DNA from: Chelativorans salis
GTDB taxonomy: Bacteria > Pseudomonadota > Alphaproteobacteria > Rhizobiales > Rhizobiaceae
Assembly: GCF_025336525.1 (NCBI RefSeq)
Contig: NZ_JAOCZP010000006.1
Coordinates: 206,482-270,481, forward strand
Direction of reading: 5' to 3'
DNA length: 64,000 nucleotides
Numbering within the stretch: position 1 is the stretch's first letter; each line of letters opens with the position of its first letter. The translations under genes were made by a program, and so were the position numbers. This document shows positions 1-64,000 of this stretch, one piece after another. A model generated the notes under the pieces. It searched no databases and was not told the origin of the DNA. It saw nothing but the letters and a program-made list of their open reading frames with translations.

Positions 1-2
1 AG

Positions 3-83
3 GAAATGGGCACGCGCTATCAGGAAACCGATCACGTCAAGGCCTTCTACCGTGTGAACGGCTACGAGACGCTGGAGAAGTGA
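3..83 (+). CDS. Formate dehydrogenase region TAT-target protein (C-terminal end only)
   Basis: The last 26 codons of a frame entering from the left edge, ending in TGA at 81-83. The tail YQETDHVKAFYRVNGYE resembles the conserved end (Y-x-E-T-x-H-V-x-x-Y-Y) of the small twin-arginine-signal proteins that sit just upstream of formate dehydrogenase alpha genes. The gene stops 7 nt before the alpha-subunit start, so it belongs to the same operon. The TAT signal itself would lie outside the window. The function of this family is not established; the call rests on a short motif plus position. Confidence 0.6.
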   Translation, partial: EMGTRYQETDHVKAFYRVNGYETLEK

Positions 84-90
84 GGGTGCC

Positions 91-3003
91 ATGCTGACGA
101 AACGGAAGAACGGGCAAGCAGGCCACGCAAAACTGCAGTCGCTGCTGGGCAGGACAGACGCGGCTCCCATGGACCGGCGAACCTTCCTTCGGCGCTCCGG
201 CCTTGCCGTCGGCGGGATGGCTGCGATCGGCTCATTCCAGCTCGGTTCCGTCCGGAAAGCCGAGGCAATCAGCCCGCCGCAACCCGGCGTCCCAATCGAG
301 CTCAAGAAGAGCATCTGTACCCACTGCGCTGTCGGCTGCACGGTTACGGCCGAAGTCCAGAACGGTGTGTGGACCGGTCAGGAGCCATCCTGGGACAGTC
401 CTATCAACCGCGGTTCCCATTGCGCCAAGGGTGCCGCCGTGCGCGAGCTGGTACACAGCGACCGCAAGCTCAAGTATCCGCTCAAGCTCGTTGACGGGCA
501 ATGGACCCGCGTCTCCTGGGACGAAGCGATCGATGAGATCGGCGACAAGATGATGGAACTCCGAGATGCCTCGGGCCCGGATTCCGTCTACTGGATGGGT
601 TCGGCTAAGTTCTCCAACGAAGGCACCTACCTGTTCCGCAAGCTTGCGGCCTTCTGGGGAACCAACAACCAGGATCACCAGGCGCGCATCTGCCATTCGA
701 CGACCGTCTCCGGCGTGGCCAATACCTGGGGCTACGGCGCGATGACAAACTCCTTCAACGACATCCGCAATTCTAAGACGCTCATCATCATGGGCGGCAA
801 TCCGGCGGAGGCGCATCCCATCTCCTTGCAGCACCTTCTCGAAGGCAAGGAGCTCAACCACGCGAACTTCATCGTCATCGACCCGCGCTTTACCCGCACC
901 GCCGCGCACGCGACCGAATATGTGCGGCTGCGCTCCGGCACCGACATCGCGGTGCTGTGGGGCATGCTCTGGCACATCTTCGAGAATGGCTGGGAGGACA
1001 AGGAGTTCATCGCCCAGCGCGTCTACGGCATGGACGAGATCCGCAAGGAGGTGGCGAAGTATCCGCCCGACGAGGTCGAGCGCATCTCCGGCGTGCCCGG
1101 CGAGCAATTGAAGCGCGTCGCCGAGCTGTTCGCCACGCAGAAGCCGGCGACCTTGATCTGGTGCATGGGCCAGACGCAGCACACCGTAGGCACCGCCAAT
1201 GTGCGCGCAAGCTGCATCCTGTGCCTTGCCACCGGCAATGTCGGCAAGCCCGGCACCGGCGCCAACATCTTCCGCGGCCACGACAATGTGCAGGGCGCGA
1301 CCGATATCGGGCTCGATGTCGTCACCCTGCCCTTCTACTACGGCCTCACCGAAGGCGCGTGGAACCATTGGGCGCGGGTCTGGGAGGTCGAATATGAGGA
1401 CCTGCTGTCGCGCTTCGCCTCCAAGGAGATCATGGAGACGCCGGGCATCCCGCTGACGCGGTGGTTCGACGCTACCTTGCTGCCCAAGGACGAGGTCGAG
1501 CAGAGCGATAATCTGCGGGCCATGTTCGTCCAGGGCCACGCGAGCAACAGCATCACGCGCATCCCTGAATCGGTGAAGGGGCTGGCAAAGCTCGACCTTC
1601 TGGTCGTCGCCGACCCGCATCCGACTACCTGGGCCTCGCTTGCCGTCCAGGCAGGGCGTACGGACAATACCTACCTCCTGCCGGTGTGCACGCAGTTCGA
1701 GACCTCGGGCTCGCGCGTGGCCTCCAACCGTTCGATCCAATGGGGCGAGCAGATCGTCGCGCCTTCCTTCGAGCAGAAGGACGACTACCAGGTCATCTAC
1801 CGTCTGGCTCGCAAGCTCGGATATGCCGAGCAGATGTTCAAGAACATCGCCGTCGAGGATGACCGTCCGGTGCCCGAAGACGCTCTGCGCGAGATGAATC
1901 GCGGGGGCTGGTCGACCGGGTATTGCGGCCAGTCGCCCGAGCGCCTCAAGGCGCACATGAAGAACCAGCACAAATTCGATCTGGTCACGCTACGTGCACC
2001 GAAGGACGACCCGGAAGTCGGCGGCGACTATTACGGCCTGCCATGGCCTTGCTGGGGCAAGCCGGAACTGCGCCATCCGGGCACGCCGAACCTTTACAAT
2101 CCGAGCCTGCACGTCATGGACGGCGGCAGCCCCTTCCGCGCGCGCTTCGGCGTGGAGCGGAACGGCGAGACCCTGCTTGCCGAAGGATCCTATACCGAAG
2201 GCTCGGAACTCACCGACGGCTATCCGGAATTCACCATGGCTGTCCTGAAGAAACTCGGCTGGGACGCTGATCTGACCCCGGAAGAACTCAGCGTTATCGA
2301 GGGCATCGGCAGCGAGATCGACCAGGTCTCGTGGTCGACCGACCTTTCGGGCGGCATCCAGCGTGTCGTGCTCAGCCATGGCTGCCATCCCTACGGCAAT
2401 GGTAAGGCACGCGCGTTGGCGTGGAACCTGCCCGATCCCGTCCCCACCCATCGCGAGCCGATCTACACGCCGCGGGTGGATTTGGTCGAGCAATATCCGA
2501 CGCTTCCCGATGCCATGCAATTCCGCGTGCCCAACATCGGGCACACAGTGCAGCAGGCTGCCATCGAGAACGGCATCGCCAGGGACTTCCCGTTGATCCT
2601 CACCTCCGGCCGTCTGGTCGAATATGAGGGTGGCGGCGAGGAAACCCGGTCGAACAGATGGCTCGCCGAGCTGCAGCAGGAGATGTTCGTGGAGATCAAC
2701 CCGGCGGACGCTGCCGAGCGCGGCATCTCCGACGGCGGCTGGGTATGGGTGAGCGGCGCAGAGAACAATTCACGGGCGCGGGTCAGAGCCCTGGTGACGG
2801 AGCGCGTCGGCAAGGGTGTGGCCTTCCTGCCGTTCCATTTCGGCGGTTGGTTCCAGGGCGAAGATCTGCGGGCCAACTATCCCGAAGGCACCGACCCCTA
2901 CGTTCTCGGCGAAAGCGCCAACACAATCACCACCTACGGATACGATCCCGTGACAAACATGCAGGAGCCAAAGGTCACGCTCTGCCAGATCCAGGCGGCG
3001 TGA
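91..3003 (+). CDS. fdhA: Formate dehydrogenase alpha subunit (Mo/W-bis-MGD, TAT-exported)
   Basis: A 970-residue catalytic subunit of a membrane-associated formate dehydrogenase oxidising formate to CO2. The twin-arginine motif RRTFLRRSG near residues 29-37 predicts folded export to the periplasm. The [4Fe-4S] ligands are Cys76, Cys79, Cys83 and Cys111 (CTHCAVGC, then CAKG). The metal ligand is Cys201 in the context QARICHSTT, the place where E. coli FdnG has selenocysteine, so no SelB machinery is needed. The N-terminal stretch before the RR motif is long; ATG 169 is an alternative start, but 91 follows a GAGGG and similar proteins carry this lysine-rich leader. The beta and gamma genes follow directly. 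No fdhD or fdhE lies within the window. Confidence 0.93.
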   Translation: MLTKRKNGQAGHAKLQSLLGRTDAAPMDRRTFLRRSGLAVGGMAAIGSFQLGSVRKAEAISPPQPGVPIELKKSICTHCAVGCTVTAEVQNGVWTGQEPSWDSPINRGSHCAKGAAVRELVHSDRKLKYPLKLVDGQWTRVSWDEAIDEIGDKMMELRDASGPDSVYWMGSAKFSNEGTYLFRKLAAFWGTNNQDHQARICHSTTVSGVANTWGYGAMTNSFNDIRNSKTLIIMGGNPAEAHPISLQHLLEGKELNHANFIVIDPRFTRTAAHATEYVRLRSGTDIAVLWGMLWHIFENGWEDKEFIAQRVYGMDEIRKEVAKYPPDEVERISGVPGEQLKRVAELFATQKPATLIWCMGQTQHTVGTANVRASCILCLATGNVGKPGTGANIFRGHDNVQGATDIGLDVVTLPFYYGLTEGAWNHWARVWEVEYEDLLSRFASKEIMETPGIPLTRWFDATLLPKDEVEQSDNLRAMFVQGHASNSITRIPESVKGLAKLDLLVVADPHPTTWASLAVQAGRTDNTYLLPVCTQFETSGSRVASNRSIQWGEQIVAPSFEQKDDYQVIYRLARKLGYAEQMFKNIAVEDDRPVPEDALREMNRGGWSTGYCGQSPERLKAHMKNQHKFDLVTLRAPKDDPEVGGDYYGLPWPCWGKPELRHPGTPNLYNPSLHVMDGGSPFRARFGVERNGETLLAEGSYTEGSELTDGYPEFTMAVLKKLGWDADLTPEELSVIEGIGSEIDQVSWSTDLSGGIQRVVLSHGCHPYGNGKARALAWNLPDPVPTHREPIYTPRVDLVEQYPTLPDAMQFRVPNIGHTVQQAAIENGIARDFPLILTSGRLVEYEGGGEETRSNRWLAELQQEMFVEINPADAAERGISDGGWVWVSGAENNSRARVRALVTERVGKGVAFLPFHFGGWFQGEDLRANYPEGTDPYVLGESANTITTYGYDPVTNMQEPKVTLCQIQAA

Positions 3004-3016
3004 GTGGGAGGAAGAC

Positions 3017-3613
3017 ATGGCGAGAATGAAATTCCTTTGTGACGCCGACCGCTGCATTGAATGCAACGCCTGCGTCACCGCCTGCAAGAACGAGCACGAC
3101 GTGCCGTGGGGCATCAACCGCCGCCGCGTGGTCACCATCAACGACGGCAAGCCCGGCGAGCGCTCGGTCACGATGGCCTGCATGCATTGCACCGACGCGC
3201 CGTGCGCGGCGGTGTGCCCGGTCGATTGCTTCTACACGACGGCCGACGCGGTGGTGCTGCACTCGAAGGATCTTTGCATCGGCTGCGGCTACTGCTTCTA
3301 CGCCTGCCCCTTCGGTGCACCGCAATATCCGCGCACCAGCAATTTCGGTTCGCGCGGCAAGATGGACAAGTGCACATTTTGTGCCGGCGGTCCCGAGGCA
3401 GATTCCACCGAGGTCGAGTATGCGAAATACGGTGCCAACCGGCTGGCGGAAGGCAAGCTGCCGCTTTGCGCTGAAATGTGCTCGACCAAATCGCTTCTTG
3501 CCGGCGACGGCGAGATCATTGCGGCGATTTACAAGGAACGCGTGACGCAGCGCGGCTATGGCTCGGGTGCTTGGGGCTGGCAGACTGCCTACCGCGAAAC
3601 GATCACAGTCTGA
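3017..3613 (+). CDS. fdh3B: Formate dehydrogenase beta subunit, four [4Fe-4S] clusters
   Basis: A 198-residue ferredoxin-type electron-transfer subunit. Four cysteine groups fit four [4Fe-4S] clusters: C13/C16/C19/C23, C55/C58/C63/C67, C87/C90/C93/C97, and C119/C122/C151/C155, with C71 extra. It passes electrons from the alpha subunit to the cytochrome b subunit. Unlike E. coli FdnH it has no C-terminal membrane anchor and no signal of its own, so it probably travels with the TAT-exported alpha subunit. It starts 13 nt after the alpha stop behind GGGAGGAAG. Confidence 0.9.
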   Translation: MARMKFLCDADRCIECNACVTACKNEHDVPWGINRRRVVTINDGKPGERSVTMACMHCTDAPCAAVCPVDCFYTTADAVVLHSKDLCIGCGYCFYACPFGAPQYPRTSNFGSRGKMDKCTFCAGGPEADSTEVEYAKYGANRLAEGKLPLCAEMCSTKSLLAGDGEIIAAIYKERVTQRGYGSGAWGWQTAYRETITV

Positions 3614-3654
3614 CGAAGGGCAACTCCGCAGCGCGCCACGGGAGGATGGAGAAA

Positions 3655-4677
3655 ATGCAGGTCTTGAAGCGTATTTGCCCAATCGGACCGGTTCTCGCCG
3701 CGATCGTTCTGGCCTTCGGTCTCACCGTCGCGCCGGCAGGAGCGCAGGAGGGCCCATCAGGGAGCAATCCCACCGCGCAGTCGGTGAACGAGCAGCAGCT
3801 TCTCCAGGAACTGAACAAGATCCAGGGCCGCGTCACCATACCGGACGCAAGAGCCGCCACCTTGGAGCAGCCGCGCGGCCGCGATTTCCGCGAGTACCGC
3901 GAAGGCGCCCTACCCTGGATCGGCGGGATCGCCGTGCTCGGGATAATCCTTTTACTGGCAGTGTTCTACTTCATCAGGGGCCGCATTCGCATGCGGTCTC
4001 CGGAAGCGGGTGTCAAAGTCCTGCGCTTCAACGCTGTCGAGCGCTTGACGCACTGGGTGACCGCCACCGCCTTCATCGTCCTCGCAATCACCGGTTTGAA
4101 TTTTATTTTCGGTAAGCGACTGCTAATGCCGCTTATAGGGCCCGATGCCTTTTCCGTATGGTCGCAGTGGTCGAAGTACGCGCACGACTTCTTCTCCTGG
4201 GCGTTCATACTCGGCATCGTGGTGATGACTGTCCTCTGGGTCTGGGACAATCTTCCCGATCGTTATGACGGCCATTGGCTAAGGGTCGGCGGCGGCATGT
4301 TCGACAAGTCGAACAGGACGCATCCGCCGGCTGCCCGCTTCAACGCAGGCCAGAAGCTCATCTTTTGGTCGGTGATCATCGGCGGGATCGCCCTTACCGT
4401 GTCCGGGCTCTTCCTGCTGTTCCCGTTCACCTACGCCGATGTGAACGGCATGCAGCTCGCCCAGACGATTCACGCCACCGTCGGCGTGCTGATGGTGGCC
4501 GTCATCATCGCCCACATCTATATCGGCACCCTCGGCATGGAAGGCGCCTACGAGGCAATGGGCTCGGGCACCGTAGACCTCAACTGGGCGAAGGAGCACC
4601 ACAGCGTCTGGGTGGAGAAGCAGGGCGCCAAGACCGAACCGGCTCCCGAGCCTTCAGCGCCGAGGCCGGCCGAATAG
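3655..4677 (+). CDS. Formate dehydrogenase gamma subunit, cytochrome b556
   Basis: About 340 residues. ATG 3655 was chosen because GGAGG at 3641-3645 is 9 nt upstream; the in-frame ATG 3646 touches that Shine-Dalgarno. The protein begins with a Sec signal (MQVLKRICPIGP..., cleavage near AGAQ), then a soluble stretch, one transmembrane helix (about 90-110) and a four-helix cytochrome b domain. Likely haem ligands are the histidines in ERLTHW, KYAHDF, QTIHAT and IIAHIY. It anchors the enzyme and delivers electrons to the quinone pool. It closes the fdh operon; a weak hairpin follows. Confidence 0.88.
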   Translation: MQVLKRICPIGPVLAAIVLAFGLTVAPAGAQEGPSGSNPTAQSVNEQQLLQELNKIQGRVTIPDARAATLEQPRGRDFREYREGALPWIGGIAVLGIILLLAVFYFIRGRIRMRSPEAGVKVLRFNAVERLTHWVTATAFIVLAITGLNFIFGKRLLMPLIGPDAFSVWSQWSKYAHDFFSWAFILGIVVMTVLWVWDNLPDRYDGHWLRVGGGMFDKSNRTHPPAARFNAGQKLIFWSVIIGGIALTVSGLFLLFPFTYADVNGMQLAQTIHATVGVLMVAVIIAHIYIGTLGMEGAYEAMGSGTVDLNWAKEHHSVWVEKQGAKTEPAPEPSAPRPAE

Positions 4678-4741
4678 CCATTCGCCTGTTGGCTTTTCCG
4701 CCAACCGTTCACCCCTGCATTCTTGCGGGTGCTCACTATAA

Positions 4742-4773
4742 AACGCCGCGCGTTCATTCGGGCACGCGGCGTT
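4742..4773 (+). terminator. Weak hairpin after fdh operon
   Basis: AACGCCGCG (4742-4750) and CGCGGCGTT (4765-4773) are perfect 9-bp complements with a 14-nt loop. The following bases (CCATCCCTTG) give no good U-run, so it may be a partial terminator or an mRNA 3'-end stabiliser. Confidence 0.45.
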
Positions 4774-4888
4774 CCATCCCTTGTTTGCCCCCCTTTCGAT
4801 TGGCGAAAGGCATCGCGACGGCCAACCCCCTTCATGAGAAGGTATCCAGTCCTACGACAAGCTCAGAACAGCGAGGGCGCGAGGGACT

Positions 4889-4990
4889 AGAGCAATTCCA
4901 GGAAAAGTGGGAACCGGTTTTCCGTCCGGAATTGCGACAAGACAAAGGGTTGGATCTGGTCACCGATTTTGTGAAACGGTGATCCGGATC
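4889..4990. repeat. RIME-like rhizobial intergenic palindromic repeat
   Basis: Between the convergent fdh operon and the 71-aa gene. GCAATTCC near 4892 is mirrored by GGAATTGC at 4928-4935 around AAGTGGGAACCGGTTTTCC, followed by a second dyad (GGTCACCG ... CGGTGATCC, about 4958-4985). This layout is typical of the dispersed Rhizobium intergenic mosaic elements; the family call comes from memory of the motif. The rest of 4678-5006 holds only the hairpin listed separately. Confidence 0.6.
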
Positions 4991-5006
4991 TAGGCGCGAA
5001 CGCCGC

Positions 5007-5222
5007 TTAAGAGGGCGGTTCCTCCGGCTCCGCCGCGGCGACCGCGTCGTTTCCAGGGTTACCCGTCCAGGTCGCGCCCACCAGATTGTGTCCTGGGTCG
5101 CCCACGCGCGTGCTTTGCGTGCTGTAGACTTGCCAGGACGGCCTCTGCTCCAAATTCATGAAATAGCCGGTACCGATCGCGATCGCGATGGCGACGACAA
5201 TTCCCGTCAATATCATACCCAT
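5007..5222 (-). CDS. Small membrane-anchored protein, unknown function
   Basis: A 71-residue frame with one N-terminal transmembrane or uncleaved signal helix (MGMILTGIVVAIAIAIGTGY), then a short soluble part with WQVYSTQSTRVGDPGHNLVG and a proline/glutamate-rich tail. The start follows GGGAGAAG. The hydrophobic start, the Shine-Dalgarno and its position 58 nt downstream of another envelope protein on the same strand make it credible. No function is recognised. If expressed it would be an inner-membrane protein with a periplasmic tail. Confidence 0.55.
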   Translation of the reverse strand: MGMILTGIVVAIAIAIGTGYFMNLEQRPSWQVYSTQSTRVGDPGHNLVGATWTGNPGNDAVAAAEPEEPPS

Positions 5223-5280
5223 CCGGCTTCTCCCTTCTTCTGTTATCCAAAACGCCCCGCCCGCGCCGGGCCGTCAGCAA

Positions 5281-5958
5281 TCACTGCTGCGGCTGTGTTT
5301 GCTGGGCCGGAGTTTCCGCTTCCGTTTCCCGCGTTTGGTACTGCAGATCGAGCGCCGTCAGCGCGAGCAGTGGCGGCGGCATGGCAGCGCCCGCAAGCCT
5401 TAGCTTCCTCGCTGCATCCTTGCACGCCACGATGTCGTTGGCATCGGCGAGTTCTTCGGCCCTGTCCAGGTTCAGCGGAACATCTTCCTCTGCTTCGCTC
5501 GCCTCCGGCGGCACCGGTGCGCTCAGGCCGGAGGTCTGCGGTGCGTCCTCCCCATTGCTTTGCGTGGCCGCCTCGGTGTTCGGATCCGGCGCCTCGTGTG
5601 CCGGACCGCTTTGCCCAGATTGCTCCTGTGCGGAACTGGACTCGGAGGAGGGTTGCGGCGGCACTGCCTCGCCTGAAGCCGGCGAGGAATCCTCTCCCGC
5701 GGCGGCGGATTGGTCGGCGGGTGCGTCCGCCTCCGGCGGATTCCCCTGGGCATCGTCCGCCTCAGGTGGGTTCTCCCGAACGAAGGCGAGAAGCTCCTGG
5801 CAGAGGTTGGCCGGTCGGCCGGCATCGGCTTGCTGAGTATCGGTTGCCTCCGCCGTTGCAGGCGCTTCGCCCTCTGTGGCTCCCGGCTCCGTATCTGTCT
5901 GTGCAAGCGAAGTCGACGCCGCCAAGGCGAAGATTCCCGCGAGAATTATCGTTTTCAT
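5281..5958 (-). CDS. Secreted acidic low-complexity protein, unknown function
   Basis: About 225 residues from ATG 5958, chosen because AAGGAGA lies 8 nt upstream and a clear Sec signal follows (MKTIILAGIFALAASTSLAQ, cleavage after SLA). The mature part is rich in Glu, Ala, Pro and Gln for some 130 residues, framed by two short more ordered segments (NLCQELLAFVRENPPEA, and DIVACKDAARKLRLAGAAM) carrying one cysteine each, which could form a disulphide. A periplasmic location is predicted. No family is recognised. The composition is biased enough that an artefact should be considered, but signal and Shine-Dalgarno agree. Confidence 0.55.
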   Translation of the reverse strand: MKTIILAGIFALAASTSLAQTDTEPGATEGEAPATAEATDTQQADAGRPANLCQELLAFVRENPPEADDAQGNPPEADAPADQSAAAGEDSSPASGEAVPPQPSSESSSAQEQSGQSGPAHEAPDPNTEAATQSNGEDAPQTSGLSAPVPPEASEAEEDVPLNLDRAEELADANDIVACKDAARKLRLAGAAMPPPLLALTALDLQYQTRETEAETPAQQTQPQQ

Positions 5959-6115
5959 CGCATTGATCTCCTTCCCGAAAATCTCCCGTTCCGCCACCGA
6001 GCTACAGTAACCTAAAGTGTGGCCAGACGATATATATCTAGATCACCAAAACCAAAGGTGTACATGCACTCGCAGTATCCGAGGTGAGACGCGAGGAGCT
6101 TTCGGTGCGATATCC

Positions 6116-7114
6116 TCACATGACGAGCGATAGCGCCGCCGCCAGTAGCACCAGGAACAGCGTGATGGAGACCACGACCTTGATGTGACCGGCACCAAGA
6201 GCGAACATCTCCTTGAGTGCAGTCTTGACGCCAAGAGCTGCGATGGCCGTGATCAGAAGCCAGCGCGAGACTTCCGACAGGAAGGCAGCAAGGGCCGCGG
6301 GTACAAAGCCGAGGCTGTTGACGACGACCAGAGCCGCGAACAGAAGGACAAAGGACGGCAGGGATAGCCTCGCCGCGCCCTCCCCGCGCCGGGCAAAGAG
6401 CATGATGGCGATCACCACAAGCGGCAGGAGCGCCACGCGCAGGAGCTTGACAAAGGTAGCGGTATCTCCCGCCTCGTTGGAAACCGCGTATCCCGCGCCC
6501 ACCACCTGCGCGACGTCGTGGATGGTGGCACCGATCATCACGCCGATTTCGCGATCGTCGAAGCCAAGTGCGGTGAACAGGATCGGATAAGCGATCATGG
6601 CGATGGTGGACAGGCCGGTGACGGCGATGACGGTGAAGAGTGTATCCTTCTCGCGCTCGGGCCGCTGAGGCAGAACGGCGGAAATGGCGAGCGCGGCCGA
6701 TGCGCCACAGATCGCCACCGCACCGCCGGTCAGCAATCCGAAGGACCAGTGGCGGCCAAATAGTCGCGCCATCACCACGCCGAAGCCGATGGTGGCGGCT
6801 ACCGAGATGAGCACCAGCGCTATGGGCTCGAAACCAAGCGCGCCGATCTGCTCGAAGGTGATGCGCGCGCCTAGCAGCCCGACACCCAGGCGCAACAGCG
6901 TCCGGGACGCGAAGTCGACACCCGCCGCGCTGCGTGGCTCGCTGGCCATAAAGTGGAACGCCATGCCCAAGAGCAAAGCGAACAGCATGGCGGGCCCGCC
7001 ATAATGCTCCGACAGGAAATTTGCTGCCACGGCAATGAGCAGCACGAACAAGATGCCCGGCGCGAGCGCCTTCAGCTTTTCAAGACGGGCTCCAGTCTTG
7101 TCGATCAGCGACAC
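6116..7114 (-). CDS. YeiH-family putative sulfate exporter
   Basis: A 332-residue polytopic membrane protein with about nine to ten hydrophobic helices. Segments such as FALLLGMAFHF, LGVGLLGARITFEQI and GATIHDVAQVVGAGYAVS are typical of the YeiH/UPF0324 family, named putative sulfate exporters. The start is a GTG at 7114 that overlaps the end of panC by 10 nt and has only a weak Shine-Dalgarno, suggesting translational coupling. Transport substrate cannot be read from sequence; the link to pantothenate may be positional only. Confidence 0.82.
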   Translation of the reverse strand: MSLIDKTGARLEKLKALAPGILFVLLIAVAANFLSEHYGGPAMLFALLLGMAFHFMASEPRSAAGVDFASRTLLRLGVGLLGARITFEQIGALGFEPIALVLISVAATIGFGVVMARLFGRHWSFGLLTGGAVAICGASAALAISAVLPQRPEREKDTLFTVIAVTGLSTIAMIAYPILFTALGFDDREIGVMIGATIHDVAQVVGAGYAVSNEAGDTATFVKLLRVALLPLVVIAIMLFARRGEGAARLSLPSFVLLFAALVVVNSLGFVPAALAAFLSEVSRWLLITAIAALGVKTALKEMFALGAGHIKVVVSITLFLVLLAAALSLVM

Positions 7115-8067
7115 GAAGAGTGATCTCTGTGTGTTGACGACAAACCGGCAGGCATAGCGTCCAATGCGTGATGCCCCGCGGGGCTATCGGTTTCTTTGGA
7201 CCGATGGCGTACGCGCTGTGCCGGCATGACTTTCACGTTGTCGATGAGCCTCGTTTCTCCCAACCAGGCGGCCGCAAGCAAGCGCCCTGGCCTTTCTGCT
7301 GCGCTGAACGGTCTAAGATCGTCGTCGGCCCGCAATTCCAGATATTCGACCTTGCTGAAACCCGCCCTCAGAATTGCTTCTCTAGCGGTTGCAAGCGCAT
7401 CGTCGACGGATGCACCTTTTGTCAGCCGGTCGGAGGTATCGAAGAGGATCTCGGCGAGCATTGGGGCCACCTTGCGCTCCGCAGCCGACAGTCGGACATT
7501 GCGTGACGACATGGCGAGGCCATCCGGTTCGCGCACGGTTGGGCAGCCGACGATTTCAATCGGAATGTCGAGATCGCGGGCAAGCCGTCGCACGACATGG
7601 AGTTGCTGGAAATCCTTCTCGCCAAAAAAGGCGAGGTCGGCGCTGGTCTGGAGGAAGAGCTTCGTAACAACGGTGGCGACACCATCGAAGTGGCCTGGGC
7701 GGAAAGCGCCGCACATGCCTTCGCTGACGCCTCTGACTGACACTGTGGTGGCGAAGCCTTCCGGATACATCTCAGCCGCATCCGGGGCATAGAGCATATG
7801 GGCTCCCAGCGAAGAGAGTTTAGCGGCATCCTCATCCTCGGTGCGGGGATATGCAGCAAGATCGCTCGAACTGTTGAACTGCGTCGGATTGACGAAAAGC
7901 GTTACGATGACCCGATCGGCTTGGTCGAGCGCCGCGCGCACCAAGCTCAAATGGCCTTCGTGCAGGGCGCCCATGGTCGGGACGACGGCAATGCGAGGGT
8001 TGTCCCGACGCCACGCAGCCACCGCTGTTCGCAGCTCGGTGACGGCCCGGATGATGGATATGCTCAT
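7105..8067 (-). CDS. panC: Pantothenate synthetase
   Basis: Joins pantoate and beta-alanine with ATP to give pantothenate, the last step before coenzyme A synthesis. The nucleotidyl-transferase signatures are present: [14 protein letters not shown] (HIGH-type), [21 protein letters not shown] and the MSSRN motif. At 320 residues it is about 35 longer than usual: after the normal end near [10 protein letters not shown] the frame continues with a Ser/His/Arg-rich tail overlapping the yeiH-like start. The ATG overlaps the panB stop (ATGA, 8064-8067). Function is certain; the tail is odd. Confidence 0.95.
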
Positions 8068-8909
8068 GCTGCGTCTCCCCCTGGAACAGCCTCCGATTGA
8101 TCCTTGAAGACATGCTCGGGCGCCGGGAACCGCCGCTCACGCACCTCCCGCGCATAGTCTGCGATGGCCGCTTCAGCCATCTGCCCCAATTCCGCATAGC
8201 GTTTAGCGAATTTCGTCTGGAAGGCAGTAAAGAGGCCCAGCATGTCATCCACCACCAGAATCTGGCCATCGCATGCGGGCGAGGCTCCAATACCAATGGT
8301 GGGAATCGCGACACACTCGGTGATCCGGCGGGCGAGCACCTCTGGTATCTTCTCCAACACCACGGAAAATGCGCCTGCCTCCGCGCCGGCTTCGGCATCT
8401 TTGATCACGAGTTGCGCATCCTTGCCCCTACCCTGCACACGATAGCCACCAAAGGCATTGACCGCCTGCGGCGTCAGACCGATATGGGCCATGACCGGAA
8501 TGCCGCGTCCTGTGAGGAAGGCGATCGTTTCGGCCATGCTCTGACCCCCTTCCAGCTTGACCGCCGCACAGCCGGTCTCGGCCATCACACGGGCGGCATT
8601 GCGGAAAGCCTGTTCGGGACCTTCTTCATAGAAACCGAACGGCATGTCCACGACCATCAGAGCCCGCTCCAGTCCGCGCTGTACTGCCTTGCCATGCATG
8701 ATCATCATGTCGAGAGTGACTCCAAGCGTAGACGGCAGGCCGTGCAACACCATGCCGACGCTGTCACCGACAAGCACGATGTCGCAATGCGGGTCGACGA
8801 GCCTCGCGACGGGCGTCGTATAGGCGGTCAGGCAGACGAGCGGGGTCTGGCTCTTTCTAGCTGCAATGTCCGGCGGCGTGAGGGCAGTGTTTCGTCCCGT
8901 TGCGCTCAT
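8064..8909 (-). CDS. panB: 3-methyl-2-oxobutanoate hydroxymethyltransferase
   Basis: Transfers a hydroxymethyl group from methylene-THF to ketoisovalerate, giving ketopantoate. ATG 8909 is preferred (281 aa, normal length) because GGAAGG lies 7 nt upstream; the open frame runs further 5' without family similarity. Motifs: [36 protein letters not shown] and [14 protein letters not shown]. First gene of panBC on the minus strand, divergent from nadQ across about 180 bp that must hold both promoters. Confidence 0.95.
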
Positions 8910-9087
8910 TACGCTTCCTTCCCTGCCGTCAACGGATGACGCGGCTGTTTCGCATATCCTTGTGCGATTGCGAAGGAGAGAATCGCACTGCACAATGTCG
9001 CTTGTTCGCAAATAGCGTTGTAGAGCCGATTGCTGTGGTGTTTCGCCGGATATCTCCGCCTGATAATACTCCTGAGGGAAAACATCC

Positions 9088-10053
9088 GTGGCAGCAGGGC
9101 GCGACAAATCGAAGATGTATGCCAGCGACGGGCGACCTCGCGAATTGAAGGTGGATCTGGTCGCTGTCGTGGCTGCCGTGACCGACAACGATCCACGGGC
9201 ATTGACTATCAGTCAGGGCAGCGCCCTGCCCGCCGGACCTTTCGAAATGGGGCACCGTTCACTGCAAGCGGGGCTCCGTGACTGGGTGGAACAGCAGACC
9301 GGGCAAGCGCTCGGCTATATCGAGCAGCTCTACACCTTTGCCGACCGGGACCGCATCCCCGAGGAGCAAGCACGGCGAGCGATATCGATCAGCTATCTTG
9401 GCCTCACACGCGACGAGTGGAGCGAAGGCGGACCTCCTCGCGACTGGCAAAGCTGGTACGACTATTTCCCGTGGGAAGACCATCGTGCAGGCGCGCCCTC
9501 GATCATCGCCGATGCCATCCTGCCGCCCCTGAGGGCATGGACGGAACAGCAAGGCGGAAAGGCTCGTGAGGAGCGCCGGCAGCGTATCGCTATCGGCTTC
9601 GGCATCGATGGCCGCCCGTGGAACGAGGAACTCGTTCTGCAACGCTACGAGCTGCTCTACGAGGCAGCCCTCGTGGAGGAGGCGCTTAGGGATGGGGGTG
9701 GAGCGCGCGCGCCGCACATTCCGGGGCGGCCTATGATTGCAGATCACCGCCGCATCCTGGCGACCGGAATCGCGCGGCTGCGGACAAAGATCAAGTACCG
9801 CCCGGTGGTATTCGAACTGATGCCGCCGGTCTTCACACTGCTGCAACTGCAGCGGGCCGTGGAGGCGCTTGCTGGCAGACTCGTCCACAAACAGAACTTC
9901 CGCCGCCTCATCGAACAGCAGGAGCTTGTTGAGGAGACCGGCGAGACCATGTCGGAGACGGGTGGCCGTCCTGCCAAGCTGTTCCGCTTCCGGCCGGCCG
10001 TGCTGATGGAGCGATCGGCCGCAGGCACGAAATTATCCGTCTCACGATCTTGA
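9088..10053 (+). CDS. nadQ: NadQ, Nudix-related repressor of NAD biosynthesis
   Basis: A 321-residue regulator of the COG4111/NrtR-like type. The N-terminal half has a degenerate Nudix fold: [21 protein letters not shown] aligns with the Nudix box, but the catalytic REUxEExGU glutamates are not kept, so it should bind rather than hydrolyse a nucleotide. The C-terminal part (about 225-310) looks like a winged helix ([16 protein letters not shown] ... [17 protein letters not shown]). The start is GTG 9088 behind GAGGG; ATG 9115 is an alternative. It ends just before two operator-like repeats and nadABC, as expected for the rhizobial NAD regulator NadQ. The symbol rests on context and fold, recalled from comparative genomics. 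Confidence 0.75.
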
Positions 10054-10059
10054 CTCCTC

Positions 10060-10107
10060 TTATACTCAAGGTAAGCATATGCACGGCTTATACTCATTCG
10101 AAGCATA
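10060..10107 (+). promoter_or_regulatory. Two tandem NadQ-type operators before nadA
   Basis: Two near-identical 20-bp units: TTATACTCA-AGGT-AAGCATA at 10060-10079 and TTATACTCA-TTCG-AAGCATA at 10088-10107. Each is an imperfect inverted repeat (TTATaC facing GcATAA). They are 28 bp apart start to start and differ only in the central four bases. A TTGACT at 10050-10055 could be the -35 element, so the first unit would lie in the promoter; the second ends on the nadA Shine-Dalgarno. Binding by NadQ is inferred. Confidence 0.7.
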
Positions 10108-10118
10108 AGGAGGCGGCT

Positions 10119-11093
10119 GTGTTCGACCCCCCGAGCCGAACTGACGAACTTTACGACAGAGTGAAGCGCGTGATCCCGTCGGTCGAGTGGCCAGCCTTCG
10201 TGGAAGACATCGAGGCCATTCTCGAACTGAAGCGACGGCGCAATGCCGTTATCCTGGCGCACAACTACCAGACGCCGGAGATATTCCACTGCGTGGCTGA
10301 CATCGTGGGCGACAGCCTGGCGCTTGCCCGCAAGGCCATGGAAACGGAGGCAGACGTCATCGTTCTGGCCGGCGTCCACTTCATGGCCGAGACCGCGAAG
10401 CTGCTCAACCCGGACAAGACTGTGCTCATTCCAGACCTGGGGGCGGGGTGCTCGCTTGCCGAGTCCATCACGGCCGAGGATGTCTGCCTGATGCGCCTGC
10501 GGTTTCCGGGGGTTCCGGTCGTCACCTATGTCAACACATCTGCCGCGGTAAAGGCGCAGTCCGACATCTGCTGCACCTCCAGCAATGCGCGCGAAGTGGT
10601 GGAATCCCTCGGTCGACCACGCGTCATCATGCTCCCCGACGAATATCTCGCGAAGAACATCGCAGCACAGACGGATGTCGAGATCATTGCCTGGAAGGGC
10701 CGTTGCGAGGTGCACGAGCGCTTCACCGCCGAAGACATCCGTGAATTGCGGGAGACCCATCCTGGCGTGTTGGTACTCGCACATCCCGAGTGCCCGCCGG
10801 AGGTCGTTGCGGAGGCGGATTACTCTGGCTCTACTGCCGCAATGTCGGACTATGTGGGGCGCGAGAAGCCGCAGCGCGTGGTCCTGATGACGGAATGCTC
10901 CATGAGCGACAATGTGGCCGTGGCGCACCCGGACGTCGAGTTCGTCCGCCCATGCAATCTCTGCCCGCACATGAAGCGCATCACGCTTGCCAATATCCGC
11001 ACAGCACTTGATGAGAACCAGCACGAGGTGACTGTCGCGCCCAAGGTGATGGAGCGTGCCCGGCACGCGGTCGAGCGGATGCTTGCCATATGA
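10119..11093 (+). CDS. nadA: Quinolinate synthase A
   Basis: Condenses iminoaspartate with dihydroxyacetone phosphate to quinolinate, using a [4Fe-4S] cluster. GTG 10119 is chosen because AAGGAGG (10107-10113) lies 5 nt upstream; this gives 324 residues, beginning [13 protein letters not shown]. Family motifs include [23 protein letters not shown] and [14 protein letters not shown]. Likely cluster cysteines are in [18 protein letters not shown] and [11 protein letters not shown]. First gene of nadABC; its stop overlaps the nadB start. Confidence 0.95.
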
Positions 11094-12607
11094 GGCAAAA
11101 CATCAACGTCCACGACCTCGGCGGGCGGCCAGTGATTGTCGGCGCGGGCCTCGCCGGGCTGATGACGGCGCTACATCTGGCCCCGGAGCCCGTCGTGATC
11201 CTGTCCAAGGTGCGCCTCGGAGAGGAAGCGGCGAGCGCCTGGGCGCAAGGCGGCCTCGCCGCCTGCCTCGGGCCCGACGACAGCCCTGACCTTCACCTGG
11301 CCGATACGCTCGCTGCCGGTGAAGGGCTTTGCGACCCGCAGGTCGCGGATGCGGTAGTCCGCGTTGCCCCGGCGGCCGTCGAAGCGTTGATGGGCTTCGG
11401 CGCACGTTTCGACAAAGCAGCGGATGGCACGCTGATGCTCGGCCTAGAGGCAGCCCATTGCCGTCGTCGCATCGTCCATGCCGGAGGGGACGCCAGCGGC
11501 CGCGAGATCATGCGAGCGCTCATCTCCACGGTCCGCCGAACGCCATCGATCACCGTCCTCGAAGGCATCGAAGCGCGGCGGCTATTGGTGGAGGACGGCG
11601 CCGCGTCCGGCGTACTTGGCGTCGGCTCTTGCGCTCCGGTGCTGTTTTCCACCGGGCGCGTGGTGATCGCCACGGGCGGCATCGGCGGCCTCTTTCATGA
11701 CACCACCAACCCTCCCGGCTCCTTCGGTCAGGGCCTGGCGCTGGCGGCACGCGCCGGCGTGGAGCTCGCCGATATGGAATTCATCCAGTTCCATCCCACT
11801 GCACTCGACCGACCGGATCGGCCGATGCGGCTCATCAGCGAGGCCGTACGCGGCGAAGGCGCGATCCTGATAGACGAGTGTGGCCGGCGTTTTCTTGAGG
11901 CGGTGCCGGGTGCGGAGCTTGCCTCGCGAGATGTCGTGGCGCGCGCAGTGGCTGCCCATCTTGCCAAGGGCCATCGCGTGTTTTTAGACGCGCGGGAGAA
12001 GCCCGGCACCGCGTTTGCCTCGCGCTTTCCCGCAATCGCCGCAGCGTGCAATGCGCGCGGCATCGATCCGTCGCGCGAGCCGATCCCAGTCCGGCCCGCT
12101 GCACATTTCCACATGGGCGGGATTGCCGTGGACGCGCGCGGGCAAAGCTCGGTGCCTGGCCTTTGGGCCTGCGGCGAGGTTGCCTGCACCAGCCTTCACG
12201 GCGCCAATCGGCTCGCCAGCAACTCGCTCACCGAAGCCGCCGTCTTCACCCGCTGGGCCGCGGAAAGCGTGGGCGGGGCGGCGGTGCGGTCAAACCCGCG
12301 GCCAGTCTCTCTCTCGGTACCCTGCGCGGCAGATCCCACCATGCTGCGTTGCCTTGTCTCCCGCATCCTCGGCACCGTGCGCGAGGGCCAAGCCTTGTTG
12401 GACGCCATCCCTCTTCTTGTCTCCCTGGCCAACCGCAAAGGCCCCGCTTCCGATCCCGCCGCAATCGCGCTGATGACCGCCGTTTCGCTCTCATGCGGGA
12501 AGAAAGCCGAGGTGCTCACTTCCGCTCCGACTTTCCATGGCGGGGCACGCGCGCCCGGCACTCGCGCCTTACCCTCAAGCAGGCGTTCGAGGCCGGACGG
12601 GATCTAG
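11090..12607 (+). CDS. nadB: L-aspartate oxidase
   Basis: A 505-residue FAD enzyme that oxidises aspartate to iminoaspartate, the partner substrate of NadA. The N-terminal dinucleotide motif is [57 protein letters not shown] and [18 protein letters not shown] are typical of the fumarate reductase/aspartate oxidase flavoproteins. The C-terminal helical domain is short compared with E. coli NadB. It overlaps nadA by 4 nt (ATGA), so the two are translationally coupled. Confidence 0.94.
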
Positions 12608-12648
12608 TCCCAGAACCCACTCTCCTATCGGCCCGGAGTGCATGATTC

Positions 12649-13506
12649 ATGGCTGTTCCTCCCCTTCCCCCCATCTTATTCGAGCCCCTGGTCCGCTCTG
12701 CGCTAACGGAGGATATCGGCCGTGCCGGCGATCTCACGAGCGATGCAGTGGTCTCCGCCGACCTCCATGCTGAAATGACGTTCGTCGCCCGTGAGCCCGG
12801 CGTCATCGCCGGGTTCGATCCGGCCGCGCTCGCTTTCCGCCTCGTGGACCCGACGATCGCGCTACAGATCACCCGACCGGACGGCAGCACCGTTGACGCG
12901 GGCGACGCCATCGCCACCGTAAGCGGGCCCGCACGCAGCCTTCTTTCCGCCGAGCGCACGACCCTCAACTTCCTTTGCCATCTGAGCGGTATCGCCACAG
13001 CGACCTCAATGATGGTCGAGGCTGTGAAGGGACACAAGGCGAAGATCACCTGCACACGCAAGACGACGCCGGGCCTGCGCACGATGGAAAAATATGCCGT
13101 GCGCGCCGGCGGCGGTTCGAACCACCGCTTCGGCCTCGATGATGCAATCCTCATCAAGGACAATCACATTGCCATCGCCGGCGGTATCCACGCCGCGGTC
13201 GAGCGGGCGCGCACCCATGCCGGTCACATGGTCAAGATCGAGGTGGAAATCGATACGCTAGACCAGCTCGAGGAGGCGCTCTCACTCGGTGTTGACGCGG
13301 TGCTCCTGGACAACATGACCCCACATGAGTTGGCTCACGCGGTGCGCCTAGTCGGCGAGCGCGCGATCACCGAGGCCTCCGGCCGCATCACGCCGGAAAC
13401 CGTGTCGGCTATAGCTGCATCCAATGTGGACCTCATCTCCGTGGGCTGGATCACCCACAGCGCGCCTGCACTGGACATTGGGCTGGATGTTTTGGTGAGG
13501 CGATAG
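12649..13506 (+). CDS. nadC: Nicotinate-nucleotide pyrophosphorylase (carboxylating)
   Basis: A 285-residue quinolinate phosphoribosyltransferase giving nicotinate mononucleotide. Motifs: ERTTLNFLCHLSGIAT, CTRKTTPGLRTMEKYAV, GGGSNHRFGLDDAILIKDNH, EVEIDTLDQLEEAL, LLDNMTPHEL and EASGRITPETV. These supply the basic residues that bind quinolinate and PRPP. It starts 41 nt after nadB and completes the de novo NAD operon. A 17-bp palindrome and the thi promoter follow. Confidence 0.95.
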   Translation: MAVPPLPPILFEPLVRSALTEDIGRAGDLTSDAVVSADLHAEMTFVAREPGVIAGFDPAALAFRLVDPTIALQITRPDGSTVDAGDAIATVSGPARSLLSAERTTLNFLCHLSGIATATSMMVEAVKGHKAKITCTRKTTPGLRTMEKYAVRAGGGSNHRFGLDDAILIKDNHIAIAGGIHAAVERARTHAGHMVKIEVEIDTLDQLEEALSLGVDAVLLDNMTPHELAHAVRLVGERAITEASGRITPETVSAIAASNVDLISVGWITHSAPALDIGLDVLVRR

Positions 13507-13564
13507 CCGGAACCTCCAAGGACATGGCATTTCCGCTCCGAGCGAGCGGGACGCAAGGGACAAG

Positions 13565-13600
13565 CCCGCTTGACAAGCGGGGGTGTATTTCTTCTACACT
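13565..13600 (+). promoter_or_regulatory. Predicted thi promoter with a perfect 17-bp palindrome
   Basis: TTGACA at 13570-13575 is a consensus -35. TCTACACT at 13593-13600 supplies the -10 region (17-19 nt spacer). The -35 lies inside the perfect palindrome CCCGCTTG-A-CAAGCGGG (13565-13581). The palindrome could be an operator or the stem of a nadABC terminator, although no T-run follows. Confidence 0.6.
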
Positions 13601-13608
13601 AAAGTCAT

Positions 13609-15677
<2,069 letters not shown>

Positions 15678-15680
15678 GCC

Positions 15681-16682
15681 GTGCGCGTGCTGGTGAAGGG
15701 AGCGGGGGTGGCAGGCCTCGCCGTTGCGCATGAGCTTGCCCGGCGCAACATGGCCGTGACCGTTGCCGAAATCCGTGCCGGCATCGGCGGCAACGCCTCG
15801 TGGCTCGCAGGCGGCATGCTCGCCCCGTGGTGCGAACGCGAGAGCGCCGGGGAGGCGGTGATCGCGCTCGGGCGCGGCGCTGCCGACTGGTGGAGCGCGG
15901 CCCTTCCCGGCCATGTCACGCGGGCGGGAACGCTCGTCGTGGCGCATCCCCGCGACGCCTCGGAGCTGAGACGTTTCTCGCAGCGCACGGAGAACCACGC
16001 CTGGCTGACGGAAGACGCGATCGCCAAACTCGAGCCCGACCTTGCCGGCCACTTCCGACTAGGTCTTTTCTTCGACCAGGAAGCGCATCTCGATCCGCGG
16101 CGGGCGATGGAGGCGCTTGTCGAAAAGCTCTCCGCCATGGGCGTCACATTCCTCTTCGGCAGCGGACAGCCCGTCCCTTCCGGTTTCGACCGCATGATCG
16201 ACTGCACCGGGATGGCAGCCCAAGATCCGGCTCTGCGCGGCGTGCGCGGAGAAATGCTGATCCTGCGCACCAGCGACATCAGCCTTAAGCGGCCGGTGCG
16301 TCTCCTCCACCCGCGCCATCCGATCTACATCGTTCCGCGCCCCGACCACCACTTCATGGTCGGGGCGACCATGATCGAAAGCGACAATGAAGGCCCGATC
16401 ACAGCGCGCTCGGCCATGGAGCTCCTCAACGCGGCCTATGCGCTCCACCCCGCCTTTGGTGAGGCCGAGATTGTGGAGACGGGGGCGGCGCTAAGGCCCG
16501 CCTATCGCGACAATCTCCCGCGCGTAGACGCCCGCGACGGGACCGTCACCGTGAACGGTTTCTACCGCCACGGCTTCCTGCTCGCCCCGGTAATGGCACA
16601 GCAGGCCGCCGAACTTGTCTTCGCATCTGAAAGCGACACGGAGCCCGAACATGAAGCTGATCATCAACGGCGAAGCGCTTGA
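15681..16682 (+). CDS. thiO: Glycine oxidase ThiO
   Basis: A 333-residue FAD oxidase making dehydroglycine (iminoglycine) for thiazole formation. The GTG start lies 3 nt after the thiC stop. The dinucleotide fold is [20 protein letters not shown], followed by [17 protein letters not shown], the DAO-family signature. The C-terminal [14 protein letters not shown] and [17 protein letters not shown] segments shape the flavin and substrate pocket. The end overlaps thiS by 32 nt. Confidence 0.92.
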
Positions 16683-16848
16683 GGCATCGGCGGCAACGCT
16701 CGCCGAGCTTCTTGCCGAACTCGACTATGAGGGAGCCTGGCTCGCCACTGCCGTCAACGGCGAGCTCGTGCGGGCAGAAGAGCGGCAGGATTGCCGGCTG
16801 TGCGACGAGGACCGCATCGAGATACTCTCGCCAATGCAGGGAGGATGA
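16651..16848 (+). CDS. thiS: Sulfur carrier protein ThiS
   Basis: A 65-residue ubiquitin-like protein from ATG 16651 ([10 protein letters not shown]...), ending in the diagnostic Gly-Gly (SPMQGG), which is adenylated and thiocarboxylated to give sulfur to the thiazole. It begins inside the 3' end of thiO in another frame and ends 4 nt before thiG. VALUES typical of ThiS, such as [24 protein letters not shown], are split across the beta-grasp fold. Confidence 0.93.
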
Positions 16849-16852
16849 ACCA

Positions 16853-17626
16853 ATGCTGACATGCTACGGCGTGGAGCTTGCCTCGCGCCTCTTCCTCGGC
16901 ACCGCACAATATCCTTCGCCTGCCATCCTCGCCGACACCGTGCGCGCCTCGGGCACGGAGGTCGTCACGGTGTCGCTGCGCCGCGAGACAGCGGGCGGCG
17001 CCTCCGGCGGGCGCTTCTGGGAGTTGATCCGCGAGCTAGGCGTGCGTGTCCTGCCCAACACGGCCGGCTGCCACTCGGTCAAGGAAGCCGTCACCACGGC
17101 CCGAATGGCGCGGGAGGTCTTCGCCACGGACTGGATCAAGCTCGAGGTGATCGGGAACCACGACACGCTGCAGCCCGATGTCTTCGGGCTCGTCGAGTCC
17201 GCGCGCATCCTGTCCGAGGAGGGCTTCTCGGTTTTCCCGTACACAACCGACGATCTGGTCGTCGCCGAGCGGCTGCTGGAGGCTGGTTGCAAAGTGCTGA
17301 TGCCGTGGTGCGCGCCCATCGGCTCCGCGGCAGGGCCACTCAACGTCCGGGCGCTCAGGTCGCTGCGCGCCCATTTCCCTGACACACCCCTCATCGTCGA
17401 TGCCGGCCTCGGTCGCCCCTCCCATGCTGCTGCCGTCATGGAGCTAGGCTTCGACGCCGTGCTTCTCAACACTGCGGTCGCCAAGGCCGGTGATCCCGCT
17501 GGCATGGCGCATGCCTTCGCCGGCGCCGTGGAGGCCGGATTAGAGGCCTACCGAGCCGGCATCGTAGAACCCAGGGAGACGGCCGTTCCGTCGACGCCGG
17601 TCATCGGCCAGGCGGTGTTCTCGTGA
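16853..17626 (+). CDS. thiG: Thiazole synthase
   Basis: A 257-residue TIM-barrel enzyme that assembles thiazole phosphate from DXP, ThiS-thiocarboxylate and dehydroglycine. ATG 16853 follows GGGAGG by 8 nt; the open frame extends further but the protein begins normally at [20 protein letters not shown]. The imine-forming lysine is in [10 protein letters not shown]. Other motifs: [41 protein letters not shown] and [12 protein letters not shown]. It overlaps thiE by 4 nt. Confidence 0.96.
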
Positions 17627-18228
17627 AGCTCGAACCGTTCTATCTCATCGTCGACAGCGCGGCCTGGGTGGAGCGGCTCGTGCCGCTCGGCGTGAAGCTC
17701 CTGCAGTTGCGCATCAAGGACATGGAGGAGCGCCGGCTGCGCGAGGAAATACGCGCCGCAAAGGCAATCTGCGCCGCCCATGACTGCACACTCGTGATCA
17801 ACGATCACTGGCGGCTGGCCATCGAGGAAGGTTGCGGCTGGGTCCATCTCGGCCAGGAAGACCTTGCGACTGCCGACAGAGCGGCGATCCACGCGGCAGG
17901 CCTCAAACTCGGCCTCAGCACCCACGACGAAGCCGAGCTTGCCACCGCGCTCGCTGCTTCGCCCGACTATCTCGCCCTCGGGCCTATCTTTCCGACCATC
18001 CTGAAAAAGATGAAATGGGCACCGCAGGGCCTCGACCGCATCACCGAGTGGAAACGCCGCGTGGCGCCACTGCCGCTGGTTGCCATCGGCGGCCTGACGC
18101 CGGAACGTCTTCCAGGAATTTTCGAGAACGGTGCGGATACGGCTGCCGTCGTCACCGACATACTGCTGCATCCCGATCCGGAGGCGCGAACACGCGAGTG
18201 GATCGAGGCGACCGCACCATGGCGATAA
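17623..18228 (+). CDS. thiE: Thiamine-phosphate synthase
   Basis: A 201-residue TIM barrel joining HMP-pyrophosphate with thiazole phosphate. GTG 17623 overlaps the thiG stop (GTGA). Motifs: [54 protein letters not shown] and [11 protein letters not shown]. The usual HxGQxD/GxSTH signatures are intact although the protein is a little short. It overlaps thiD by 10 nt. Confidence 0.93.
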
Positions 18229-18971
18229 CAGCTTCGCACGTGCTGGCCATCGCCGGCTCCGACTCATCAGGCGGCGCCGGTCTGTCACGTGACGTCGAGG
18301 CTATTGCCGCTTTCGGCCTGCGCACCGCCATCGCCGTGACCGCGGTCACGGTTCAGACGCACCAGCAGGTTCTTACCGTCGAAGCCATGCCGCCCGCCCT
18401 CGTTGCGGATCAGATGCGGACCGCGCTCGAGGCTAATCCGATCGGCGCGATCAAGATCGGCATGCTCGCCGCGAAAGGCACAATCGATGCGGTGGCATCA
18501 GTCCTGCGCGCCCATGCCAATGTGCCGGTGGTTCTCGACCCCGTGCTCGCGGCGTCCTCCGGCGGAGCACTGTTGGAACCGGACGCAGTCGCCGTGCTGA
18601 CACACGATCTGATGCCGCTTTGCCGACTGATTACTCCAAATCTCCAGGAGCTGGCTCTCCTAACCGGCTCTCGATCAGTTGGGAGTGAAGAGGAAGTGCT
18701 ACGCCAGGGCAGGATCCTGCTCGACGCCGGCGCGCCGGCAGTGCTGGTCAAAGGCGGGCACGGCTCGGGGAAATGGTCGACAGATATCCTGCTACGGCCG
18801 GATAGTGAACCGGTTCGATTTGAGGCGCTTCGTCTGAACCGCCAACTGCGGGGAACGGGTTGTATGCTCGCGAGTGCAATCGCGGCGCTTCTGGCACTTG
18901 ATGCAACTGTGGAGGAAAGCGTGCGGAGGGCCAAGCAATTCGTTCGCGACAATATCAGCCGAGCTGAATAA
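18219..18971 (+). CDS. thiD: Hydroxymethylpyrimidine / phosphomethylpyrimidine kinase
   Basis: A 250-residue ribokinase-fold kinase phosphorylating HMP and HMP-P. ATG 18219 ([15 protein letters not shown]) is chosen; upstream sequence in this frame belongs to thiE in another frame. Motifs: AIAGSDSSGGAGLSRDVEAI, AVTVQTHQQV, VLDPVLAASSG, PNLQELALLTG, VLVKGGHG and the anion-hole signature RGTGCMLASAIAA. It completes a full thiamine phosphate branch under one riboswitch. Confidence 0.94.
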   Translation: MAITASHVLAIAGSDSSGGAGLSRDVEAIAAFGLRTAIAVTAVTVQTHQQVLTVEAMPPALVADQMRTALEANPIGAIKIGMLAAKGTIDAVASVLRAHANVPVVLDPVLAASSGGALLEPDAVAVLTHDLMPLCRLITPNLQELALLTGSRSVGSEEEVLRQGRILLDAGAPAVLVKGGHGSGKWSTDILLRPDSEPVRFEALRLNRQLRGTGCMLASAIAALLALDATVEESVRRAKQFVRDNISRAE

Positions 18972-19209
18972 CGGAAGAGCTGGTACGGCACGCAAACTCG
19001 AGTGGAAGCATCCGCCTCAATCCGATACCGCGTTTGAGGCATCCGCCGGTTAGGGAGAAATTCGTTCTCCTTTGCCCGGTTTAAGCAACACGCAATTGTC
19101 CGTGGCGAGCCCTTCGGCAGGTGCCGGAGCCTTGTCCAAATTTGCGTTAGCCTTAGATTTCCGGACCATTCGGCGCTTGCCGCCAAGACAAGTAACGGGA
19201 ATAGCGACA

Positions 19210-19977
19210 ATGAATTGGCTGAAGACCCTCTTCGCCGCCTTTGCTTTGCAGGCGGCAGCGCTCTCATTCGCCCACGCAGAGCTTGCGGATGTGAAGGCCG
19301 CGGGCGTGCTGCGGATCGGGACGGAAGGAACCTATGCCCCCTTCACCTACCACGACAGCTCCGGCGATCTGGTCGGTTTCGACGTCGAACTCGGACGCGA
19401 GGTTGCCAAGCGCCTTGGCGTGGAGGCTCAGTTTCTTGAAGGCCGCTGGGACGGTCTCATCGCCGGGCTCGATGCGAACCGCTACGATGCTGTTATCAAC
19501 CAGGTCGGCATTACCGAGGAGCGCAAGGCAAAATACGATTTCTCCGAGCCCTACATCGCCTCCAAGGCGGCGCTGATCGTGCGCGAGGATAATGACGAGA
19601 TCGGCAGCTTTGCGGACCTGGAGGGCAAGAGGTCCGCCCAGTCGCTGACGAGCAACTATGCGAAGATGGCCGAAGAGGCGGGCGCCGAGCTGGTCGCCAC
19701 TGAAGGCTTCGATCAGGCGGTCCAGCTCGTCGTCAACCGCCGGGCGGACGCGACGATCAACGACAGCCTGTCCTTCTATGATTTCAAAAAACAGCGGCCG
19801 AACGCACCGGTGGAGATCGCCGCGACCCAGGAGGATGCCAGCTATTCGGGCATCATCGTCAGGAAGGGCCAGCCGGAACTCGTTGCCGCAATCAACAAGG
19901 CGCTCGAGGAGATCAAAGCTGATGGCACCTACCAGAGGCTTTCCGAGAAGTATTTCGGCGTGGACGTTTCCGAGTAG
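19210..19977 (+). CDS. Amino-acid ABC transporter substrate-binding protein (cystine type)
   Basis: A 255-residue periplasmic binding protein of the family-3 fold. ATG 19210 starts a clear signal peptide (MNWLKTLFAAFALQAAALSFAHA), so the longer open frame is not used. Motifs: GVLRIGTEGTYAPFTYHD, LVGFDVELGREVAKRLG, WDGLIAGLDANRYDAVINQV, FSEPYIASKAALIV. The sequence and gene order resemble the E. coli FliY/TcyJ-TcyL-TcyN cystine system; exact ligand is inferred. A stable hairpin separates it from the permease gene. Confidence 0.85.
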   Translation: MNWLKTLFAAFALQAAALSFAHAELADVKAAGVLRIGTEGTYAPFTYHDSSGDLVGFDVELGREVAKRLGVEAQFLEGRWDGLIAGLDANRYDAVINQVGITEERKAKYDFSEPYIASKAALIVREDNDEIGSFADLEGKRSAQSLTSNYAKMAEEAGAELVATEGFDQAVQLVVNRRADATINDSLSFYDFKKQRPNAPVEIAATQEDASYSGIIVRKGQPELVAAINKALEEIKADGTYQRLSEKYFGVDVSE

Positions 19978-19997
19978 GCAGATAGTCTGGACATGAG

Positions 19998-20038
19998 CGA
20001 GCGGGGCGGATTTCCCAAGTCTGCCCCGCTCGTCTTTT
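19998..20038 (+). terminator. Strong hairpin with T-run between binding protein and permease genes
   Basis: CGAGCGGGGC (19998-20007) pairs with GCCCCGCTCG (20023-20032); the stem extends inward through G-T, G-C and A-T pairs (to 20010/20020), giving 13 bp and a 9-nt loop, followed by TCTTTT. It lies inside the operon, so it probably acts as a leaky terminator or 3'-end stabiliser keeping binding protein in excess over permease. Confidence 0.75.
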
Positions 20039-20051
20039 GAAGGAGGTTCCC

Positions 20052-20732
20052 GTGCCGCATTGGCTCGACCTGATGCTATCCTCGCTTGGCCCGCTGCTCT
20101 TGGCCGGGTTGCGCTTCACCGTGCCGTTGACGCTGCTGTCGTTCAGCCTCGGCCTGATGCTCGGATTGGTCGTGGCAGTGGTGCGGCTGTTCGCGCCGAC
20201 ACCCTTTGCCGCGGTGGTTCGCTTCTATGTCTGGATTTTCCGCGGCACGCCGCTCCTGGTGCAGCTCTTTCTGATCTTCTACGGGCTGCCCAGTGTCGGC
20301 ATCGTGCTTGATGCCTTTCCGGCGGCGCTCATTGGATTTACGCTGAACATCGGCGCCTATACGTCGGAAACGATCCGCGCCACCATCTCTTCTGTACCGA
20401 AAGGTCAGTGGGAGGCGGCGTACTCGATCGGCATGAGCTGGAGCCAGGTAATGCGCCGCACGATCCTGCCGCAGGCCGCGCGCGTTGCGGTGCCGCCGTT
20501 GTCGAACACCTTCATCTCCCTGGTGAAGGATACCTCGCTGGCTGCCGCCATTACCGTGCCGGAGCTGTTCCAGGCCGCGCAACGCATCGTGGCAACGACG
20601 TATGAACCGCTGATCCTCTACATCGAGGCAGCACTGATCTATCTCCTGATGAGTTCTGTACTGTCGCAGCTCCAGGTGCGTCTCGAACAGCGTCTCGGTC
20701 GCTATGGTGGTTTTCTGGAGGCGCGGGCATGA
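20052..20732 (+). CDS. Amino-acid ABC transporter permease (cystine type)
   Basis: A 226-residue HisM/GlnP-family membrane protein. GTG 20052 is preferred, with AAGGAGG at 20040-20046 5 nt upstream. About five transmembrane helices; RFTVPLTLLSFSLGLMLG, FRGTPLLVQLFLIFYGLP and the EAA loop EAAYSIGMSWSQVMRRTILP (the ATPase contact) are typical. It overlaps the ATPase gene by 4 nt. Confidence 0.9.
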   Translation: MPHWLDLMLSSLGPLLLAGLRFTVPLTLLSFSLGLMLGLVVAVVRLFAPTPFAAVVRFYVWIFRGTPLLVQLFLIFYGLPSVGIVLDAFPAALIGFTLNIGAYTSETIRATISSVPKGQWEAAYSIGMSWSQVMRRTILPQAARVAVPPLSNTFISLVKDTSLAAAITVPELFQAAQRIVATTYEPLILYIEAALIYLLMSSVLSQLQVRLEQRLGRYGGFLEARA

Positions 20733-21487
20733 TCGAGCTCACCGACATCGAGAAGCGCTTCGGCGACAATCTCGTCCTGAAGGGCGTCAACCTGCGGATT
20801 CCGGAAGGCTCCGTCACGGCCCTGATCGGCCCCTCCGGCGGTGGCAAGAGCACACTGCTTCGCTGCATCAACCTTCTCGAGATCCCAACCTCCGGAAAAA
20901 TTCGTGTTGGTGAAGAGACGCTTGAATTCCACCCCGGGATGAAGCTTGGCTGGAGGGACATAAGACGGCTGCGTAGCCAGACCGGCATGGTCTTCCAGAA
21001 TTTCCAGCTGTTCCCGCATCGCACCGCGATCGAGAATGTGATGGAGGGGCTGGTCGCCGTTCTCAAATGGCCGAAGGCGAAGGCGCGGGAGCGCGGCCTG
21101 GAGCTCCTTGAGAAGGTCGGCCTCGCACACAAGGCCGACGCATGGCCGGCGACGCTCTCGGGTGGTCAACAGCAGCGCGTGGCCATCGCCCGCGCGCTCG
21201 CACTTTCGCCGCGGGTCCTCTTGTGCGACGAACCGACCTCCGCACTTGATCCGGAACTTGCCGGCGAGGTTGTGGAGGTCCTGACCCAGCTCGCGCGCGA
21301 GGGAACGACCATGGTGATCGCCACCCACGACCTGCGTCTCGCCTCGCGCATCGCCCAGCAGGCCGCCTTCCTCGATGCCGGCTCAATTGTCGAGATCGGT
21401 TCCGCACAGCACATCTTCTCCAATCCTGAACGCGAACGCACCAAACGCTTCGTGGCGACGCTGCTGCAGGATGCGAATGGGCAGTAG
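20729..21487 (+). CDS. Amino-acid ABC transporter ATPase (cystine type)
   Basis: A 252-residue nucleotide-binding subunit. Walker A GPSGGGKST, Q-loop MVFQNFQLFPH, signature LSGGQQQRVAIARAL, Walker B VLLCDEPTSALDPE and switch histidine ATHDL are all intact. The ATG overlaps the permease stop (ATGA). It ends a three-gene importer; the next gene is convergent. Confidence 0.93.
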   Translation: MIELTDIEKRFGDNLVLKGVNLRIPEGSVTALIGPSGGGKSTLLRCINLLEIPTSGKIRVGEETLEFHPGMKLGWRDIRRLRSQTGMVFQNFQLFPHRTAIENVMEGLVAVLKWPKAKARERGLELLEKVGLAHKADAWPATLSGGQQQRVAIARALALSPRVLLCDEPTSALDPELAGEVVEVLTQLAREGTTMVIATHDLRLASRIAQQAAFLDAGSIVEIGSAQHIFSNPERERTKRFVATLLQDANGQ

Positions 21488-21567
21488 CTGCCGGCTCCGC
21501 AGCTCATCGTTTCAAGCGCTCCTGCGTGGCCGGTTGGATGGAGTATCAGCCGGTTAACCGAACGGCC

Positions 21568-22638
21568 TCATCGCGCCGCAATCTTCACGTCGCCGAACGT
21601 GACGTTTCGCGTCATCGGCCGTGCCAGAAACTCATGCGGAAAACCGAGGTCGATCGCGCTCACGTCGTCCAAGCGGGCTCGCTGATCGTCGGTCAACGTC
21701 ACGTCAAGGGCGCCAAGGTTGTCCTCGAGCTGCGCCAAGGTCCGCACGCCCATGATCGGAGCCGCGACCGTCGGATTGAGAAGTGTCCAGGCGAGCGCCA
21801 CCTGTGACGGGGACTTGCCGGCCTCGGTGGCGATTGCCTTAACCACATCCGCAACTGCCAGGCCACGTTCGCTGAGCGCGCCATTGGCGGCAGCAACGTT
21901 CTTGCGCGTACCAACGGCGGAAGCACTGCCGGTGCCGATTTTAAGGTCAGCTTTGCTGTATTTGCCCGTCAAAACACCACTGGCAAGCGGCGACCAGGGT
22001 ATCACGCCAAGCCCCATCTCACGCGCCATGGGAACGAGGTCACGCTCCACAGTTCGCTCAATGAGGCTATACTCAATCTGCAGCGCGATAAGCGGCGCCC
22101 AGCCGCGCAGGTCGGCGATCGCCTGCATGCGCGAAATCTGCCAGGCCGGCGCGTCGGATATGCCGACATAGACGATCTTCCCCGCGCTGATGAGATCATC
22201 CATAGCACGCAATATCTCCTCTACCGGCGTCGTGAAATCCCACAAGTGAAGGTACAGAAGGTCGATGTAGTCGGTCTTCAGGCGTTCCAGGCTTTCTTCT
22301 ACCGAGCGCACCATGCTCTTGCGGTGGTTGCCGCCGGAATTGGGATCACCGGGCCGAGAGGGCAGCGTATACTTCGTGGCGATCACCAGCCCATCGCGCT
22401 TCCCTTTCGCGAATTCGCCGATGAAGCGTTCCGACGTGCCGTTCGTGTATTGGTTGGCCGTGTCGATGAAATTGCCGCCACGACCGACATAGGCGTCGAA
22501 GATGCGGCGCGCTTCGTGCTCGTCGGCACCCCAGCCCCAATCGGTTCCGAAGGTCATCGCGCCGAGTGAAAGGGGGGAGATCCGGAGGCCGGAGCGGCCG
22601 AGAAGGCGATAGGTGTCCAAGGAAAGGGATATGGTCAT
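21568..22638 (-). CDS. Aldo/keto reductase
   Basis: A 356-residue NADPH-dependent TIM-barrel oxidoreductase. The tetrad regions are visible: FIDTANQYTNGTSE (Asp and Tyr), VIATKYTL (Lys) and DLLYLHLWD (His). The start at 22638 follows CGGAG. It is divergent from a LysR regulator, a common pairing in which LysR senses the reductase substrate or an electrophile. Physiological substrate cannot be inferred. Confidence 0.9.
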   Translation of the reverse strand: MTISLSLDTYRLLGRSGLRISPLSLGAMTFGTDWGWGADEHEARRIFDAYVGRGGNFIDTANQYTNGTSERFIGEFAKGKRDGLVIATKYTLPSRPGDPNSGGNHRKSMVRSVEESLERLKTDYIDLLYLHLWDFTTPVEEILRAMDDLISAGKIVYVGISDAPAWQISRMQAIADLRGWAPLIALQIEYSLIERTVERDLVPMAREMGLGVIPWSPLASGVLTGKYSKADLKIGTGSASAVGTRKNVAAANGALSERGLAVADVVKAIATEAGKSPSQVALAWTLLNPTVAAPIMGVRTLAQLEDNLGALDVTLTDDQRARLDDVSAIDLGFPHEFLARPMTRNVTFGDVKIAAR

Positions 22639-22667
22639 GGTTATCTCCGGTTATCGAGACCGGCAAG

Positions 22668-22710
22668 ATGCCATATTGCATTCGTTTGAAAATGCGCCAT
22701 TATCTGCATT
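22668..22710. promoter_or_regulatory. Two ATGC...GCAT dyads, candidate LysR sites
   Basis: In the 95-bp divergent region: ATGC-CATATT-GCAT at 22668-22681 and AATGC-N10-GCATT at 22691-22710, the second close to the LysR-type T-N11-A layout. The shared half-site and the position between both starts suggest a regulator binding site controlling both genes. Confidence 0.5.
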
Positions 22711-22733
22711 AGCTATGAAGAAACAGAAATAGA

Positions 22734-23636
22734 ATGCGCGGTAGCGATTATGCCGAGTTGAGGGCCTTCGCCGCCGTGGTCGAGCATGGCAGCTTCGCTC
22801 GCGCAGCCGCCCATCTCAGCATGTCCCCCTCGGCTTTGAGCCAAACCATTCGCCGTCTGGAAGAGCGGCTCGGAATTAGACTGCTCAACCGAACGACTCG
22901 CAGCGTGGTACCAAGCGAAGCCGGAGAGCGCTTCCTCGACCGCCTCCTACCTGCATTCGCGGATCTCGACGCAGCCGTTGCGGAACTTCGCAGCCTGCGC
23001 GATGTCCCATCGGGTCTGCTGCGGATAAATACAACCCGCATCGCCGCAATGCATTATCTCGCGCCGATGATCGGTCCGTTCCTGGGCAGCTATCCGGAGA
23101 TAACGCTCGATATCGTCATCGACGACAAGCTGGTCGACATCGTCGCAAGCCGTTTCGACGCCGGTATCCGGCTCGGCGAGAAGGTGGAGAAAGACATGAT
23201 CGCCGTCCGGATCAGCGGCGAGCTAAGGCAGGTGGCGGTGGCAGCACCTTCCTATCTTGACCGTTTCGGCGCGCCCGCCACGCCACACGATCTGCGGCAC
23301 CATCGGTGCATCAACTTCCGCTGGCCGACCGACTTCAGCCTCTATCGCTGGGAGTTCGAGCGCGACGGTGAGGAGCTGGAGGTGGCTGTAGAGGGTCCCC
23401 TTATCGTGAACGAGCCGGAGATGGTGACGTCCGCCGTCCTCGATGGCGTCGGCATCGCTTATCTTTTCACTCATCAGGTCGAATTCCTGATAGCAGCCGG
23501 GAAGCTGGTGCATCTGCTAAAGGAGTGGTCGCCGGCCTTCCCGGGCTTCTATCTATACTACCCAAGTCGCCGGCAGATGGCTCCGCCGTTGCGCGCCTTT
23601 CTGGATTTTGTTCGAAAGGCTGCAGCCGCCAGCTAG
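22734..23636 (+). CDS. LysR-family transcriptional regulator
   Basis: A 300-residue regulator. The N-terminal winged helix-turn-helix (AELRAFAAVVEHGSFARAAAHLSMSPSALSQTIRRLEERLG) spans about residues 6-48, and a periplasmic-binding-like effector domain follows (about 90-295). Divergent from the aldo/keto reductase with dyad sites between them, so it likely controls that gene and itself. A weak hairpin (TGCCGC ... GCGGCA then ATCTTTTT, about 23756-23792) downstream may terminate it. Confidence 0.92.
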   Translation: MRGSDYAELRAFAAVVEHGSFARAAAHLSMSPSALSQTIRRLEERLGIRLLNRTTRSVVPSEAGERFLDRLLPAFADLDAAVAELRSLRDVPSGLLRINTTRIAAMHYLAPMIGPFLGSYPEITLDIVIDDKLVDIVASRFDAGIRLGEKVEKDMIAVRISGELRQVAVAAPSYLDRFGAPATPHDLRHHRCINFRWPTDFSLYRWEFERDGEELEVAVEGPLIVNEPEMVTSAVLDGVGIAYLFTHQVEFLIAAGKLVHLLKEWSPAFPGFYLYYPSRRQMAPPLRAFLDFVRKAAAAS

Positions 23637-23942
23637 CTGCGAGCTGATCCGGGCATACAGTTGACGGCTTCAGCGGGCATCCGTCTTTGGCTAGAGGCAA
23701 CACGCTGGACCAACTTCACTTGATCGACTAATAGTCGATAACCATATAAGGTGGTGCCGCACCTGTTATCGTAGGGCGGCAATCTTTTTAGTTGGGGTCC
23801 GTTCGGGCCGTTTGTCATCCGACACCTACACTGGCCAAGACTGCGTACGCGCTCGTGTCAGGCCGCGCTTAAACGATAGATCGCCGATGGTGCGGAAGAG
23901 TTTTCCGCCACTGGCTGATACTTCGATTTTTCGGAGGGACGT
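23637..23942. other. Intergenic stretch with a 17-bp perfect palindrome
   Basis: No gene was recognised in these 306 bp. ATCGACTA-A-TAGTCGAT at 23723-23739 is a perfect palindrome, followed by the weak LysR-gene terminator. The far end supplies GGAGGG before the small XRE gene. Confidence 0.4.
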
Positions 23943-24191
23943 ATGAACGATATTACCAAGATCCAACTTCCTGACGCCGTTCTTGCGGCCATGTCTGAAG
24001 GAAAGCACATCATCCGCGCCTACCGTGAATTTCTGGGGTATTCGGTCGAAGAGCTGGCCGTGGCTTGTGGCCTTTCAATCGAAGAAATTGACAACATCGA
24101 GGCTGGCCGCAGATACGACAAAGGCTACCGGGAAAGGATCGCCAGATCCCTGTCGTTGCCTGAAAATACGTTTTCGGTGGATGCGGCCTGA
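23943..24191 (+). CDS. Small XRE-type helix-turn-helix protein
   Basis: An 82-residue protein made of one HTH_3/Cro-CI-like domain: YREFLGYSVEELAVACGLSIEEIDNIEAGRR spans about residues 27-57. It is too short for an extra ligand domain, so it probably dimerises on DNA or partners another protein. GGAGGG precedes ATG 23943. It stands alone, next to an EcfG-type stress promoter about 180 bp downstream. Target unknown. Confidence 0.75.
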   Translation: MNDITKIQLPDAVLAAMSEGKHIIRAYREFLGYSVEELAVACGLSIEEIDNIEAGRRYDKGYRERIARSLSLPENTFSVDAA

Positions 24192-24372
24192 GGGAGTTTC
24201 AGGATCAACCGATCGATCGGACCAGAAGCACGGTGATGCAGGCACTATGCCGGATCCACAGCGTTCGCCGTTGTGCGCGGCTGTAACATTGCCAATGGAA
24301 ACCGGGGCCTCGAAACGGCTGAGCTTCCCGCGATCGCAACAATCTTTTTGGAATTAACCAATCTCGAATGTG

Positions 24373-24397
24373 GGAACATTCGCTCGGTAAGCGCGTT
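24373..24397 (+). promoter_or_regulatory. EcfG-type general-stress promoter P1
   Basis: GGAAC at 24373-24377, a 16-nt spacer, then CGTT at 24394-24397 match the alphaproteobacterial EcfG consensus (GGAAC-N16/17-CGTT) exactly. No open frame follows; a hairpin-rich stretch ending in a strong terminator does. Confidence 0.75.
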
Positions 24398-24402
24398 TTA
24401 TA

Positions 24403-24520
24403 ATCGCTTCGCAAGAAAGGAGCGCTGTTAGGACACTGATCTCAGGATCAGTACCTCAGCCTCCAGACTTGCGGAGAAGGCGGGGCCGCGTCAGTCAATG
24501 ACGTGGCCTCGCGCCTTTTT
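24403..24520 (+). ncRNA. Candidate stress-induced small RNA (about 118 nt)
   Basis: Predicted from start near 24403 (6 nt after the P1 -10) to the T-run of a perfect terminator. Three hairpins: ACTGATC-TCAG-GATCAGT (24435-24452), a CTCC/GGAG hairpin (about 24461-24476) presenting pyrimidines resembling an anti-Shine-Dalgarno, and the terminator. There is no convincing reading frame inside. It is not recognised as a named family. Promoter, structure and terminator were read directly; that it is transcribed is inference. Confidence 0.6.
24480..24520 (+). terminator. Strong Rho-independent terminator
   Basis: A 14-bp stem (24480-24493 with 24499-24512; two G-T pairs) around loop GTCAA, followed by GCC and five T (24516-24520). 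It ends the candidate sRNA rather than any protein gene. Confidence 0.85.
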
Positions 24521-24536
24521 CCACCCTCCTCCCGGC

Positions 24537-24561
24537 GGAACCGTTCAGCCCTAAACCTGTT
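24537..24561 (+). promoter_or_regulatory. EcfG-type promoter P2, before the zinc-finger gene
   Basis: GGAAC at 24537-24541, a 16-nt spacer, then TGTT at 24558-24561: one mismatch from GGAAC-N16-CGTT. It lies just after the sRNA terminator, with the same geometry as P1, and points at the small zinc-finger gene. Confidence 0.6.
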
Positions 24562-24606
24562 AAGCGGAAGAGAGAATGTCACGCCAATCGCGGGACAGAG
24601 CTGTCT

Positions 24607-24936
24607 ATGCCTCATAAGTCAAAGATCACTACGGGCGCGAACGATCGGCCGGTCGATGAGACGGTCGCACAGACCGGAGCCGGTCTACCTGACGACACAT
24701 CCAAGCAGATGGACGTCGATCAACGGCAGGTCGATGAGACACGCGAGGTTCTCGAAAAGGGTCGGAAGAGCCGGCCTGGCGCCGAATCAGAAAACCCGGA
24801 GACGGTGCCGGAAGGCACGCCTGGTGCTGGTGAGAACATCTGTCGGCAGTGCGAAGGAGCCGGATTGATCAAGGGAATGACCTGTCCAGACTGTCGCGGC
24901 ACCGGCAAGGTCATTACGCCTGTGGGCGGGGCATGA
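24607..24936 (+). CDS. Small DnaJ-type zinc-finger protein, unknown function
   Basis: A 109-residue protein. The first 75 residues are charged and probably disordered. The C-terminus holds two CxxCxGxG-like knuckles, CRQCEGAG and CPDCRGTG (about residues 80-102), which would bind one zinc as in the DnaJ central domain, without a J domain. Start context is weak. A 13-codon frame with a better Shine-Dalgarno (GGAAGAGAGA, ATG 24576) overlaps this start and could act as a leader peptide. The EcfG-like promoter suggests stress induction and a redox or chaperone-related role, which is inference. Confidence 0.7.
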   Translation: MPHKSKITTGANDRPVDETVAQTGAGLPDDTSKQMDVDQRQVDETREVLEKGRKSRPGAESENPETVPEGTPGAGENICRQCEGAGLIKGMTCPDCRGTGKVITPVGGA

Positions 24937-25034
24937 CGCTAAGCGGACGCTTGGTGCCTAAAATGATATGAGGGACAAGTCGGCTATGAACTGGCCGCGC
25001 TTCCCATTCTACGGCAGCAAGGGTCTGATGCTCA

Positions 25035-25664
25035 ATGATCGATCTCTACACCTGGACGACACCGAACGGCCGCAAGGTCTCCATCGCGCTTGAAGAGATG
25101 GGCCTCGATTACGCGGTTCATCCCGTCGACATTGGCGACCGCCAGCAGTTCGAGCCCGACTTCCTCGAGGTCTCACCCAACAACAAGATCCCCGCCATCG
25201 TCGACCGTGATAATGGTCTCAGTCTGATGGAATCAGGCGCGATCCTCCTCTACCTGGCCGAAAAGACCGGACTGCTGATGCCGCGTGAGGGGGTGGGTAG
25301 GCTCAAGACGATCGAGTGGTTGATGTGGCAAATGGGCGGATTCGGTCCGATGCTCGGCCAAGCCCATCAATATCTGAAATTCAATCGAGGCAAGGCTCCC
25401 TTTGCGGAGGAGCGATTTGCCAAAGAGGCACGCCGTCTGTACGGCGTGCTCGATCGGCAGCTCGGCAGGGAGGGCTTCGTCGCCGGCGACTATTCGATTG
25501 CCGACATCGCGATATGGCCGTGGGTGTCACGCTACCAGTGGCAGGATATTGCACTTGGCGAGTTTCCGCAGGTGAAGCGCTGGTATTTAGAGATCGCCGC
25601 GCGGGAGCCCGTGGCAAAAGGATACCACGTTCCCAAATTCACGCAGGACATCCCAATGCCCTGA
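25035..25664 (+). CDS. Glutathione S-transferase, YfcG/nu-class like
   Basis: A 209-residue two-domain protein. The thioredoxin-fold half has TTPNGRKVSIALEEMGLDY, SPNNKIPAIVD and MESGAILLYLAEKTG, closely matching the YfcG disulphide-bond oxidoreductases. The helical half contains MLGQAHQYLKF and SIADIAIWPWVSRY. Likely a cytosolic glutathione-dependent reductase. AAGGG precedes the start. It ends at a strong terminator. Confidence 0.9.
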   Translation: MIDLYTWTTPNGRKVSIALEEMGLDYAVHPVDIGDRQQFEPDFLEVSPNNKIPAIVDRDNGLSLMESGAILLYLAEKTGLLMPREGVGRLKTIEWLMWQMGGFGPMLGQAHQYLKFNRGKAPFAEERFAKEARRLYGVLDRQLGREGFVAGDYSIADIAIWPWVSRYQWQDIALGEFPQVKRWYLEIAAREPVAKGYHVPKFTQDIPMP

Positions 25665-25668
25665 GCAT

Positions 25669-25698
25669 GCCCGCTGCGCAGCCAGTGCGGGCTTTTTT
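25669..25698 (+). terminator. Rho-independent terminator after GST gene
   Basis: GCCCGC (25669-25674) pairs with GCGGGC (25687-25692), followed directly by TTTTTT (25693-25698). It lies just after the GST stop; convergent TRAP genes lie beyond. Confidence 0.85.
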
Positions 25699-25740
25699 GC
25701 CCCGCTGGTCGGCGCAAAGGCATACCGCCGGCATTAAGCG

Positions 25741-27705
25741 TCATGGATCCGGCAGTTTCCGCGGCGGATGCGCAGCCGGAGCTTGGAAAATGTCTGCCGG
25801 GTCGATCGGGGCGGCGGTGGGCGCCTCGACTGGCCCCAGATGTGGTTTGCCACCCCCGGCCTCCAGCCGCACCGCTGCCGGCCAGCGCAGATTGATCAAT
25901 AGTGCCGCCATGCCCAGGGCCAGCCCCGAAAGGTCGGTCCAGACTCCGGGCTTGATCAACGTGAATGCCGCGGCGATGAACAAAATCCGCGTCAACACGT
26001 TTGCCGGCTTCACGAAAAAGCCGCTCAATCCGCCAGCGAGCAACGCGACACCCGCGGTCGCCGTAACGGCGGTCAGAGCGATCACGTGCCATTCGCCGAT
26101 GAGAAGCAGCGACGGCCCGAAAACGAACATGAAGGGAATAATGTAGCCCGTCAGCCCAAGCTTCACCGCTGCCCAGCTCGTCGCCCAGACGGCGGAGCGG
26201 CTGATGCCGCAAGCTGCATAGACCGCGATCGCCACTGGTGGCGTGATCGCGGACAGGATTGCGAAATAGAAGACGAACATATGTGCCGCTTCGACAGGGA
26301 TGCCCAGGCGCACGAGCGCCGGCACCAGCAGCGCGACCTGGACGATATATGCAGGGGTCGTGGGCATGCCCATGCCGAGTATGATCCCCGCCACCATTGT
26401 CAGGATGAGCGCCGGCAACAGCAGGTCCTGGGCCGCCGCCCGCACTACGCCGGTGAAAGTGAGGCCGAGGCCGGTCTGGGCAATGACGCCGATCACGATA
26501 CCCGCGGAGGCGCACGAAAGGGCGACGATGACCGAATTGATGGCGCCTGCTTCGAGACCGTCGATAACCCTGGCGATGGTGAGTTCGCCGCGTGTCGTGC
26601 TGCGCATGAGTACGACGGGCACGATCGAAAAGATGCCCATGAGAGCGGAGTACGGCGCCGAGAACCCGGACATCAGCGTGCCGATGATGATTGCCAGCGG
26701 CAGGAAAAGATGGCCACGCTCCCTGAGCACCTGGCCGACTCGCGGAAGGTCGGCCTTGGGCAATCCCTGTAGCCCCTGCTTGCGGGCCTCGAAATGCACT
26801 GCAAGGAAGACGGCGAGATAATAAAGCAGCGCTGGCAACAGCGCAAAAGCGGCCACGTTGAGATAACTCGTTCCCAAAAACTCGGCCATCACGAAGGCGG
26901 CGGCGCCCATGATCGGCGGCATGATCTGGCCGCCCGTGGAGGCGACCGCCTCGACCGCCCCGGCAAAGGGAGCGGGATAACCGATCCTCTTCATCAGGGG
27001 AATTGTGAACGTTCCGGTCGTCATCACATTGGCGACAGCCGAGCCCGATACGGATCCGAACAGGCCAGAGGTCACCACCGCAACCTTGGCTGGGCCGCCG
27101 GCCCGGTGTCCCGTCAGGGCCAGGGCAAAATCCATGAAGAGCTTGCCGATACCCAGCCGCTCGGCCAGGGCGCCGAAAATGACGAACAGCACCACATAGG
27201 TCGCCGAGACCTGCGCAGGGATGCCGAACAGCGCATCGGTCGTCATGTACTGGTATTCGAGGAGGCGGACGATGCGGGTGTTGGTGAAGAAGATCTGATA
27301 GCCGAGGAAAGCAAGCGCCGTGAGCGGCAGGATCGGCCCGATCGCGCGGCGCGTGGCCTCCAGCACGACGATGATCATCAGCACGGCGAACGCCTGATCG
27401 GTGGCCGAGACCGGCCCAACATAGGCCATGCGGGTGTTGAAGTAGGTCTGTTCGATAATCGGATAGGCCGAGGCGGCCACCGAGACGACGAGAAAAAGCC
27501 AGTCCAGGAGACCTGGTGCCTTGCCCTGGCGCGAGCGCAGGATTGGCAAGGAAAGATAGGCAAGAACCAGGGCAAAGCCGAAATGGGTCGCGCGCAGGGT
27601 GAACGCGTTCGGGGGCCCGAAATATGCCACGTAGAGGTGGAACAGGCTCATGGTCACGGCCACGACCGTAATCAGCCGCTTCAGCCAGAACTCGTAGCGA
27701 ATCAT
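25741..27705 (-). CDS. TRAP transporter fused permease (TAXI type)
   Basis: A 654-residue protein fusing the small DctQ-like and large DctM-like TRAP membrane subunits, as usual in TAXI systems. About 16-18 hydrophobic helices; GLFGSVSGSAVANVMTTGTFTIPLMKRIGYP and GMGMPTTPAYIVQVALLVPAL are DctM signatures. The start follows GGAG by 6 nt. It is the last gene of an Ldh-binding protein-permease operon, 105 nt after the binding-protein gene. Sodium-driven uptake of an organic acid is the family role. Confidence 0.92.
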   Translation of the reverse strand: MIRYEFWLKRLITVVAVTMSLFHLYVAYFGPPNAFTLRATHFGFALVLAYLSLPILRSRQGKAPGLLDWLFLVVSVAASAYPIIEQTYFNTRMAYVGPVSATDQAFAVLMIIVVLEATRRAIGPILPLTALAFLGYQIFFTNTRIVRLLEYQYMTTDALFGIPAQVSATYVVLFVIFGALAERLGIGKLFMDFALALTGHRAGGPAKVAVVTSGLFGSVSGSAVANVMTTGTFTIPLMKRIGYPAPFAGAVEAVASTGGQIMPPIMGAAAFVMAEFLGTSYLNVAAFALLPALLYYLAVFLAVHFEARKQGLQGLPKADLPRVGQVLRERGHLFLPLAIIIGTLMSGFSAPYSALMGIFSIVPVVLMRSTTRGELTIARVIDGLEAGAINSVIVALSCASAGIVIGVIAQTGLGLTFTGVVRAAAQDLLLPALILTMVAGIILGMGMPTTPAYIVQVALLVPALVRLGIPVEAAHMFVFYFAILSAITPPVAIAVYAACGISRSAVWATSWAAVKLGLTGYIIPFMFVFGPSLLLIGEWHVIALTAVTATAGVALLAGGLSGFFVKPANVLTRILFIAAAFTLIKPGVWTDLSGLALGMAALLINLRWPAAVRLEAGGGKPHLGPVEAPTAAPIDPADIFQAPAAHPPRKLPDP

Positions 27706-27810
27706 CGCGTGCTCCGATGGCTAGGCGATCATGCCGGCAAACGGCAATGTTCTAGGCAGGCAGGAAAGGTTGGGGGCAGCCGCAGTTGGCTGCCCCCTTG
27801 GCACGCGCTT

Positions 27811-28755
27811 CTACTGCGCAACTCCGTTGGCCGCGTAGAATGCCTTGGCGCCTTCATGCATCGGCACGCCCACATCCTGCGCCATCTTTTCGAGGGACAT
27901 GTCTTTCATGGCCGAGGCAATGGTGGCGAGGTCGGAACGGTTCTCCCACATCTGGGTGAGCAAGCCCTCGACGATCTGCGCGTCAAGATCGCAACGTGCA
28001 ATGACATGGGTCGCGTAGCCGACCGTAACGACATCCTCGTCCTGCTTGGGATATGTTCCGGCCGGAATGGTGATCGAGGTGTAGCCCGGATTGATCTCCT
28101 TCCTCATCTTGTCGATGAATTCCGGCTCGAGAGGCACCAGCTTGATGGCGGTGCTGTTTGCCAGGTCCATGATGGCCGAGGACGGGATGGTCGTGCCGAG
28201 CGCGAAGACCTCGGAATTGTTGTCTTGCATCAGGGCAACACCATCCGAATACGACACGAAATCGACGGCTTTCAGATCCTCATATGAGAGATCCGCCGCC
28301 TGCAGCACAGCCCTCGTTACCTGCTCTGCCGTGTTGCCGACGGGCTGGGTATTCAGCCGCTTTCCTGCAAAGTCATCGACCGACTCGATGCCGCTGTCTG
28401 CGGTGACGACCATCTGGAAATATTGCGGATAAAGGGTCGCCACGTTGCAGACATTGTCGGCTTTGCCCTCGAAGGGCTCGCGCCCCTCGATGGCATCCAC
28501 TGTGGAAATGGAATTGCCAAATCCCAGATCGGCATCGCCGTTCTGCACGCCCTGTACATTCGCCACACCGCCACCTGGCAGGACCTGTATCGAGACGCCG
28601 AGCGCTTCGGACGCCATACCCTGAATGGCGCCTCCCAGAGGATACCAGGCACCGCCTTGCGGGCCGGTCATCATTCGCAACTGCTGCGCTTGCGCCGGCA
28701 CGGCAACCGCCGCCCCGGCTGTGACCAGCGCGAGTGTCAGGATGATCTTTCGCAT
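27811..28755 (-). CDS. TAXI-family TRAP solute-binding protein
   Basis: A 314-residue periplasmic protein with signal MRKIILTLALVTAGAAVAVPAQA. Motifs: GPQGGAWYPLGGAIQGMA, DLGFGNSISTVDAIEG, FAGKRLNTQPVGNTAEQVTRAVL and ILPGG-like binding loops, typical of TAXI receptors. It should hand its ligand to the fused permease downstream. The neighbouring dehydrogenase hints at a hydroxy- or keto-acid, but the ligand is not readable. Confidence 0.92.
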   Translation of the reverse strand: MRKIILTLALVTAGAAVAVPAQAQQLRMMTGPQGGAWYPLGGAIQGMASEALGVSIQVLPGGGVANVQGVQNGDADLGFGNSISTVDAIEGREPFEGKADNVCNVATLYPQYFQMVVTADSGIESVDDFAGKRLNTQPVGNTAEQVTRAVLQAADLSYEDLKAVDFVSYSDGVALMQDNNSEVFALGTTIPSSAIMDLANSTAIKLVPLEPEFIDKMRKEINPGYTSITIPAGTYPKQDEDVVTVGYATHVIARCDLDAQIVEGLLTQMWENRSDLATIASAMKDMSLEKMAQDVGVPMHEGAKAFYAANGVAQ

Positions 28756-28800
28756 TCCTCATTCCTCCCTTGTCAAATCAGTCGTTCAAAAAACCTTCAT

Positions 28801-29877
28801 TCACGTCGATGCGCGCTCCTCCTTCAGTAGAAATGCAGCGTTCGCCTGCTCGGCAATGCCACGCAGTTGCTCGGCAAGCTTCGCAGGCAAGGGAATGCCG
28901 TGAGAGAGGCGCTCGGCCTCGCAGGCATATTCGGGATCGCCGGCGACCATGACCGGACGCGCGGGGTTGGCCGGCGGCGTCTGCCGGAGCGCGTCGGTCA
29001 TCCGGTCGAGATCCGCCTCGAATTCGGCGCGCGAGCCGCGCATCATCGCCGGATCGAGCGCCAAGACGAAGTGCCCGACATCGTGCCGCTTGCCAGGCTT
29101 GCCGCGCAGTGGCGTCAACGCCGCGCCGGACAGCACGCTCGAGAGCACTTCGACCATGGCCGCAAGACCGTAGCCCTTGTGACCGCCGAGCGGGACGAGA
29201 AGCGTGTCAAGCAGCGCCAAGTTCGGATCGCGCTGGGGCGAGCCCTCGCGCGTCAGAGCCCAGCCTTCGGGGATGTCCGTTTCGGCGCGCTGCGCCAGCT
29301 TCAACTTGCCGATCGCTGCAGTAGAGGTCGCCATATCGAGCAGGAACGGCTTTCCGCGGGCGGAAGGCGCCGCGAATGCAATGGGATTGGTGCCCAGTCG
29401 AGGCTCAAGGCCTCCGGTCGGCACGATTGCCGCACGCCATACGGACGAGGTCGAGATGCCGATCAGACCTTGTTCGGCCAGGCGGCGCACATAAACGCCT
29501 GCCGCGCCATAGTGATTGGAGTTGCGGATCGCCACGGCGGCGATACCGAATTTTTCGGCCCGCTCCGCCGCCAACTCGACCGCCATCATCCCCGGAACCT
29601 GTCCGAACCCGGCATCGCCGTCGATCAGAGCCACCGCCGCCCGGTCATGCACAACGCTGATGATCGGGGTCGCCGTCGCACCACCGTCTTGGATCTGCTG
29701 GTGATAGAGCGGGAGCAGAGCCATCCCATGCGAGTCGATGCCCATCAGGTCCGCGGCACCAAGTACGTCTGCCGTTACCTGCGCGTGAGCATCGCTCATG
29801 CGCCAGGCGCGCAGGATTTCCAACATCTGGCGCCGCCAGAGCGCGGCTGCGACGTATGGGCCGAGTTCGGGTCGCAT
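28801..29877 (-). CDS. Ldh-family (malate/lactate/ureidoglycolate type) dehydrogenase
   Basis: A 358-residue NAD(P)-dependent oxidoreductase of the LDH2/MDG family, distinct from Rossmann-type LDH. Motifs: LMGIDSHGMALLPLYHQQI, VALIDGDAGFGQVPGMMAVELA, AIRNSNHYGAAGVYVRRLAE, LGTNPIAFAAPS and LLVPLGGHKGYGLAAMVEVLSSVL. The start follows GAGGAAA. First gene of an operon with the TAXI transporter, so it probably acts on the imported hydroxy acid. A 10-bp direct repeat TGGCTCAACC (29982-29991, 30003-30012; 21-bp spacing) lies upstream and may be an operator. Confidence 0.9.
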   Translation of the reverse strand: MRPELGPYVAAALWRRQMLEILRAWRMSDAHAQVTADVLGAADLMGIDSHGMALLPLYHQQIQDGGATATPIISVVHDRAAVALIDGDAGFGQVPGMMAVELAAERAEKFGIAAVAIRNSNHYGAAGVYVRRLAEQGLIGISTSSVWRAAIVPTGGLEPRLGTNPIAFAAPSARGKPFLLDMATSTAAIGKLKLAQRAETDIPEGWALTREGSPQRDPNLALLDTLLVPLGGHKGYGLAAMVEVLSSVLSGAALTPLRGKPGKRHDVGHFVLALDPAMMRGSRAEFEADLDRMTDALRQTPPANPARPVMVAGDPEYACEAERLSHGIPLPAKLAEQLRGIAEQANAAFLLKEERAST

Positions 29878-30060
29878 GCCGTTTCCTCGGGCGGTTCTGG
29901 CGCGGCCCCTGCCATGCGGCCGACCGCTTGATCATCAGCGCATCATGAAGGCGCCTAACTTGTCAAGCACACCGACACTATTGGCTCAACCGCCTCCTCT
30001 CCTGGCTCAACCATTGATCCTGAGCGCAAAGCCAATTCCGGAGCGCTCGCGGGAGTGGCT

Positions 30061-30891
30061 CTACTCTGCCAGAAGACACCGAATGAGAGGGTGGCGTGGA
30101 TCTGTGAGACCGTCGATGACGGTGAAATGGTGACGGTCGGGCTCCACCACCGCTGAGGTGATCGCGCCGAGGCCCGTCCACACGTTTGCCAGAAGCTCGT
30201 TCTGGCGCAGGAATTCGGCACGCTCGTTCCCGCCCACCCAGCAGGTGACGCGCGCGCCTTCCATCGGGCGCAGCAGCGCCGGACTTTCGGCCCCTGCCTC
30301 CGCTTCGTCGATAAGGAGCTCTGCATTCATGGTCGTGCGCATCAGCGGGCGCAGATCGTGCACGCCGGAAATCGAGACGACACGGCGGATGCGTTCCCGG
30401 ACGGGAGACGCAAGCGGCGTGGTGGCTGAAACCATGCGGCCGACGAGGTGACCGCCTGCCGAGTGCCCCGTCAGCATCAGCGGACCCTCGACCATGGCCG
30501 CGGCCGCTTCGATGGCGGCGGATACCTCCCGCACGATGCCGCCGATACGGACTTCCGGGCAGAGCGTGTAGGACGGCATCGCCACGGCATAGCCGCTTTC
30601 CAGAGCGCCTGCGGCTAGATGTGACCAATAGCTCTTGTCGAAACGCAGCCAGTAACCTCCGTGGATAAAGACGACGAGGCCCTGGGGCTTTTCAGGGGGA
30701 TGGAAGAGGTCCAGCCGGTTGCGCGGCCGGTCGCCATAGGCGAGATCGAGCTTTGCGCGGCCTGCCGCGAGAAGGCTCTCGCGAAAGCTTCGCGCCGGCT
30801 CCACCCACGCCTCCGGCCACCGATCCCCGCCCGGAATGTTGGGTCCGTTGGCGTAAGCATCGTCCCAATCGGTAATCAGGCGCTCGAACAT
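30061..30891 (-). CDS. Alpha/beta-hydrolase, likely N-formylkynurenine formamidase
   Basis: A 276-residue esterase-type hydrolase. The oxyanion-hole motif HGGYW (about 77-81), nucleophile elbow GHSAGG (Ser144) and a C-terminal acid/histidine pair (EPDRHHFTVID) are those of AFMID-type arylformamidases, unlike the metal-dependent KynB of many bacteria. ATG 30891 is 6 nt from GGAGG; ATG 30894 is possible. It is divergent from the anthranilate ligase-kynA operon, with kynU in the same island, so hydrolysis of N-formylkynurenine is the natural missing step. Enzyme class is clear; substrate comes from context. Confidence 0.75.
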   Translation of the reverse strand: MFERLITDWDDAYANGPNIPGGDRWPEAWVEPARSFRESLLAAGRAKLDLAYGDRPRNRLDLFHPPEKPQGLVVFIHGGYWLRFDKSYWSHLAAGALESGYAVAMPSYTLCPEVRIGGIVREVSAAIEAAAAMVEGPLMLTGHSAGGHLVGRMVSATTPLASPVRERIRRVVSISGVHDLRPLMRTTMNAELLIDEAEAGAESPALLRPMEGARVTCWVGGNERAEFLRQNELLANVWTGLGAITSAVVEPDRHHFTVIDGLTDPRHPLIRCLLAE

Positions 30892-30956
30892 CATGCTCCT
30901 CCCTCTTCAGCATAGAAGCGTGAGAAGGGGAGGCAGAGTCAACCTTCCCGCCAGAA

Positions 30957-30976
30957 ATTTTAGGCTTGAAGTAAAT
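30957..30976. promoter_or_regulatory. Candidate MarR operator, left end of island
   Basis: ATTTTAGGCTTGAAGTAAAT lies between the divergent hydrolase and ligase genes. Its core TTTTAGGCTTGAA (30958-30970) recurs exactly, on the other strand, at 47426-47438 before the monooxygenase/reductase gene. AT-rich dyads of this size are typical MarR sites. Confidence 0.7.
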
Positions 30977-31108
30977 GGCGCCCGGTGCCATCCTTGATTG
31001 GCTTCGACGAGGATGGGAGGCCGTCGTGCTTTTCGCTGTTTCCGCTATATTCAGGTGCTATGCACAAGCGCATTTCCGCGACACCCCCGCGACGAAGGAA
31101 GCCGCGTG

Positions 31109-32734
31109 ATGCTCGGGCCGACGGCACATGTCGACACCTTCACGCGCGACAACCTTCCGCCCGAGGATGCGTGGCCGGATTTCCTGCTCGAGGGGTTCGA
31201 GTATCCCGAATATCTCAATGCCGCCGTCGAACTGACGGACCGTATGGTGGAGAAGGGTTTCGGGGACCGCACGGCGCTGATCGGCAACGGCCGCCGCCGC
31301 ACCTACAAGGAGCTTTCCGACTGGACGAACCGGCTCGCCCATGCGCTGGTCGAGAATTACGGTGTGAAGCCAGGCAACCGGATCCTCATCCGCTCGGCGA
31401 ACAATCCGGCCATGGTGGCCTGCTGGCTGGCCGCCACCAAAGCCGGCGCCGTCGTCGTCAACACCATGCCGATGCTGCGCGCCGGCGAACTGGCAAAGAT
31501 CATCGACAAGGCCGAGATAGGCCTCGCGCTTTGCGACACCCGCCTAATGGACGAAGTCGTCGCCTGCGCCAAGGACAGCCGGTTCCTGAAACAGGTGGTG
31601 GGCTTCGACGGTACGGCGAACCACGACGCGGAGTTCGACCGCATCGCACTCAACAAGTCGGTCGTCTTTGAGGCTGTGAAAACCGGCCGCGACGATGTCG
31701 CCCTTCTCGGTTTCACCTCTGGCACCACGGGCGTGCCGAAGGCGACCATGCATTTCCACCGCGACCTGCTGGTCATCGCTGACGGCTATGCGAAGGAGAT
31801 CCTGCGGGTGACCCCCGACGATATCTTTGTCGGCTCCCCTCCCCTTGCCTTCACCTTCGGCCTTGGCGGACTGGCGATCTTCCCGCTACGCTTCGGCGCC
31901 GCCGCCACACTCCTGGAGCAGGCAACGCCGGCGAACATGATCGATATCATCGAGACCTACCGCGCGACCATCTCCTTCACCGCACCCACCGCGTACCGCG
32001 CCATGCTGAAGGCAATGGACGAGGGGGCGGACCTCTCCTCCCTCCGGGCGGCGGTCTCGGCGGGGGAAACGTTGCCGGGACCCGTCTTCGAAGAGTGGAT
32101 GGCGAAGACCGGCAAGCCGATTCTCGACGGCATCGGCGCTACCGAAATGCTGCACATCTTCATTTCCAACCGGTTCGAGGATCTGAAGCCCGGCTCGACC
32201 GGCCGCCCGGTCGGAGGCTATGAGGCGCGTATCGTCGACGAAGAGATGAACGAGCTTCCGCGCGACACGCCCGGCAGGTTGGCGGTGCGTGGGCCGACCG
32301 GCTGCCGTTACCTGGCCGACACGCGGCAGCAAGATTACGTGCGCGACGGCTGGAACATTACCGGCGATACGTTCCTTGAGGACGAGGACGGTTTCTTCCA
32401 CTTCGTCGCACGTTCCGACGACATGATCGTCAGCGCCGGCTATAACATCGCCGGTCCCGAAGTGGAGGCGGCGCTGCTGTCTCATGCCGATGTCGCCGAA
32501 TGCGCCGTGATCGGTGCGCCTGATGCTGAGCGCGGGCAGATTGTGGAAGCCCATGTCGTTTTGGTTCAGGGCATTGCACGCGATGAACTATGCGTGAAGC
32601 GCCTGCAGGACCATGTGAAGGCCACCATCGCGCCCTATAAATACCCACGCTCGGTGAGGTTCGTTGACGCCCTGCCCAAAACGCAGACAGGCAAGATCCA
32701 ACGGTTCCGGCTGAGGACGGAGAGGGTGCATTGA
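31109..32734 (+). CDS. 2-aminobenzoate (anthranilate)-CoA ligase
   Basis: A 541-residue AMP-forming acyl-CoA synthetase of the benzoate-CoA ligase branch. AAGGAA lies 8 nt before ATG 31109; the longer open frame is not used. The ATP loop is [18 protein letters not shown] (about 202-219), followed by [42 protein letters not shown] and the adenylation lysine in [11 protein letters not shown]. It would activate anthranilate released by KynU to 2-aminobenzoyl-CoA. Benzoate or salicylate are other possible substrates, but kyn genes on both sides favour anthranilate. It overlaps kynA (TTGA). Confidence 0.85.
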
Positions 32735-33567
32735 GCAAACCATACGATCCCTCCGAAGAAGGCGCCAAGATGTCCTTCCGGGACCGCATGTCCTATAGCG
32801 ACTATCTGCACCTGGAGAGCGTGCTTGATGCGCAGGAGCCGCTTTCCACCGCCCATGACGAGATGCTGTTCATCATCCAGCACCAAACATCGGAACTCTG
32901 GATGAAGCTGGCGCTGCACGAGCTGGGTTCGGCCATGCGGATGATCCGCACCGACCAACTTGAGCCCTCCTTTAAGATGCTGACGCGGGTGGCTCGCATC
33001 TTCGAACAGCTCAATAATGCCTGGGACGTACTGAGGACGATGACGCCCAGCGAATACACCGAGTTCCGGGATGCGCTCGGCCAGTCTTCGGGCTTTCAGT
33101 CCTGGCAATACCGCGCCATCGAGTTCACGGCCGGGAACCGCAACCCCGCGATGCTGCGTCCCCATATGCATAAGCCTGAACTCGTCGCGAAGCTGGAGGC
33201 GATCCTGGAGGAGCCTTCACTCTATGACGAAGCGATCCTGCTTCTTTCGCGCAACGGCTTCGACGTCGGCGCGGACGCCAGGCGAACCGACTGGCGCGAG
33301 GCGCGGGCCGAGAGCGAGGAAGTGCTGGGGGCCTGGCGGATCATCTATCAAGAGCCCCTGCGCTACTGGCAGTTCTATGAGCTTGCCGAGAAGCTGGTCG
33401 ACTTCGAGGACTATTTCCGCCGCTGGCGCTTCAACCATGTGACGACGGTGGAGCGCATCATCGGCATGAAAAGGGGTACTGGAGGCACGTCCGGCATTTC
33501 CTATCTCAAGAAGATGCTGGAGGTTGAACTGTTTCCCGAACTCTGGAAAGTTCGCACCAGCCTCTGA
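32731..33567 (+). CDS. kynA: Tryptophan 2,3-dioxygenase
   Basis: A 278-residue haem enzyme opening the tryptophan indole ring to N-formylkynurenine. The start is TTG 32731, overlapping the ligase stop; ATG 32770 is an alternative. Motifs: [36 protein letters not shown] (His51 near substrate), [34 protein letters not shown] and [13 protein letters not shown], where His236 should be the haem ligand. The C-terminal [13 protein letters not shown] is the mobile loop. Its place inside the ligase-transporter operon ties tryptophan uptake to breakdown. Confidence 0.97.
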
Positions 33568-33614
33568 GCCGCCAATCCGGAGGAAACAAAATGAAGAATA
33601 AGGAGGGGAATAAG

Positions 33615-34754
33615 ATGAAGGAAATTCTCGCAACCGGCCTCATCGGCCTGTCACTGGCGGTATCGGGCTATGCCCATGCCGAGCCGGTCAAGATCGGCGT
33701 CATCACCACGCTTTCGGGCGGAGGTGCAGGACTCGGCATCGACATGCGCGATGCCTTCACGCTGGCCATCGAACAATCCGGCAACGAGGAGATCGAGCTC
33801 GTCATCGAGGACGATGCACAGAAGCCCGAGCTTGCCGTTCAGATCGCCGAAAAGATGATCCAGAGCGACAAGGTCGACCTCATGACCGGCATCATCTGGT
33901 CGAACCTGGCCATGGCCGTTGTGCCCAACGCCGTGGCGCAGGATGTTATCTATCTTTCGCCCAATGCCGGCCCTTCGGTGCTCGCCGGCGCCAACTGCCA
34001 TCCGAACTACTTCAACGTCGCCTATCAGAACGACAATTTCCACGAGGCGATGGGGCAGTACGCAAACCAAGATTACAAGAACACCTTCATCCTCGCCCCC
34101 AATTATCCGGCCGGTAAGGATTCGCTCACCGGCTTCAAACGTTTCTACAAGGGTGAGCTCGCCGGCGAGGTCTACACGCAGGTCGGGCAGACCGACTATG
34201 CGGCCGAGATTGCGCAGATCCGCGCCTCCGGCGCCGACTCTGTCTTCTTCTTCCTGCCGGGCGGCATGGGTATCGCCTTCATGAAGCAGTACGCCCAGTC
34301 AGGTGTCGATATCCCCGTCATGGGGCCCGCTTTCTCGTTCAGCCAGGATATCCTTCCCGCCGTGGGTGACGCGGCACTTGGTGTGAAGAATTCGGCCACT
34401 TGGGCGAAAGACCTCGACAATGAGGCCAACAAGGCGTTCGTGGAGGCCTTTCAGGCTGAATACAACCGCCTGCCCTCTGTCTATGCGGCACAGAGTTGGG
34501 ATACGGCGAACCTGATCCTCTCCGCGCTCTCCAAGGCGAGTGTGAAAGACAAGGAGGCTTTCCGTGCGGCGCTGAAGGAGGCGGACTTCGACTCGGTTCG
34601 CGGTGAGTTCAAATTCAACACCAACAACCACCCGATCCAGAACGTCTATATCCGCGAGGTGGTGAAGGAGGACGACGTCCTCACCAACAAGATCGTCGGC
34701 ACCGCGTTCGAAGACCACACAGACGCTTACGCCGAACAGTGCAGCATGCAGTAA
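33615..34754 (+). CDS. HAAT-family ABC substrate-binding protein (LivJ/K type)
   Basis: About 379 residues from ATG 33615, with AAGGAGGGG ending 6 nt upstream and an immediate signal peptide (MKEILATGLIGLSLAVSGYAHA). ATG 33591, with GGAGGAAA before it, is an in-frame alternative that would lengthen the n-region. The mature protein has the type-I binding fold: VKIGVITTLSGGGAGLGIDMRDAF, LAVQIAEKMIQSDKVDLMTGI, FFFLPGGMGIAFMKQYAQSG. The genes around it suggest tryptophan, kynurenine or anthranilate as ligand. A perfect hairpin follows the stop. Confidence 0.9.
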   Translation: MKEILATGLIGLSLAVSGYAHAEPVKIGVITTLSGGGAGLGIDMRDAFTLAIEQSGNEEIELVIEDDAQKPELAVQIAEKMIQSDKVDLMTGIIWSNLAMAVVPNAVAQDVIYLSPNAGPSVLAGANCHPNYFNVAYQNDNFHEAMGQYANQDYKNTFILAPNYPAGKDSLTGFKRFYKGELAGEVYTQVGQTDYAAEIAQIRASGADSVFFFLPGGMGIAFMKQYAQSGVDIPVMGPAFSFSQDILPAVGDAALGVKNSATWAKDLDNEANKAFVEAFQAEYNRLPSVYAAQSWDTANLILSALSKASVKDKEAFRAALKEADFDSVRGEFKFNTNNHPIQNVYIREVVKEDDVLTNKIVGTAFEDHTDAYAEQCSMQ

Positions 34755-34772
34755 GCATAGAGCTGTCTCCAT

Positions 34773-34800
34773 GCCGCGCCGTCACTCATGACGGCGCGGC
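34773..34800 (+). repeat. Perfect 12-bp hairpin after the binding-protein gene
   Basis: GCCGCGCCGTCA (34773-34784) pairs with TGACGGCGCGGC (34789-34800) around loop CTCA. No T-run follows, so it should protect the upstream mRNA 3' end from exonucleases and keep binding protein more abundant than the membrane parts. Confidence 0.75.
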
Positions 34801-34864
34801 CACTCCGCCAGCTTGACGCTGAGGAAACAGCGACGCGTCAAATCGCAGCTCCGGATCGGCCTCC

Positions 34865-35785
34865 TTGTCCACCGCACTCTTGATCGAGCAACTGCTGAAC
34901 GGACTCCAGCTTGGGGTCATGCTTTTCCTGATGGCGGCGGGGCTGACGCTCATCTTTGGCGTCATGGGACTGATCAACCTCGCCCACGGCTCGTTCTACA
35001 TGATCGGCGCCTTCGCGTGCGCGACTGTCGCAGCAGCCACAGGCTCCTTCTGGACAGGGCTGGTTGCGAGCTTGATCGCTGCGGCAGCCGCCGGCGCAAT
35101 CGTTGAGATGGCTGTCATCCGAAGGCTCTATGAGCGCGATCACCTCGACCAGGTGCTCGCCACGTTCGCGCTGATCCTGATCTTTTCGGAAGGCACGCGC
35201 TGGCTGTTCGGCTCCTTCCCGCTCTATCTCGACATCCCTCCCCTGCTCCATGGCGCGGTCCCCCTGCCGGGAGGCGGACAATACCAGCTCTACCGGCTCG
35301 CCATCATCGGCGTCGGCATCGTCGTGGCGGTCGGGCTCTACCTGCTCATCTCCCGCACGCGTCTCGGCATGCGCATCCGCGCCGGCGAATCCGACCGTGA
35401 AATGATCGCCGCACTGGGCGTCGACATCTCGACGCTCTATACGGTCGTCTTCGCGCTGGGCGCCGCACTTGCCGGCCTTGCGGGTGCGCTGGTCGGTGCA
35501 CTGCAATCGGTGCAGGTCGGCATGGGCGAACCGGTGCTGATCCTCGCATTCGTGGTCATCGTCATCGGCGGCATCGGCTCCATCAAGGGCGCACTGTTCG
35601 GTGCCGTCCTGGTCGGCGTGGTGGACACACTGGGGCGGCTTCTCCTGCCGCAAGCACTGACGCTGATGCTCCCTCCCTCCCAGGCCGCTTTGATCGGCGG
35701 CGCACTGGCATCCATGTTGATCTATATCGTCATGGCGCTCATCCTCGCCTTTAGGCCGAGCGGCCTCTTTGCCGCGCAGTCATGA
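34865..35785 (+). CDS. Branched-chain-type ABC transporter permease (LivH)
   Basis: A 306-residue polytopic membrane protein. LLNGLQLGVMLFLMAAGLTLIFGVMGLINLAHGSFYMIGAF is the LivH signature; DREMIAALGVDISTLYTVVFALGAALAGLAGAL follows. TTG 34865 has no clear Shine-Dalgarno and TTG 34880 is possible, so the exact start is uncertain. Followed by livM with ATGA overlap. Confidence 0.9.
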   Translation: MSTALLIEQLLNGLQLGVMLFLMAAGLTLIFGVMGLINLAHGSFYMIGAFACATVAAATGSFWTGLVASLIAAAAAGAIVEMAVIRRLYERDHLDQVLATFALILIFSEGTRWLFGSFPLYLDIPPLLHGAVPLPGGGQYQLYRLAIIGVGIVVAVGLYLLISRTRLGMRIRAGESDREMIAALGVDISTLYTVVFALGAALAGLAGALVGALQSVQVGMGEPVLILAFVVIVIGGIGSIKGALFGAVLVGVVDTLGRLLLPQALTLMLPPSQAALIGGALASMLIYIVMALILAFRPSGLFAAQS

Positions 35786-36765
35786 GAAAGGTCGTGACAC
35801 GCGAAGCCATCGCCAACGGGAGCCTCGCCCTCCTGCTGCTGGCGGTGCCGTTCGCGGCGATCGCCATGGATGAACCCTTCTACGTGACGCTCGCGACGCG
35901 CATCGCCATACTGGCGCTGGCGGCGGTCGGCCTCAACATCGCGCTTGGCCTCGGCGGCCTGGTCTCTTTCGGCCATGCGGCCTTTTTCGGCCTCGGCGGA
36001 TACGCTGCGGGCATCCTTGCCACCCACGCCTTCAACGCCGAACCGCTTCTCCTCGGCATCCCCGCCACCACGTCTATGCCGGTGATCTGGCTGGTGGCGC
36101 TCGTCGTTTGTGGCCTCGTGGCGCTTCCCATCGGCGCGGTGAGCCTGCGCACCTCCGGCGTCTATTTCATCATGATCACCCTCGCCTTCGCACAGATGAT
36201 CTACTACTTCGCCATTTCCTGGCCCGCCTATGGCGGCCAGGATGGTCTTTCGATCTATGTCCGGAACAGCTTTCCGGGTGTGAACACCGCCCTGCCGCTT
36301 CCCCTCTTCCTGATCTGCTACGGTTTGCTTCTTCTGGGGCTTGTGCTCTTCTGGACGCTGCGCAACTCGCGCTTCGGCGCCGCACTTCAAGCGGCACGAC
36401 AGAACCCCACCCGGCTGGCGGCTGTCGGCATTGCACCCTTCAACATCCGGCTCACGGCTTTCACCGTCTCGGCAATGATTACCGGACTTGCCGGCGCGCT
36501 CTTTGCCGACCTCAACCGGTTTACGAGCCCGTCGATGCTTTCCTGGCACATGTCGGGCGAGCTGATCGTGCTCATCATCCTCGGCGGCAGGGGCCGGCTG
36601 TTCGGCCCGGTGGCGGGTGCGATGCTCTTTGTGCTCTTCGAATTTGCACTTGGCGGCATCACCGAACGCTGGCAGCTCTTCCTCGGTCTTATCCTGCTCG
36701 GCGTCGTGCTCTTTGCGCGCGGCGGGCTCATGGGCTTCATTGCGGGAAGGGAGCGGCATGGCTGA
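35782..36765 (+). CDS. Branched-chain-type ABC transporter permease (LivM)
   Basis: A 327-residue membrane protein. LAAVGLNIALGLGGLVSFGHAAFFGLGGYAAG and the C-terminal FTVSAMITGLAGALFADLNRFTSPSMLSWHMSGELIVLIILGG are diagnostic of LivM. Pairs with LivH as the transmembrane channel. Overlaps its neighbours on both sides (4 nt and 8 nt). Confidence 0.92.
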   Translation: MRKVVTREAIANGSLALLLLAVPFAAIAMDEPFYVTLATRIAILALAAVGLNIALGLGGLVSFGHAAFFGLGGYAAGILATHAFNAEPLLLGIPATTSMPVIWLVALVVCGLVALPIGAVSLRTSGVYFIMITLAFAQMIYYFAISWPAYGGQDGLSIYVRNSFPGVNTALPLPLFLICYGLLLLGLVLFWTLRNSRFGAALQAARQNPTRLAAVGIAPFNIRLTAFTVSAMITGLAGALFADLNRFTSPSMLSWHMSGELIVLIILGGRGRLFGPVAGAMLFVLFEFALGGITERWQLFLGLILLGVVLFARGGLMGFIAGRERHG

Positions 36766-37503
36766 ACCGGTGCTGGAAATTCGCGATCTCAAAAAGAGTT
36801 TCGGCGCGCTGAAGGCCACCGATGGCGTGAGTCTCCATCTCGCGTCCGGCGAGATCCACGCCCTTATCGGTCCCAACGGCGCGGGCAAGAGCACGCTCAT
36901 CCACCAGATTTCCGGTTCGCTGACGCCGGACAGCGGAAAGATCCGCTTCCTCGGTCAGGACATAGCCGGCCTGGACATGGCCGCACGGGCGCGGCTGGGA
37001 CTGGCACGCAGCTTCCAGACCTCCTCGCTGGCGCAGGAGTTTTCGGCGCTGCGCAACGTCATGCTCGCAGTGCAGGCGCGGCAAGGAACGAGCCTGCGCT
37101 TCTTCCGCCCCGTGATGCGCGACAGGAGCCTTACCGAACCGGCCATGGCCATGCTGGAGCGCGTGGGTCTTGCAGGCCGTGCGCACGTCCCGGCGGCGGA
37201 ATTGTCGCATGGCGAGCGCCGGCAGCTCGAGATCGCCACTGCTCTGGCGCTCGGACCGAAGGCGTTCCTACTGGACGAACCGATGGCCGGGATGGGTCCG
37301 GAAGGCGCGAAGAACCTCACGGGATTTCTCGATACCCTGCGCCAGGAGGCACCGATCCTTCTCGTCGAACATGACATGGATGCGGTCTTCGCGCTCGCCG
37401 ACCGCGTGTCCGTCCTCGTCTATGGCCGCATCATCGCCACGGGCGATGTGGACGAGATCCGCAACGATCCCGAAGTCCGCCGGGCCTATCTCGGAGAACC
37501 CGC

Positions 37504-37507
<4 letters not shown>
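36758..37507 (+). CDS. ABC transporter ATPase (LivG type)
   Basis: About 249 residues from ATG 36758 (MAEPVLEIRDLKKSFGALKA). Walker A GPNGAGKST, LivG-type insert LDMAARARLGLARSFQTSSL, signature LSHGERRQLEIATAL, Walker B FLLDEPMAGMGPEG and EHDMDAVFALADRV. The signature serine-histidine variant is normal for this family. Starts inside the livM end; ends with GTGA overlap. Confidence 0.94.
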
Positions 37508-38190
<683 letters not shown>

Positions 38191-38199
38191 GAAGCGCCC

Positions 38200-39447
38200 T
38201 CAGGTCACTGCCGCGCGGGCTGCAAAGCGCTCATCCTTCCAGACCTCCGTCCGCAGCGCCTCTTCCAGAATCTCCACCGCCTGCCAGACATCCAGATAAC
38301 GGAGATAGAGCGGCGCAAAGCCGAAGCGCATGATAGCGGGCGAGCGGAAGTCGCCGATCACGCCGCGAGCGATCAGCGCCTGCACGATCTCATAGGCGTG
38401 GTCATGGGTGAAGGAGACCTGGCTGCCGCGTTTCGCACCCCCGCGCGGACTTTCGAGCGCCAGGCCGAATGGGGCGCACTTGGCTTCGACGAGACGGATG
38501 AAGATATCAGTGAGCGCAAGGCTTTTTTCCCGCACGGCCGCCATATCCACGGTGTCCCAGATGTCGAGCGCCGCCTTCAATGCCCGCAGCGAGAGAACTG
38601 GCTGGGTGCCGCACTGGAATTTGCGGATACCCGCGTCGGCATCGAAGCGCGGTTCGAAAGCGAAGGGCCGCGCGTGTCCCCACCAGCCGCTGAGCGGTTG
38701 GCGCGCCTCGGCCTGATGGCGCTGGGCGACATAGATGAAGGCAGGCGAGCCGGGACCGCCATTCAGATATTTGTAAGTGCAGCCGACGGCGAAATCGACT
38801 CTCGCGCCATCGAGATCGACAACCAACGCGCCGGCCGAATGGCATAGGTCCCAGACGACCAGAGCGCCGGCCTCATGTGCCCTCTGCGTCAGCGCTGCCA
38901 TGTCGCGCAACTCGCCGGTCTTGTAGTTCACGTGGTTGACGAGGACGACGGCGACGCGATCATCGATCAGTTCCTCGATCGTCGGCGCATCAACCCCTTC
39001 GAGGAGCAGCCGCGCATCCGGCTGCGTGGAGATGACGCCTTCCGCCATATAGAGATCGGTGGGAAAACTGCTCCCTTCGGCGACGATGACCGAGCGGCCA
39101 CGCCGCAGCCCCATCGCTGCATGTAAAGCCTTGTAGATGTTGATCGAGGTCGTGTCGCAGACGACGGTCTGGCCCGGCGTGGCACCGATCAGCCGGCCGA
39201 TCCGGTCGCCGAGTTCGACCGGCAAGTCGAACCAACCGGCGCTGTTCCAGCTGCGGATCAGGCCCTCGCCCCATTCCTCTCGTGCGGCCTTCGCCAATTC
39301 GTTGAAGACGGCGGGGGATGCCGGCCCCAGCGAATTGCCGTCGAGATAGATGACGCCCTCGGGCAGGCTGAACTGATTGCGCATCGAGCGCAGTGGATCG
39401 GCGTCGTCCATCGCCTTGACGGCGGCGAGATCCGGAACCTGGCTCAT
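38200..39447 (-). CDS. kynU: Kynureninase
   Basis: A 415-residue PLP enzyme cleaving kynurenine to anthranilate and alanine. ATG 39447 follows AAGGA; upstream sequence in frame belongs to the FadB-like gene. Motifs: YLDGNSLGPAS, NSAGWFDLPVELGDRIGRLIG, CDTTSINIYKAL, LVNHVNYKTGELRDM, VVWDLCHSAGAL (Asp200) and GCTYKYLNGGPGSPAF with the Schiff-base lysine K226. Overlaps the upstream FadB-like gene (ATGA). Last gene of the minus-strand operon, giving anthranilate to the ligase. Confidence 0.96.
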   Translation of the reverse strand: MSQVPDLAAVKAMDDADPLRSMRNQFSLPEGVIYLDGNSLGPASPAVFNELAKAAREEWGEGLIRSWNSAGWFDLPVELGDRIGRLIGATPGQTVVCDTTSINIYKALHAAMGLRRGRSVIVAEGSSFPTDLYMAEGVISTQPDARLLLEGVDAPTIEELIDDRVAVVLVNHVNYKTGELRDMAALTQRAHEAGALVVWDLCHSAGALVVDLDGARVDFAVGCTYKYLNGGPGSPAFIYVAQRHQAEARQPLSGWWGHARPFAFEPRFDADAGIRKFQCGTQPVLSLRALKAALDIWDTVDMAAVREKSLALTDIFIRLVEAKCAPFGLALESPRGGAKRGSQVSFTHDHAYEIVQALIARGVIGDFRSPAIMRFGFAPLYLRYLDVWQAVEILEEALRTEVWKDERFAARAAVT

Positions 39448-41429
39448 GGGAGCAATCCTTCCTTCGCAACGTACATCGGACCGCCCCGATGCGCGGGAAA
39501 GCCATAGCCGTTGATCATGACGAGATCGATATCGCTCGCCCTTTCGGCTATGCCCTCGGTCAAGAGGGCATCGCCCTCGGCAGCCATGGCGGCAAGCAGG
39601 CGCGATACGATCTCCTTTGAGGAAACGTCTCGCAGTGCGATGCCCTTCGCTTTCCGGCACGACTCGATCAAGGCCGTCACCTCCGGATCAATGGTACGCT
39701 TCCCGTTCGCGTAATCGTACCAGCCGCGGCCCGTCTTCTGGCCAAACCGTCCCATCTCGCAGAGCCGGTCAGCAATCTCGACATAGCGCTCCGAAGGATC
39801 GCGGGTGGCCGCCTGGCGCTTGCGCCGCGCCCAGGCGATCTCGAGGCCCGCGAGATCGAAGACGGCAAACGGCCCCATGGCGAAGCCGTAGTCCTCCATC
39901 GCCGCGTCGATCTCCTGTGGCCAAGCGCCGTCTTCGACCAGAAACTCGGCCTCGCGGCGATATGCCGAGAAGATGCGGTTGCCGATGAAGCCTTCGCAGA
40001 CGCCGCACACGACGGGCAGCTTCTTGAGCCGGCGCGCGACGGCAACTCCGGTCGCAAGCACGTCTGGAGCCGTCTTGGCGCAGCGCACGACCTCGACCAG
40101 CCGCATCACATGCGCAGGCGAGAAGAAGTGGAGGCCGCAGACGCGCTCCGGCCGGGATGTCGCCGCCGCGATGGCGTCGGGATCAAGATAGCTCGTATTG
40201 GTGGCAAGAACCACCTCCGGCCGGACGATCCCGTCCAGCGTCGCGAAAAGCTCCGTCTTGACGTCAAGGTCATCGAAGACCGCTTCGATGACGAGATCGG
40301 CAGCGGCAAACTCTTCGATATCACTGCCCACCGACAGCCGCTGCAGGCGCTCGGTGCGGCCTTCGGCATCGATACGTCCCGACTTCACCGCCCGGTCGAG
40401 GAGCCCGGTGATCCGGTCGAGGCCCTTCGCTACCGCCTCGGCCGTCTTCTCGACGACGATAACGCGATAGCCCGCATCGAGGGCGCAGACGACGATGCCG
40501 GAGCCCATCAGGCCGCTTCCGACCACGCCGACCGTATGCACCTTCCGCGGTTCAACACCTTCGAGTCCGGGCACTTTCGCCGCCGCGCGCTCGGCGAAGA
40601 AGACCTGACGCAGTGCCTTGCCCTGATCAGAGTCGCGCAGCCGCAGGAACGTGGCACGCTCGTCGGCGACCCCCTCCGCAAACGAACGGTCGCCGGTGCT
40701 TGTCACAAGCCGCACCGCTTCGGCCGGGGCCTCCCGTCCGCGCGCGCGAGACAAGGCCTTGTCGATCGCTTTATCGACGGCCCCCGGTTCCGCCGCCGGC
40801 ACGCTCAGGTCTCCTGTCCGGCGCAACGGCTGTGGTGCGAAATTCCGCGCGGCGGCGATCGCCGCGGCGAGGGGATCGTCCTCCACGACTTGGTCGACGA
40901 TACCGAGGGAGAGGGCTTCGCCCGCGGACACGTTGCGCCCGGTAGCAATCAGTTCCACAGCCTTTGCGACACCGATGAGACGCGGGAGGCGCTGTGTGCC
41001 CCCTGCCCCCGGCACGATGCCGAGTTTTACTTCAGGCAACCCGAGACTTGCCCTACCACTGGCGATGCGGCGATGGCAGGCAAGCGCAATCTCGAGACCG
41101 CCCCCGAGAGCGGCACCATTGATGGCCGCCACCACGAGTTTTCCGCTCTCCTCGATCGCGTCGACAACATCAGGCAGGATAGGTTCGGTTGCCGGCTGCC
41201 CGAACTCCTTGATGTCGGCGCCGCCGACAAAGGTGTTCCCCGCGCCGGTGAGGACCACAGCACGGACTTCCCCCTCGGCGCTGGCGTGGCGGATCGCCGC
41301 CAGCAGGCCGGAACGCAGGTCTGCCGAGGCGGCGTTGACCGGTGGATTGTCCATGGTGAGGACGAGAACCCCGTCTTCCATCCTTGCTGAAACGGTCGCG
41401 GAAAAACGGATTGGTGACGCTTCGCCCAT
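39444..41429 (-). CDS. Enoyl-CoA hydratase / 3-hydroxyacyl-CoA dehydrogenase fusion (FadB/FadJ-like)
   Basis: A 661-residue two-domain beta-oxidation enzyme. The crotonase half (about 1-195) has GAGNTFVGGADIKEF, GGGLEIALACH (Glu113) and LPEVKLGIVPGAGGTQRLPR (Glu133). The NAD half starts at VGVVGSGLMGSGIVVCAL (about 302-319); FFSPAHVMRLVEVVR and GFIGNRIFSAYRREAEFLVEDGA follow, with a repeated C-terminal helical domain. In this operon it probably acts on alicyclic CoA esters formed after reduction of 2-aminobenzoyl-CoA. A general fatty-acid role cannot be excluded. Confidence 0.92.
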   Translation of the reverse strand: MGEASPIRFSATVSARMEDGVLVLTMDNPPVNAASADLRSGLLAAIRHASAEGEVRAVVLTGAGNTFVGGADIKEFGQPATEPILPDVVDAIEESGKLVVAAINGAALGGGLEIALACHRRIASGRASLGLPEVKLGIVPGAGGTQRLPRLIGVAKAVELIATGRNVSAGEALSLGIVDQVVEDDPLAAAIAAARNFAPQPLRRTGDLSVPAAEPGAVDKAIDKALSRARGREAPAEAVRLVTSTGDRSFAEGVADERATFLRLRDSDQGKALRQVFFAERAAAKVPGLEGVEPRKVHTVGVVGSGLMGSGIVVCALDAGYRVIVVEKTAEAVAKGLDRITGLLDRAVKSGRIDAEGRTERLQRLSVGSDIEEFAAADLVIEAVFDDLDVKTELFATLDGIVRPEVVLATNTSYLDPDAIAAATSRPERVCGLHFFSPAHVMRLVEVVRCAKTAPDVLATGVAVARRLKKLPVVCGVCEGFIGNRIFSAYRREAEFLVEDGAWPQEIDAAMEDYGFAMGPFAVFDLAGLEIAWARRKRQAATRDPSERYVEIADRLCEMGRFGQKTGRGWYDYANGKRTIDPEVTALIESCRKAKGIALRDVSSKEIVSRLLAAMAAEGDALLTEGIAERASDIDLVMINGYGFPAHRGGPMYVAKEGLLP

Positions 41430-41435
41430 GGAACC

Positions 41436-41831
41436 CTACTCCGGTACGACGGCCATCGCCTGAATCTCTACCTTGGCGCGGTCTTCCATCAGCGCCACCA
41501 CCTGCACGGCGGTCATGGCGGGATAGTACCAGCCCATCACCTCGCGGTAGACGACGCCGATCTTCTTGAGGTTATCGAGATAGTCGGCCTTGTCGGTAAA
41601 ATACCAGGTCATGGAAGTGATATGTTCCGGCCGCGCATCCGCCTCCGCGAGCACGGCCGCCACATTGAGAAGGGTCTGCCGCACCTGCGCGACCAGATCG
41701 TCGCTCTCGAACTCACACTTCTCGTTCCACCCGATCTGACCGCTGACGAAGACGAGCCTGCCGTGGGCGGCGATGCCGTTTGCATAACCTTTGGGTCTTG
41801 CCCATCCCTTGGGCTGCAGAACGCTATGCAT
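41436..41831 (-). CDS. RidA/YjgF-family protein lacking the usual catalytic arginine
   Basis: A 131-residue Rid protein. ATG 41831 is 4 nt from GAGGAG. YANGIAAHGRLVFVSGQIGWN and KVEIQAMAVVP mark the fold. RidA imine deaminases have Arg105 in a P-A-R-S context; here the aligned segment is YPAMTAV (Met106), so canonical RidA chemistry is doubtful and a Rid4-7-like subgroup is likelier. The pathway intermediate 2-amino-5-oxocyclohexenecarbonyl-CoA carries an enamine, so a deaminating or protective role is attractive but inferred. Six nt upstream of the FadB-like gene. Confidence 0.85.
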   Translation of the reverse strand: MHSVLQPKGWARPKGYANGIAAHGRLVFVSGQIGWNEKCEFESDDLVAQVRQTLLNVAAVLAEADARPEHITSMTWYFTDKADYLDNLKKIGVVYREVMGWYYPAMTAVQVVALMEDRAKVEIQAMAVVPE

Positions 41832-41879
41832 GAAACTCCTCAATCTAGGAAAACCAACCTTTCAAATCGGCGAGCGGCG

Positions 41880-43028
41880 TCACGTCATACCCAGCACCTG
41901 TCGGGCGATCACCACCTTCTGCACGTCCGACGCGCCTTCATAGATGCGCAGCGCCCGGATCTCACGATAGAGACTTTCAACGATATGCCCGCGCCGCACG
42001 CCATCGCCGCCGTGAAGCTGCACGGCACGGTCGATCACTTCTTGCGCCCGGTCGGTGGCGAAGAGCTTCGCCATCGCCGCCTCGCGGGTGACGCGGGCAG
42101 CGCCCCTATCCTTCGTCCAGGCCGCGCGGTAGACGAGAAGTGCCGCCGCGTCCACATCCAGCGCCATATCCGCCAGATGCCCCTGCACCATCTGCAACTC
42201 GGCCATCGGCGCGCCGAAGAGCTTCCGCTCGGCCGCCCGCTTCACGCTCTCATCGAGCGCACGGCGGGCGAAGCCCAGAGCCGCGGCACCCACCGTCGAG
42301 CGAAACACGTCGAGCACCGACATGGCGATGCGAAACCCCTCGCCCGGCTTGCCGATCATGGCGGAGGCTGGAACACGCGCGCCATCAAACGAAAGGCGTG
42401 CAAGCGGATGCGGCGCAATCACCTCCAGCCGCTCGGCGATTTTCAAGCCCTTGGTGTCCGCTGGCACCACAAACGCGGAGATGCCCTTGGAGCCCGGCGC
42501 CTCGCCGGTACGGGCGAATAGGACGTAGAGATCAGCAATGCCGCCATTGGAGATCCAGGTCTTCTCGCCCGTGAGGACGTAGGAGCCGCCGTCCAGCGTC
42601 GCGCTCATTTCCATGTTTGCCACATCGGAGCCCGACCGCGGCTCGGAAAGGGCGAAAGCGGAGATCGCTTCGCCGGCACGTGTCTTGTCGAGCCAGCGCT
42701 GCTGCTCCGATGTCCCGTAAAAGCTGATGGCACCGGTGCCGAGCCCCTGCATGGCGAAGGCGAAGTCGGCAAGTCCATCATGGCGTGCCAGAGTCTCGCG
42801 GGTGATGCAGAGTGTGCGCACATCGAGGGGCGCGGGATCGGCAGGATCGACCGCCGTCGGCTTCAGCCAGCCGTCACGCCCGAGCGCCCGCACCAGCTCG
42901 CGGCAGGCGGCATCCACATCGTCATGGGCGACCGGCAGGTTCGCCGCACACCAGGCTTCGAGCCGCTCGGCATACTCGCGGTGGCGGTCTTCGAAGAAGG
43001 GCCAGGTGAAGAAGCTTTTGTCCGCCAT
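41880..43028 (-). CDS. Acyl-CoA dehydrogenase
   Basis: A 382-residue FAD enzyme from ATG 43028 ([20 protein letters not shown]). Motifs: [23 protein letters not shown] and [23 protein letters not shown] (FAD and substrate site), [30 protein letters not shown], and [24 protein letters not shown] with the catalytic-type Glu. It would introduce or remove a ring or chain double bond in the CoA pathway. Overlaps the hydratase stop (ATGA). A 48-nt gap to the Rid gene follows. Confidence 0.93.
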
Positions 43029-43846
43029 CAATCGCCCCCGAACACCGGCTTTTTCTTGGCGACGAAGGCGCGGTAGGCGCGTTCGAAGTCGCGGGTCTGC
43101 ATGCAGATTGCCTGCGCCTGGGCTTCGGCTTCGATGGCTTGGTCGAGGCCCATCGACCATTCCTGATTGAGCTGCGTCTTGGTGATGCCATGGGCGAAGG
43201 TCGGGCCGGAGGCGATGCGGGCGGCGAGATCGAGGGCCTCCGCCTCCAGCGTGTCGGCGGAGACCAGCCTGTTGTAAAAGCCCCAGCGCTCTCCTTCCTC
43301 CGCGCTCATCGTGCGACCGGTGTAGAGAAGCTCCGCCGCCCGCCCCTGGCCGATGATGCGCGGCAGGATCGCACAGGCGCCCATGTCGCAACCGGCAAGG
43401 CCGACGCGTGTGAAGAGGAAGGCGGTTTTGGCTTCGGGCGTGGCGAGGCGAATGTCCGAGGCCATGGCGAGGATCGCGCCGGCGCCCACCGCAACACCGT
43501 CCACCGCGGCGATGATCGGCTTGCCGCAATTGAGCATCGCCTTGACGAGATCGCCCGTCATGCGGGTGAAGGCCAGAAGCTCCTTCATCTCCAAGCCGAC
43601 CAGTGGGCCGATGATGTCGTGCACGTCGCCGCCGGAGCAGAAATTGCCGCCGTTCGGCAGAAGCACCACGGCGTCGACATCCTCGGCGTAGGCGAGATTG
43701 CGGAAGGTATCGCGGAGTTCCGCATAGGAGGCGAAGGTGAGCGGGTTCTTCCGCTCGGGCCGGTCGAGCTTCACCACCGCAACCCGGTCCTCCATGCGCC
43801 AGAGGAAGTGTTCGGGCACAAGGCCCGCCATCTTAGTCGGAGTCAA
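43028..43846 (-). CDS. Enoyl-CoA hydratase/isomerase family protein
   Basis: About 272 residues. TTG 43846 ([14 protein letters not shown]...) overlaps the MarR stop as TTGA and has GGGAGGG upstream; ATG 43831 lacks a nearby Shine-Dalgarno. Crotonase motifs: [16 protein letters not shown] (oxyanion hole), [27 protein letters not shown] and [24 protein letters not shown]. The residue usually filled by the first catalytic Glu is Ala/Ile here, so it may be an isomerase or hydrolase rather than a hydratase; ring-cleaving hydrolysis in the anthranilate-CoA route is one option. Confidence 0.85.
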
Positions 43847-44319
43847 TGCTCGCCCTCCCAGTTGCTGCGGAATGCGTGGAGCATTTCGGAAAGCCGGTGC
43901 ACTTCGAATGTGTCTACGCCGCCGAGGAGTTCGGCGATCCAACTTTCATGGGCGGCAGCCATCTTCTTGAAGGCGCCCATGCCTGCCGGCGTCAGGCGCA
44001 CCACCGAGGTGCGCTTGTCCCCCTCGCGCTTGGTGCGCGTCACATAGCCGTCAGCCACCAGCCGGTCGATGATGCCCGTGACGTTGCCGTTGGAGACCAG
44101 CAGGAAACGCGAGAGGTCGCTCATCAGCATACCCTCGCGCTCGCGATAGAGCGCCGACATGACGTCGAAACGCGGCAGGGTGGAATCAAACTCGCGTTTG
44201 AGCCGCTCGCGCAACTCCGCCTCCACGATGCGCGTGGTGCGCAGCATGCGGATCCAGAGGCGCAGGCGCTCCTTGTCACCCGGTCCTGCATCGGCCACCG
44301 CCAGCGGCGCGCTCACCAT
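43843..44319 (-). CDS. MarR-family transcriptional regulator
   Basis: A 158-residue dimeric winged-helix protein: [49 protein letters not shown] (recognition region) and [18 protein letters not shown] (wing). Encoded inside the minus-strand operon between SDR and hydratase, overlapping both. Close relatives in aromatic-CoA clusters respond to the aryl-CoA; 2-aminobenzoyl-CoA is the likely ligand here. The shared motif at 30957 and 47422 is its probable operator. Confidence 0.9.
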
Positions 44320-45077
44320 GTCTCACCCCCCGAAATCGATATGGTCTGGCCGGTAACCGAGGCCGCACCCGGGCTGCAGAGCCAGAGCACTGCCGAAGCC
44401 ACCTCCTCCGGCTGAATGAACCTGCCCTGCGGATTGGCAGCCATCAAGCTTGCGCGGGCTTCTTCCTCAGAACGCCCGGTCTTTTCGACGATGCGGGCGA
44501 CAGATTCGGCGAGCATGTCCGTCTCCACGAAACTTGGGCAGACGGCGTTCACCGTGATCTCCGTCTTGGAAAACTCCACCGCGAGCGCGCGCATGAGGCC
44601 GACCACACCGTGCTTGGAGGCAACGTACGGCGCAACATAGCCATAGCCTTTGAGACCCGCGACGGAGGCAACAAAAATGATGCGGCCCTTCTTCTGTGCA
44701 GCCATTCCCTCGAGCGCGGGTTGGACGGTGACGAACGCGCCAGTGAGGTTGACGTCCATCGTCTTCTTCCAGGCATCCAACGTGGTCTTGGCGGCTGGGG
44801 CGCTTGACGAAATTCCGGCATTTGCGATGACAATATCGACTGGTCCGCGCGCTGCCTCGGCATCCCGGTAAAGCCGGTCCATTGAGGCTTGATCGGTTAC
44901 ATCCCCGGCAATCGCGTGGATATGCGGGTGCTCCCCAGCAACCATTTCCAGCGCCTCGATACGCCTGCCGCAGATGGTGACCTGGATGCCGGCATCGGCT
45001 AGCGTCAGGGCGATCGCCTTTCCGACGCCCGAGCCACCGCCGGTCACTAGCGCGTGCTTGCCGACGACCACCGCCAT
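44313..45077 (-). CDS. Short-chain dehydrogenase/reductase
   Basis: A 254-residue NAD(P) enzyme. TGGGSGVGKAIAL is the cofactor loop; NAGISS, the catalytic serine region IIFVASVAGLKGYG, and YVASKHG (Tyr and Lys) are complete. ATG 45077 overlaps the stop of the previous gene (TGATG); GTG 45080 is possible. It probably oxidises or reduces a hydroxy/oxo group on the alicyclic CoA intermediate. Confidence 0.92.
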   Translation of the reverse strand: MAVVVGKHALVTGGGSGVGKAIALTLADAGIQVTICGRRIEALEMVAGEHPHIHAIAGDVTDQASMDRLYRDAEAARGPVDIVIANAGISSSAPAAKTTLDAWKKTMDVNLTGAFVTVQPALEGMAAQKKGRIIFVASVAGLKGYGYVAPYVASKHGVVGLMRALAVEFSKTEITVNAVCPSFVETDMLAESVARIVEKTGRSEEEARASLMAANPQGRFIQPEEVASAVLWLCSPGAASVTGQTISISGGETW

Positions 45078-47368
45078 CACACTTTTCCCAGCATGGCATC
45101 CCGCCGTTCGGCAAGCCGGTAAGCCTGCTCACGGCCCCGAAGATAGGGATCGGGCCATCTGACGTGGCGATCGCCGAGCTCGACGGCGGCATGAAGCGTC
45201 CAATAGGGGTCTGCGAGGTGCGGCCGTGCGAGGCACACTAGGTCGGCACGTCCCGCCATCAGGATCGAGTTTACATGGTCCGGCTCATAGATGTTGCCGA
45301 CCGCCATGGTGGCCATGCCGGTCTCGTTGCGGATGCGGTCCGAGAACGGGGTCTGGAACATGCGGCCATAGACGGGCTCGGCCCGAAGCGAGGTCTGTCC
45401 GGCCGATACGTCGCAGATATCGACGCCAGCCGCCTGCAGCATGCGGGCGATCTCCACCGCGTCCTCGGGGCGGATGCCCTCCTCGCCAACCCAGTCGTTC
45501 GCCGAGATGCGAACCGAAATCGGCTTTTCATCCGGCCATGCCGCACGCACCGCATGGAACACCTCCAACGGGTAGCGCATACGGTTTTCCAGGCCGCCCC
45601 CATAGTCATCGGTGCGCCGATTGGTGAGCGGCGTGATGAAGGCCGACAAAAGATAGCCGTGCGCCATGTGGAGTTCCAGCATGTCGAAGCCGGCGCGGTC
45701 GGCCATCTCGGCAGAGGCAACGAAGGCGTGGAGTACGTCGTCCATATCCTTGCGCGTCATCTCCTTCGGGATCTGATGGAGATTGCTCCACGGGACCGCC
45801 GAAGGCGCGAGCAGCGGCCAATTGCCGGAGACGAGCGGCGCTTCAGAATCCTCCCAGGGAACCTGGGTCGAGCCCTTCGGGCCGGAATGGCCGATCTGGG
45901 CGCAAATCTTCGCTTCGGTCTCGCGATGGACGAAGTCGACGATCCTCTTCCAGGCGCTCTCGTGCTCGGGCTTGTAGAAGCCGGGGCAGCCGGGCGATAT
46001 ACGCCCATCGGGCGTCACGCAGGTCATTTCGATATAGACCAGCCCCGCCCCGCCCTTTGCGCGCTCGGCATAGTGGACGAAATGCCAGTCGGTCGGGCAG
46101 CCGTCGACCGCCCTGTACTGGGCCATGGGCGAAACCACGATGCGGTTTTTCAGCCGCATGTCGCGCAGCCGGAAGGGCGCGAACATCGGCGGGCGGGCGC
46201 CGTTCACGTTGCTCCCCGCCCGGTGCTGGAACCACGCCTCGGCACTCCCCAGCCATTCCGGATCGCGCAAGCGCAGGTTCTCGTGGCTGATGCGCTGCGA
46301 GCGGGTGAGCAGCGAATAGTTGAACTGCACCGGATCGAGATGGAGGTAGCGCTCCACGTCCTCGAACCATTCGAGCGAGTTGCGCGCCGCCGACTGCAGC
46401 TTCAGCACCTCCGTGCGGCGGGCGTCCTCGTATTTCGCAAAGGCGGCCTCGCGCGTCGGCTCGGAGTGAAGGTAGTCCGCCAGCGCCACGGCGCTTTCAA
46501 GCGCGAGCTTTGTGCCCGAGCCGATGGAAAAATGCGCGCTCGCCGCCGCGTCGCCCATGAGCGCCAGGTTCTCGTGGGACCAGCGCGCGCACAGCACACG
46601 GGGGAAATTGATCCAGGCCGAGCCACGGATGTGGCTGGCGTTGGACATAAGCTTGTGACCCCCAAGGTGTGCGGCGAATAACCTTTCGCAGGTGGCGATG
46701 GACTCTTCTTTCGACATCTCGCCGAAGCCGAACTTTTCCCACGTCTTCTGAGAGCACTCGACGATGAACGTGGCCGTGTCATTATCGAACTGATAGGCGT
46801 GCGCCCAGACCCATCCGTGTTCCGTCTCTTCGAAGATGAAGGTGAACGCGTCGTCGAATTTCTGATGCGTGCCGAGCCAGACGAACTTGCACTTGCGGAT
46901 GTCGATATCGGGCTGGAAGGCTTCGGCGAAGACGGTGCGCGACTTGGAGTTCAGGCCATCGGCAGCGAGGACGATGTCATGGCTTTCCATGAAGGGGCGT
47001 GGATCATCTATCTCCGTCTGAAAGCGCAGATCGACGCCGAGTTCGCGCGCCCGCTCCTGCAGGAGAACGAGCAGCTTTTTGCGGCCGATGCCGCAGAAGC
47101 CGTGGCCGGTCGAGACCGTCCGCGTGCCGCGGTAGAAAACGGCAATGTCGTCCCAATAGGCGAAATGCTCGCGGATCGCAGTGGCGCTCACGGGGTCGTT
47201 GGCTGTCAGGTTGGTAAGCGTCTCGTCCGACAGGACGACCCCCCAGCCGAAGGTGTCGTCCGGACGATTACGCTCGTAGACAGTGACCTCGTGGCCGGCA
47301 TCCCGCAGCTTCATCGAGATCGCAAAGTAAAGGCCGGCCGGACCGCCTCCCAGAACCGCAACCTTCAT
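45077..47368 (-). CDS. 2-aminobenzoyl-CoA monooxygenase/reductase-type fusion flavoenzyme
   Basis: A 763-residue fusion. Residues 1-390 form a class-A FAD monooxygenase: [20 protein letters not shown] at 8-27 and [21 protein letters not shown] at 271-291. From Met395 on, it is an old-yellow-enzyme FMN reductase ([52 protein letters not shown]). This layout is shared by 2-aminobenzoyl-CoA monooxygenase/reductase and salicylyl-CoA 5-hydroxylases; kynureninase and an anthranilate ligase in the island favour the first, which hydroxylates and reduces the ring without a dioxygenase. The start follows GAGGA. First gene of the minus-strand operon. Confidence 0.88.
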
Positions 47369-47421
47369 TCGATATCCTCACTCTCGACGAAAGCCTGAGG
47401 CAGGATCGCACCGGAGCCTAT

Positions 47422-47441
47422 ATATTTCAAGCCTAAAATAT
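47422..47441. promoter_or_regulatory. Candidate MarR operator, right end of island
   Basis: ATATTTCAAGCCTAAAATAT is an imperfect 20-bp dyad (outer six bases fully complementary) 54 nt upstream of the monooxygenase/reductase start. Its 13-bp core is identical to the reverse complement of the core at 30958-30970, 16 kb away. Confidence 0.75.
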
Positions 47442-47729
47442 CTGGGCTGACAGCCGGGATAGCTATCGTAGCGTATGGCAGTCAATATCGACGCATCGCG
47501 GCCTTCCGCCACACGGGATCGGCGTTGGAACCGATCACAGCGAGTATTGGAGCTTCGTATACCAGCCCGCCGCCCCGTGCGGATGTCACGCGACTGTGAA
47601 AGGGCTTTGCTTGGTTTGCGGCTCGTGCTGTGCATCATGTCATTCTCCGTAGAGGCGTGCAAATCGCAAAACCATGGGTATCCACCCCTGCTAGGTGGCA
47701 TTACCGGTGGCCACAAAGGAGGCGATCTG
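47442..47729. other. Intergenic stretch, divergent promoters expected
   Basis: No gene seen. It contains the 10-bp palindrome GATAGCTATC (47458-47467) and a small CCACC/GGTGG hairpin near 47682-47698, then the DoxX Shine-Dalgarno. Frames running through it lack family similarity. Confidence 0.4.
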
Positions 47730-48137
47730 ATGAATATCGACCGGATTTCGGCCTGGGCGCCGCAGTGGCTAAGCGTTGTGAGAATCATGTCGGCGCTACT
47801 GTTCCTGGAGCACGGAACCCAGAAGCTTTTCAATTTTCCGCCCGCCCCCGAGCCCATGGAACTGTCCGGGCTTTTCGTGGTTCAGGGCCTGATCGAGGTG
47901 ATCGGCGGCATACTGCTCGCGGTCGGGTTCTTCACGCGGCCCGTTGCGTTTGTTCTGTCCGGCGACATGGCTGTCGCCTATTTCATGGCGCACGCACCGC
48001 AAAATTTCTATCCGATTCTCAACCAGGGCGACGCGGCAATCCTCTTCAGCTTCATCTTCCTCTACTTCTTCTTCGCGGGAGGCGGAGCGTGGAGCGTCGA
48101 TGCTGCCCGAGGCGGACGTGGCCTTGCGGCGCCCTGA
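47730..48137 (+). CDS. DoxX-family membrane protein
   Basis: A 135-residue protein from ATG 47730, with AAAGGAGG 7 nt upstream. Four hydrophobic helices; RIMSALLFLEHGTQKLFNFP and LIEVIGGILLAVGFFTRPVAFVLSGDMAVAYFM are DoxX signatures. Such proteins sit in the inner membrane, and some link to redox stress; the specific role is unknown. Divergent from the anthranilate-CoA operon, so sharing its regulation is possible. Confidence 0.88.
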   Translation: MNIDRISAWAPQWLSVVRIMSALLFLEHGTQKLFNFPPAPEPMELSGLFVVQGLIEVIGGILLAVGFFTRPVAFVLSGDMAVAYFMAHAPQNFYPILNQGDAAILFSFIFLYFFFAGGGAWSVDAARGGRGLAAP

Positions 48138-48301
48138 GCACAAGAGAGAGTTTCAACCCGTACTCCTTCCTATCTGGATCCCGTCGTGTAGATATCCTCC
48201 GCGATTGCACTAGAGTGGGCTTTTGCCGACAACGTGGGTCTGAGTGCTTGCGCGGCGGGCGACCACAACTGCGGTCAACGCGCTGAGACAGGAGCGGATC
48301 G

Positions 48302-49234
48302 ATGATGGGAGGAGAGCGCTTGGAGGCGGCACGGGCAAGCGAGCCTTTCTCGACCACGGGACGTGTGTACGAGCATGGCTGTGCGATACTTGTCGGCTTG
48401 CTCGGTCGGGGTATCCAGCTCTCACGCACTCCGGCGATGCACGAGGCGGAGGCGCGCGCACGCGGCATCTCCTATATCTATCGTCTCCTCGACACCGAGC
48501 TGATGGGCGAGCCGCAGCCTTCCCTCGCAGATCTCCTGACCTTCGCCGAACATCTCGGCTTCTCCGGCTTCAACGTCACTTTTCCATACAAGCAGGAGAT
48601 CCTGCCGCTGCTGGATGAGCTGTCGCCAGCCGCGCGCGAAGTGAATTCGGTCAACACCGTGGTGCTCAGGAACGGCCGCCGCTTCGGCCACAATACGGAC
48701 GTATGGGGCTTCCGCGAGAGCTTCCGCCGCGGCATGGACGGGGTGGAACGCGACCAAGTGCTGCTACTTGGTGCCGGCGGCGCCGGCGCTGCCGTGGGGC
48801 ATGCGCTGCTGGATTGCGAGATTGGCCGCCTGCTGATCGTTGATGCCGAGCCGCAGCGCGCCGATCAGTTGGCGGCGCGTCTCAAGGCCCGCTTCGGAGC
48901 GCAGCGGGCAGAGAGCGTGCAGGATGTGGCGGCCGCAGCGGGCGCAGCCGCCGGCATCGTCAACGCGACCCCTGTCGGCATGGCCAAGCTGCCGGGAATG
49001 CCCTTGAGGCCCAAGCATGTCGCCCCGCGGCACTGGGTTGCGGACATCGTCTACTTCCCGCTGGAAACCGCGTTGCTGCGCCATGCCCGCGGCCTCGGAT
49101 GCCGCACGCTGTCGGGCGAAGGAATGGCCGTGTTCCAGGCGGTGCGCGCGTTTGAGCTTTTCACTGGCATCCAGCCGGACGTCGAGCGGATGAAGGCCGC
49201 CTTTGCGGGCTTTGACCCTATGCCCGCCGCATAG
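48302..49234 (+). CDS. Shikimate/quinate dehydrogenase-like protein (AroE paralogue)
   Basis: A 310-residue NAD(P)-dependent dehydrogenase. The substrate side has LSRTPAMHEAEA, GFNVTFPYKQEI (Lys97) and NSVNTVV ... GHNTDVWGF (Asp133); the Rossmann side has LLLGAGGAGAAVGHALLD and VNATPVGM. Lys and Asp of the AroE active site are kept. The 25-residue N-terminal extension and catabolic neighbours point to a paralogue for quinate or another hydroxy-acid rather than housekeeping AroE. AGGAG is 7 nt before ATG 48302. Convergent with the amidohydrolase. Confidence 0.85.
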   Translation: MMGGERLEAARASEPFSTTGRVYEHGCAILVGLLGRGIQLSRTPAMHEAEARARGISYIYRLLDTELMGEPQPSLADLLTFAEHLGFSGFNVTFPYKQEILPLLDELSPAAREVNSVNTVVLRNGRRFGHNTDVWGFRESFRRGMDGVERDQVLLLGAGGAGAAVGHALLDCEIGRLLIVDAEPQRADQLAARLKARFGAQRAESVQDVAAAAGAAAGIVNATPVGMAKLPGMPLRPKHVAPRHWVADIVYFPLETALLRHARGLGCRTLSGEGMAVFQAVRAFELFTGIQPDVERMKAAFAGFDPMPAA

Positions 49235-49255
49235 CGGCAGTCCGGAAACCGACCC

Positions 49256-50143
49256 TCACACCGGCCGATAGACGCGCTCGGCAGTGTTCCAGAAGATGTT
49301 GGCCTGATCTTCCGCAGAGTATGATGCGGCCGCGTCACGGTAGGCGTTCATCATCGACAGATGATCCGTCCACAGCTTCTCGATCGGAAAGTTCGAGCCG
49401 AACATCAGCCGTCTGCTGCCAAAAATGTCCATTGACCTGGTGACAACGAAGGAAATGAGTTCAGGGGCGTTCCTGTGTATGAAGGTGCCGAGACCGGAAA
49501 GCTTGGCAGAAACGTTGGGGTGCGCAGCCAACATTCGCAGCCCTGCCTCCCATTCGGCGATCGTCTCGGGCCGCATGTCGGTGAGCATGCCCGTATGCGT
49601 CAGGATGAACTGCGTTTGCGGGTTCTCGGCGACCAGGGCGGCACCATCGCGCATCTGCCCCGGAAAGAGCTGGAGATCGAAGGAAAAGCCGTAGTCCTTC
49701 AGACGCGCGATGTTGGCGCGCAACGCAGGGTCGACGACCTGGTGCGGCGAGGGGGCGAAGCGGTATTCCGGCGTCTCGTGCCAGTGAAGCTGCATGCGCA
49801 CACCGCGCACGAGCGAGTATCGCTTAAGGCGGTCGAGCTGCGGGCGAATGTCATCCACGGTCATATCGGCATAGCCGACGATGGCGTGCGGCCATCCCGT
49901 CTCCTCCGCCGTCGCCTGCACCCACGCCGCCTCCTCCTCGAAGTGCTCCCTGGCCCAGTTGGTCTGCACATAGACGGCCTTCTCGATACCCGAATCCTTC
50001 TGGTCGTCGAGGAACTCGCCGATCGTGTAGTCGCGCCGGATCGGCTCGTAAGGGCCGAAGATGCGCGGCACCATGGGGCCGGCGAGCCAGGGGAGGTCCT
50101 CCTGCCGCCAGATGTGGAAATGGGCATCGATGGCTTTTTGCAT
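49256..50143 (-). CDS. Amidohydrolase-2 family (metal-dependent TIM-barrel hydrolase)
   Basis: A 295-residue protein with the N-terminal metal motif DAHFHIW, a mid-protein HWHETPEY, QFILTHTGML and a C-terminal FGSNFPIEKLW, typical of lactonase/decarboxylase-like members of this superfamily. It lies 16 nt upstream... i.e. just 5' of, and on the same strand as, nothing but follows the Mo-hydroxylase genes, so it probably acts on the product of that oxidation, for example opening a lactone. Substrate unknown. Confidence 0.87.
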   Translation of the reverse strand: MQKAIDAHFHIWRQEDLPWLAGPMVPRIFGPYEPIRRDYTIGEFLDDQKDSGIEKAVYVQTNWAREHFEEEAAWVQATAEETGWPHAIVGYADMTVDDIRPQLDRLKRYSLVRGVRMQLHWHETPEYRFAPSPHQVVDPALRANIARLKDYGFSFDLQLFPGQMRDGAALVAENPQTQFILTHTGMLTDMRPETIAEWEAGLRMLAAHPNVSAKLSGLGTFIHRNAPELISFVVTRSMDIFGSRRLMFGSNFPIEKLWTDHLSMMNAYRDAAASYSAEDQANIFWNTAERVYRPV

Positions 50144-50159
50144 TACGTTCTCCGTCGAC

Positions 50160-51173
50160 TCAGCCCGCCCCTGCCGCTTCCATCTCCTTCAGCGCCCGCA
50201 GCACGCGCTCCGGCGTGATGGGCAGCGTGTCGACGCGTACTCCGACGGCATCGAAGATGGCGTTGGCAACCGCCGGTATCTGAGGGTTGGCGCACATCTC
50301 GCCGGGCCCCTTGGCGCCGAAAGGGCCGTCTCCGGAGGGACGCTCCAGAACGGCGATCTCAGTCTCGGCCAGATCTCCCGGCCCGGGCATCAGATACGCG
50401 TTGTAGTCGCGCGGCCCTTGCGTCCGGTTGGGATAGTAGGGCTCCGTCGTCTCATAGAGCGCGTGGCTGATCCCCATCCACGAGCCGCCGATAAGCTGTT
50501 GCTCGACCATTTTCGGATTGAGCGCGCGGCCGATCTCGAAGACGTTCTTGACGGAAAGGACAGAGACCTCGCCGGTCTCGTCGTCCACCTCCACCTCGGC
50601 CACCGTGCAGGCATGGGCGTAGCAGGTGGAGGGTTTCATGGCGCCCGTCTCGGTCTCGGGATAGGAGCGCGGGACGAGGAACATGCCGCGGCCGGAAATG
50701 GAGCGGCCCTGTTTGAAATGCGCGGCGAGCGCGGTGTCGAAGATCGAGATGTTAAGGTTCGACGCGCCTTTCACGCGGATGTTGCCCTGGCCGTCTGTTT
50801 CCAGATCGGCAGGGTCAACCTCCAGCTCCTCGGCGGCTACCTCCAGCATCACCTGCCGCGCCTCGCGCGCCGCCTGGACGACGGCGTTGCCGACGCGGTG
50901 CGTGCCACGCGAGGCGAAGGTGCCCATGCAGTGCGGGCCGGTGTCGGTGTCGGCCGTGTCGATGGTGACGCTCTCGGTGGGCACGCCCATCGTCTCGGCG
51001 CATATCTGCGCAATGACGGTCCTCAGCCCCTGGCCGAGGTCGACGCTGGACAGCGTCACCATGAAGCTGCCAGTGGGGGTGGAGTGGACAAGCGCCTGGG
51101 TGGGATCGCCGCCCAGGTTCATACCGGTTGGATAGTTGACTGCCGCCACGCCGCGGCCGCGTCTCAAGGCCAT
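50160..51173 (-). CDS. Molybdenum hydroxylase large subunit, C-terminal half (split gene)
   Basis: A 337-residue protein equal to the second molybdopterin-binding half of CO/xanthine-dehydrogenase large subunits: VTLSSVDLGQGLRTVIAQICAE, ADTDTGPHCMGTFASRGTHRVGNAV, and FGAKGPGEMCANPQIPAVANAI, which contains the base-type Glu of the GxGE motif. The ATG is 3 nt after the stop of the N-terminal-half gene, with GGGAGGA upstream, so this is a true separate ORF, not a read-through. Both halves must combine to form one active site. Confidence 0.88.
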   Translation of the reverse strand: MALRRGRGVAAVNYPTGMNLGGDPTQALVHSTPTGSFMVTLSSVDLGQGLRTVIAQICAETMGVPTESVTIDTADTDTGPHCMGTFASRGTHRVGNAVVQAAREARQVMLEVAAEELEVDPADLETDGQGNIRVKGASNLNISIFDTALAAHFKQGRSISGRGMFLVPRSYPETETGAMKPSTCYAHACTVAEVEVDDETGEVSVLSVKNVFEIGRALNPKMVEQQLIGGSWMGISHALYETTEPYYPNRTQGPRDYNAYLMPGPGDLAETEIAVLERPSGDGPFGAKGPGEMCANPQIPAVANAIFDAVGVRVDTLPITPERVLRALKEMEAAGAG

Positions 51174-51176
51174 GGC

Positions 51177-52544
51177 TCAATCCTCCCTTCCACGCGAGGA
51201 CATCTTCATGAACCGCTCGTCCACCGGCCAGTCGGCGATGACCGAAGCCTCCTGCATGCATTCGATCAGTGCGGCACCTTCCGTCGGCTGGCGATGAGCC
51301 TTCATGTCGCCGTCGCGATAGGCGTTGATGAAGCGGAATTCCAGCGGGTCCATACCGATCAGCCGCGCCAGCTTGTCCGTCTGCACCTCGAGCGCGAAGT
51401 CGCCGATCGTCACGCCGAAGCCGCGCATGGCGCTCGACGGCGTGCGATTGGTGTAAACGCAGTAGCTGTCGATCGCGACATTGGGGATCGTATAGGGCCC
51501 TGGGAAATGCGCCGCCGCCTTCTGTGCTCCGTAAGGGGAGTGGCGGGAGTAGGCGCCGGCATCCACATAAGCCGTGACCTGGCGCGCGACGATGCGCCCG
51601 TCCTTCATCACCCCGTCCTTGATGACGATCTTCTCCGCCGCACGCGGCGAGGAGACCTGCATCTCCTCCTCTCTCGAATAGATGAAAGACACCGGCCGTC
51701 CGGTGAGTTTGGCGGCAAGGATGGCGATCGGCTCGACGGTCACGTCGACCTTGCCGCCAAAGCCGCCGCCCACAGTGCCGCCAACCATGTGCAGTTTATG
51801 GCCGGGCATCTGCAGGATGATGGACGCGTTGTCGAGGGTGAAGAACATCGCCTGAGTGTTGGTGTAGCAGGTGAAGCGGCCATTCGCCTCGGGGGCGACA
51901 ATGCAGCCGCTGGTCTCCAGCGGCGCATGCTCGATGGGGCTGGAACGGTAGGTTTCCTCCAGGATGTGGTCGGCCTGTGCGAAGCCTTCCTCCACATCAC
52001 CGAAAAGCACCTTGCGGCATTCGCCGCTGTCATAGAGATAATAGTTGCGGCCGTGATGCTCGTTGACGATGGGCGCGTCGGGCTTCAGCGCGTCCTCGAT
52101 GCTGAGCACCGGGTCGAGCACTTCGTAGTCCACCTTGACCTTGGCGGCCGCCTCCTCCGCCGCGCGCGCCGTTTCTGCGAGCACGGCCACCACCGCCTCG
52201 CCCTTCCAGCGCACCTTGTCCTCGGCGAGCACGTGCTCGTCCTCCGGCCCCACCTGGATCAGGATCAGTATGGTGTAGAGGTTCTGCGGGACGTCCTTGG
52301 CCGTGATGACCCTGGCCACACCCGGATGCTTCTCCGCCTCACTGGTGTCAATGCTGCGGATGCGCGCGTGATGGTGCGGGCTGCGCACCATCTTCAAATG
52401 GAGGAGGCCTGGGAAGGTGCGGTCGGCGAAATAGGCGGTCCTGCCGGTGACGTGGCCCCTGATATCGGAACGCGGGCGCGGCTGACCGATCTCGACCAAG
52501 TCGTCGTCGCGTTCATCGGCAAAATACTTTTTTGACAGCTTCAT
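51177..52544 (-). CDS. Molybdenum hydroxylase large subunit, N-terminal half (split gene)
   Basis: A 455-residue protein from ATG 52544 (MKLSKKYFADERDDD). It holds the a/b hammerhead domain (DIRGHVTGRTAYFADRTFPG ... DYEVLDPVLSIEDAL) and the first Mo-cofactor-binding part (EHAPLETSGCIVAPEANGRF, GGTVGGGFGGKVDVTVEP, TPSSAMRGFGV). It stops where normal 760-790-residue subunits continue; the rest is encoded by the next gene. The C-terminal MSSRGRED looks like a natural end. The Fe-S and FAD subunits lie upstream. Confidence 0.88.
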   Translation of the reverse strand: MKLSKKYFADERDDDLVEIGQPRPRSDIRGHVTGRTAYFADRTFPGLLHLKMVRSPHHHARIRSIDTSEAEKHPGVARVITAKDVPQNLYTILILIQVGPEDEHVLAEDKVRWKGEAVVAVLAETARAAEEAAAKVKVDYEVLDPVLSIEDALKPDAPIVNEHHGRNYYLYDSGECRKVLFGDVEEGFAQADHILEETYRSSPIEHAPLETSGCIVAPEANGRFTCYTNTQAMFFTLDNASIILQMPGHKLHMVGGTVGGGFGGKVDVTVEPIAILAAKLTGRPVSFIYSREEEMQVSSPRAAEKIVIKDGVMKDGRIVARQVTAYVDAGAYSRHSPYGAQKAAAHFPGPYTIPNVAIDSYCVYTNRTPSSAMRGFGVTIGDFALEVQTDKLARLIGMDPLEFRFINAYRDGDMKAHRQPTEGAALIECMQEASVIADWPVDERFMKMSSRGRED

Positions 52545-52555
52545 TGCCGTCTCCC

Positions 52556-53038
52556 TCAAGCGGCGGAAGTGGAGTTGGCGCGCGCGGCAGAAAGGACCGC
52601 CTGGATGATCGGCTCGTAGCCCGTACAGCGGCAGATGTTTCCGGAGATCGCCTCCACCACATCGTCCCGGCTGGGGTTCGGATTGCGCTCGAGCAGGGCC
52701 GCGGCGGCCATGATCATGCCCGGCGTGCAAAAGCCGCATTGCGCGGCGAACCCGTTCTCGAAGGCGCGTTGCAGGGGATGCAGCACCTCTCCGTTGGCAA
52801 GTCCCGCCGTGGTGCGGATATGCGCGCCGTTGCACGTCTCCGCCATGGTTAGGCACGACAGCCGCAATTCCCCGTCGACCATCACCGTGCAGGCGCCGCA
52901 GGTGCCCTGATGGCATCCGCCCTTGGGCGAGGTGTCGCCCATCTTGTCGCGCAGGGCGGCGAGCAGTGTGGTTCCGCTTTCCACGAACTCGGCCCGCTCG
53001 CTGCCGTTCAGCGTGAATTGAACCGGAATCTTTGCCAT
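52556..53038 (-). CDS. Molybdenum hydroxylase [2Fe-2S] subunit (CoxS type)
   Basis: A 160-residue electron-transfer subunit. The plant-ferredoxin cluster uses GGCHQGTCGACTV and the Cys in LRLSC; the second uses CGFCTPGM and NICRCTGYEPI. The full set of eight cysteines is present. It starts 45 nt after the FAD subunit gene and ends 11 nt before the large-subunit gene. Confidence 0.94.
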   Translation of the reverse strand: MAKIPVQFTLNGSERAEFVESGTTLLAALRDKMGDTSPKGGCHQGTCGACTVMVDGELRLSCLTMAETCNGAHIRTTAGLANGEVLHPLQRAFENGFAAQCGFCTPGMIMAAAALLERNPNPSRDDVVEAISGNICRCTGYEPIIQAVLSAARANSTSAA

Positions 53039-53083
53039 CGCTTCCTCCCCGTCGATGTAGTGGCCAGGCTTTCCAGATTACCC

Positions 53084-53881
53084 CTAGCCGAGCAGCAGCC
53101 TGCCCAGATGCACGGGCAGAACCTCGCGCCGGTACCAGGCGCTGGCGATCGCGTCCGTCGGCGGATCGATGCCCTCGAGCGCCGCGGCAAGCGCCGGCGC
53201 GATGCCTTCCTGAGTGCGCGGGCGCCCGACGAGCGCGGCTTCGGCCCTGCGCGCGCGGATAGCGCGGTCAGCCATGCAACCAAGCGCGATCCGCGCCCGG
53301 GCGATCGATCCGGTTTCCTCGCGGATGTCGGTGGCGATGGTGAGCACGGCCGCGCCCTTCGGATGCACACGGCTGATCTTTAGGAAACGGAAGCTGTCCG
53401 GCGGCGGTGCAAAGGAGACAGCCGTCACCAGCGCGGAAGGGTCGAGCCCCTCGCGCTCCTGCAGAAAGGTTTCAAGCGCCATCTCCCCGCTGCCAGCAAC
53501 GGACACGTTCGCCTCGAGCGCGAGAAGCGCGACCGTGAAATCGCCGTAGGGGGCGGGCGCGAACAGATTGCCGCCCACCGTCGCCATGTTGCGGACCGCA
53601 GGGCCGCCCACCGCGCGCGCGGCTGGGGCAAGATAGCTAAGCTGCGGATGTGCCAGCACCATGCCCATCGTCGCGGAAGCACCGATCCTGACGCCGGCCT
53701 CGGAAGTTTCGATCTCCGATAGCGCGGGATCGGTCGTCCTGACGATGGTCGAGAAGGACAAGTCCCCCTCGTTGGCGGCCCGGACCACGAGCGTTCCGCC
53801 ACCCATGTAGCGGACATTGGACGCGGCGAGCGCGGACTGCGCTTCGCTTGCCGTTGGATAGGTCTGAAGGCTCAAGCCCAT
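53084..53881 (-). CDS. Molybdenum hydroxylase FAD subunit (CoxM type)
   Basis: A 265-residue FAD-binding subunit. YMGGGTLVVRAANEGDL and GGPAVRNMATVGGNLFAPAPYGDFTVALLAL match the two FAD-contact motifs; the C-terminal CO_deh_flav domain follows. It passes electrons from the Fe-S clusters to an acceptor. Part of the SRPBCC-FAD-FeS-Mo-Mo-amidohydrolase operon. Confidence 0.92.
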   Translation of the reverse strand: MGLSLQTYPTASEAQSALAASNVRYMGGGTLVVRAANEGDLSFSTIVRTTDPALSEIETSEAGVRIGASATMGMVLAHPQLSYLAPAARAVGGPAVRNMATVGGNLFAPAPYGDFTVALLALEANVSVAGSGEMALETFLQEREGLDPSALVTAVSFAPPPDSFRFLKISRVHPKGAAVLTIATDIREETGSIARARIALGCMADRAIRARRAEAALVGRPRTQEGIAPALAAALEGIDPPTDAIASAWYRREVLPVHLGRLLLG

Positions 53882-53896
53882 CGCTGCTCCTCCCGT

Positions 53897-54337
53897 TCAA
53901 CCTTCCGCAAAACGCTTCTTCAGCGCATCGAACCCGCCCTGAAAGACATTGGCCCCCATCCCCTTGGCGATCTTGTCGGCCTCTTCGGCGGGCGCGTCGA
54001 AGCTCGCCGTCCAGACGGCACAAGTGCGCTCGCCGTCGGTGACGGGAATGAGCTTCAGCGTGGCGACGTGATTGGATATCGGTTGGGGCGTTTCCAGGAT
54101 GGAGTAGGTAACGGAGTAGTCCCGGTCGGAAAGGCCCAGCAGTTTCTCCCTGATCATCGCGCCGCTGGCGATCTCGAACTTGCGCACGCACCCGATCTCG
54201 CACGACGGCCGGCCGCCCTCGATCTCGCTCTTCACCATGCGTGGATGCCAGTCGGGAAGGCCGTTGAAGTCACGGATGCAGGCCCAGACCTCGGAGGCCG
54301 GTGCATCGATGACGCTTGAGACGGTGACGGTTGCCAT
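53897..54337 (-). CDS. SRPBCC-fold protein (CoxG/START-like)
   Basis: A 146-residue single-domain protein from ATG 54337, with GGAGC upstream. VTVSSVIDAPASEVWACIRDFNGLPDWHP is the start of the START-like fold. CoxG, a protein of this fold, accompanies Mo hydroxylases and helps recruit or mature the enzyme, so an accessory role is likely; binding of a small hydrophobic ligand is the other option. First gene of the operon, divergent to nothing; the AraC gene lies just upstream on the same strand. Confidence 0.85.
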   Translation of the reverse strand: MATVTVSSVIDAPASEVWACIRDFNGLPDWHPRMVKSEIEGGRPSCEIGCVRKFEIASGAMIREKLLGLSDRDYSVTYSILETPQPISNHVATLKLIPVTDGERTCAVWTASFDAPAEEADKIAKGMGANVFQGGFDALKKRFAEG

Positions 54338-54453
54338 GAATAACGCTCCTTGCTGCCAAGCCTTCACGGGAAGCATAGCCCGCCCGCTGGGTGGCACTTA
54401 TCAATGCGTCTGGAACGCCTATCAAACAGTCTGAAAATGTGCGCCGGGCAGCG

Positions 54454-55284
54454 CTATTGCCGAAGTTTGCGCGCCGCCGAACGGTAGGCGTTGGGCGGCA
54501 CCCCGAAATGGTCGCGGAAGAAGCGCGAGAAATTTCCCTGTGTGGAGAAACCGAGCCCGCAGGCAATGTCGATCAGCGACTGCTCCGAGGCGCGCAACTG
54601 ACGCGCCGCCTCGGCCATGCGCATCGAGTTCCAGTACACATTGGGGGTGAGCCCCATCTGCTCCTTGAACAGCGCGAAGAAATGCGGCCTTGACAGGCCG
54701 ACGCTGCGCGCGACCTGGTCGAGGCAGGTCCGCTCGCAGACGTGGCTTTTCATCAGCGCAGCAGCCTTTCGCACGCGATGATCCCGTGCGGCCACGCGAG
54801 CGCGCGCACTCCTGCGCCGTTGCTGCGAGGTGGCAGTATCGAACATCAAGTCGATGAAGTGCTCAGTCTCGTATTCAACCAGATGAGCGGGCATGTCGCC
54901 GCCCGTCAGGCTTTCGAGGAGATTGAAGGCGGATTCGTTCAAGTGCCTGTCGGTGGGAATAGCACTTGCGGCAAAGACACTTTCCTCGCGCTGGCTGCCC
55001 CTGCGGCCGGCAATCCAGTCCGGATCGATATAGAAGGCAAGAAATCGCCCTTCCTGGCCGTTGGCCGGAAAGTCATGACAATGCGGCTGCAGCGAATTGA
55101 CGCCCACTGCGACATGCTGGCCGGGCCGCACGCGCTCGTTCCCGACCGTCATCTCTCCGGCCGCGCCGGCGAGCCAGATGATGATGTGAACTTCCTCGTG
55201 GGCGTGAGTCACCAGATCGCTCGCCACGTTCAGGATCGAGACATAGCCGAACGCGCCATCAAACAGCTTGATAGAGCTGGTCAT
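54454..55284 (-). CDS. AraC-family transcriptional regulator
   Basis: A 276-residue regulator. The N-terminal cupin-like sensor (HAHEEVHIIIWLAGAAGEMTVG) is followed by two helix-turn-helix motifs (LDQVARSVGLSRPHFFALFKEQMGLTPNVYWNSMRMAEAARQL and DIACGLGFSTQGNFSRFFRDHFGVPPNAYR). It lies upstream of the Mo-hydroxylase operon on the same strand and probably activates it in response to its substrate. Confidence 0.92.
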   Translation of the reverse strand: MTSSIKLFDGAFGYVSILNVASDLVTHAHEEVHIIIWLAGAAGEMTVGNERVRPGQHVAVGVNSLQPHCHDFPANGQEGRFLAFYIDPDWIAGRRGSQREESVFAASAIPTDRHLNESAFNLLESLTGGDMPAHLVEYETEHFIDLMFDTATSQQRRRSARARVAARDHRVRKAAALMKSHVCERTCLDQVARSVGLSRPHFFALFKEQMGLTPNVYWNSMRMAEAARQLRASEQSLIDIACGLGFSTQGNFSRFFRDHFGVPPNAYRSAARKLRQ

Positions 55285-55362
55285 TGTTTCCTCCCGGGCC
55301 TCTCAGAGCCGTTTTGGCGAAATTCTCGTCGCGCTTCGGGAATCAGTCAAGCCGGGGAACAA

Positions 55363-55410
55363 GCCGCCGGATGCAGCCTATCGCGGCTTGAATCCGCCCC
55401 ATCCGGCGGC
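55363..55410. repeat. 11-bp inverted repeat upstream of the RND genes
   Basis: GCCGCCGGATG (55363-55373) and CATCCGGCGGC (55400-55410) with a 26-nt spacer, in the 271-bp gap between the AraC gene and the efflux operon. May be a regulator site or an RNA hairpin in the leader. Nothing else was recognised in the gap. Confidence 0.4.
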
Positions 55411-55555
55411 ATCGAAACGGTGCACCCAATTGCGCGGTATCTGGCGATCCATGCCGCATCAGGACGACTTGTTGCAATAAGCTTCGCGGAACCGACGAGG
55501 GAGGTGGCGGTTAGACTGCAAGGTTCACCGTTTTCGGCGCCAAAGAGGCCCTTTC

Positions 55556-57055
55556 TTGAGACGTTCCACCTGGATTGCGATCGGTATTGCGGCCGCGGTC
55601 GCCGCGTGGCTTGCCAGCGGGCTGTTCATAGGGACTGACGTGGAAGAGGATGAGGCACCCTCGGCGGAGGCTCCGCAGCCGACGTTGGTCGAGGTGCGTT
55701 CGTCGGCGGCCGAGGCGGTTCCACAGTACCTCTATGCACAAAGCGTTGCTCAGCCATACCGCACCGTCGACGTCATATCGTCCACCGAAGGCACACTGGC
55801 GGAAATCGAGGTGGACGAGGGCGACGAAGTCGAGGCCGGCACAGTGTTGGCGCGGGTGCGGCCGGAGGCACGGGAGAGCGAACTTGCAAGCGCCGAGGCC
55901 CAGGTCGAGAGCCTGGAGGCGGATTTGGCCGCAATACGCGAGCTGGAGGCCCGAGGGTTCGCCACCCAGTCACGGGTGCGCGAGCTGCGATCGCAGCTCG
56001 AAAGCGCACGGGCGACGCTGGAAAGTGTCCGCTCCGACATTCGCGACACGACCATAGAGGCGCCCATTCCAGGCATCGTCAGCGACTTGTACGTAAACAG
56101 CGGGCAGACCACGCCGGTGGGAACCAACATTGTCCGTATCGTCGACAACGCGCCGCTGCGTGTCACCGCCCAAATCTCGCAGCGCGACGTCGGCCGGGTC
56201 GATGTGGGGCGCGAGGCGGTGGTGAGCTTTGCCACCGGGGCGCTTGCCAAGGGGCGGGTGTGCTATGTCGCGCCGGCGGGTGACCCGGAGACGCGCACGT
56301 TCCGCGTCGAAATCCGCGTGCCGAACGAGGAGAGGAAAGTCCCGTCGGTGGTCAGCGCCGAGATCCGCTTACCGACGGGAGAGGCTCAGGGGCATTTCGT
56401 TTCGCCGGCGATCCTGTCGCTGAGCGAGGCGGGAGAGCTCGGCGCGAAGTCCGTCGACACGGAAAACGTCGTGCGCTTTCACCCCGTCGAGATGGTGCGC
56501 ACTGGCAAGGACGGCATCTGGATTGCCGGACTGCCGGAGGAGGTGCGTCTGATCACCACCGGGCAGGGCTTCGTGCGCGAAGGTGAGCGCGTGCGCGTGC
56601 AGGAGGGCGAGGACGGGCCGGAACGCCAGATCGGACGCGCGCCGCTGCCCACCTCTACCGTTGCGGATGAGGAATTCGACGGGGTGGAAGAGCTTGCCGA
56701 AGCGCCGCCTGCCGAGGAACTGTGCAGGGGTCCGGCTGCCAATGCGGCTATGACCAGCGCGATCTCATCCGGAAACGGGGCGGCTTCCGGTAGCGGTGCC
56801 GAAAGCCCACTGGGCGGAACGCAGCCCGGCGGGGCAGTAGCCGCAGAACAAGAGGCGCCTAACACCGAAGTGGAGCCCGGAGCCGCGACGGGCTCCGGTT
56901 CGACACTAACGAATCCGGCGCAAGAGGCCTCGCCTACCGCGCCGGCCGTCCCGGCACCGCCGAACGAGCAGCCGGCGCAGACCCCAGGTGCGACCGGCCA
57001 GCAACAGGATCAGGGAGGGGTAGATGGCGGCAGCGCGGAGGGCGGCGCTCCATGA
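55556..57055 (+). CDS. RND efflux periplasmic adaptor with long low-complexity tail
   Basis: A 499-residue membrane-fusion protein starting at TTG 55556 behind AGAGG. An N-terminal anchor (WIAIGIAAAVAAWLASGLFI) is followed by the lipoyl/hairpin core: TEGTLAEIEVDEGDEVEAGTVLARV, a coiled-coil with SELASAEAQVESLEADLAAI, and IEAPIPGIVSDLYVNSGQTTPVG. From about residue 385 the protein has an unusual 110-residue Ala/Pro/Gly/Glu/Gln-rich tail, probably disordered in the periplasm. It overlaps the pump gene by 4 nt. No outer-membrane channel gene is seen. Confidence 0.9.
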   Translation: MRRSTWIAIGIAAAVAAWLASGLFIGTDVEEDEAPSAEAPQPTLVEVRSSAAEAVPQYLYAQSVAQPYRTVDVISSTEGTLAEIEVDEGDEVEAGTVLARVRPEARESELASAEAQVESLEADLAAIRELEARGFATQSRVRELRSQLESARATLESVRSDIRDTTIEAPIPGIVSDLYVNSGQTTPVGTNIVRIVDNAPLRVTAQISQRDVGRVDVGREAVVSFATGALAKGRVCYVAPAGDPETRTFRVEIRVPNEERKVPSVVSAEIRLPTGEAQGHFVSPAILSLSEAGELGAKSVDTENVVRFHPVEMVRTGKDGIWIAGLPEEVRLITTGQGFVREGERVRVQEGEDGPERQIGRAPLPTSTVADEEFDGVEELAEAPPAEELCRGPAANAAMTSAISSGNGAASGSGAESPLGGTQPGGAVAAEQEAPNTEVEPGAATGSGSTLTNPAQEASPTAPAVPAPPNEQPAQTPGATGQQQDQGGVDGGSAEGGAP

Positions 57056-60000
57056 GGACCGTCATAGACGCGGCCTTTAATCGCAATCGGGTGGTGGCGA
57101 TCCTGTTCGTGATGATCCTCATCGTCGGCTCGTTTGCTTATGTGGTCATCCCCAAGGAATCGGCACCCGACGTCCCTATCCCCATCATCTATGTGTCGGT
57201 GCCGCACGAAGGTATCTCGCCGGAGGATGCCGAGCGCCTCCTTCTTCGGCCTCTGGAGACCGAGTTGCAGTCGATCGAGGGTCTAAACGAGATGTCCTCG
57301 GTCGCGGCCGAGGGGTACGCTGCCGTCACGCTCGAATTCACGGCTGGCTTCGATGCCGACCAGGCAGAAGAGGACGTGCGCCAGGCGGTCGACCGTGCCA
57401 GCGCAGAGTTGCCGCAGACGGCTGAGGAGCCGGTGGTGCAGGAGGTCAATGTCGCGCTCTTTCCGGTGATCACCGTGATGCTTTCCGGCCCGATCTCCGA
57501 GCGTGCGCTGATCGATCTTGCGGAGGAGTTCCAGGACAGGCTGGAAGCACTCGGCGACGTCCTGGAGGTGGATATCGGGGGTGCCCGGCAGGAAGTGCTC
57601 GAGGTGCTGGTCGATCCCACCGCGCTCGAAAGCTACGGTGTGCCTTTCGACCAGCTTCTCACCAGCATCCAGCGCAATAACCAGCTTGTCTCCGCCGGCT
57701 CGATCGACACGGGCGCCGGCAGGCTCACCCTCAAGGTACCTGGTGTCATCGAGGATATCGACGACGTTCGCGGAATCCCGATCACCGTGTCGGGTAACGC
57801 CGTGGTGACCGTGGGCGACGTGGCGGTCGTGCGTCGCAGCTTCGAAGATCCCACGGGCTTTGCGCGCATCGACGGCCAGCCTGCGGTGGGGCTGGAAGTG
57901 AAGAAGCGTATCGGCGCCAACATCATCGAGACCGTGGAGGCGGTGAAGGCGGTCATCGAGGAAGGGCAGGATCTCATCCCTGAAAGCGTGGTGGTCACCT
58001 ACCTCCAAGACCAGTCCGAGGAAGTGCGCGAGACGCTGAGCAGCCTGCAGAACAACGTGCTGGCGGCCGTGTTGTTGGTGATGATCATCATCGTCGCTTC
58101 GCTCGGCTGGCGCAACGGCCTGCTCGTGGGCCTTGCTATCCCCGGCTCGTTCCTTGCAGGCATCATTATCATCTGGGGGATGGGCTATACGCTTAACATC
58201 ATCGTGCTGTTCAGCCTTATCCTGGTACTCGGCATGGTGATTGATGCCGCTGTTGTTTCGACGGAACTCGCCGACCGCCGAATGGCCGGCGGAATGCCGC
58301 CAAACGAAGCCTACCGGGCCGGCGCCAAGCGTATGTCCTGGCCCATATTCGCCTCCGCTCTGACGACGCTTACCGTGTTCTTCCCGCTGCTCTTCTGGAC
58401 TGGCGTGGTGGGCGAGTTCATGAAGTTCCTGCCCATCACCGTCATCATCGTCTTGACCGCCTCACTCGCCATGGGGCTGATATTCATTCCCGTCCTCGGC
58501 GGCCTCATCGGCCAGCGCACCTCGCGCCCGCCCGAGGAGGAAAGAGCGCTGGCCGCGGCCGAAAGCGGCGATTTCGCCGAAGTCGGCGGTTTCACGCGAT
58601 CCTATGTTTCAGCCCTGCGCCGGCTGCTCGACTGGCCGGGCACAACGCTCGCGGCGACTTTCGCCGTCCTCGTATTGGCCGTGGTGGGCTACACATTCCT
58701 CGGTCGCGGAGTCGAGTTCTTTCCCGAAATCGAGCCGCGCTTCATTCAGGCCACGGTGAAGGCGCGGGACAATCTGTCCGTCCACGAGAAGGACGCACTG
58801 GTGCGTAAAGTGGAGAATGCCATTCTCGGCACAAAGGGAATCCGGCACATCTACGCGCGCACAATCGAGAGCGGAGCGAGGGGCGGGACACAGATGGGCA
58901 ACGTTTCGGTCGATACGATCGGCGTCCTGCAACTCGATCTGCTCGACTGGGACAGGCGTCGTCGCGCTGCCCAGATCATCGATGAGGTGAGAACCCGCGT
59001 CGCCGATATCCCCGGCATCGTCATTGCGGTGAACGAGCAGCAGACGGGACCGGCCGAGGGCAAACCTATCGAGCTGCGCCTTCTCGGCTCCGACATGGCA
59101 ACGATGGAGCAGGCGGCGGCGCAAGTACGCGCTCTCATGCAGGAACTGGGCGGCTTCACCGACGTCGAGGACGATACCACCGTGCCGGGTGTTGAATGGC
59201 GCATCCAGGTCGACCGCAGGAGCGCTGCGCGCTTTGGTGCCGATGTGACTACGCTGGGCCAGGCCGTGCAGCTTCTCACCCAGGGCCTTAAGCTTGCCGA
59301 GTATAGGCCGCCGGACGTGGAGGAGCCAGTCGACGTTCGCGTGCGCTTTCCTGCACGTGAGCGCACGCTGGACGACCTCACGCGGCTCACCATTCCCACT
59401 GAGCGCGGCCAGGTTCCAATCACCAACTTCGTCACCATTGAACCAGCCAGCAAGACCGGGATCATCAACCGCGTCGATTCCCAGCGCGTCGTCACGGTGG
59501 AGGCAGATGTGGCCGAGGGCGAGCTGCCGGCCGACAAGACCGAGGAACTGCGCCAGGCCATCAACGAGGCTGGCCTTCCCGAAGGCGTTGAGGCGCACTT
59601 CGCCGGTCAGGAGGAGGAGATCAACGAGGCACGCAACTTCCTGCTTTCCGCATTCGCCACGGCCATCGCGCTCATGTTCCTGGTGCTCGTCACCCAGCTC
59701 AACAGCATCTTTCAGGCGGTTGTGGTGATGAGCGCCATCGTCTTCTCCATTGCTGGGGTGCTGATCGGACTTCTGATCACTGGCCGGCCCTTCGGCATCG
59801 TCATGAGTGGCATCGGCGTGATCGCTCTCGGCGGCATCGTCGTCAACAACAACATCGTGCTGATCGATATGTATAATGAAATGCGCGCTAGGGGCCTTGA
59901 CGTCGTCGAAGCGGCGATCCGCACGGGGGCCGTGCGCTTGCGCCCCGTGCTGCTCACCACCGTCACCGATATCCTGGCGCTCATGCCGCTGGTGTTGGGC

Positions 60001-60219
60001 CTTAGCATCGACCTCATCGGGCGCCAGGTCCAGTACGGCGCGCCCTCGACGCAATACTGGACGGAGCTTTCGACGACAGTCGCCGGTGGCCTCGCCTTCG
60101 CCACCTTCCTCACACTGATGTTGACCCCCTGCATGCTGCTCCTCGGCCATCGCACGCATGAGCGTCTGTCCGGTCTTTACCGGCGCTGGCGCGGTCGAGA
60201 GGCGGAGGCCGCGGAATAG
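57052..60219 (+). CDS. RND-family efflux pump (AcrB type)
   Basis: A 1055-residue inner-membrane proton antiporter with 12 predicted helices and two large periplasmic loops. The TM4 proton site reads LVLGMVIDAAVVSTEL, with one Asp where AcrB has the pair DD; the TM10 region is GIGVIALGGIVVNNNIVLIDMYNEMRARG, a form common in environmental members and lacking the AcrB lysine. Likely exports hydrophobic or toxic compounds. The ATG overlaps the adaptor stop. Confidence 0.94.
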   Translation: MRTVIDAAFNRNRVVAILFVMILIVGSFAYVVIPKESAPDVPIPIIYVSVPHEGISPEDAERLLLRPLETELQSIEGLNEMSSVAAEGYAAVTLEFTAGFDADQAEEDVRQAVDRASAELPQTAEEPVVQEVNVALFPVITVMLSGPISERALIDLAEEFQDRLEALGDVLEVDIGGARQEVLEVLVDPTALESYGVPFDQLLTSIQRNNQLVSAGSIDTGAGRLTLKVPGVIEDIDDVRGIPITVSGNAVVTVGDVAVVRRSFEDPTGFARIDGQPAVGLEVKKRIGANIIETVEAVKAVIEEGQDLIPESVVVTYLQDQSEEVRETLSSLQNNVLAAVLLVMIIIVASLGWRNGLLVGLAIPGSFLAGIIIIWGMGYTLNIIVLFSLILVLGMVIDAAVVSTELADRRMAGGMPPNEAYRAGAKRMSWPIFASALTTLTVFFPLLFWTGVVGEFMKFLPITVIIVLTASLAMGLIFIPVLGGLIGQRTSRPPEEERALAAAESGDFAEVGGFTRSYVSALRRLLDWPGTTLAATFAVLVLAVVGYTFLGRGVEFFPEIEPRFIQATVKARDNLSVHEKDALVRKVENAILGTKGIRHIYARTIESGARGGTQMGNVSVDTIGVLQLDLLDWDRRRRAAQIIDEVRTRVADIPGIVIAVNEQQTGPAEGKPIELRLLGSDMATMEQAAAQVRALMQELGGFTDVEDDTTVPGVEWRIQVDRRSAARFGADVTTLGQAVQLLTQGLKLAEYRPPDVEEPVDVRVRFPARERTLDDLTRLTIPTERGQVPITNFVTIEPASKTGIINRVDSQRVVTVEADVAEGELPADKTEELRQAINEAGLPEGVEAHFAGQEEEINEARNFLLSAFATAIALMFLVLVTQLNSIFQAVVVMSAIVFSIAGVLIGLLITGRPFGIVMSGIGVIALGGIVVNNNIVLIDMYNEMRARGLDVVEAAIRTGAVRLRPVLLTTVTDILALMPLVLGLSIDLIGRQVQYGAPSTQYWTELSTTVAGGLAFATFLTLMLTPCMLLLGHRTHERLSGLYRRWRGREAEAAE

Positions 60220-60349
60220 CTCCTGCTCATATTGGTTGTCTTCGCTTGCCACCGCGTTGGAAGTCTGCATCGCACCCACTTGTCGCAGTGGATCGCCGCC
60301 CGCGGGGCTGTCCTGTTTCCATTGCGGGAATATCTATTTTGGGATATAC

Positions 60350-60371
60350 GGATATCTCTTAGGAGATATCC
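60350..60371. promoter_or_regulatory. 22-bp palindrome over the vapB Shine-Dalgarno
   Basis: GGATATCTC (60350-60358) and GAGATATCC (60363-60371) flank TTAG. The palindrome covers the AGGAG of vapB and ends 2 nt before its ATG. It fits a VapBC autorepression operator and, as RNA, would form a hairpin holding the Shine-Dalgarno. A further GGGATATAC at 60341-60349 looks like a partial second half-site. Confidence 0.7.
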
Positions 60372-60373
60372 AC

Positions 60374-60616
60374 ATGCCGCTCTTCATTCGTGATGACGAC
60401 GTTGACGCCCTGGCGTCCGAGCTTCAGAAGCTTACCAAAGCACGCACCAAGACGGAAGCCGTGCGCGTAGCGCTGCAGCATGAGATCGAGCGCAGCCGCC
60501 AAAGCATTCCGCTTGCTCAGCGCCTCGCCAAGCTTCAGGACAAGGCCGCAGCTCTCGGCCTGCCGAATCCGGATTTCGATATGAAGAAATACACCGACAA
60601 AATGTGGGGCGATTGA
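60374..60616 (+). CDS. vapB: VapB-type antitoxin (PSK domain)
   Basis: An 80-residue antitoxin from ATG 60374 (MPLFIRDDDVDALASELQKL). The LFIRDDDVDALASELQKLTKARTKTEAVRVAL segment is typical of the rhizobial PSK/VapB group that binds DNA through its N-terminus and blocks VapC with its C-terminus. AGGAG precedes the start within the palindrome. Its stop overlaps the toxin start (TGATG). Confidence 0.9.
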   Translation: MPLFIRDDDVDALASELQKLTKARTKTEAVRVALQHEIERSRQSIPLAQRLAKLQDKAAALGLPNPDFDMKKYTDKMWGD

Positions 60617-61068
60617 TGTTCATTGACGCCTCCGCGATCGTGGCGATCCTCAACAAAGAGCAGGGCTGGCAGGAAATCGCCAAGCGCTTCCAGGATGTGC
60701 AAGGCCAATGCTATATCTCGCCGCTCGTCCGCTTCGAGGCATCGCTTGCCGTCGCCAAGGCCGTCGCCGGTGCCACCGCACGCGCGGCCGGCGATCGCCG
60801 GCGCGCAAACGTTAAGCCGACGGCCGACATGCTCGCCGCCGCGCACGATTTGGTCAACGAGTTCGTGACCGAGATCGCCGCGCGCGAAGTCGCCGTCGCC
60901 GACGAGATCGGCAACAAGGCGATTGAAGCGGCCATGACCTACGGCAAAGCCGTCGGGCACCCGGCCGACCTCAATTTCGGAGATTGCTTCGCCTACGCCT
61001 GCGCCAAAGCCTACCGCATAGGCTTGATCTACAAGGGCGACGACTTTGCGCAAACGGACCTCGCATGA
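60616..61068 (+). CDS. vapC: VapC toxin, PIN-domain ribonuclease
   Basis: A 150-residue PIN nuclease from ATG 60616 (MFIDASAIVAIL). The acidic metal-binding residues are visible: Asp4 in FIDASA, Glu in VRFEASL, Asp in FGDCFAYACA and Asp in YKGDDF. It should cleave a tRNA or rRNA when free of VapB. Translationally coupled to vapB. It lies next to mobile DNA, as such pairs often do. Confidence 0.92.
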   Translation: MFIDASAIVAILNKEQGWQEIAKRFQDVQGQCYISPLVRFEASLAVAKAVAGATARAAGDRRRANVKPTADMLAAAHDLVNEFVTEIAAREVAVADEIGNKAIEAAMTYGKAVGHPADLNFGDCFAYACAKAYRIGLIYKGDDFAQTDLA

Positions 61069-61489
61069 GCGTATGGGCTTGAAACTTTCTCGCTGCTAAT
61101 AGGTCGGGTTCTACTCGATCCTTGAGAAAGATTCCTCCCCGCCCGACGGCGCACATTGGCGCCACTACGGTTAGCCGGCGTATTTTCATGGGTGGCGCTA
61201 ATCCGGGGGCGGCACCAAAGTAGGGTAGCTCTCACTACCGGCGCATGGTTCTAATGAGCCGCGACTACCTCCCTGTCACACCGTCTTGCCCCTGTCTTGG
61301 CCGGGGCATTTTTTTCCACGGGGCGACACCCACGCATCAGGGGAGCTAGAGCGGTTCACTGGTTGTCTGAATCGTTTTGGGATTGAACGAAGCCGCTAAC
61401 GCGGCAGTTGGTGGGACGGTTTGCGGTTGAGGCTTCTGTTGGAAGGATTGCGGCTGTTGAAGCGCAATCTTTGGAACAGGAGCACTGAG
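61069..61489. other. Intergenic stretch between vapBC and the recombinase gene
   Basis: No gene recognised. It holds a 7-bp inverted repeat (GCGCCAC 61159-61165, GTGGCGC 61192-61198), the terminator at 61287-61315, and a repeat-like stretch from about 61350 (GAGCGGTTCACTGG...). The left end of the IS91-type element probably lies here but could not be fixed. Confidence 0.4.
61287..61315 (+). terminator. Rho-independent terminator
   Basis: TGCCCC (61287-61292) and GGGGCA (61303-61308) form the stem, followed by seven T (61309-61315). It is about 220 nt after vapC and would insulate the mobile element from vapBC transcription. Confidence 0.75.
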
Positions 61490-62350
61490 ATGGCCGAGTT
61501 GAGCCCTCTTCGCCGGCGCATGATCGAGGACATGACGATCCGCAATCTGTCGCCGGCCACGCAACGATCCTACGTGCATGCGGTGGCAAAGTTTTCCCGC
61601 CATTTTGGCCGCTCGCCGGACCGGCTTGGTCTGGAGGACGTCCGCGCCTTCCAGGTTCATCTGGTCTCGACCGGGGTCTCGTGGCCGGCGCTGAACCAGA
61701 CAGTGTGCGCGCTGCGGTTCTTCTACGGGGTGACGCTCGGCCATGCCGAGATCCCGGAGCGGATCGTCTATGCCCGCTCGCCGCGCACGCTGCCGGTGGT
61801 GCTGAGCGCCGACGAGGTCGTCCGGTTCCTTGAGGCCGTGCCGAGCCTGAAGACGCGCACCGCGCTGACGACGGCCTATGCCGCGGGCCTTCGTGCATCG
61901 GAGACCGTTGGGCTGAAGGTCGGCAACATCGACAGTGAACGCGGCGTGATCCGGGTGGAGTACGGCAAGGGCGGCAAGGATCGCACCGTGATGCTGTCGG
62001 CGCAGCTCCTGCGCATCCTGCGTGTCTACTGGCGGCTGGCCAAGCCGCAGGGTTGGCTCTTTCCCGGGCGCAGCGCCAATCGCCCCATCGACGTGCAGGT
62101 GCTGTATTCGGCCTGCCGCTCGGCGCGGGTCGCCGCCGGCATCGACAAGCGCGTGACGGTCCACACGCTCAGGCACAGCTTCGCCACGCATCTTCTGGAG
62201 AACGGCACCGATATCCGCATTATCCAGGTTCTGCTCGGCCATAACAATCTGTCGAGCACGGCCCGCTACACCAGGGTGTCGAACGGCCTGATCCGGCGCA
62301 CGACCAGCCCGCTCGATCGGCTGAACATCGAGGTCGTGCCGCCGGGCTGA
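61490..62350 (+). CDS. Tyrosine recombinase/integrase of the IS91-type element
   Basis: A 286-residue phage-integrase-family protein from ATG 61490, with AGGAG 7 nt upstream. The N-terminal SAM-like domain (IEDMTIRNLSPATQRSYVHAVAKFSRHF) binds the core site. The catalytic set is complete: Arg in GLRASETVGL, Lys in YGKGGKDR, HTLRHSFATHLL (His, Arg), LLGH and the nucleophile Tyr in STARYTRVS. Directly followed by the IS91 transposase, so it may resolve transposition intermediates. Confidence 0.9.
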   Translation: MAELSPLRRRMIEDMTIRNLSPATQRSYVHAVAKFSRHFGRSPDRLGLEDVRAFQVHLVSTGVSWPALNQTVCALRFFYGVTLGHAEIPERIVYARSPRTLPVVLSADEVVRFLEAVPSLKTRTALTTAYAAGLRASETVGLKVGNIDSERGVIRVEYGKGGKDRTVMLSAQLLRILRVYWRLAKPQGWLFPGRSANRPIDVQVLYSACRSARVAAGIDKRVTVHTLRHSFATHLLENGTDIRIIQVLLGHNNLSSTARYTRVSNGLIRRTTSPLDRLNIEVVPPG

Positions 62351-62362
62351 TCGGTCCCGCCC

Positions 62363-63547
62363 ATGTCGTCGAGACTGGAGGTGGCGGACATCTTCCGCCG
62401 CCATGGCGATGCGTATCGACATTCCAATGACGGCCGTCTCGGACGCGTCGAGCGGCGTGTGATGAGTGCGATCGAGCTTTGCCGGACGGCCCAACTCGGC
62501 GGCCATGTCGAGGGCTGCCGCTCCTGTGGAACGATCCGCGTGGCCTACAATTCCTGTCGCAACCGGCACTGCCCCAAATGCCAAGGTCAGGCCTGTCGGG
62601 AATGGCTTGCCGCTAGGCAGAATGAGCTTCTTCCGGTTCCCTATTTCCACGTGGTGTTCACCCTGCCGGCCGAGATCGCCGCCATCGCCTTCCAGAACAA
62701 GTCGGTGGTCTACACGATCCTGTTCAAGGCTGCGGCCGAGACGCTGCGCAGGATCGCCGCCGATACCAGACATCTCGGCGCCGAGATCGGCCTCATCGCG
62801 GTGCTGCACAGCTGGGGCCAGAGCCTCACCTACCACCCCCACCTCCATTGCATCGTGCCGGGTGGCGGCATCTCCTTCGATGGAAGGCGCTGGGTCTCAT
62901 GCAGGTCGGGCTTCTTCCTGCCCGTGCGCGTGCTGTCGCGCCTGTTTCGTCGACTCTTTCTCGAGGAACTGCGAGCGGTCTATGATAGCGGGCGGCTGGG
63001 CTTCTTCGGCGATCTCGCGCACCTGGCAAGGCCCGATGCCTTCGCCCGCTTGCTTGCCGAAGCTCGCAGCCGGGAATGGGTGGTCTATGCCAAGCCGCCC
63101 TTCGGCGGTCCAAAGCAGGTGTTGGCCTATCTCGGCCGCTACACCCACCGCATCGCCATCGCCAATTCCCGGCTGATCAGCATGGAGGACGATCGCGTCG
63201 CCTTCCGCTGGAAGGATTATCGCCGTGGCGGCAGGACGAAGGTCATGACGCTCGACGCCCACGAGTTCATCCGGCGCTTTCTGTTGCACACATTGCCCGA
63301 TGGCTTCCATCGCATTCGCCACTACGGCTTCCTCGCCAACGGCCATCGCGCCGCCAGGCTCGACCTGTGCCGCAGGCTGCTGGCCACGCCGCAGCAAGAC
63401 GACGTTGAACCCGGGACTGAAAGTGCCGTCGCAGAGCCCTTTGGCCCAGCGCATCGCTGCCCTTGCTGCGGAGAGCCGATGATCACGCTCGCCATCTGGC
63501 GGTGCGGGCAACCGCCGCCGAGCCCGTTCTGGAACGATACCTCATGA
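62363..63547 (+). CDS. IS91-family transposase (HUH/Y2 type)
   Basis: A 394-residue rolling-circle transposase. The N-terminal zinc-binding part has CRSCGTIRVAYNSCRNRHCPKCQG. The HUH motif is TYHPHLHCIVPGG, and the paired tyrosines are in AYLGRYTHRIAIAN (Y-x3-Y). A further C-terminal CPCC may bind metal. The frame is complete, so the element may be active. Confidence 0.92.
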   Translation: MSSRLEVADIFRRHGDAYRHSNDGRLGRVERRVMSAIELCRTAQLGGHVEGCRSCGTIRVAYNSCRNRHCPKCQGQACREWLAARQNELLPVPYFHVVFTLPAEIAAIAFQNKSVVYTILFKAAAETLRRIAADTRHLGAEIGLIAVLHSWGQSLTYHPHLHCIVPGGGISFDGRRWVSCRSGFFLPVRVLSRLFRRLFLEELRAVYDSGRLGFFGDLAHLARPDAFARLLAEARSREWVVYAKPPFGGPKQVLAYLGRYTHRIAIANSRLISMEDDRVAFRWKDYRRGGRTKVMTLDAHEFIRRFLLHTLPDGFHRIRHYGFLANGHRAARLDLCRRLLATPQQDDVEPGTESAVAEPFGPAHRCPCCGEPMITLAIWRCGQPPPSPFWNDTS

Positions 63548-63961
63548 TCATGCCGGGCGCGTCCACATCACCGAAGACCCCACCCGACGCCATCCGCGTC
63601 GGCATGGCTGATCTCGATCAGTGCGGCGGGCCGCGGCAATTTCGCCCCGGTCGCGCCGCCGGCAGCCGCCGGATAGTCCCACATCATCGCCCAAGGACGC
63701 TGCCGCCGCCAGGCACGGGCCCTGCCACGCCGTCGCACTTTGCTGGCAACCGTCAATCTCGAACCGCGACATCGCTCCGCTCCCGCTACAATCCCCATAG
63801 CGCCAGTCCGGCCTGCGGCTCCGTTCAATCCGGCTTGCAATGAGGTCCGACAACCCAGCCCGGCCGCTCCGTCGTGCCTGCGGACCTCACAGAAGCCTCC
63901 AGATTCCCGTGGCTGTTGTTTTGTGATTCAAGATGCTGGCTGGAGAGGAGGCCAGCATCTG
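63548..63961. other. Right flank of the IS91-type element and left end of an IS630-like element
   Basis: No convincing gene. Contains the 9-bp inverted repeat 63841-63849/63881-63889, and a perfect 10-bp inverted repeat AGATGCTGGC (63931-63940)/GCCAGCATCT (63951-63960) whose loop holds the GAGAGGAG Shine-Dalgarno of the next gene. Element boundaries could not be read. Confidence 0.5.
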
Positions 63962-64000
63962 ATGACAGCACCTCTTTCCAATGATCTTCGCGAACGTGTT
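63962..64000 (+). CDS. IS630-like transposase, first 13 codons
   Basis: The frame MTAPLSNDLRERV opens at 63962 and runs off the window. This start is typical of rhizobial IS630-family transposases. A purine-rich Shine-Dalgarno lies within the hairpin loop just upstream. Only 39 nt are visible, so the call is tentative. Confidence 0.55.
   Translation, partial: MTAPLSNDLRERV

Follow-up and report, generated by a model that had tools for sequence, protein, structure and literature searches.

A gene block in Chelativorans salis predicted to join the kynurenine pathway to CoA-dependent anthranilate breakdown

The 17-kb gene block at positions 30061..47368 of a 64,000-nt window (the whole stretch of DNA analysed) of Chelativorans salis contig NZ_JAOCZP010000006.1 raises the question of whether carbon leaving the kynurenine pathway enters a CoA-dependent anthranilate route encoded beside it. 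We consider it highly probable that the block combines relatives of the enzymes leading from tryptophan through kynurenine and anthranilate to 2-aminobenzoyl-CoA, and then likely to its de-aromatisation, with a predicted importer and a shared 13-bp element.

The components named by the sequence-only reading (kynA, kynU, an AFMID-like hydrolase, an aryl-CoA ligase, a five-gene importer, a monooxygenase/OYE fusion, and CoA-type genes with a MarR regulator) were all recovered in place by profile matches, and a Rid-family gene that it had overlooked was added (Table 1). Operon 1, on the plus strand, runs ligase-kynA-SBP-livHMGF; operon 2, on the minus strand, runs ACMR-SDR-MarR-ECH-ACAD-RidA-FadJ-kynU, where ACMR is the fusion. 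The two are convergent, as had been read: livF ends at 38190 and the kynU stop codon begins at 38200, hence the gap of 9 bp. The AFMID-like gene had also been placed within these operons; however, it lies divergent from the ligase and is therefore a member of neither. Among the genes of the block no thiolase turned up, and a scan of 38100-38300 returned neither promoter nor terminator.

Table 1. Features of the block, in window coordinates.
Feature	Position	Strand	Basis
AFMID-like alpha/beta hydrolase, candidate N-formylkynurenine formamidase, divergent unit	30061..30894	-	NF058665, 4e11, 2pbl
Operator-like element TTTTAGGCTTGAA, between AFMID-like gene and ligase	30958..30970	+	exact-copy and palindrome scans
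Aryl-CoA ligase, predicted 2-aminobenzoate-CoA ligase	31109..32734	+	4wv3, pocket residues
kynA, tryptophan 2,3-dioxygenase	32731..33567	+	TIGR03036 over cut-off
HAAT substrate-binding protein (SBP), predicted aromatic-acid binder	33591..34754	+	Pfam Peripla_BP_6; 4evq
LivH-type permease	34865..35785	+	family profile match
LivM-type permease	35782..36765	+	family profile match
LivG-type ATPase	36758..37507	+	family profile match
LivF-type ATPase	37504..38190	+	family profile match
kynU, kynureninase	38200..39447	-	TIGR01814 over cut-off
FadJ-like hydratase/3-hydroxyacyl-CoA dehydrogenase	39444..41429	-	family profile match
Rid-family protein without catalytic arginine, candidate enamine deaminase	41436..41843	-	PF01042; residue 117 = A
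Acyl-CoA dehydrogenase (ACAD) family protein	41880..43028	-	family profile match
Crotonase-fold protein (ECH, PRK08258) with PaaG-like Asp	43028..43846	-	NF006107; residue comparison
MarR-family regulator	43843..44319	-	PF01047
SDR oxidoreductase	44313..45080	-	family profile match
2-aminobenzoyl-CoA monooxygenase/reductase (ACMR) fusion	45077..47368	-	NF006101 over cut-off; alignment of 24 sequences
Operator-like element TTTTAGGCTTGAA, upstream of ACMR	47426..47438	-	exact-copy and palindrome scans

Both markers of the kynurenine (anthranilate) pathway score over their curated NCBIfam cut-offs, tryptophan 2,3-dioxygenase with 420.8 bits (cut-off 390.7) and kynureninase with 354.1 bits (cut-off 246.4). 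KynA would convert tryptophan to N-formylkynurenine, and KynU would cleave kynurenine to anthranilate and alanine. Between them, the formyl group of N-formylkynurenine may be taken off by the AFMID-like protein, a candidate arylformamidase, which matches the Drosophila kynurenine formamidase 4e11 at E 6.5e-15 and, as best solved match, 2pbl at E 1.5e-76. It scores 375.8 bits against NF058665 (cut-off 320), a model that NCBIfam names lipase. No KynB over cut-off was found in the genome, where one weak match occurs (43.5 vs 223.05 bits).

The fate of anthranilate depends on the ligase. One alternative is that the block serves salicylate or benzoate, with the ligase making salicylyl- or benzoyl-CoA and the fusion acting as a salicylyl-CoA 5-hydroxylase. 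This would agree with the NCBIfam name of NF006101, salicylyl-CoA 5-hydroxylase, and with the ligase's top NCBIfam model, the benzoate-CoA ligase family TIGR02262 (368.6 bits, just below the cut-off of 375.25); furthermore, on a plasmid of Cupriavidus taiwanensis, a cupin and a fumarylacetoacetate-hydrolase-type gene lie next to a gene resembling ACMR. Yet the closest solved relative of the ligase is 4wv3, an anthranilate-CoA ligase (286 bits), and seven of the eight anthranilate-contact residues of AuaEII, as given in the available part of PMC11253843, are identical in it, the eighth changing from C to A. The pocket motif reads F-T-F in the window ligase and in 88/88 homologues (best match per locus, L036-L161), as opposed to F-A-Y in the benzoate-CoA ligases 2v7b, 4rm3, 4rlf and 4eat; F-A-Y is also found in the ligase domain of a fusion paralogue in the C. 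salis genome. By these residues the pocket is of the anthranilate and not the benzoate type, and the substrate is predicted accordingly. Also speaking against the alternative are the kyn genes adjoining the ligase, the lack of a gentisate-type ring-cleavage gene among the scanned genes of the block, and the JGI source name of several of the homologues listed, anthraniloyl-CoA monooxygenase. We rejected the salicylate or benzoate route on the pocket motif and regard it as very improbable; the database name is probably wrong for the window ACMR and its close kin. The characterised Azoarcus 2-aminobenzoate-CoA ligase is listed with benzoate too, in the portion of PMC8388817 at hand. On the anthranilate reading, the ligase would form 2-aminobenzoyl-CoA.

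This thioester is likely de-aromatised by ACMR, which scores 1271.9 bits against NF006101/PRK08255 (cut-off 1078) over residues 1-758 of 763. In an alignment of 24 sequences H570, G571 and Y572 are invariant and H567 nearly so, residues with a catalytic role in OYEs. The monooxygenase/reductase of Azoarcus evansii yields 2-amino-5-oxocyclohex-1-ene-1-carbonyl-CoA, according to the accessible parts of PMC4539516 and PMC8388817. The Rid protein likely hydrolyses the corresponding enamine product of ACMR to 2,5-dioxocyclohexanecarboxyl-CoA and ammonium. A conserved arginine (Arg105 in TdcF) is the criterion for imine-hydrolysing Rid proteins (RidA, Rid1-3; PMC4433059); the protein of the block is without this arginine, needed by RidA, and has A in its place at position 117, a column in which R appears in 2/78 aligned rows (one column earlier in 2 others). 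The PaaG-like crotonase (ECH; NF006107, 478.7 bits, cut-off 330) likely opens the ring; it carries I and R at the positions that, placed by eye, we presume to be those of the two hydratase glutamates of the crotonase motif. SDR, ACAD and FadJ likely feed beta-oxidation; the FadJ-like gene was not found in 3/6 genus members with the same layout. The importer is complete by profile matches (SBP, two permeases, two ATPases), and the best solved relative of its SBP is 4evq, which has an aromatic ligand. Because related importers adjoin ACMR in many loci without nearby kyn genes (15/27 records with an SBP match, likewise L037, L038 and L040), the cargo is probably anthranilate or a similar acid.

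Do the two halves work together? Across 121 family genomes the ligase (E 1e-170 or better) is present in 63, and ACMR in all 63, the genomes being related and not independent. A search of the genome for the anthranilate 1,2-dioxygenase large subunit of the AntABC catechol route (TIGR03228) gave no match at E 1e-3, to be read with the controls, which also fell below cut-off (14 controls, 6 weak matches), and with its scope, the AntABC large subunit. Given the anthranilate-type pocket, the 63/63 ligase-ACMR coupling and the missing dioxygenase match, the block therefore likely joins the kynurenine and the Azoarcus-type CoA routes, and the earlier proposal that the one feeds the other stands as the best reading.

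The opposing view is that the genes are only neighbours, the ACMR operon and importer handling environmental anthranilate and kynA/kynU serving another end of tryptophan metabolism, with no flux between. Distances lend it some support: ACMR and KynU lie >20 kb apart in 30/57 family genomes with both, and the three genes compared are absent within ~15 kb of ACMR in 33/41 ACMR genomes of a phylum sample (by eye). Importer loci from Paracoccus, Phyllobacterium and Sulfitobacter fit as well, having no kyn gene in the stretch examined. Nevertheless, where the loci lie apart in relatives (L131-L135), the ligase gene is grouped with kynA and/or kynU, and this separate unit is preceded by the exact promoter element described below. 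Moreover, the KynU tree places ACMR linkage in two deeply split clades, which suggests that the joining of the two gene sets arose more than once. We thus hold mere neighbourhood to be unlikely and prefer the joined pathway. Chance adjacency was rejected on the conserved genus layout, the family-genome counts and the KynU tree.

Joined arrangements are widespread. The search for the same synteny, proposed earlier as a check, found the two-operon layout in 6/9 other ACMR-bearing genomes of the genus. ACMR and KynU lie <=20 kb apart in 27/57 family genomes with both; kynA is near ACMR in 25/80 ACMR records, and KynA, KynU, SBP and ligase together adjoin it in 9/80 (Aquibium, Aquamicrobium, a Rhizobiaceae MAG, three Thalassospira, one Sulfitobacter, two Ahrensia). 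Five Mesorhizobium ACMR records (L045, L047-L049, L094) have no ligase within the flanks examined. On Thalassospira marina pCSC3H3 (L039) the order is ACMR-SDR-MarR-ECH-ACAD-ligase-kynU-kynA-thioesterase-RidA, with an alpha/beta hydrolase and FadJ-like gene divergent; here, unlike in C. salis, ACMR, ligase and kyn genes share one direction and one apparent operon, KynU is of the other clade, and no HAAT importer match occurs within 32 kb. On the Ruegeria pomeroyi DSS-3 megaplasmid (L036), similarly, an ACMR operon with ligase and RidA is divergent from genes for a tryptophan 2,3-dioxygenase and an alpha/beta hydrolase, but there is no kynU or HAAT importer match within 32 kb.

The combination is also in print, already proposed from other genomes, to go by the available portions of the papers. 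Cupriavidus metallidurans CH34 combines abm with kyn genes in one genome and did not grow on anthranilate despite them (PMC8879955); Streptomyces thermocarboxydus DF3-3 has abmG, kynU and tryptophan 2,3-dioxygenase, with a tryptophan-kynurenine-anthranilate route proposed (PMC9277890). In neither case do those portions state the joint gene arrangement. The idea that a contiguous version with its own transporter is special and little described was given up in view of this and of the wide recurrence. The abm clusters of A. evansii share the CoA ligase, monooxygenase/reductase and beta-oxidation-type enzymes, whereas kyn genes are not mentioned in the parts seen of PMC4539516 and PMC8388817. For Arthrobacter sp. 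Rue61a, excerpts of PMC3534580 report anthranilate-CoA ligase activity by expression and, by LC-MS of anthranilate-grown cells, CoA esters of two acids, C7H7NO3, presumably hydroxyanthranilate, and C7H8O4, for which cyclohexanedione-carboxylate is a possibility; this route is fed from quinaldine, and 'kynuren' does not occur in the main text. In an indole degrader, a 2-aminobenzoyl-CoA gene cluster was proved vital to anthranilate breakdown, according to the accessible part of a review (PMC6221969). PMC13141888 lists abmG and abmA for Delftia PS-11 without the word 'kynuren', and 'anthraniloyl-CoA' and 'kynurenin' both occur in PMC3053476 and PMC12012761, whose titles mark them as quinolone papers.

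What is new here is the exact 13-bp element common to both operon promoters: TTTTAGGCTTGAA precedes the first genes of both, with no third exact copy genome-wide. It is part of the palindrome TTTCAAGCTTGAAA, which, at <=3 mismatches, occurs within 150 bp upstream of ACMR in 90/112 loci (related, not independent), compared with 34/2240 for random windows drawn from these loci and 38/5600 for shuffled upstreams. At <=4 mismatches it is found upstream of 33/42 AFMID genes, many of which share the ACMR intergenic stretch, and stays near background upstream of the ligase (8/91; random windows 70/1820), KynA (3/55; 51/1100) and KynU (5/57; 55/1140), as expected if most of these genes are operon-internal. 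Away from the ACMR promoter, 21/107 loci have a site (<=3 mismatches) within 350 bp of a kyn-side gene start; several of these resemble chance (L074, L078, L115, L149). The 13-mer with one mismatch was not enriched in 16 genus genomes (28 vs 48 for the reversed control). MarR presence did not predict the site (84/103 loci with MarR, 6/9 without). A promoter scan of 30800-31200 found none, because the TTGAA of the element is insufficiently TTGACA-like. MarR is probably the repressor acting on both operons through this element, and an aryl-CoA probably releases it.

Taken further, TTTCAAGCTTGAAA, read by the MarR of the ACMR operon, might define a tryptophan-to-2-aminobenzoyl-CoA regulon that is coherent in trans when the gene sets lie apart and was merged into a single block on more than one occasion, with the arginine-less Rid as dedicated deaminase of the ACMR product, like 2-aminomuconate deaminase in another aromatic route. 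We put this joint reading forward tentatively, inclining somewhat to doubt it. Among the titles and abstract openings of the literature matches listed, mostly outside subscription papers, neither this operator nor a Rid step is described. Similar blocks occur in many related bacteria, and the present one is mainly a test case for the wiring of two known pathways. If the interpretation is right, kynurenine-pathway carbon in many Alphaproteobacteria would enter a route that is CoA-bound, avoids catechol and is governed by a single switch, and the Rid deaminase and PaaG-like ring opener would be concrete, directly assayable candidate genes for the steps past the monooxygenase/reductase.

The block predicted to serve tryptophan breakdown through kynurenine and anthranilate to 2-aminobenzoyl-CoA is real, conserved and functionally coherent, and the cluster type to which it belongs is already known. 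The window occupies C16:206482-270481 of a 5.66-Mb genome (19 contigs, 99% complete). Its monooxygenase/reductase fusion (ACMR) has its best protein match in Chelativorans xinjiangense, at 94% identity, which makes a Chelativorans host very likely; ACMR is first and kynU last in a minus-strand operon that converges on the ligase operon across a gap of 9 bp. ORFs and family scans recovered every gene named in the sequence-only reading, which had overlooked the Rid gene and grouped within the operons an AFMID-like hydrolase that is a separate, divergent unit.

Genes of the block (window positions)
Gene	Position	Strand	Basis
AFMID-like hydrolase	30061-30894	-	ORF + family scan
Ligase	31109-32734	+	ORF + family scan
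kynA	32731-33567	+	ORF + family scan
Substrate-binding protein	33591-34754	+	ORF + family scan
Two permeases, two ATPases	after 34754, up to 38190	+	ORF + family scan
kynU	38200-39447	-	ORF + family scan
FadJ-like	39444-41429	-	ORF + family scan
Rid	41436-41843	-	ORF + family scan
ACAD	41880-43028	-	ORF + family scan
Crotonase	43028-43846	-	ORF + family scan
MarR	43843-44319	-	ORF + family scan
SDR	44313-45080	-	ORF + family scan
ACMR	45077-47368	-	ORF + family scan

Adjoining the block on the minus strand (25741-29877) are genes for a TRAP fused permease, a TAXI binding protein and a sulfolactate/malate-dehydrogenase-like protein; a shikimate dehydrogenase-like gene (48302-49234) is another neighbour. 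At 51177-52916, a xanthine-dehydrogenase-type molybdenum subunit, matched by profiles of ~750 positions over their first part only, may be shortened or split.

The ligase most resembles, among solved structures, the anthranilate-CoA ligase 4wv3 (286 bits), with the benzoate-CoA ligase 2v7b behind (260 bits). Eight residues of AuaEII are named as required for anthranilate interactions in the excerpted text of PMC11253843, and seven are present here, the exception being C319, replaced by alanine. The window ligase and 88/88 homologues from the loci compared all retain F222 and T221, the latter making the bond to the amino group; the benzoate-CoA ligases compared have alanine and tyrosine at these positions. 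From its sequence, the ligase probably acts on anthranilate. The Azoarcus 2-aminobenzoate ligase is listed with benzoate too in an excerpt of PMC8388817. Outside the window, the same genome encodes a paralogue (L002:1417-4098, on G000:C12) in which an ACMR-type hydroxylase domain is fused to a ligase domain of the benzoate form, with the F-A-Y motif and 421.6 bits against TIGR02262, over the cut-off; its reading frame exceeds the locus end.

Downstream of ACMR, whose product would be an enamine, the operon's Rid protein lacks the arginine required in RidA, having alanine at position 117. Arginine occupies this column in 2/78 aligned rows and the preceding one in two others. Since Rid groups without it apparently do not hydrolyse imines, their roles being unknown according to the portion of PMC4433059 consulted, a plain RidA role is disfavoured. 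The same text mentions a 2-aminomuconate deaminase of the Rid family that takes part in aromatic metabolism, a precedent for Rid acting as a deaminase, and a CoA ester would offer such an arginine no free carboxylate to bind. Arthrobacter Rue61a on anthranilate produces a CoA ester given as C7H8O4 in an excerpt of PMC3534580, the formula that the deaminated dione should have. In the crotonase, I/M and R/K stand at the presumed hydratase-glutamate positions (our own placement), and 103/103 aligned sequences have an aspartate coinciding with one of PaaG-type 4fzw; the crotonase may therefore open the ring. The scans of the block turned up no thiolase.

The operons share a 13-bp element, TTTTAGGCTTGAA: one copy lies at 30958 (+), between the AFMID-like and ligase genes, and the other precedes ACMR at 47426 (-). 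GGTGC[CG]ATCCT is found downstream of both copies of the element, which has no other exact copy in the genome. Across 16 genus genomes, 9/11 exact copies precede the ligase/AFMID-like pair or ACMR. Allowing one mismatch gave 28 matches vs 48 for the reversed control, and therefore only the exact form is telling. Exact copies away from the block in two of these genomes (G308:C30:10375, G313:C31:176159) reflect either chance or additional regulon members. The perfect palindrome, TTTCAAGCTTGAAA, occurs at other loci. With at most three mismatches, it lies within 150 bp upstream of ACMR at 90/112 loci (random windows, 34/2240; shuffled upstreams, 38/5600), and with at most four at 101/112 (94/2240 and 259/5600, respectively); at the latter threshold it is nearly absent before the internal genes SDR (1/106) and ACAD (3/97). 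The exact 13-mer precedes a separate ligase/kyn unit at 5/5 loci, all close kin (L131-L135), and four others (L095, L116, L136, L137) have one site before ACMR and a second before a distant kyn-side gene. At separate kynU loci without a ligase match (L142, L148-L152), the best site anywhere in 18-19 kb had 3 to 4 mismatches. MarR is the obvious candidate for the regulator acting here.

Within the genus, 10/16 genomes carry ACMR. The two-operon layout is kept in 6/9 of the other ACMR-bearing genomes (L122-L125, L127, L128); L124 gave no AFMID match, and L125, L127 and L128 gave none for FadJ. L130 has the joined order in one direction, and L126 and L129 gave no kyn match within the 20 kb taken.

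Among 299 phylum genomes (taken to be Pseudomonadota), ACMR occurs in 41, KynA in 59 and KynU in 67. KynA is present in 31/41 genomes with ACMR vs 28/258 without (Fisher p 1.5e-17, kinship ignored), and all three lie within ~15 kb, compared by eye, in 8/41, our own included, from five families as labelled. Of 121 family genomes, 72 carry ACMR, 66 KynU and 63 the ligase (at E 1e-170 or better); every genome with the ligase also has ACMR. ACMR and KynU are within 20 kb in 27/57 genomes with both. Among the 56 genomes with all three, 43 have the ligase near ACMR and 31 have it near KynU; in 7 it is close to KynU alone, and in 6 it is close to neither.

A contig scan with 24 aligned ACMRs confirmed 593 loci, the best 80 of which, with at most 10 kb of flank per side (34/80 shorter than 20 kb), gave neighbour counts that are lower bounds, biased toward close relatives: KynA in at least 25, KynU in at least 17, both in at least 17, KynA+KynU+SBP+ligase in at least 9, KynA+KynU+AFMID in at least 10, ligase in at least 59, Rid in at least 47, MarR in at least 73 and SDR in at least 75. 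On annotated plasmids, Thalassospira marina has kynU-kynA downstream of the ligase inside the ACMR operon, and in Ruegeria pomeroyi a gene for tryptophan 2,3-dioxygenase is divergent from that operon. The plasmids of Paracoccus denitrificans, Phyllobacterium and Sulfitobacter guttiformis combine ACMR with the importer and gave no kyn match in the stretch covered. A Cupriavidus taiwanensis plasmid (L041:15001-19533) carries an ACMR-like fusion, perhaps for a different substrate, whose neighbours include a cupin gene and one of fumarylacetoacetate-hydrolase type; nothing else within 32 kb matched the block's proteins. Mesoflavibacter belongs to the Bacteroidota; a MAG record so labelled (L121, CP051228.1) holds an alphaproteobacterial-type ACMR operon (ACMR 72% identical), either through transfer or because the assembly is mislabelled.

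Split forms also exist. Five genomes of one related genus (L131-L135) have a separate kyn-side unit, ACMR being located elsewhere: in L131-L133 AFMID-like, ligase and kynA are convergent to kynU, in L134 kynU is co-directed and no AFMID was seen in the unit, and in L135 no kynA was seen in it. Mesorhizobium L045, L047-L049 and L094 have the complementary ACMR unit, with no ligase in the available flanks, and Mesorhizobium L046 has the joined form. In the KynU tree, a 100/98 branch divides the window clade from the single-direction clade, and in the KynA tree island genomes cluster with separate-unit genomes (97/97). Gene replacement after joining could also account for this pattern; given both branches, the two gene sets have probably been joined more than once.
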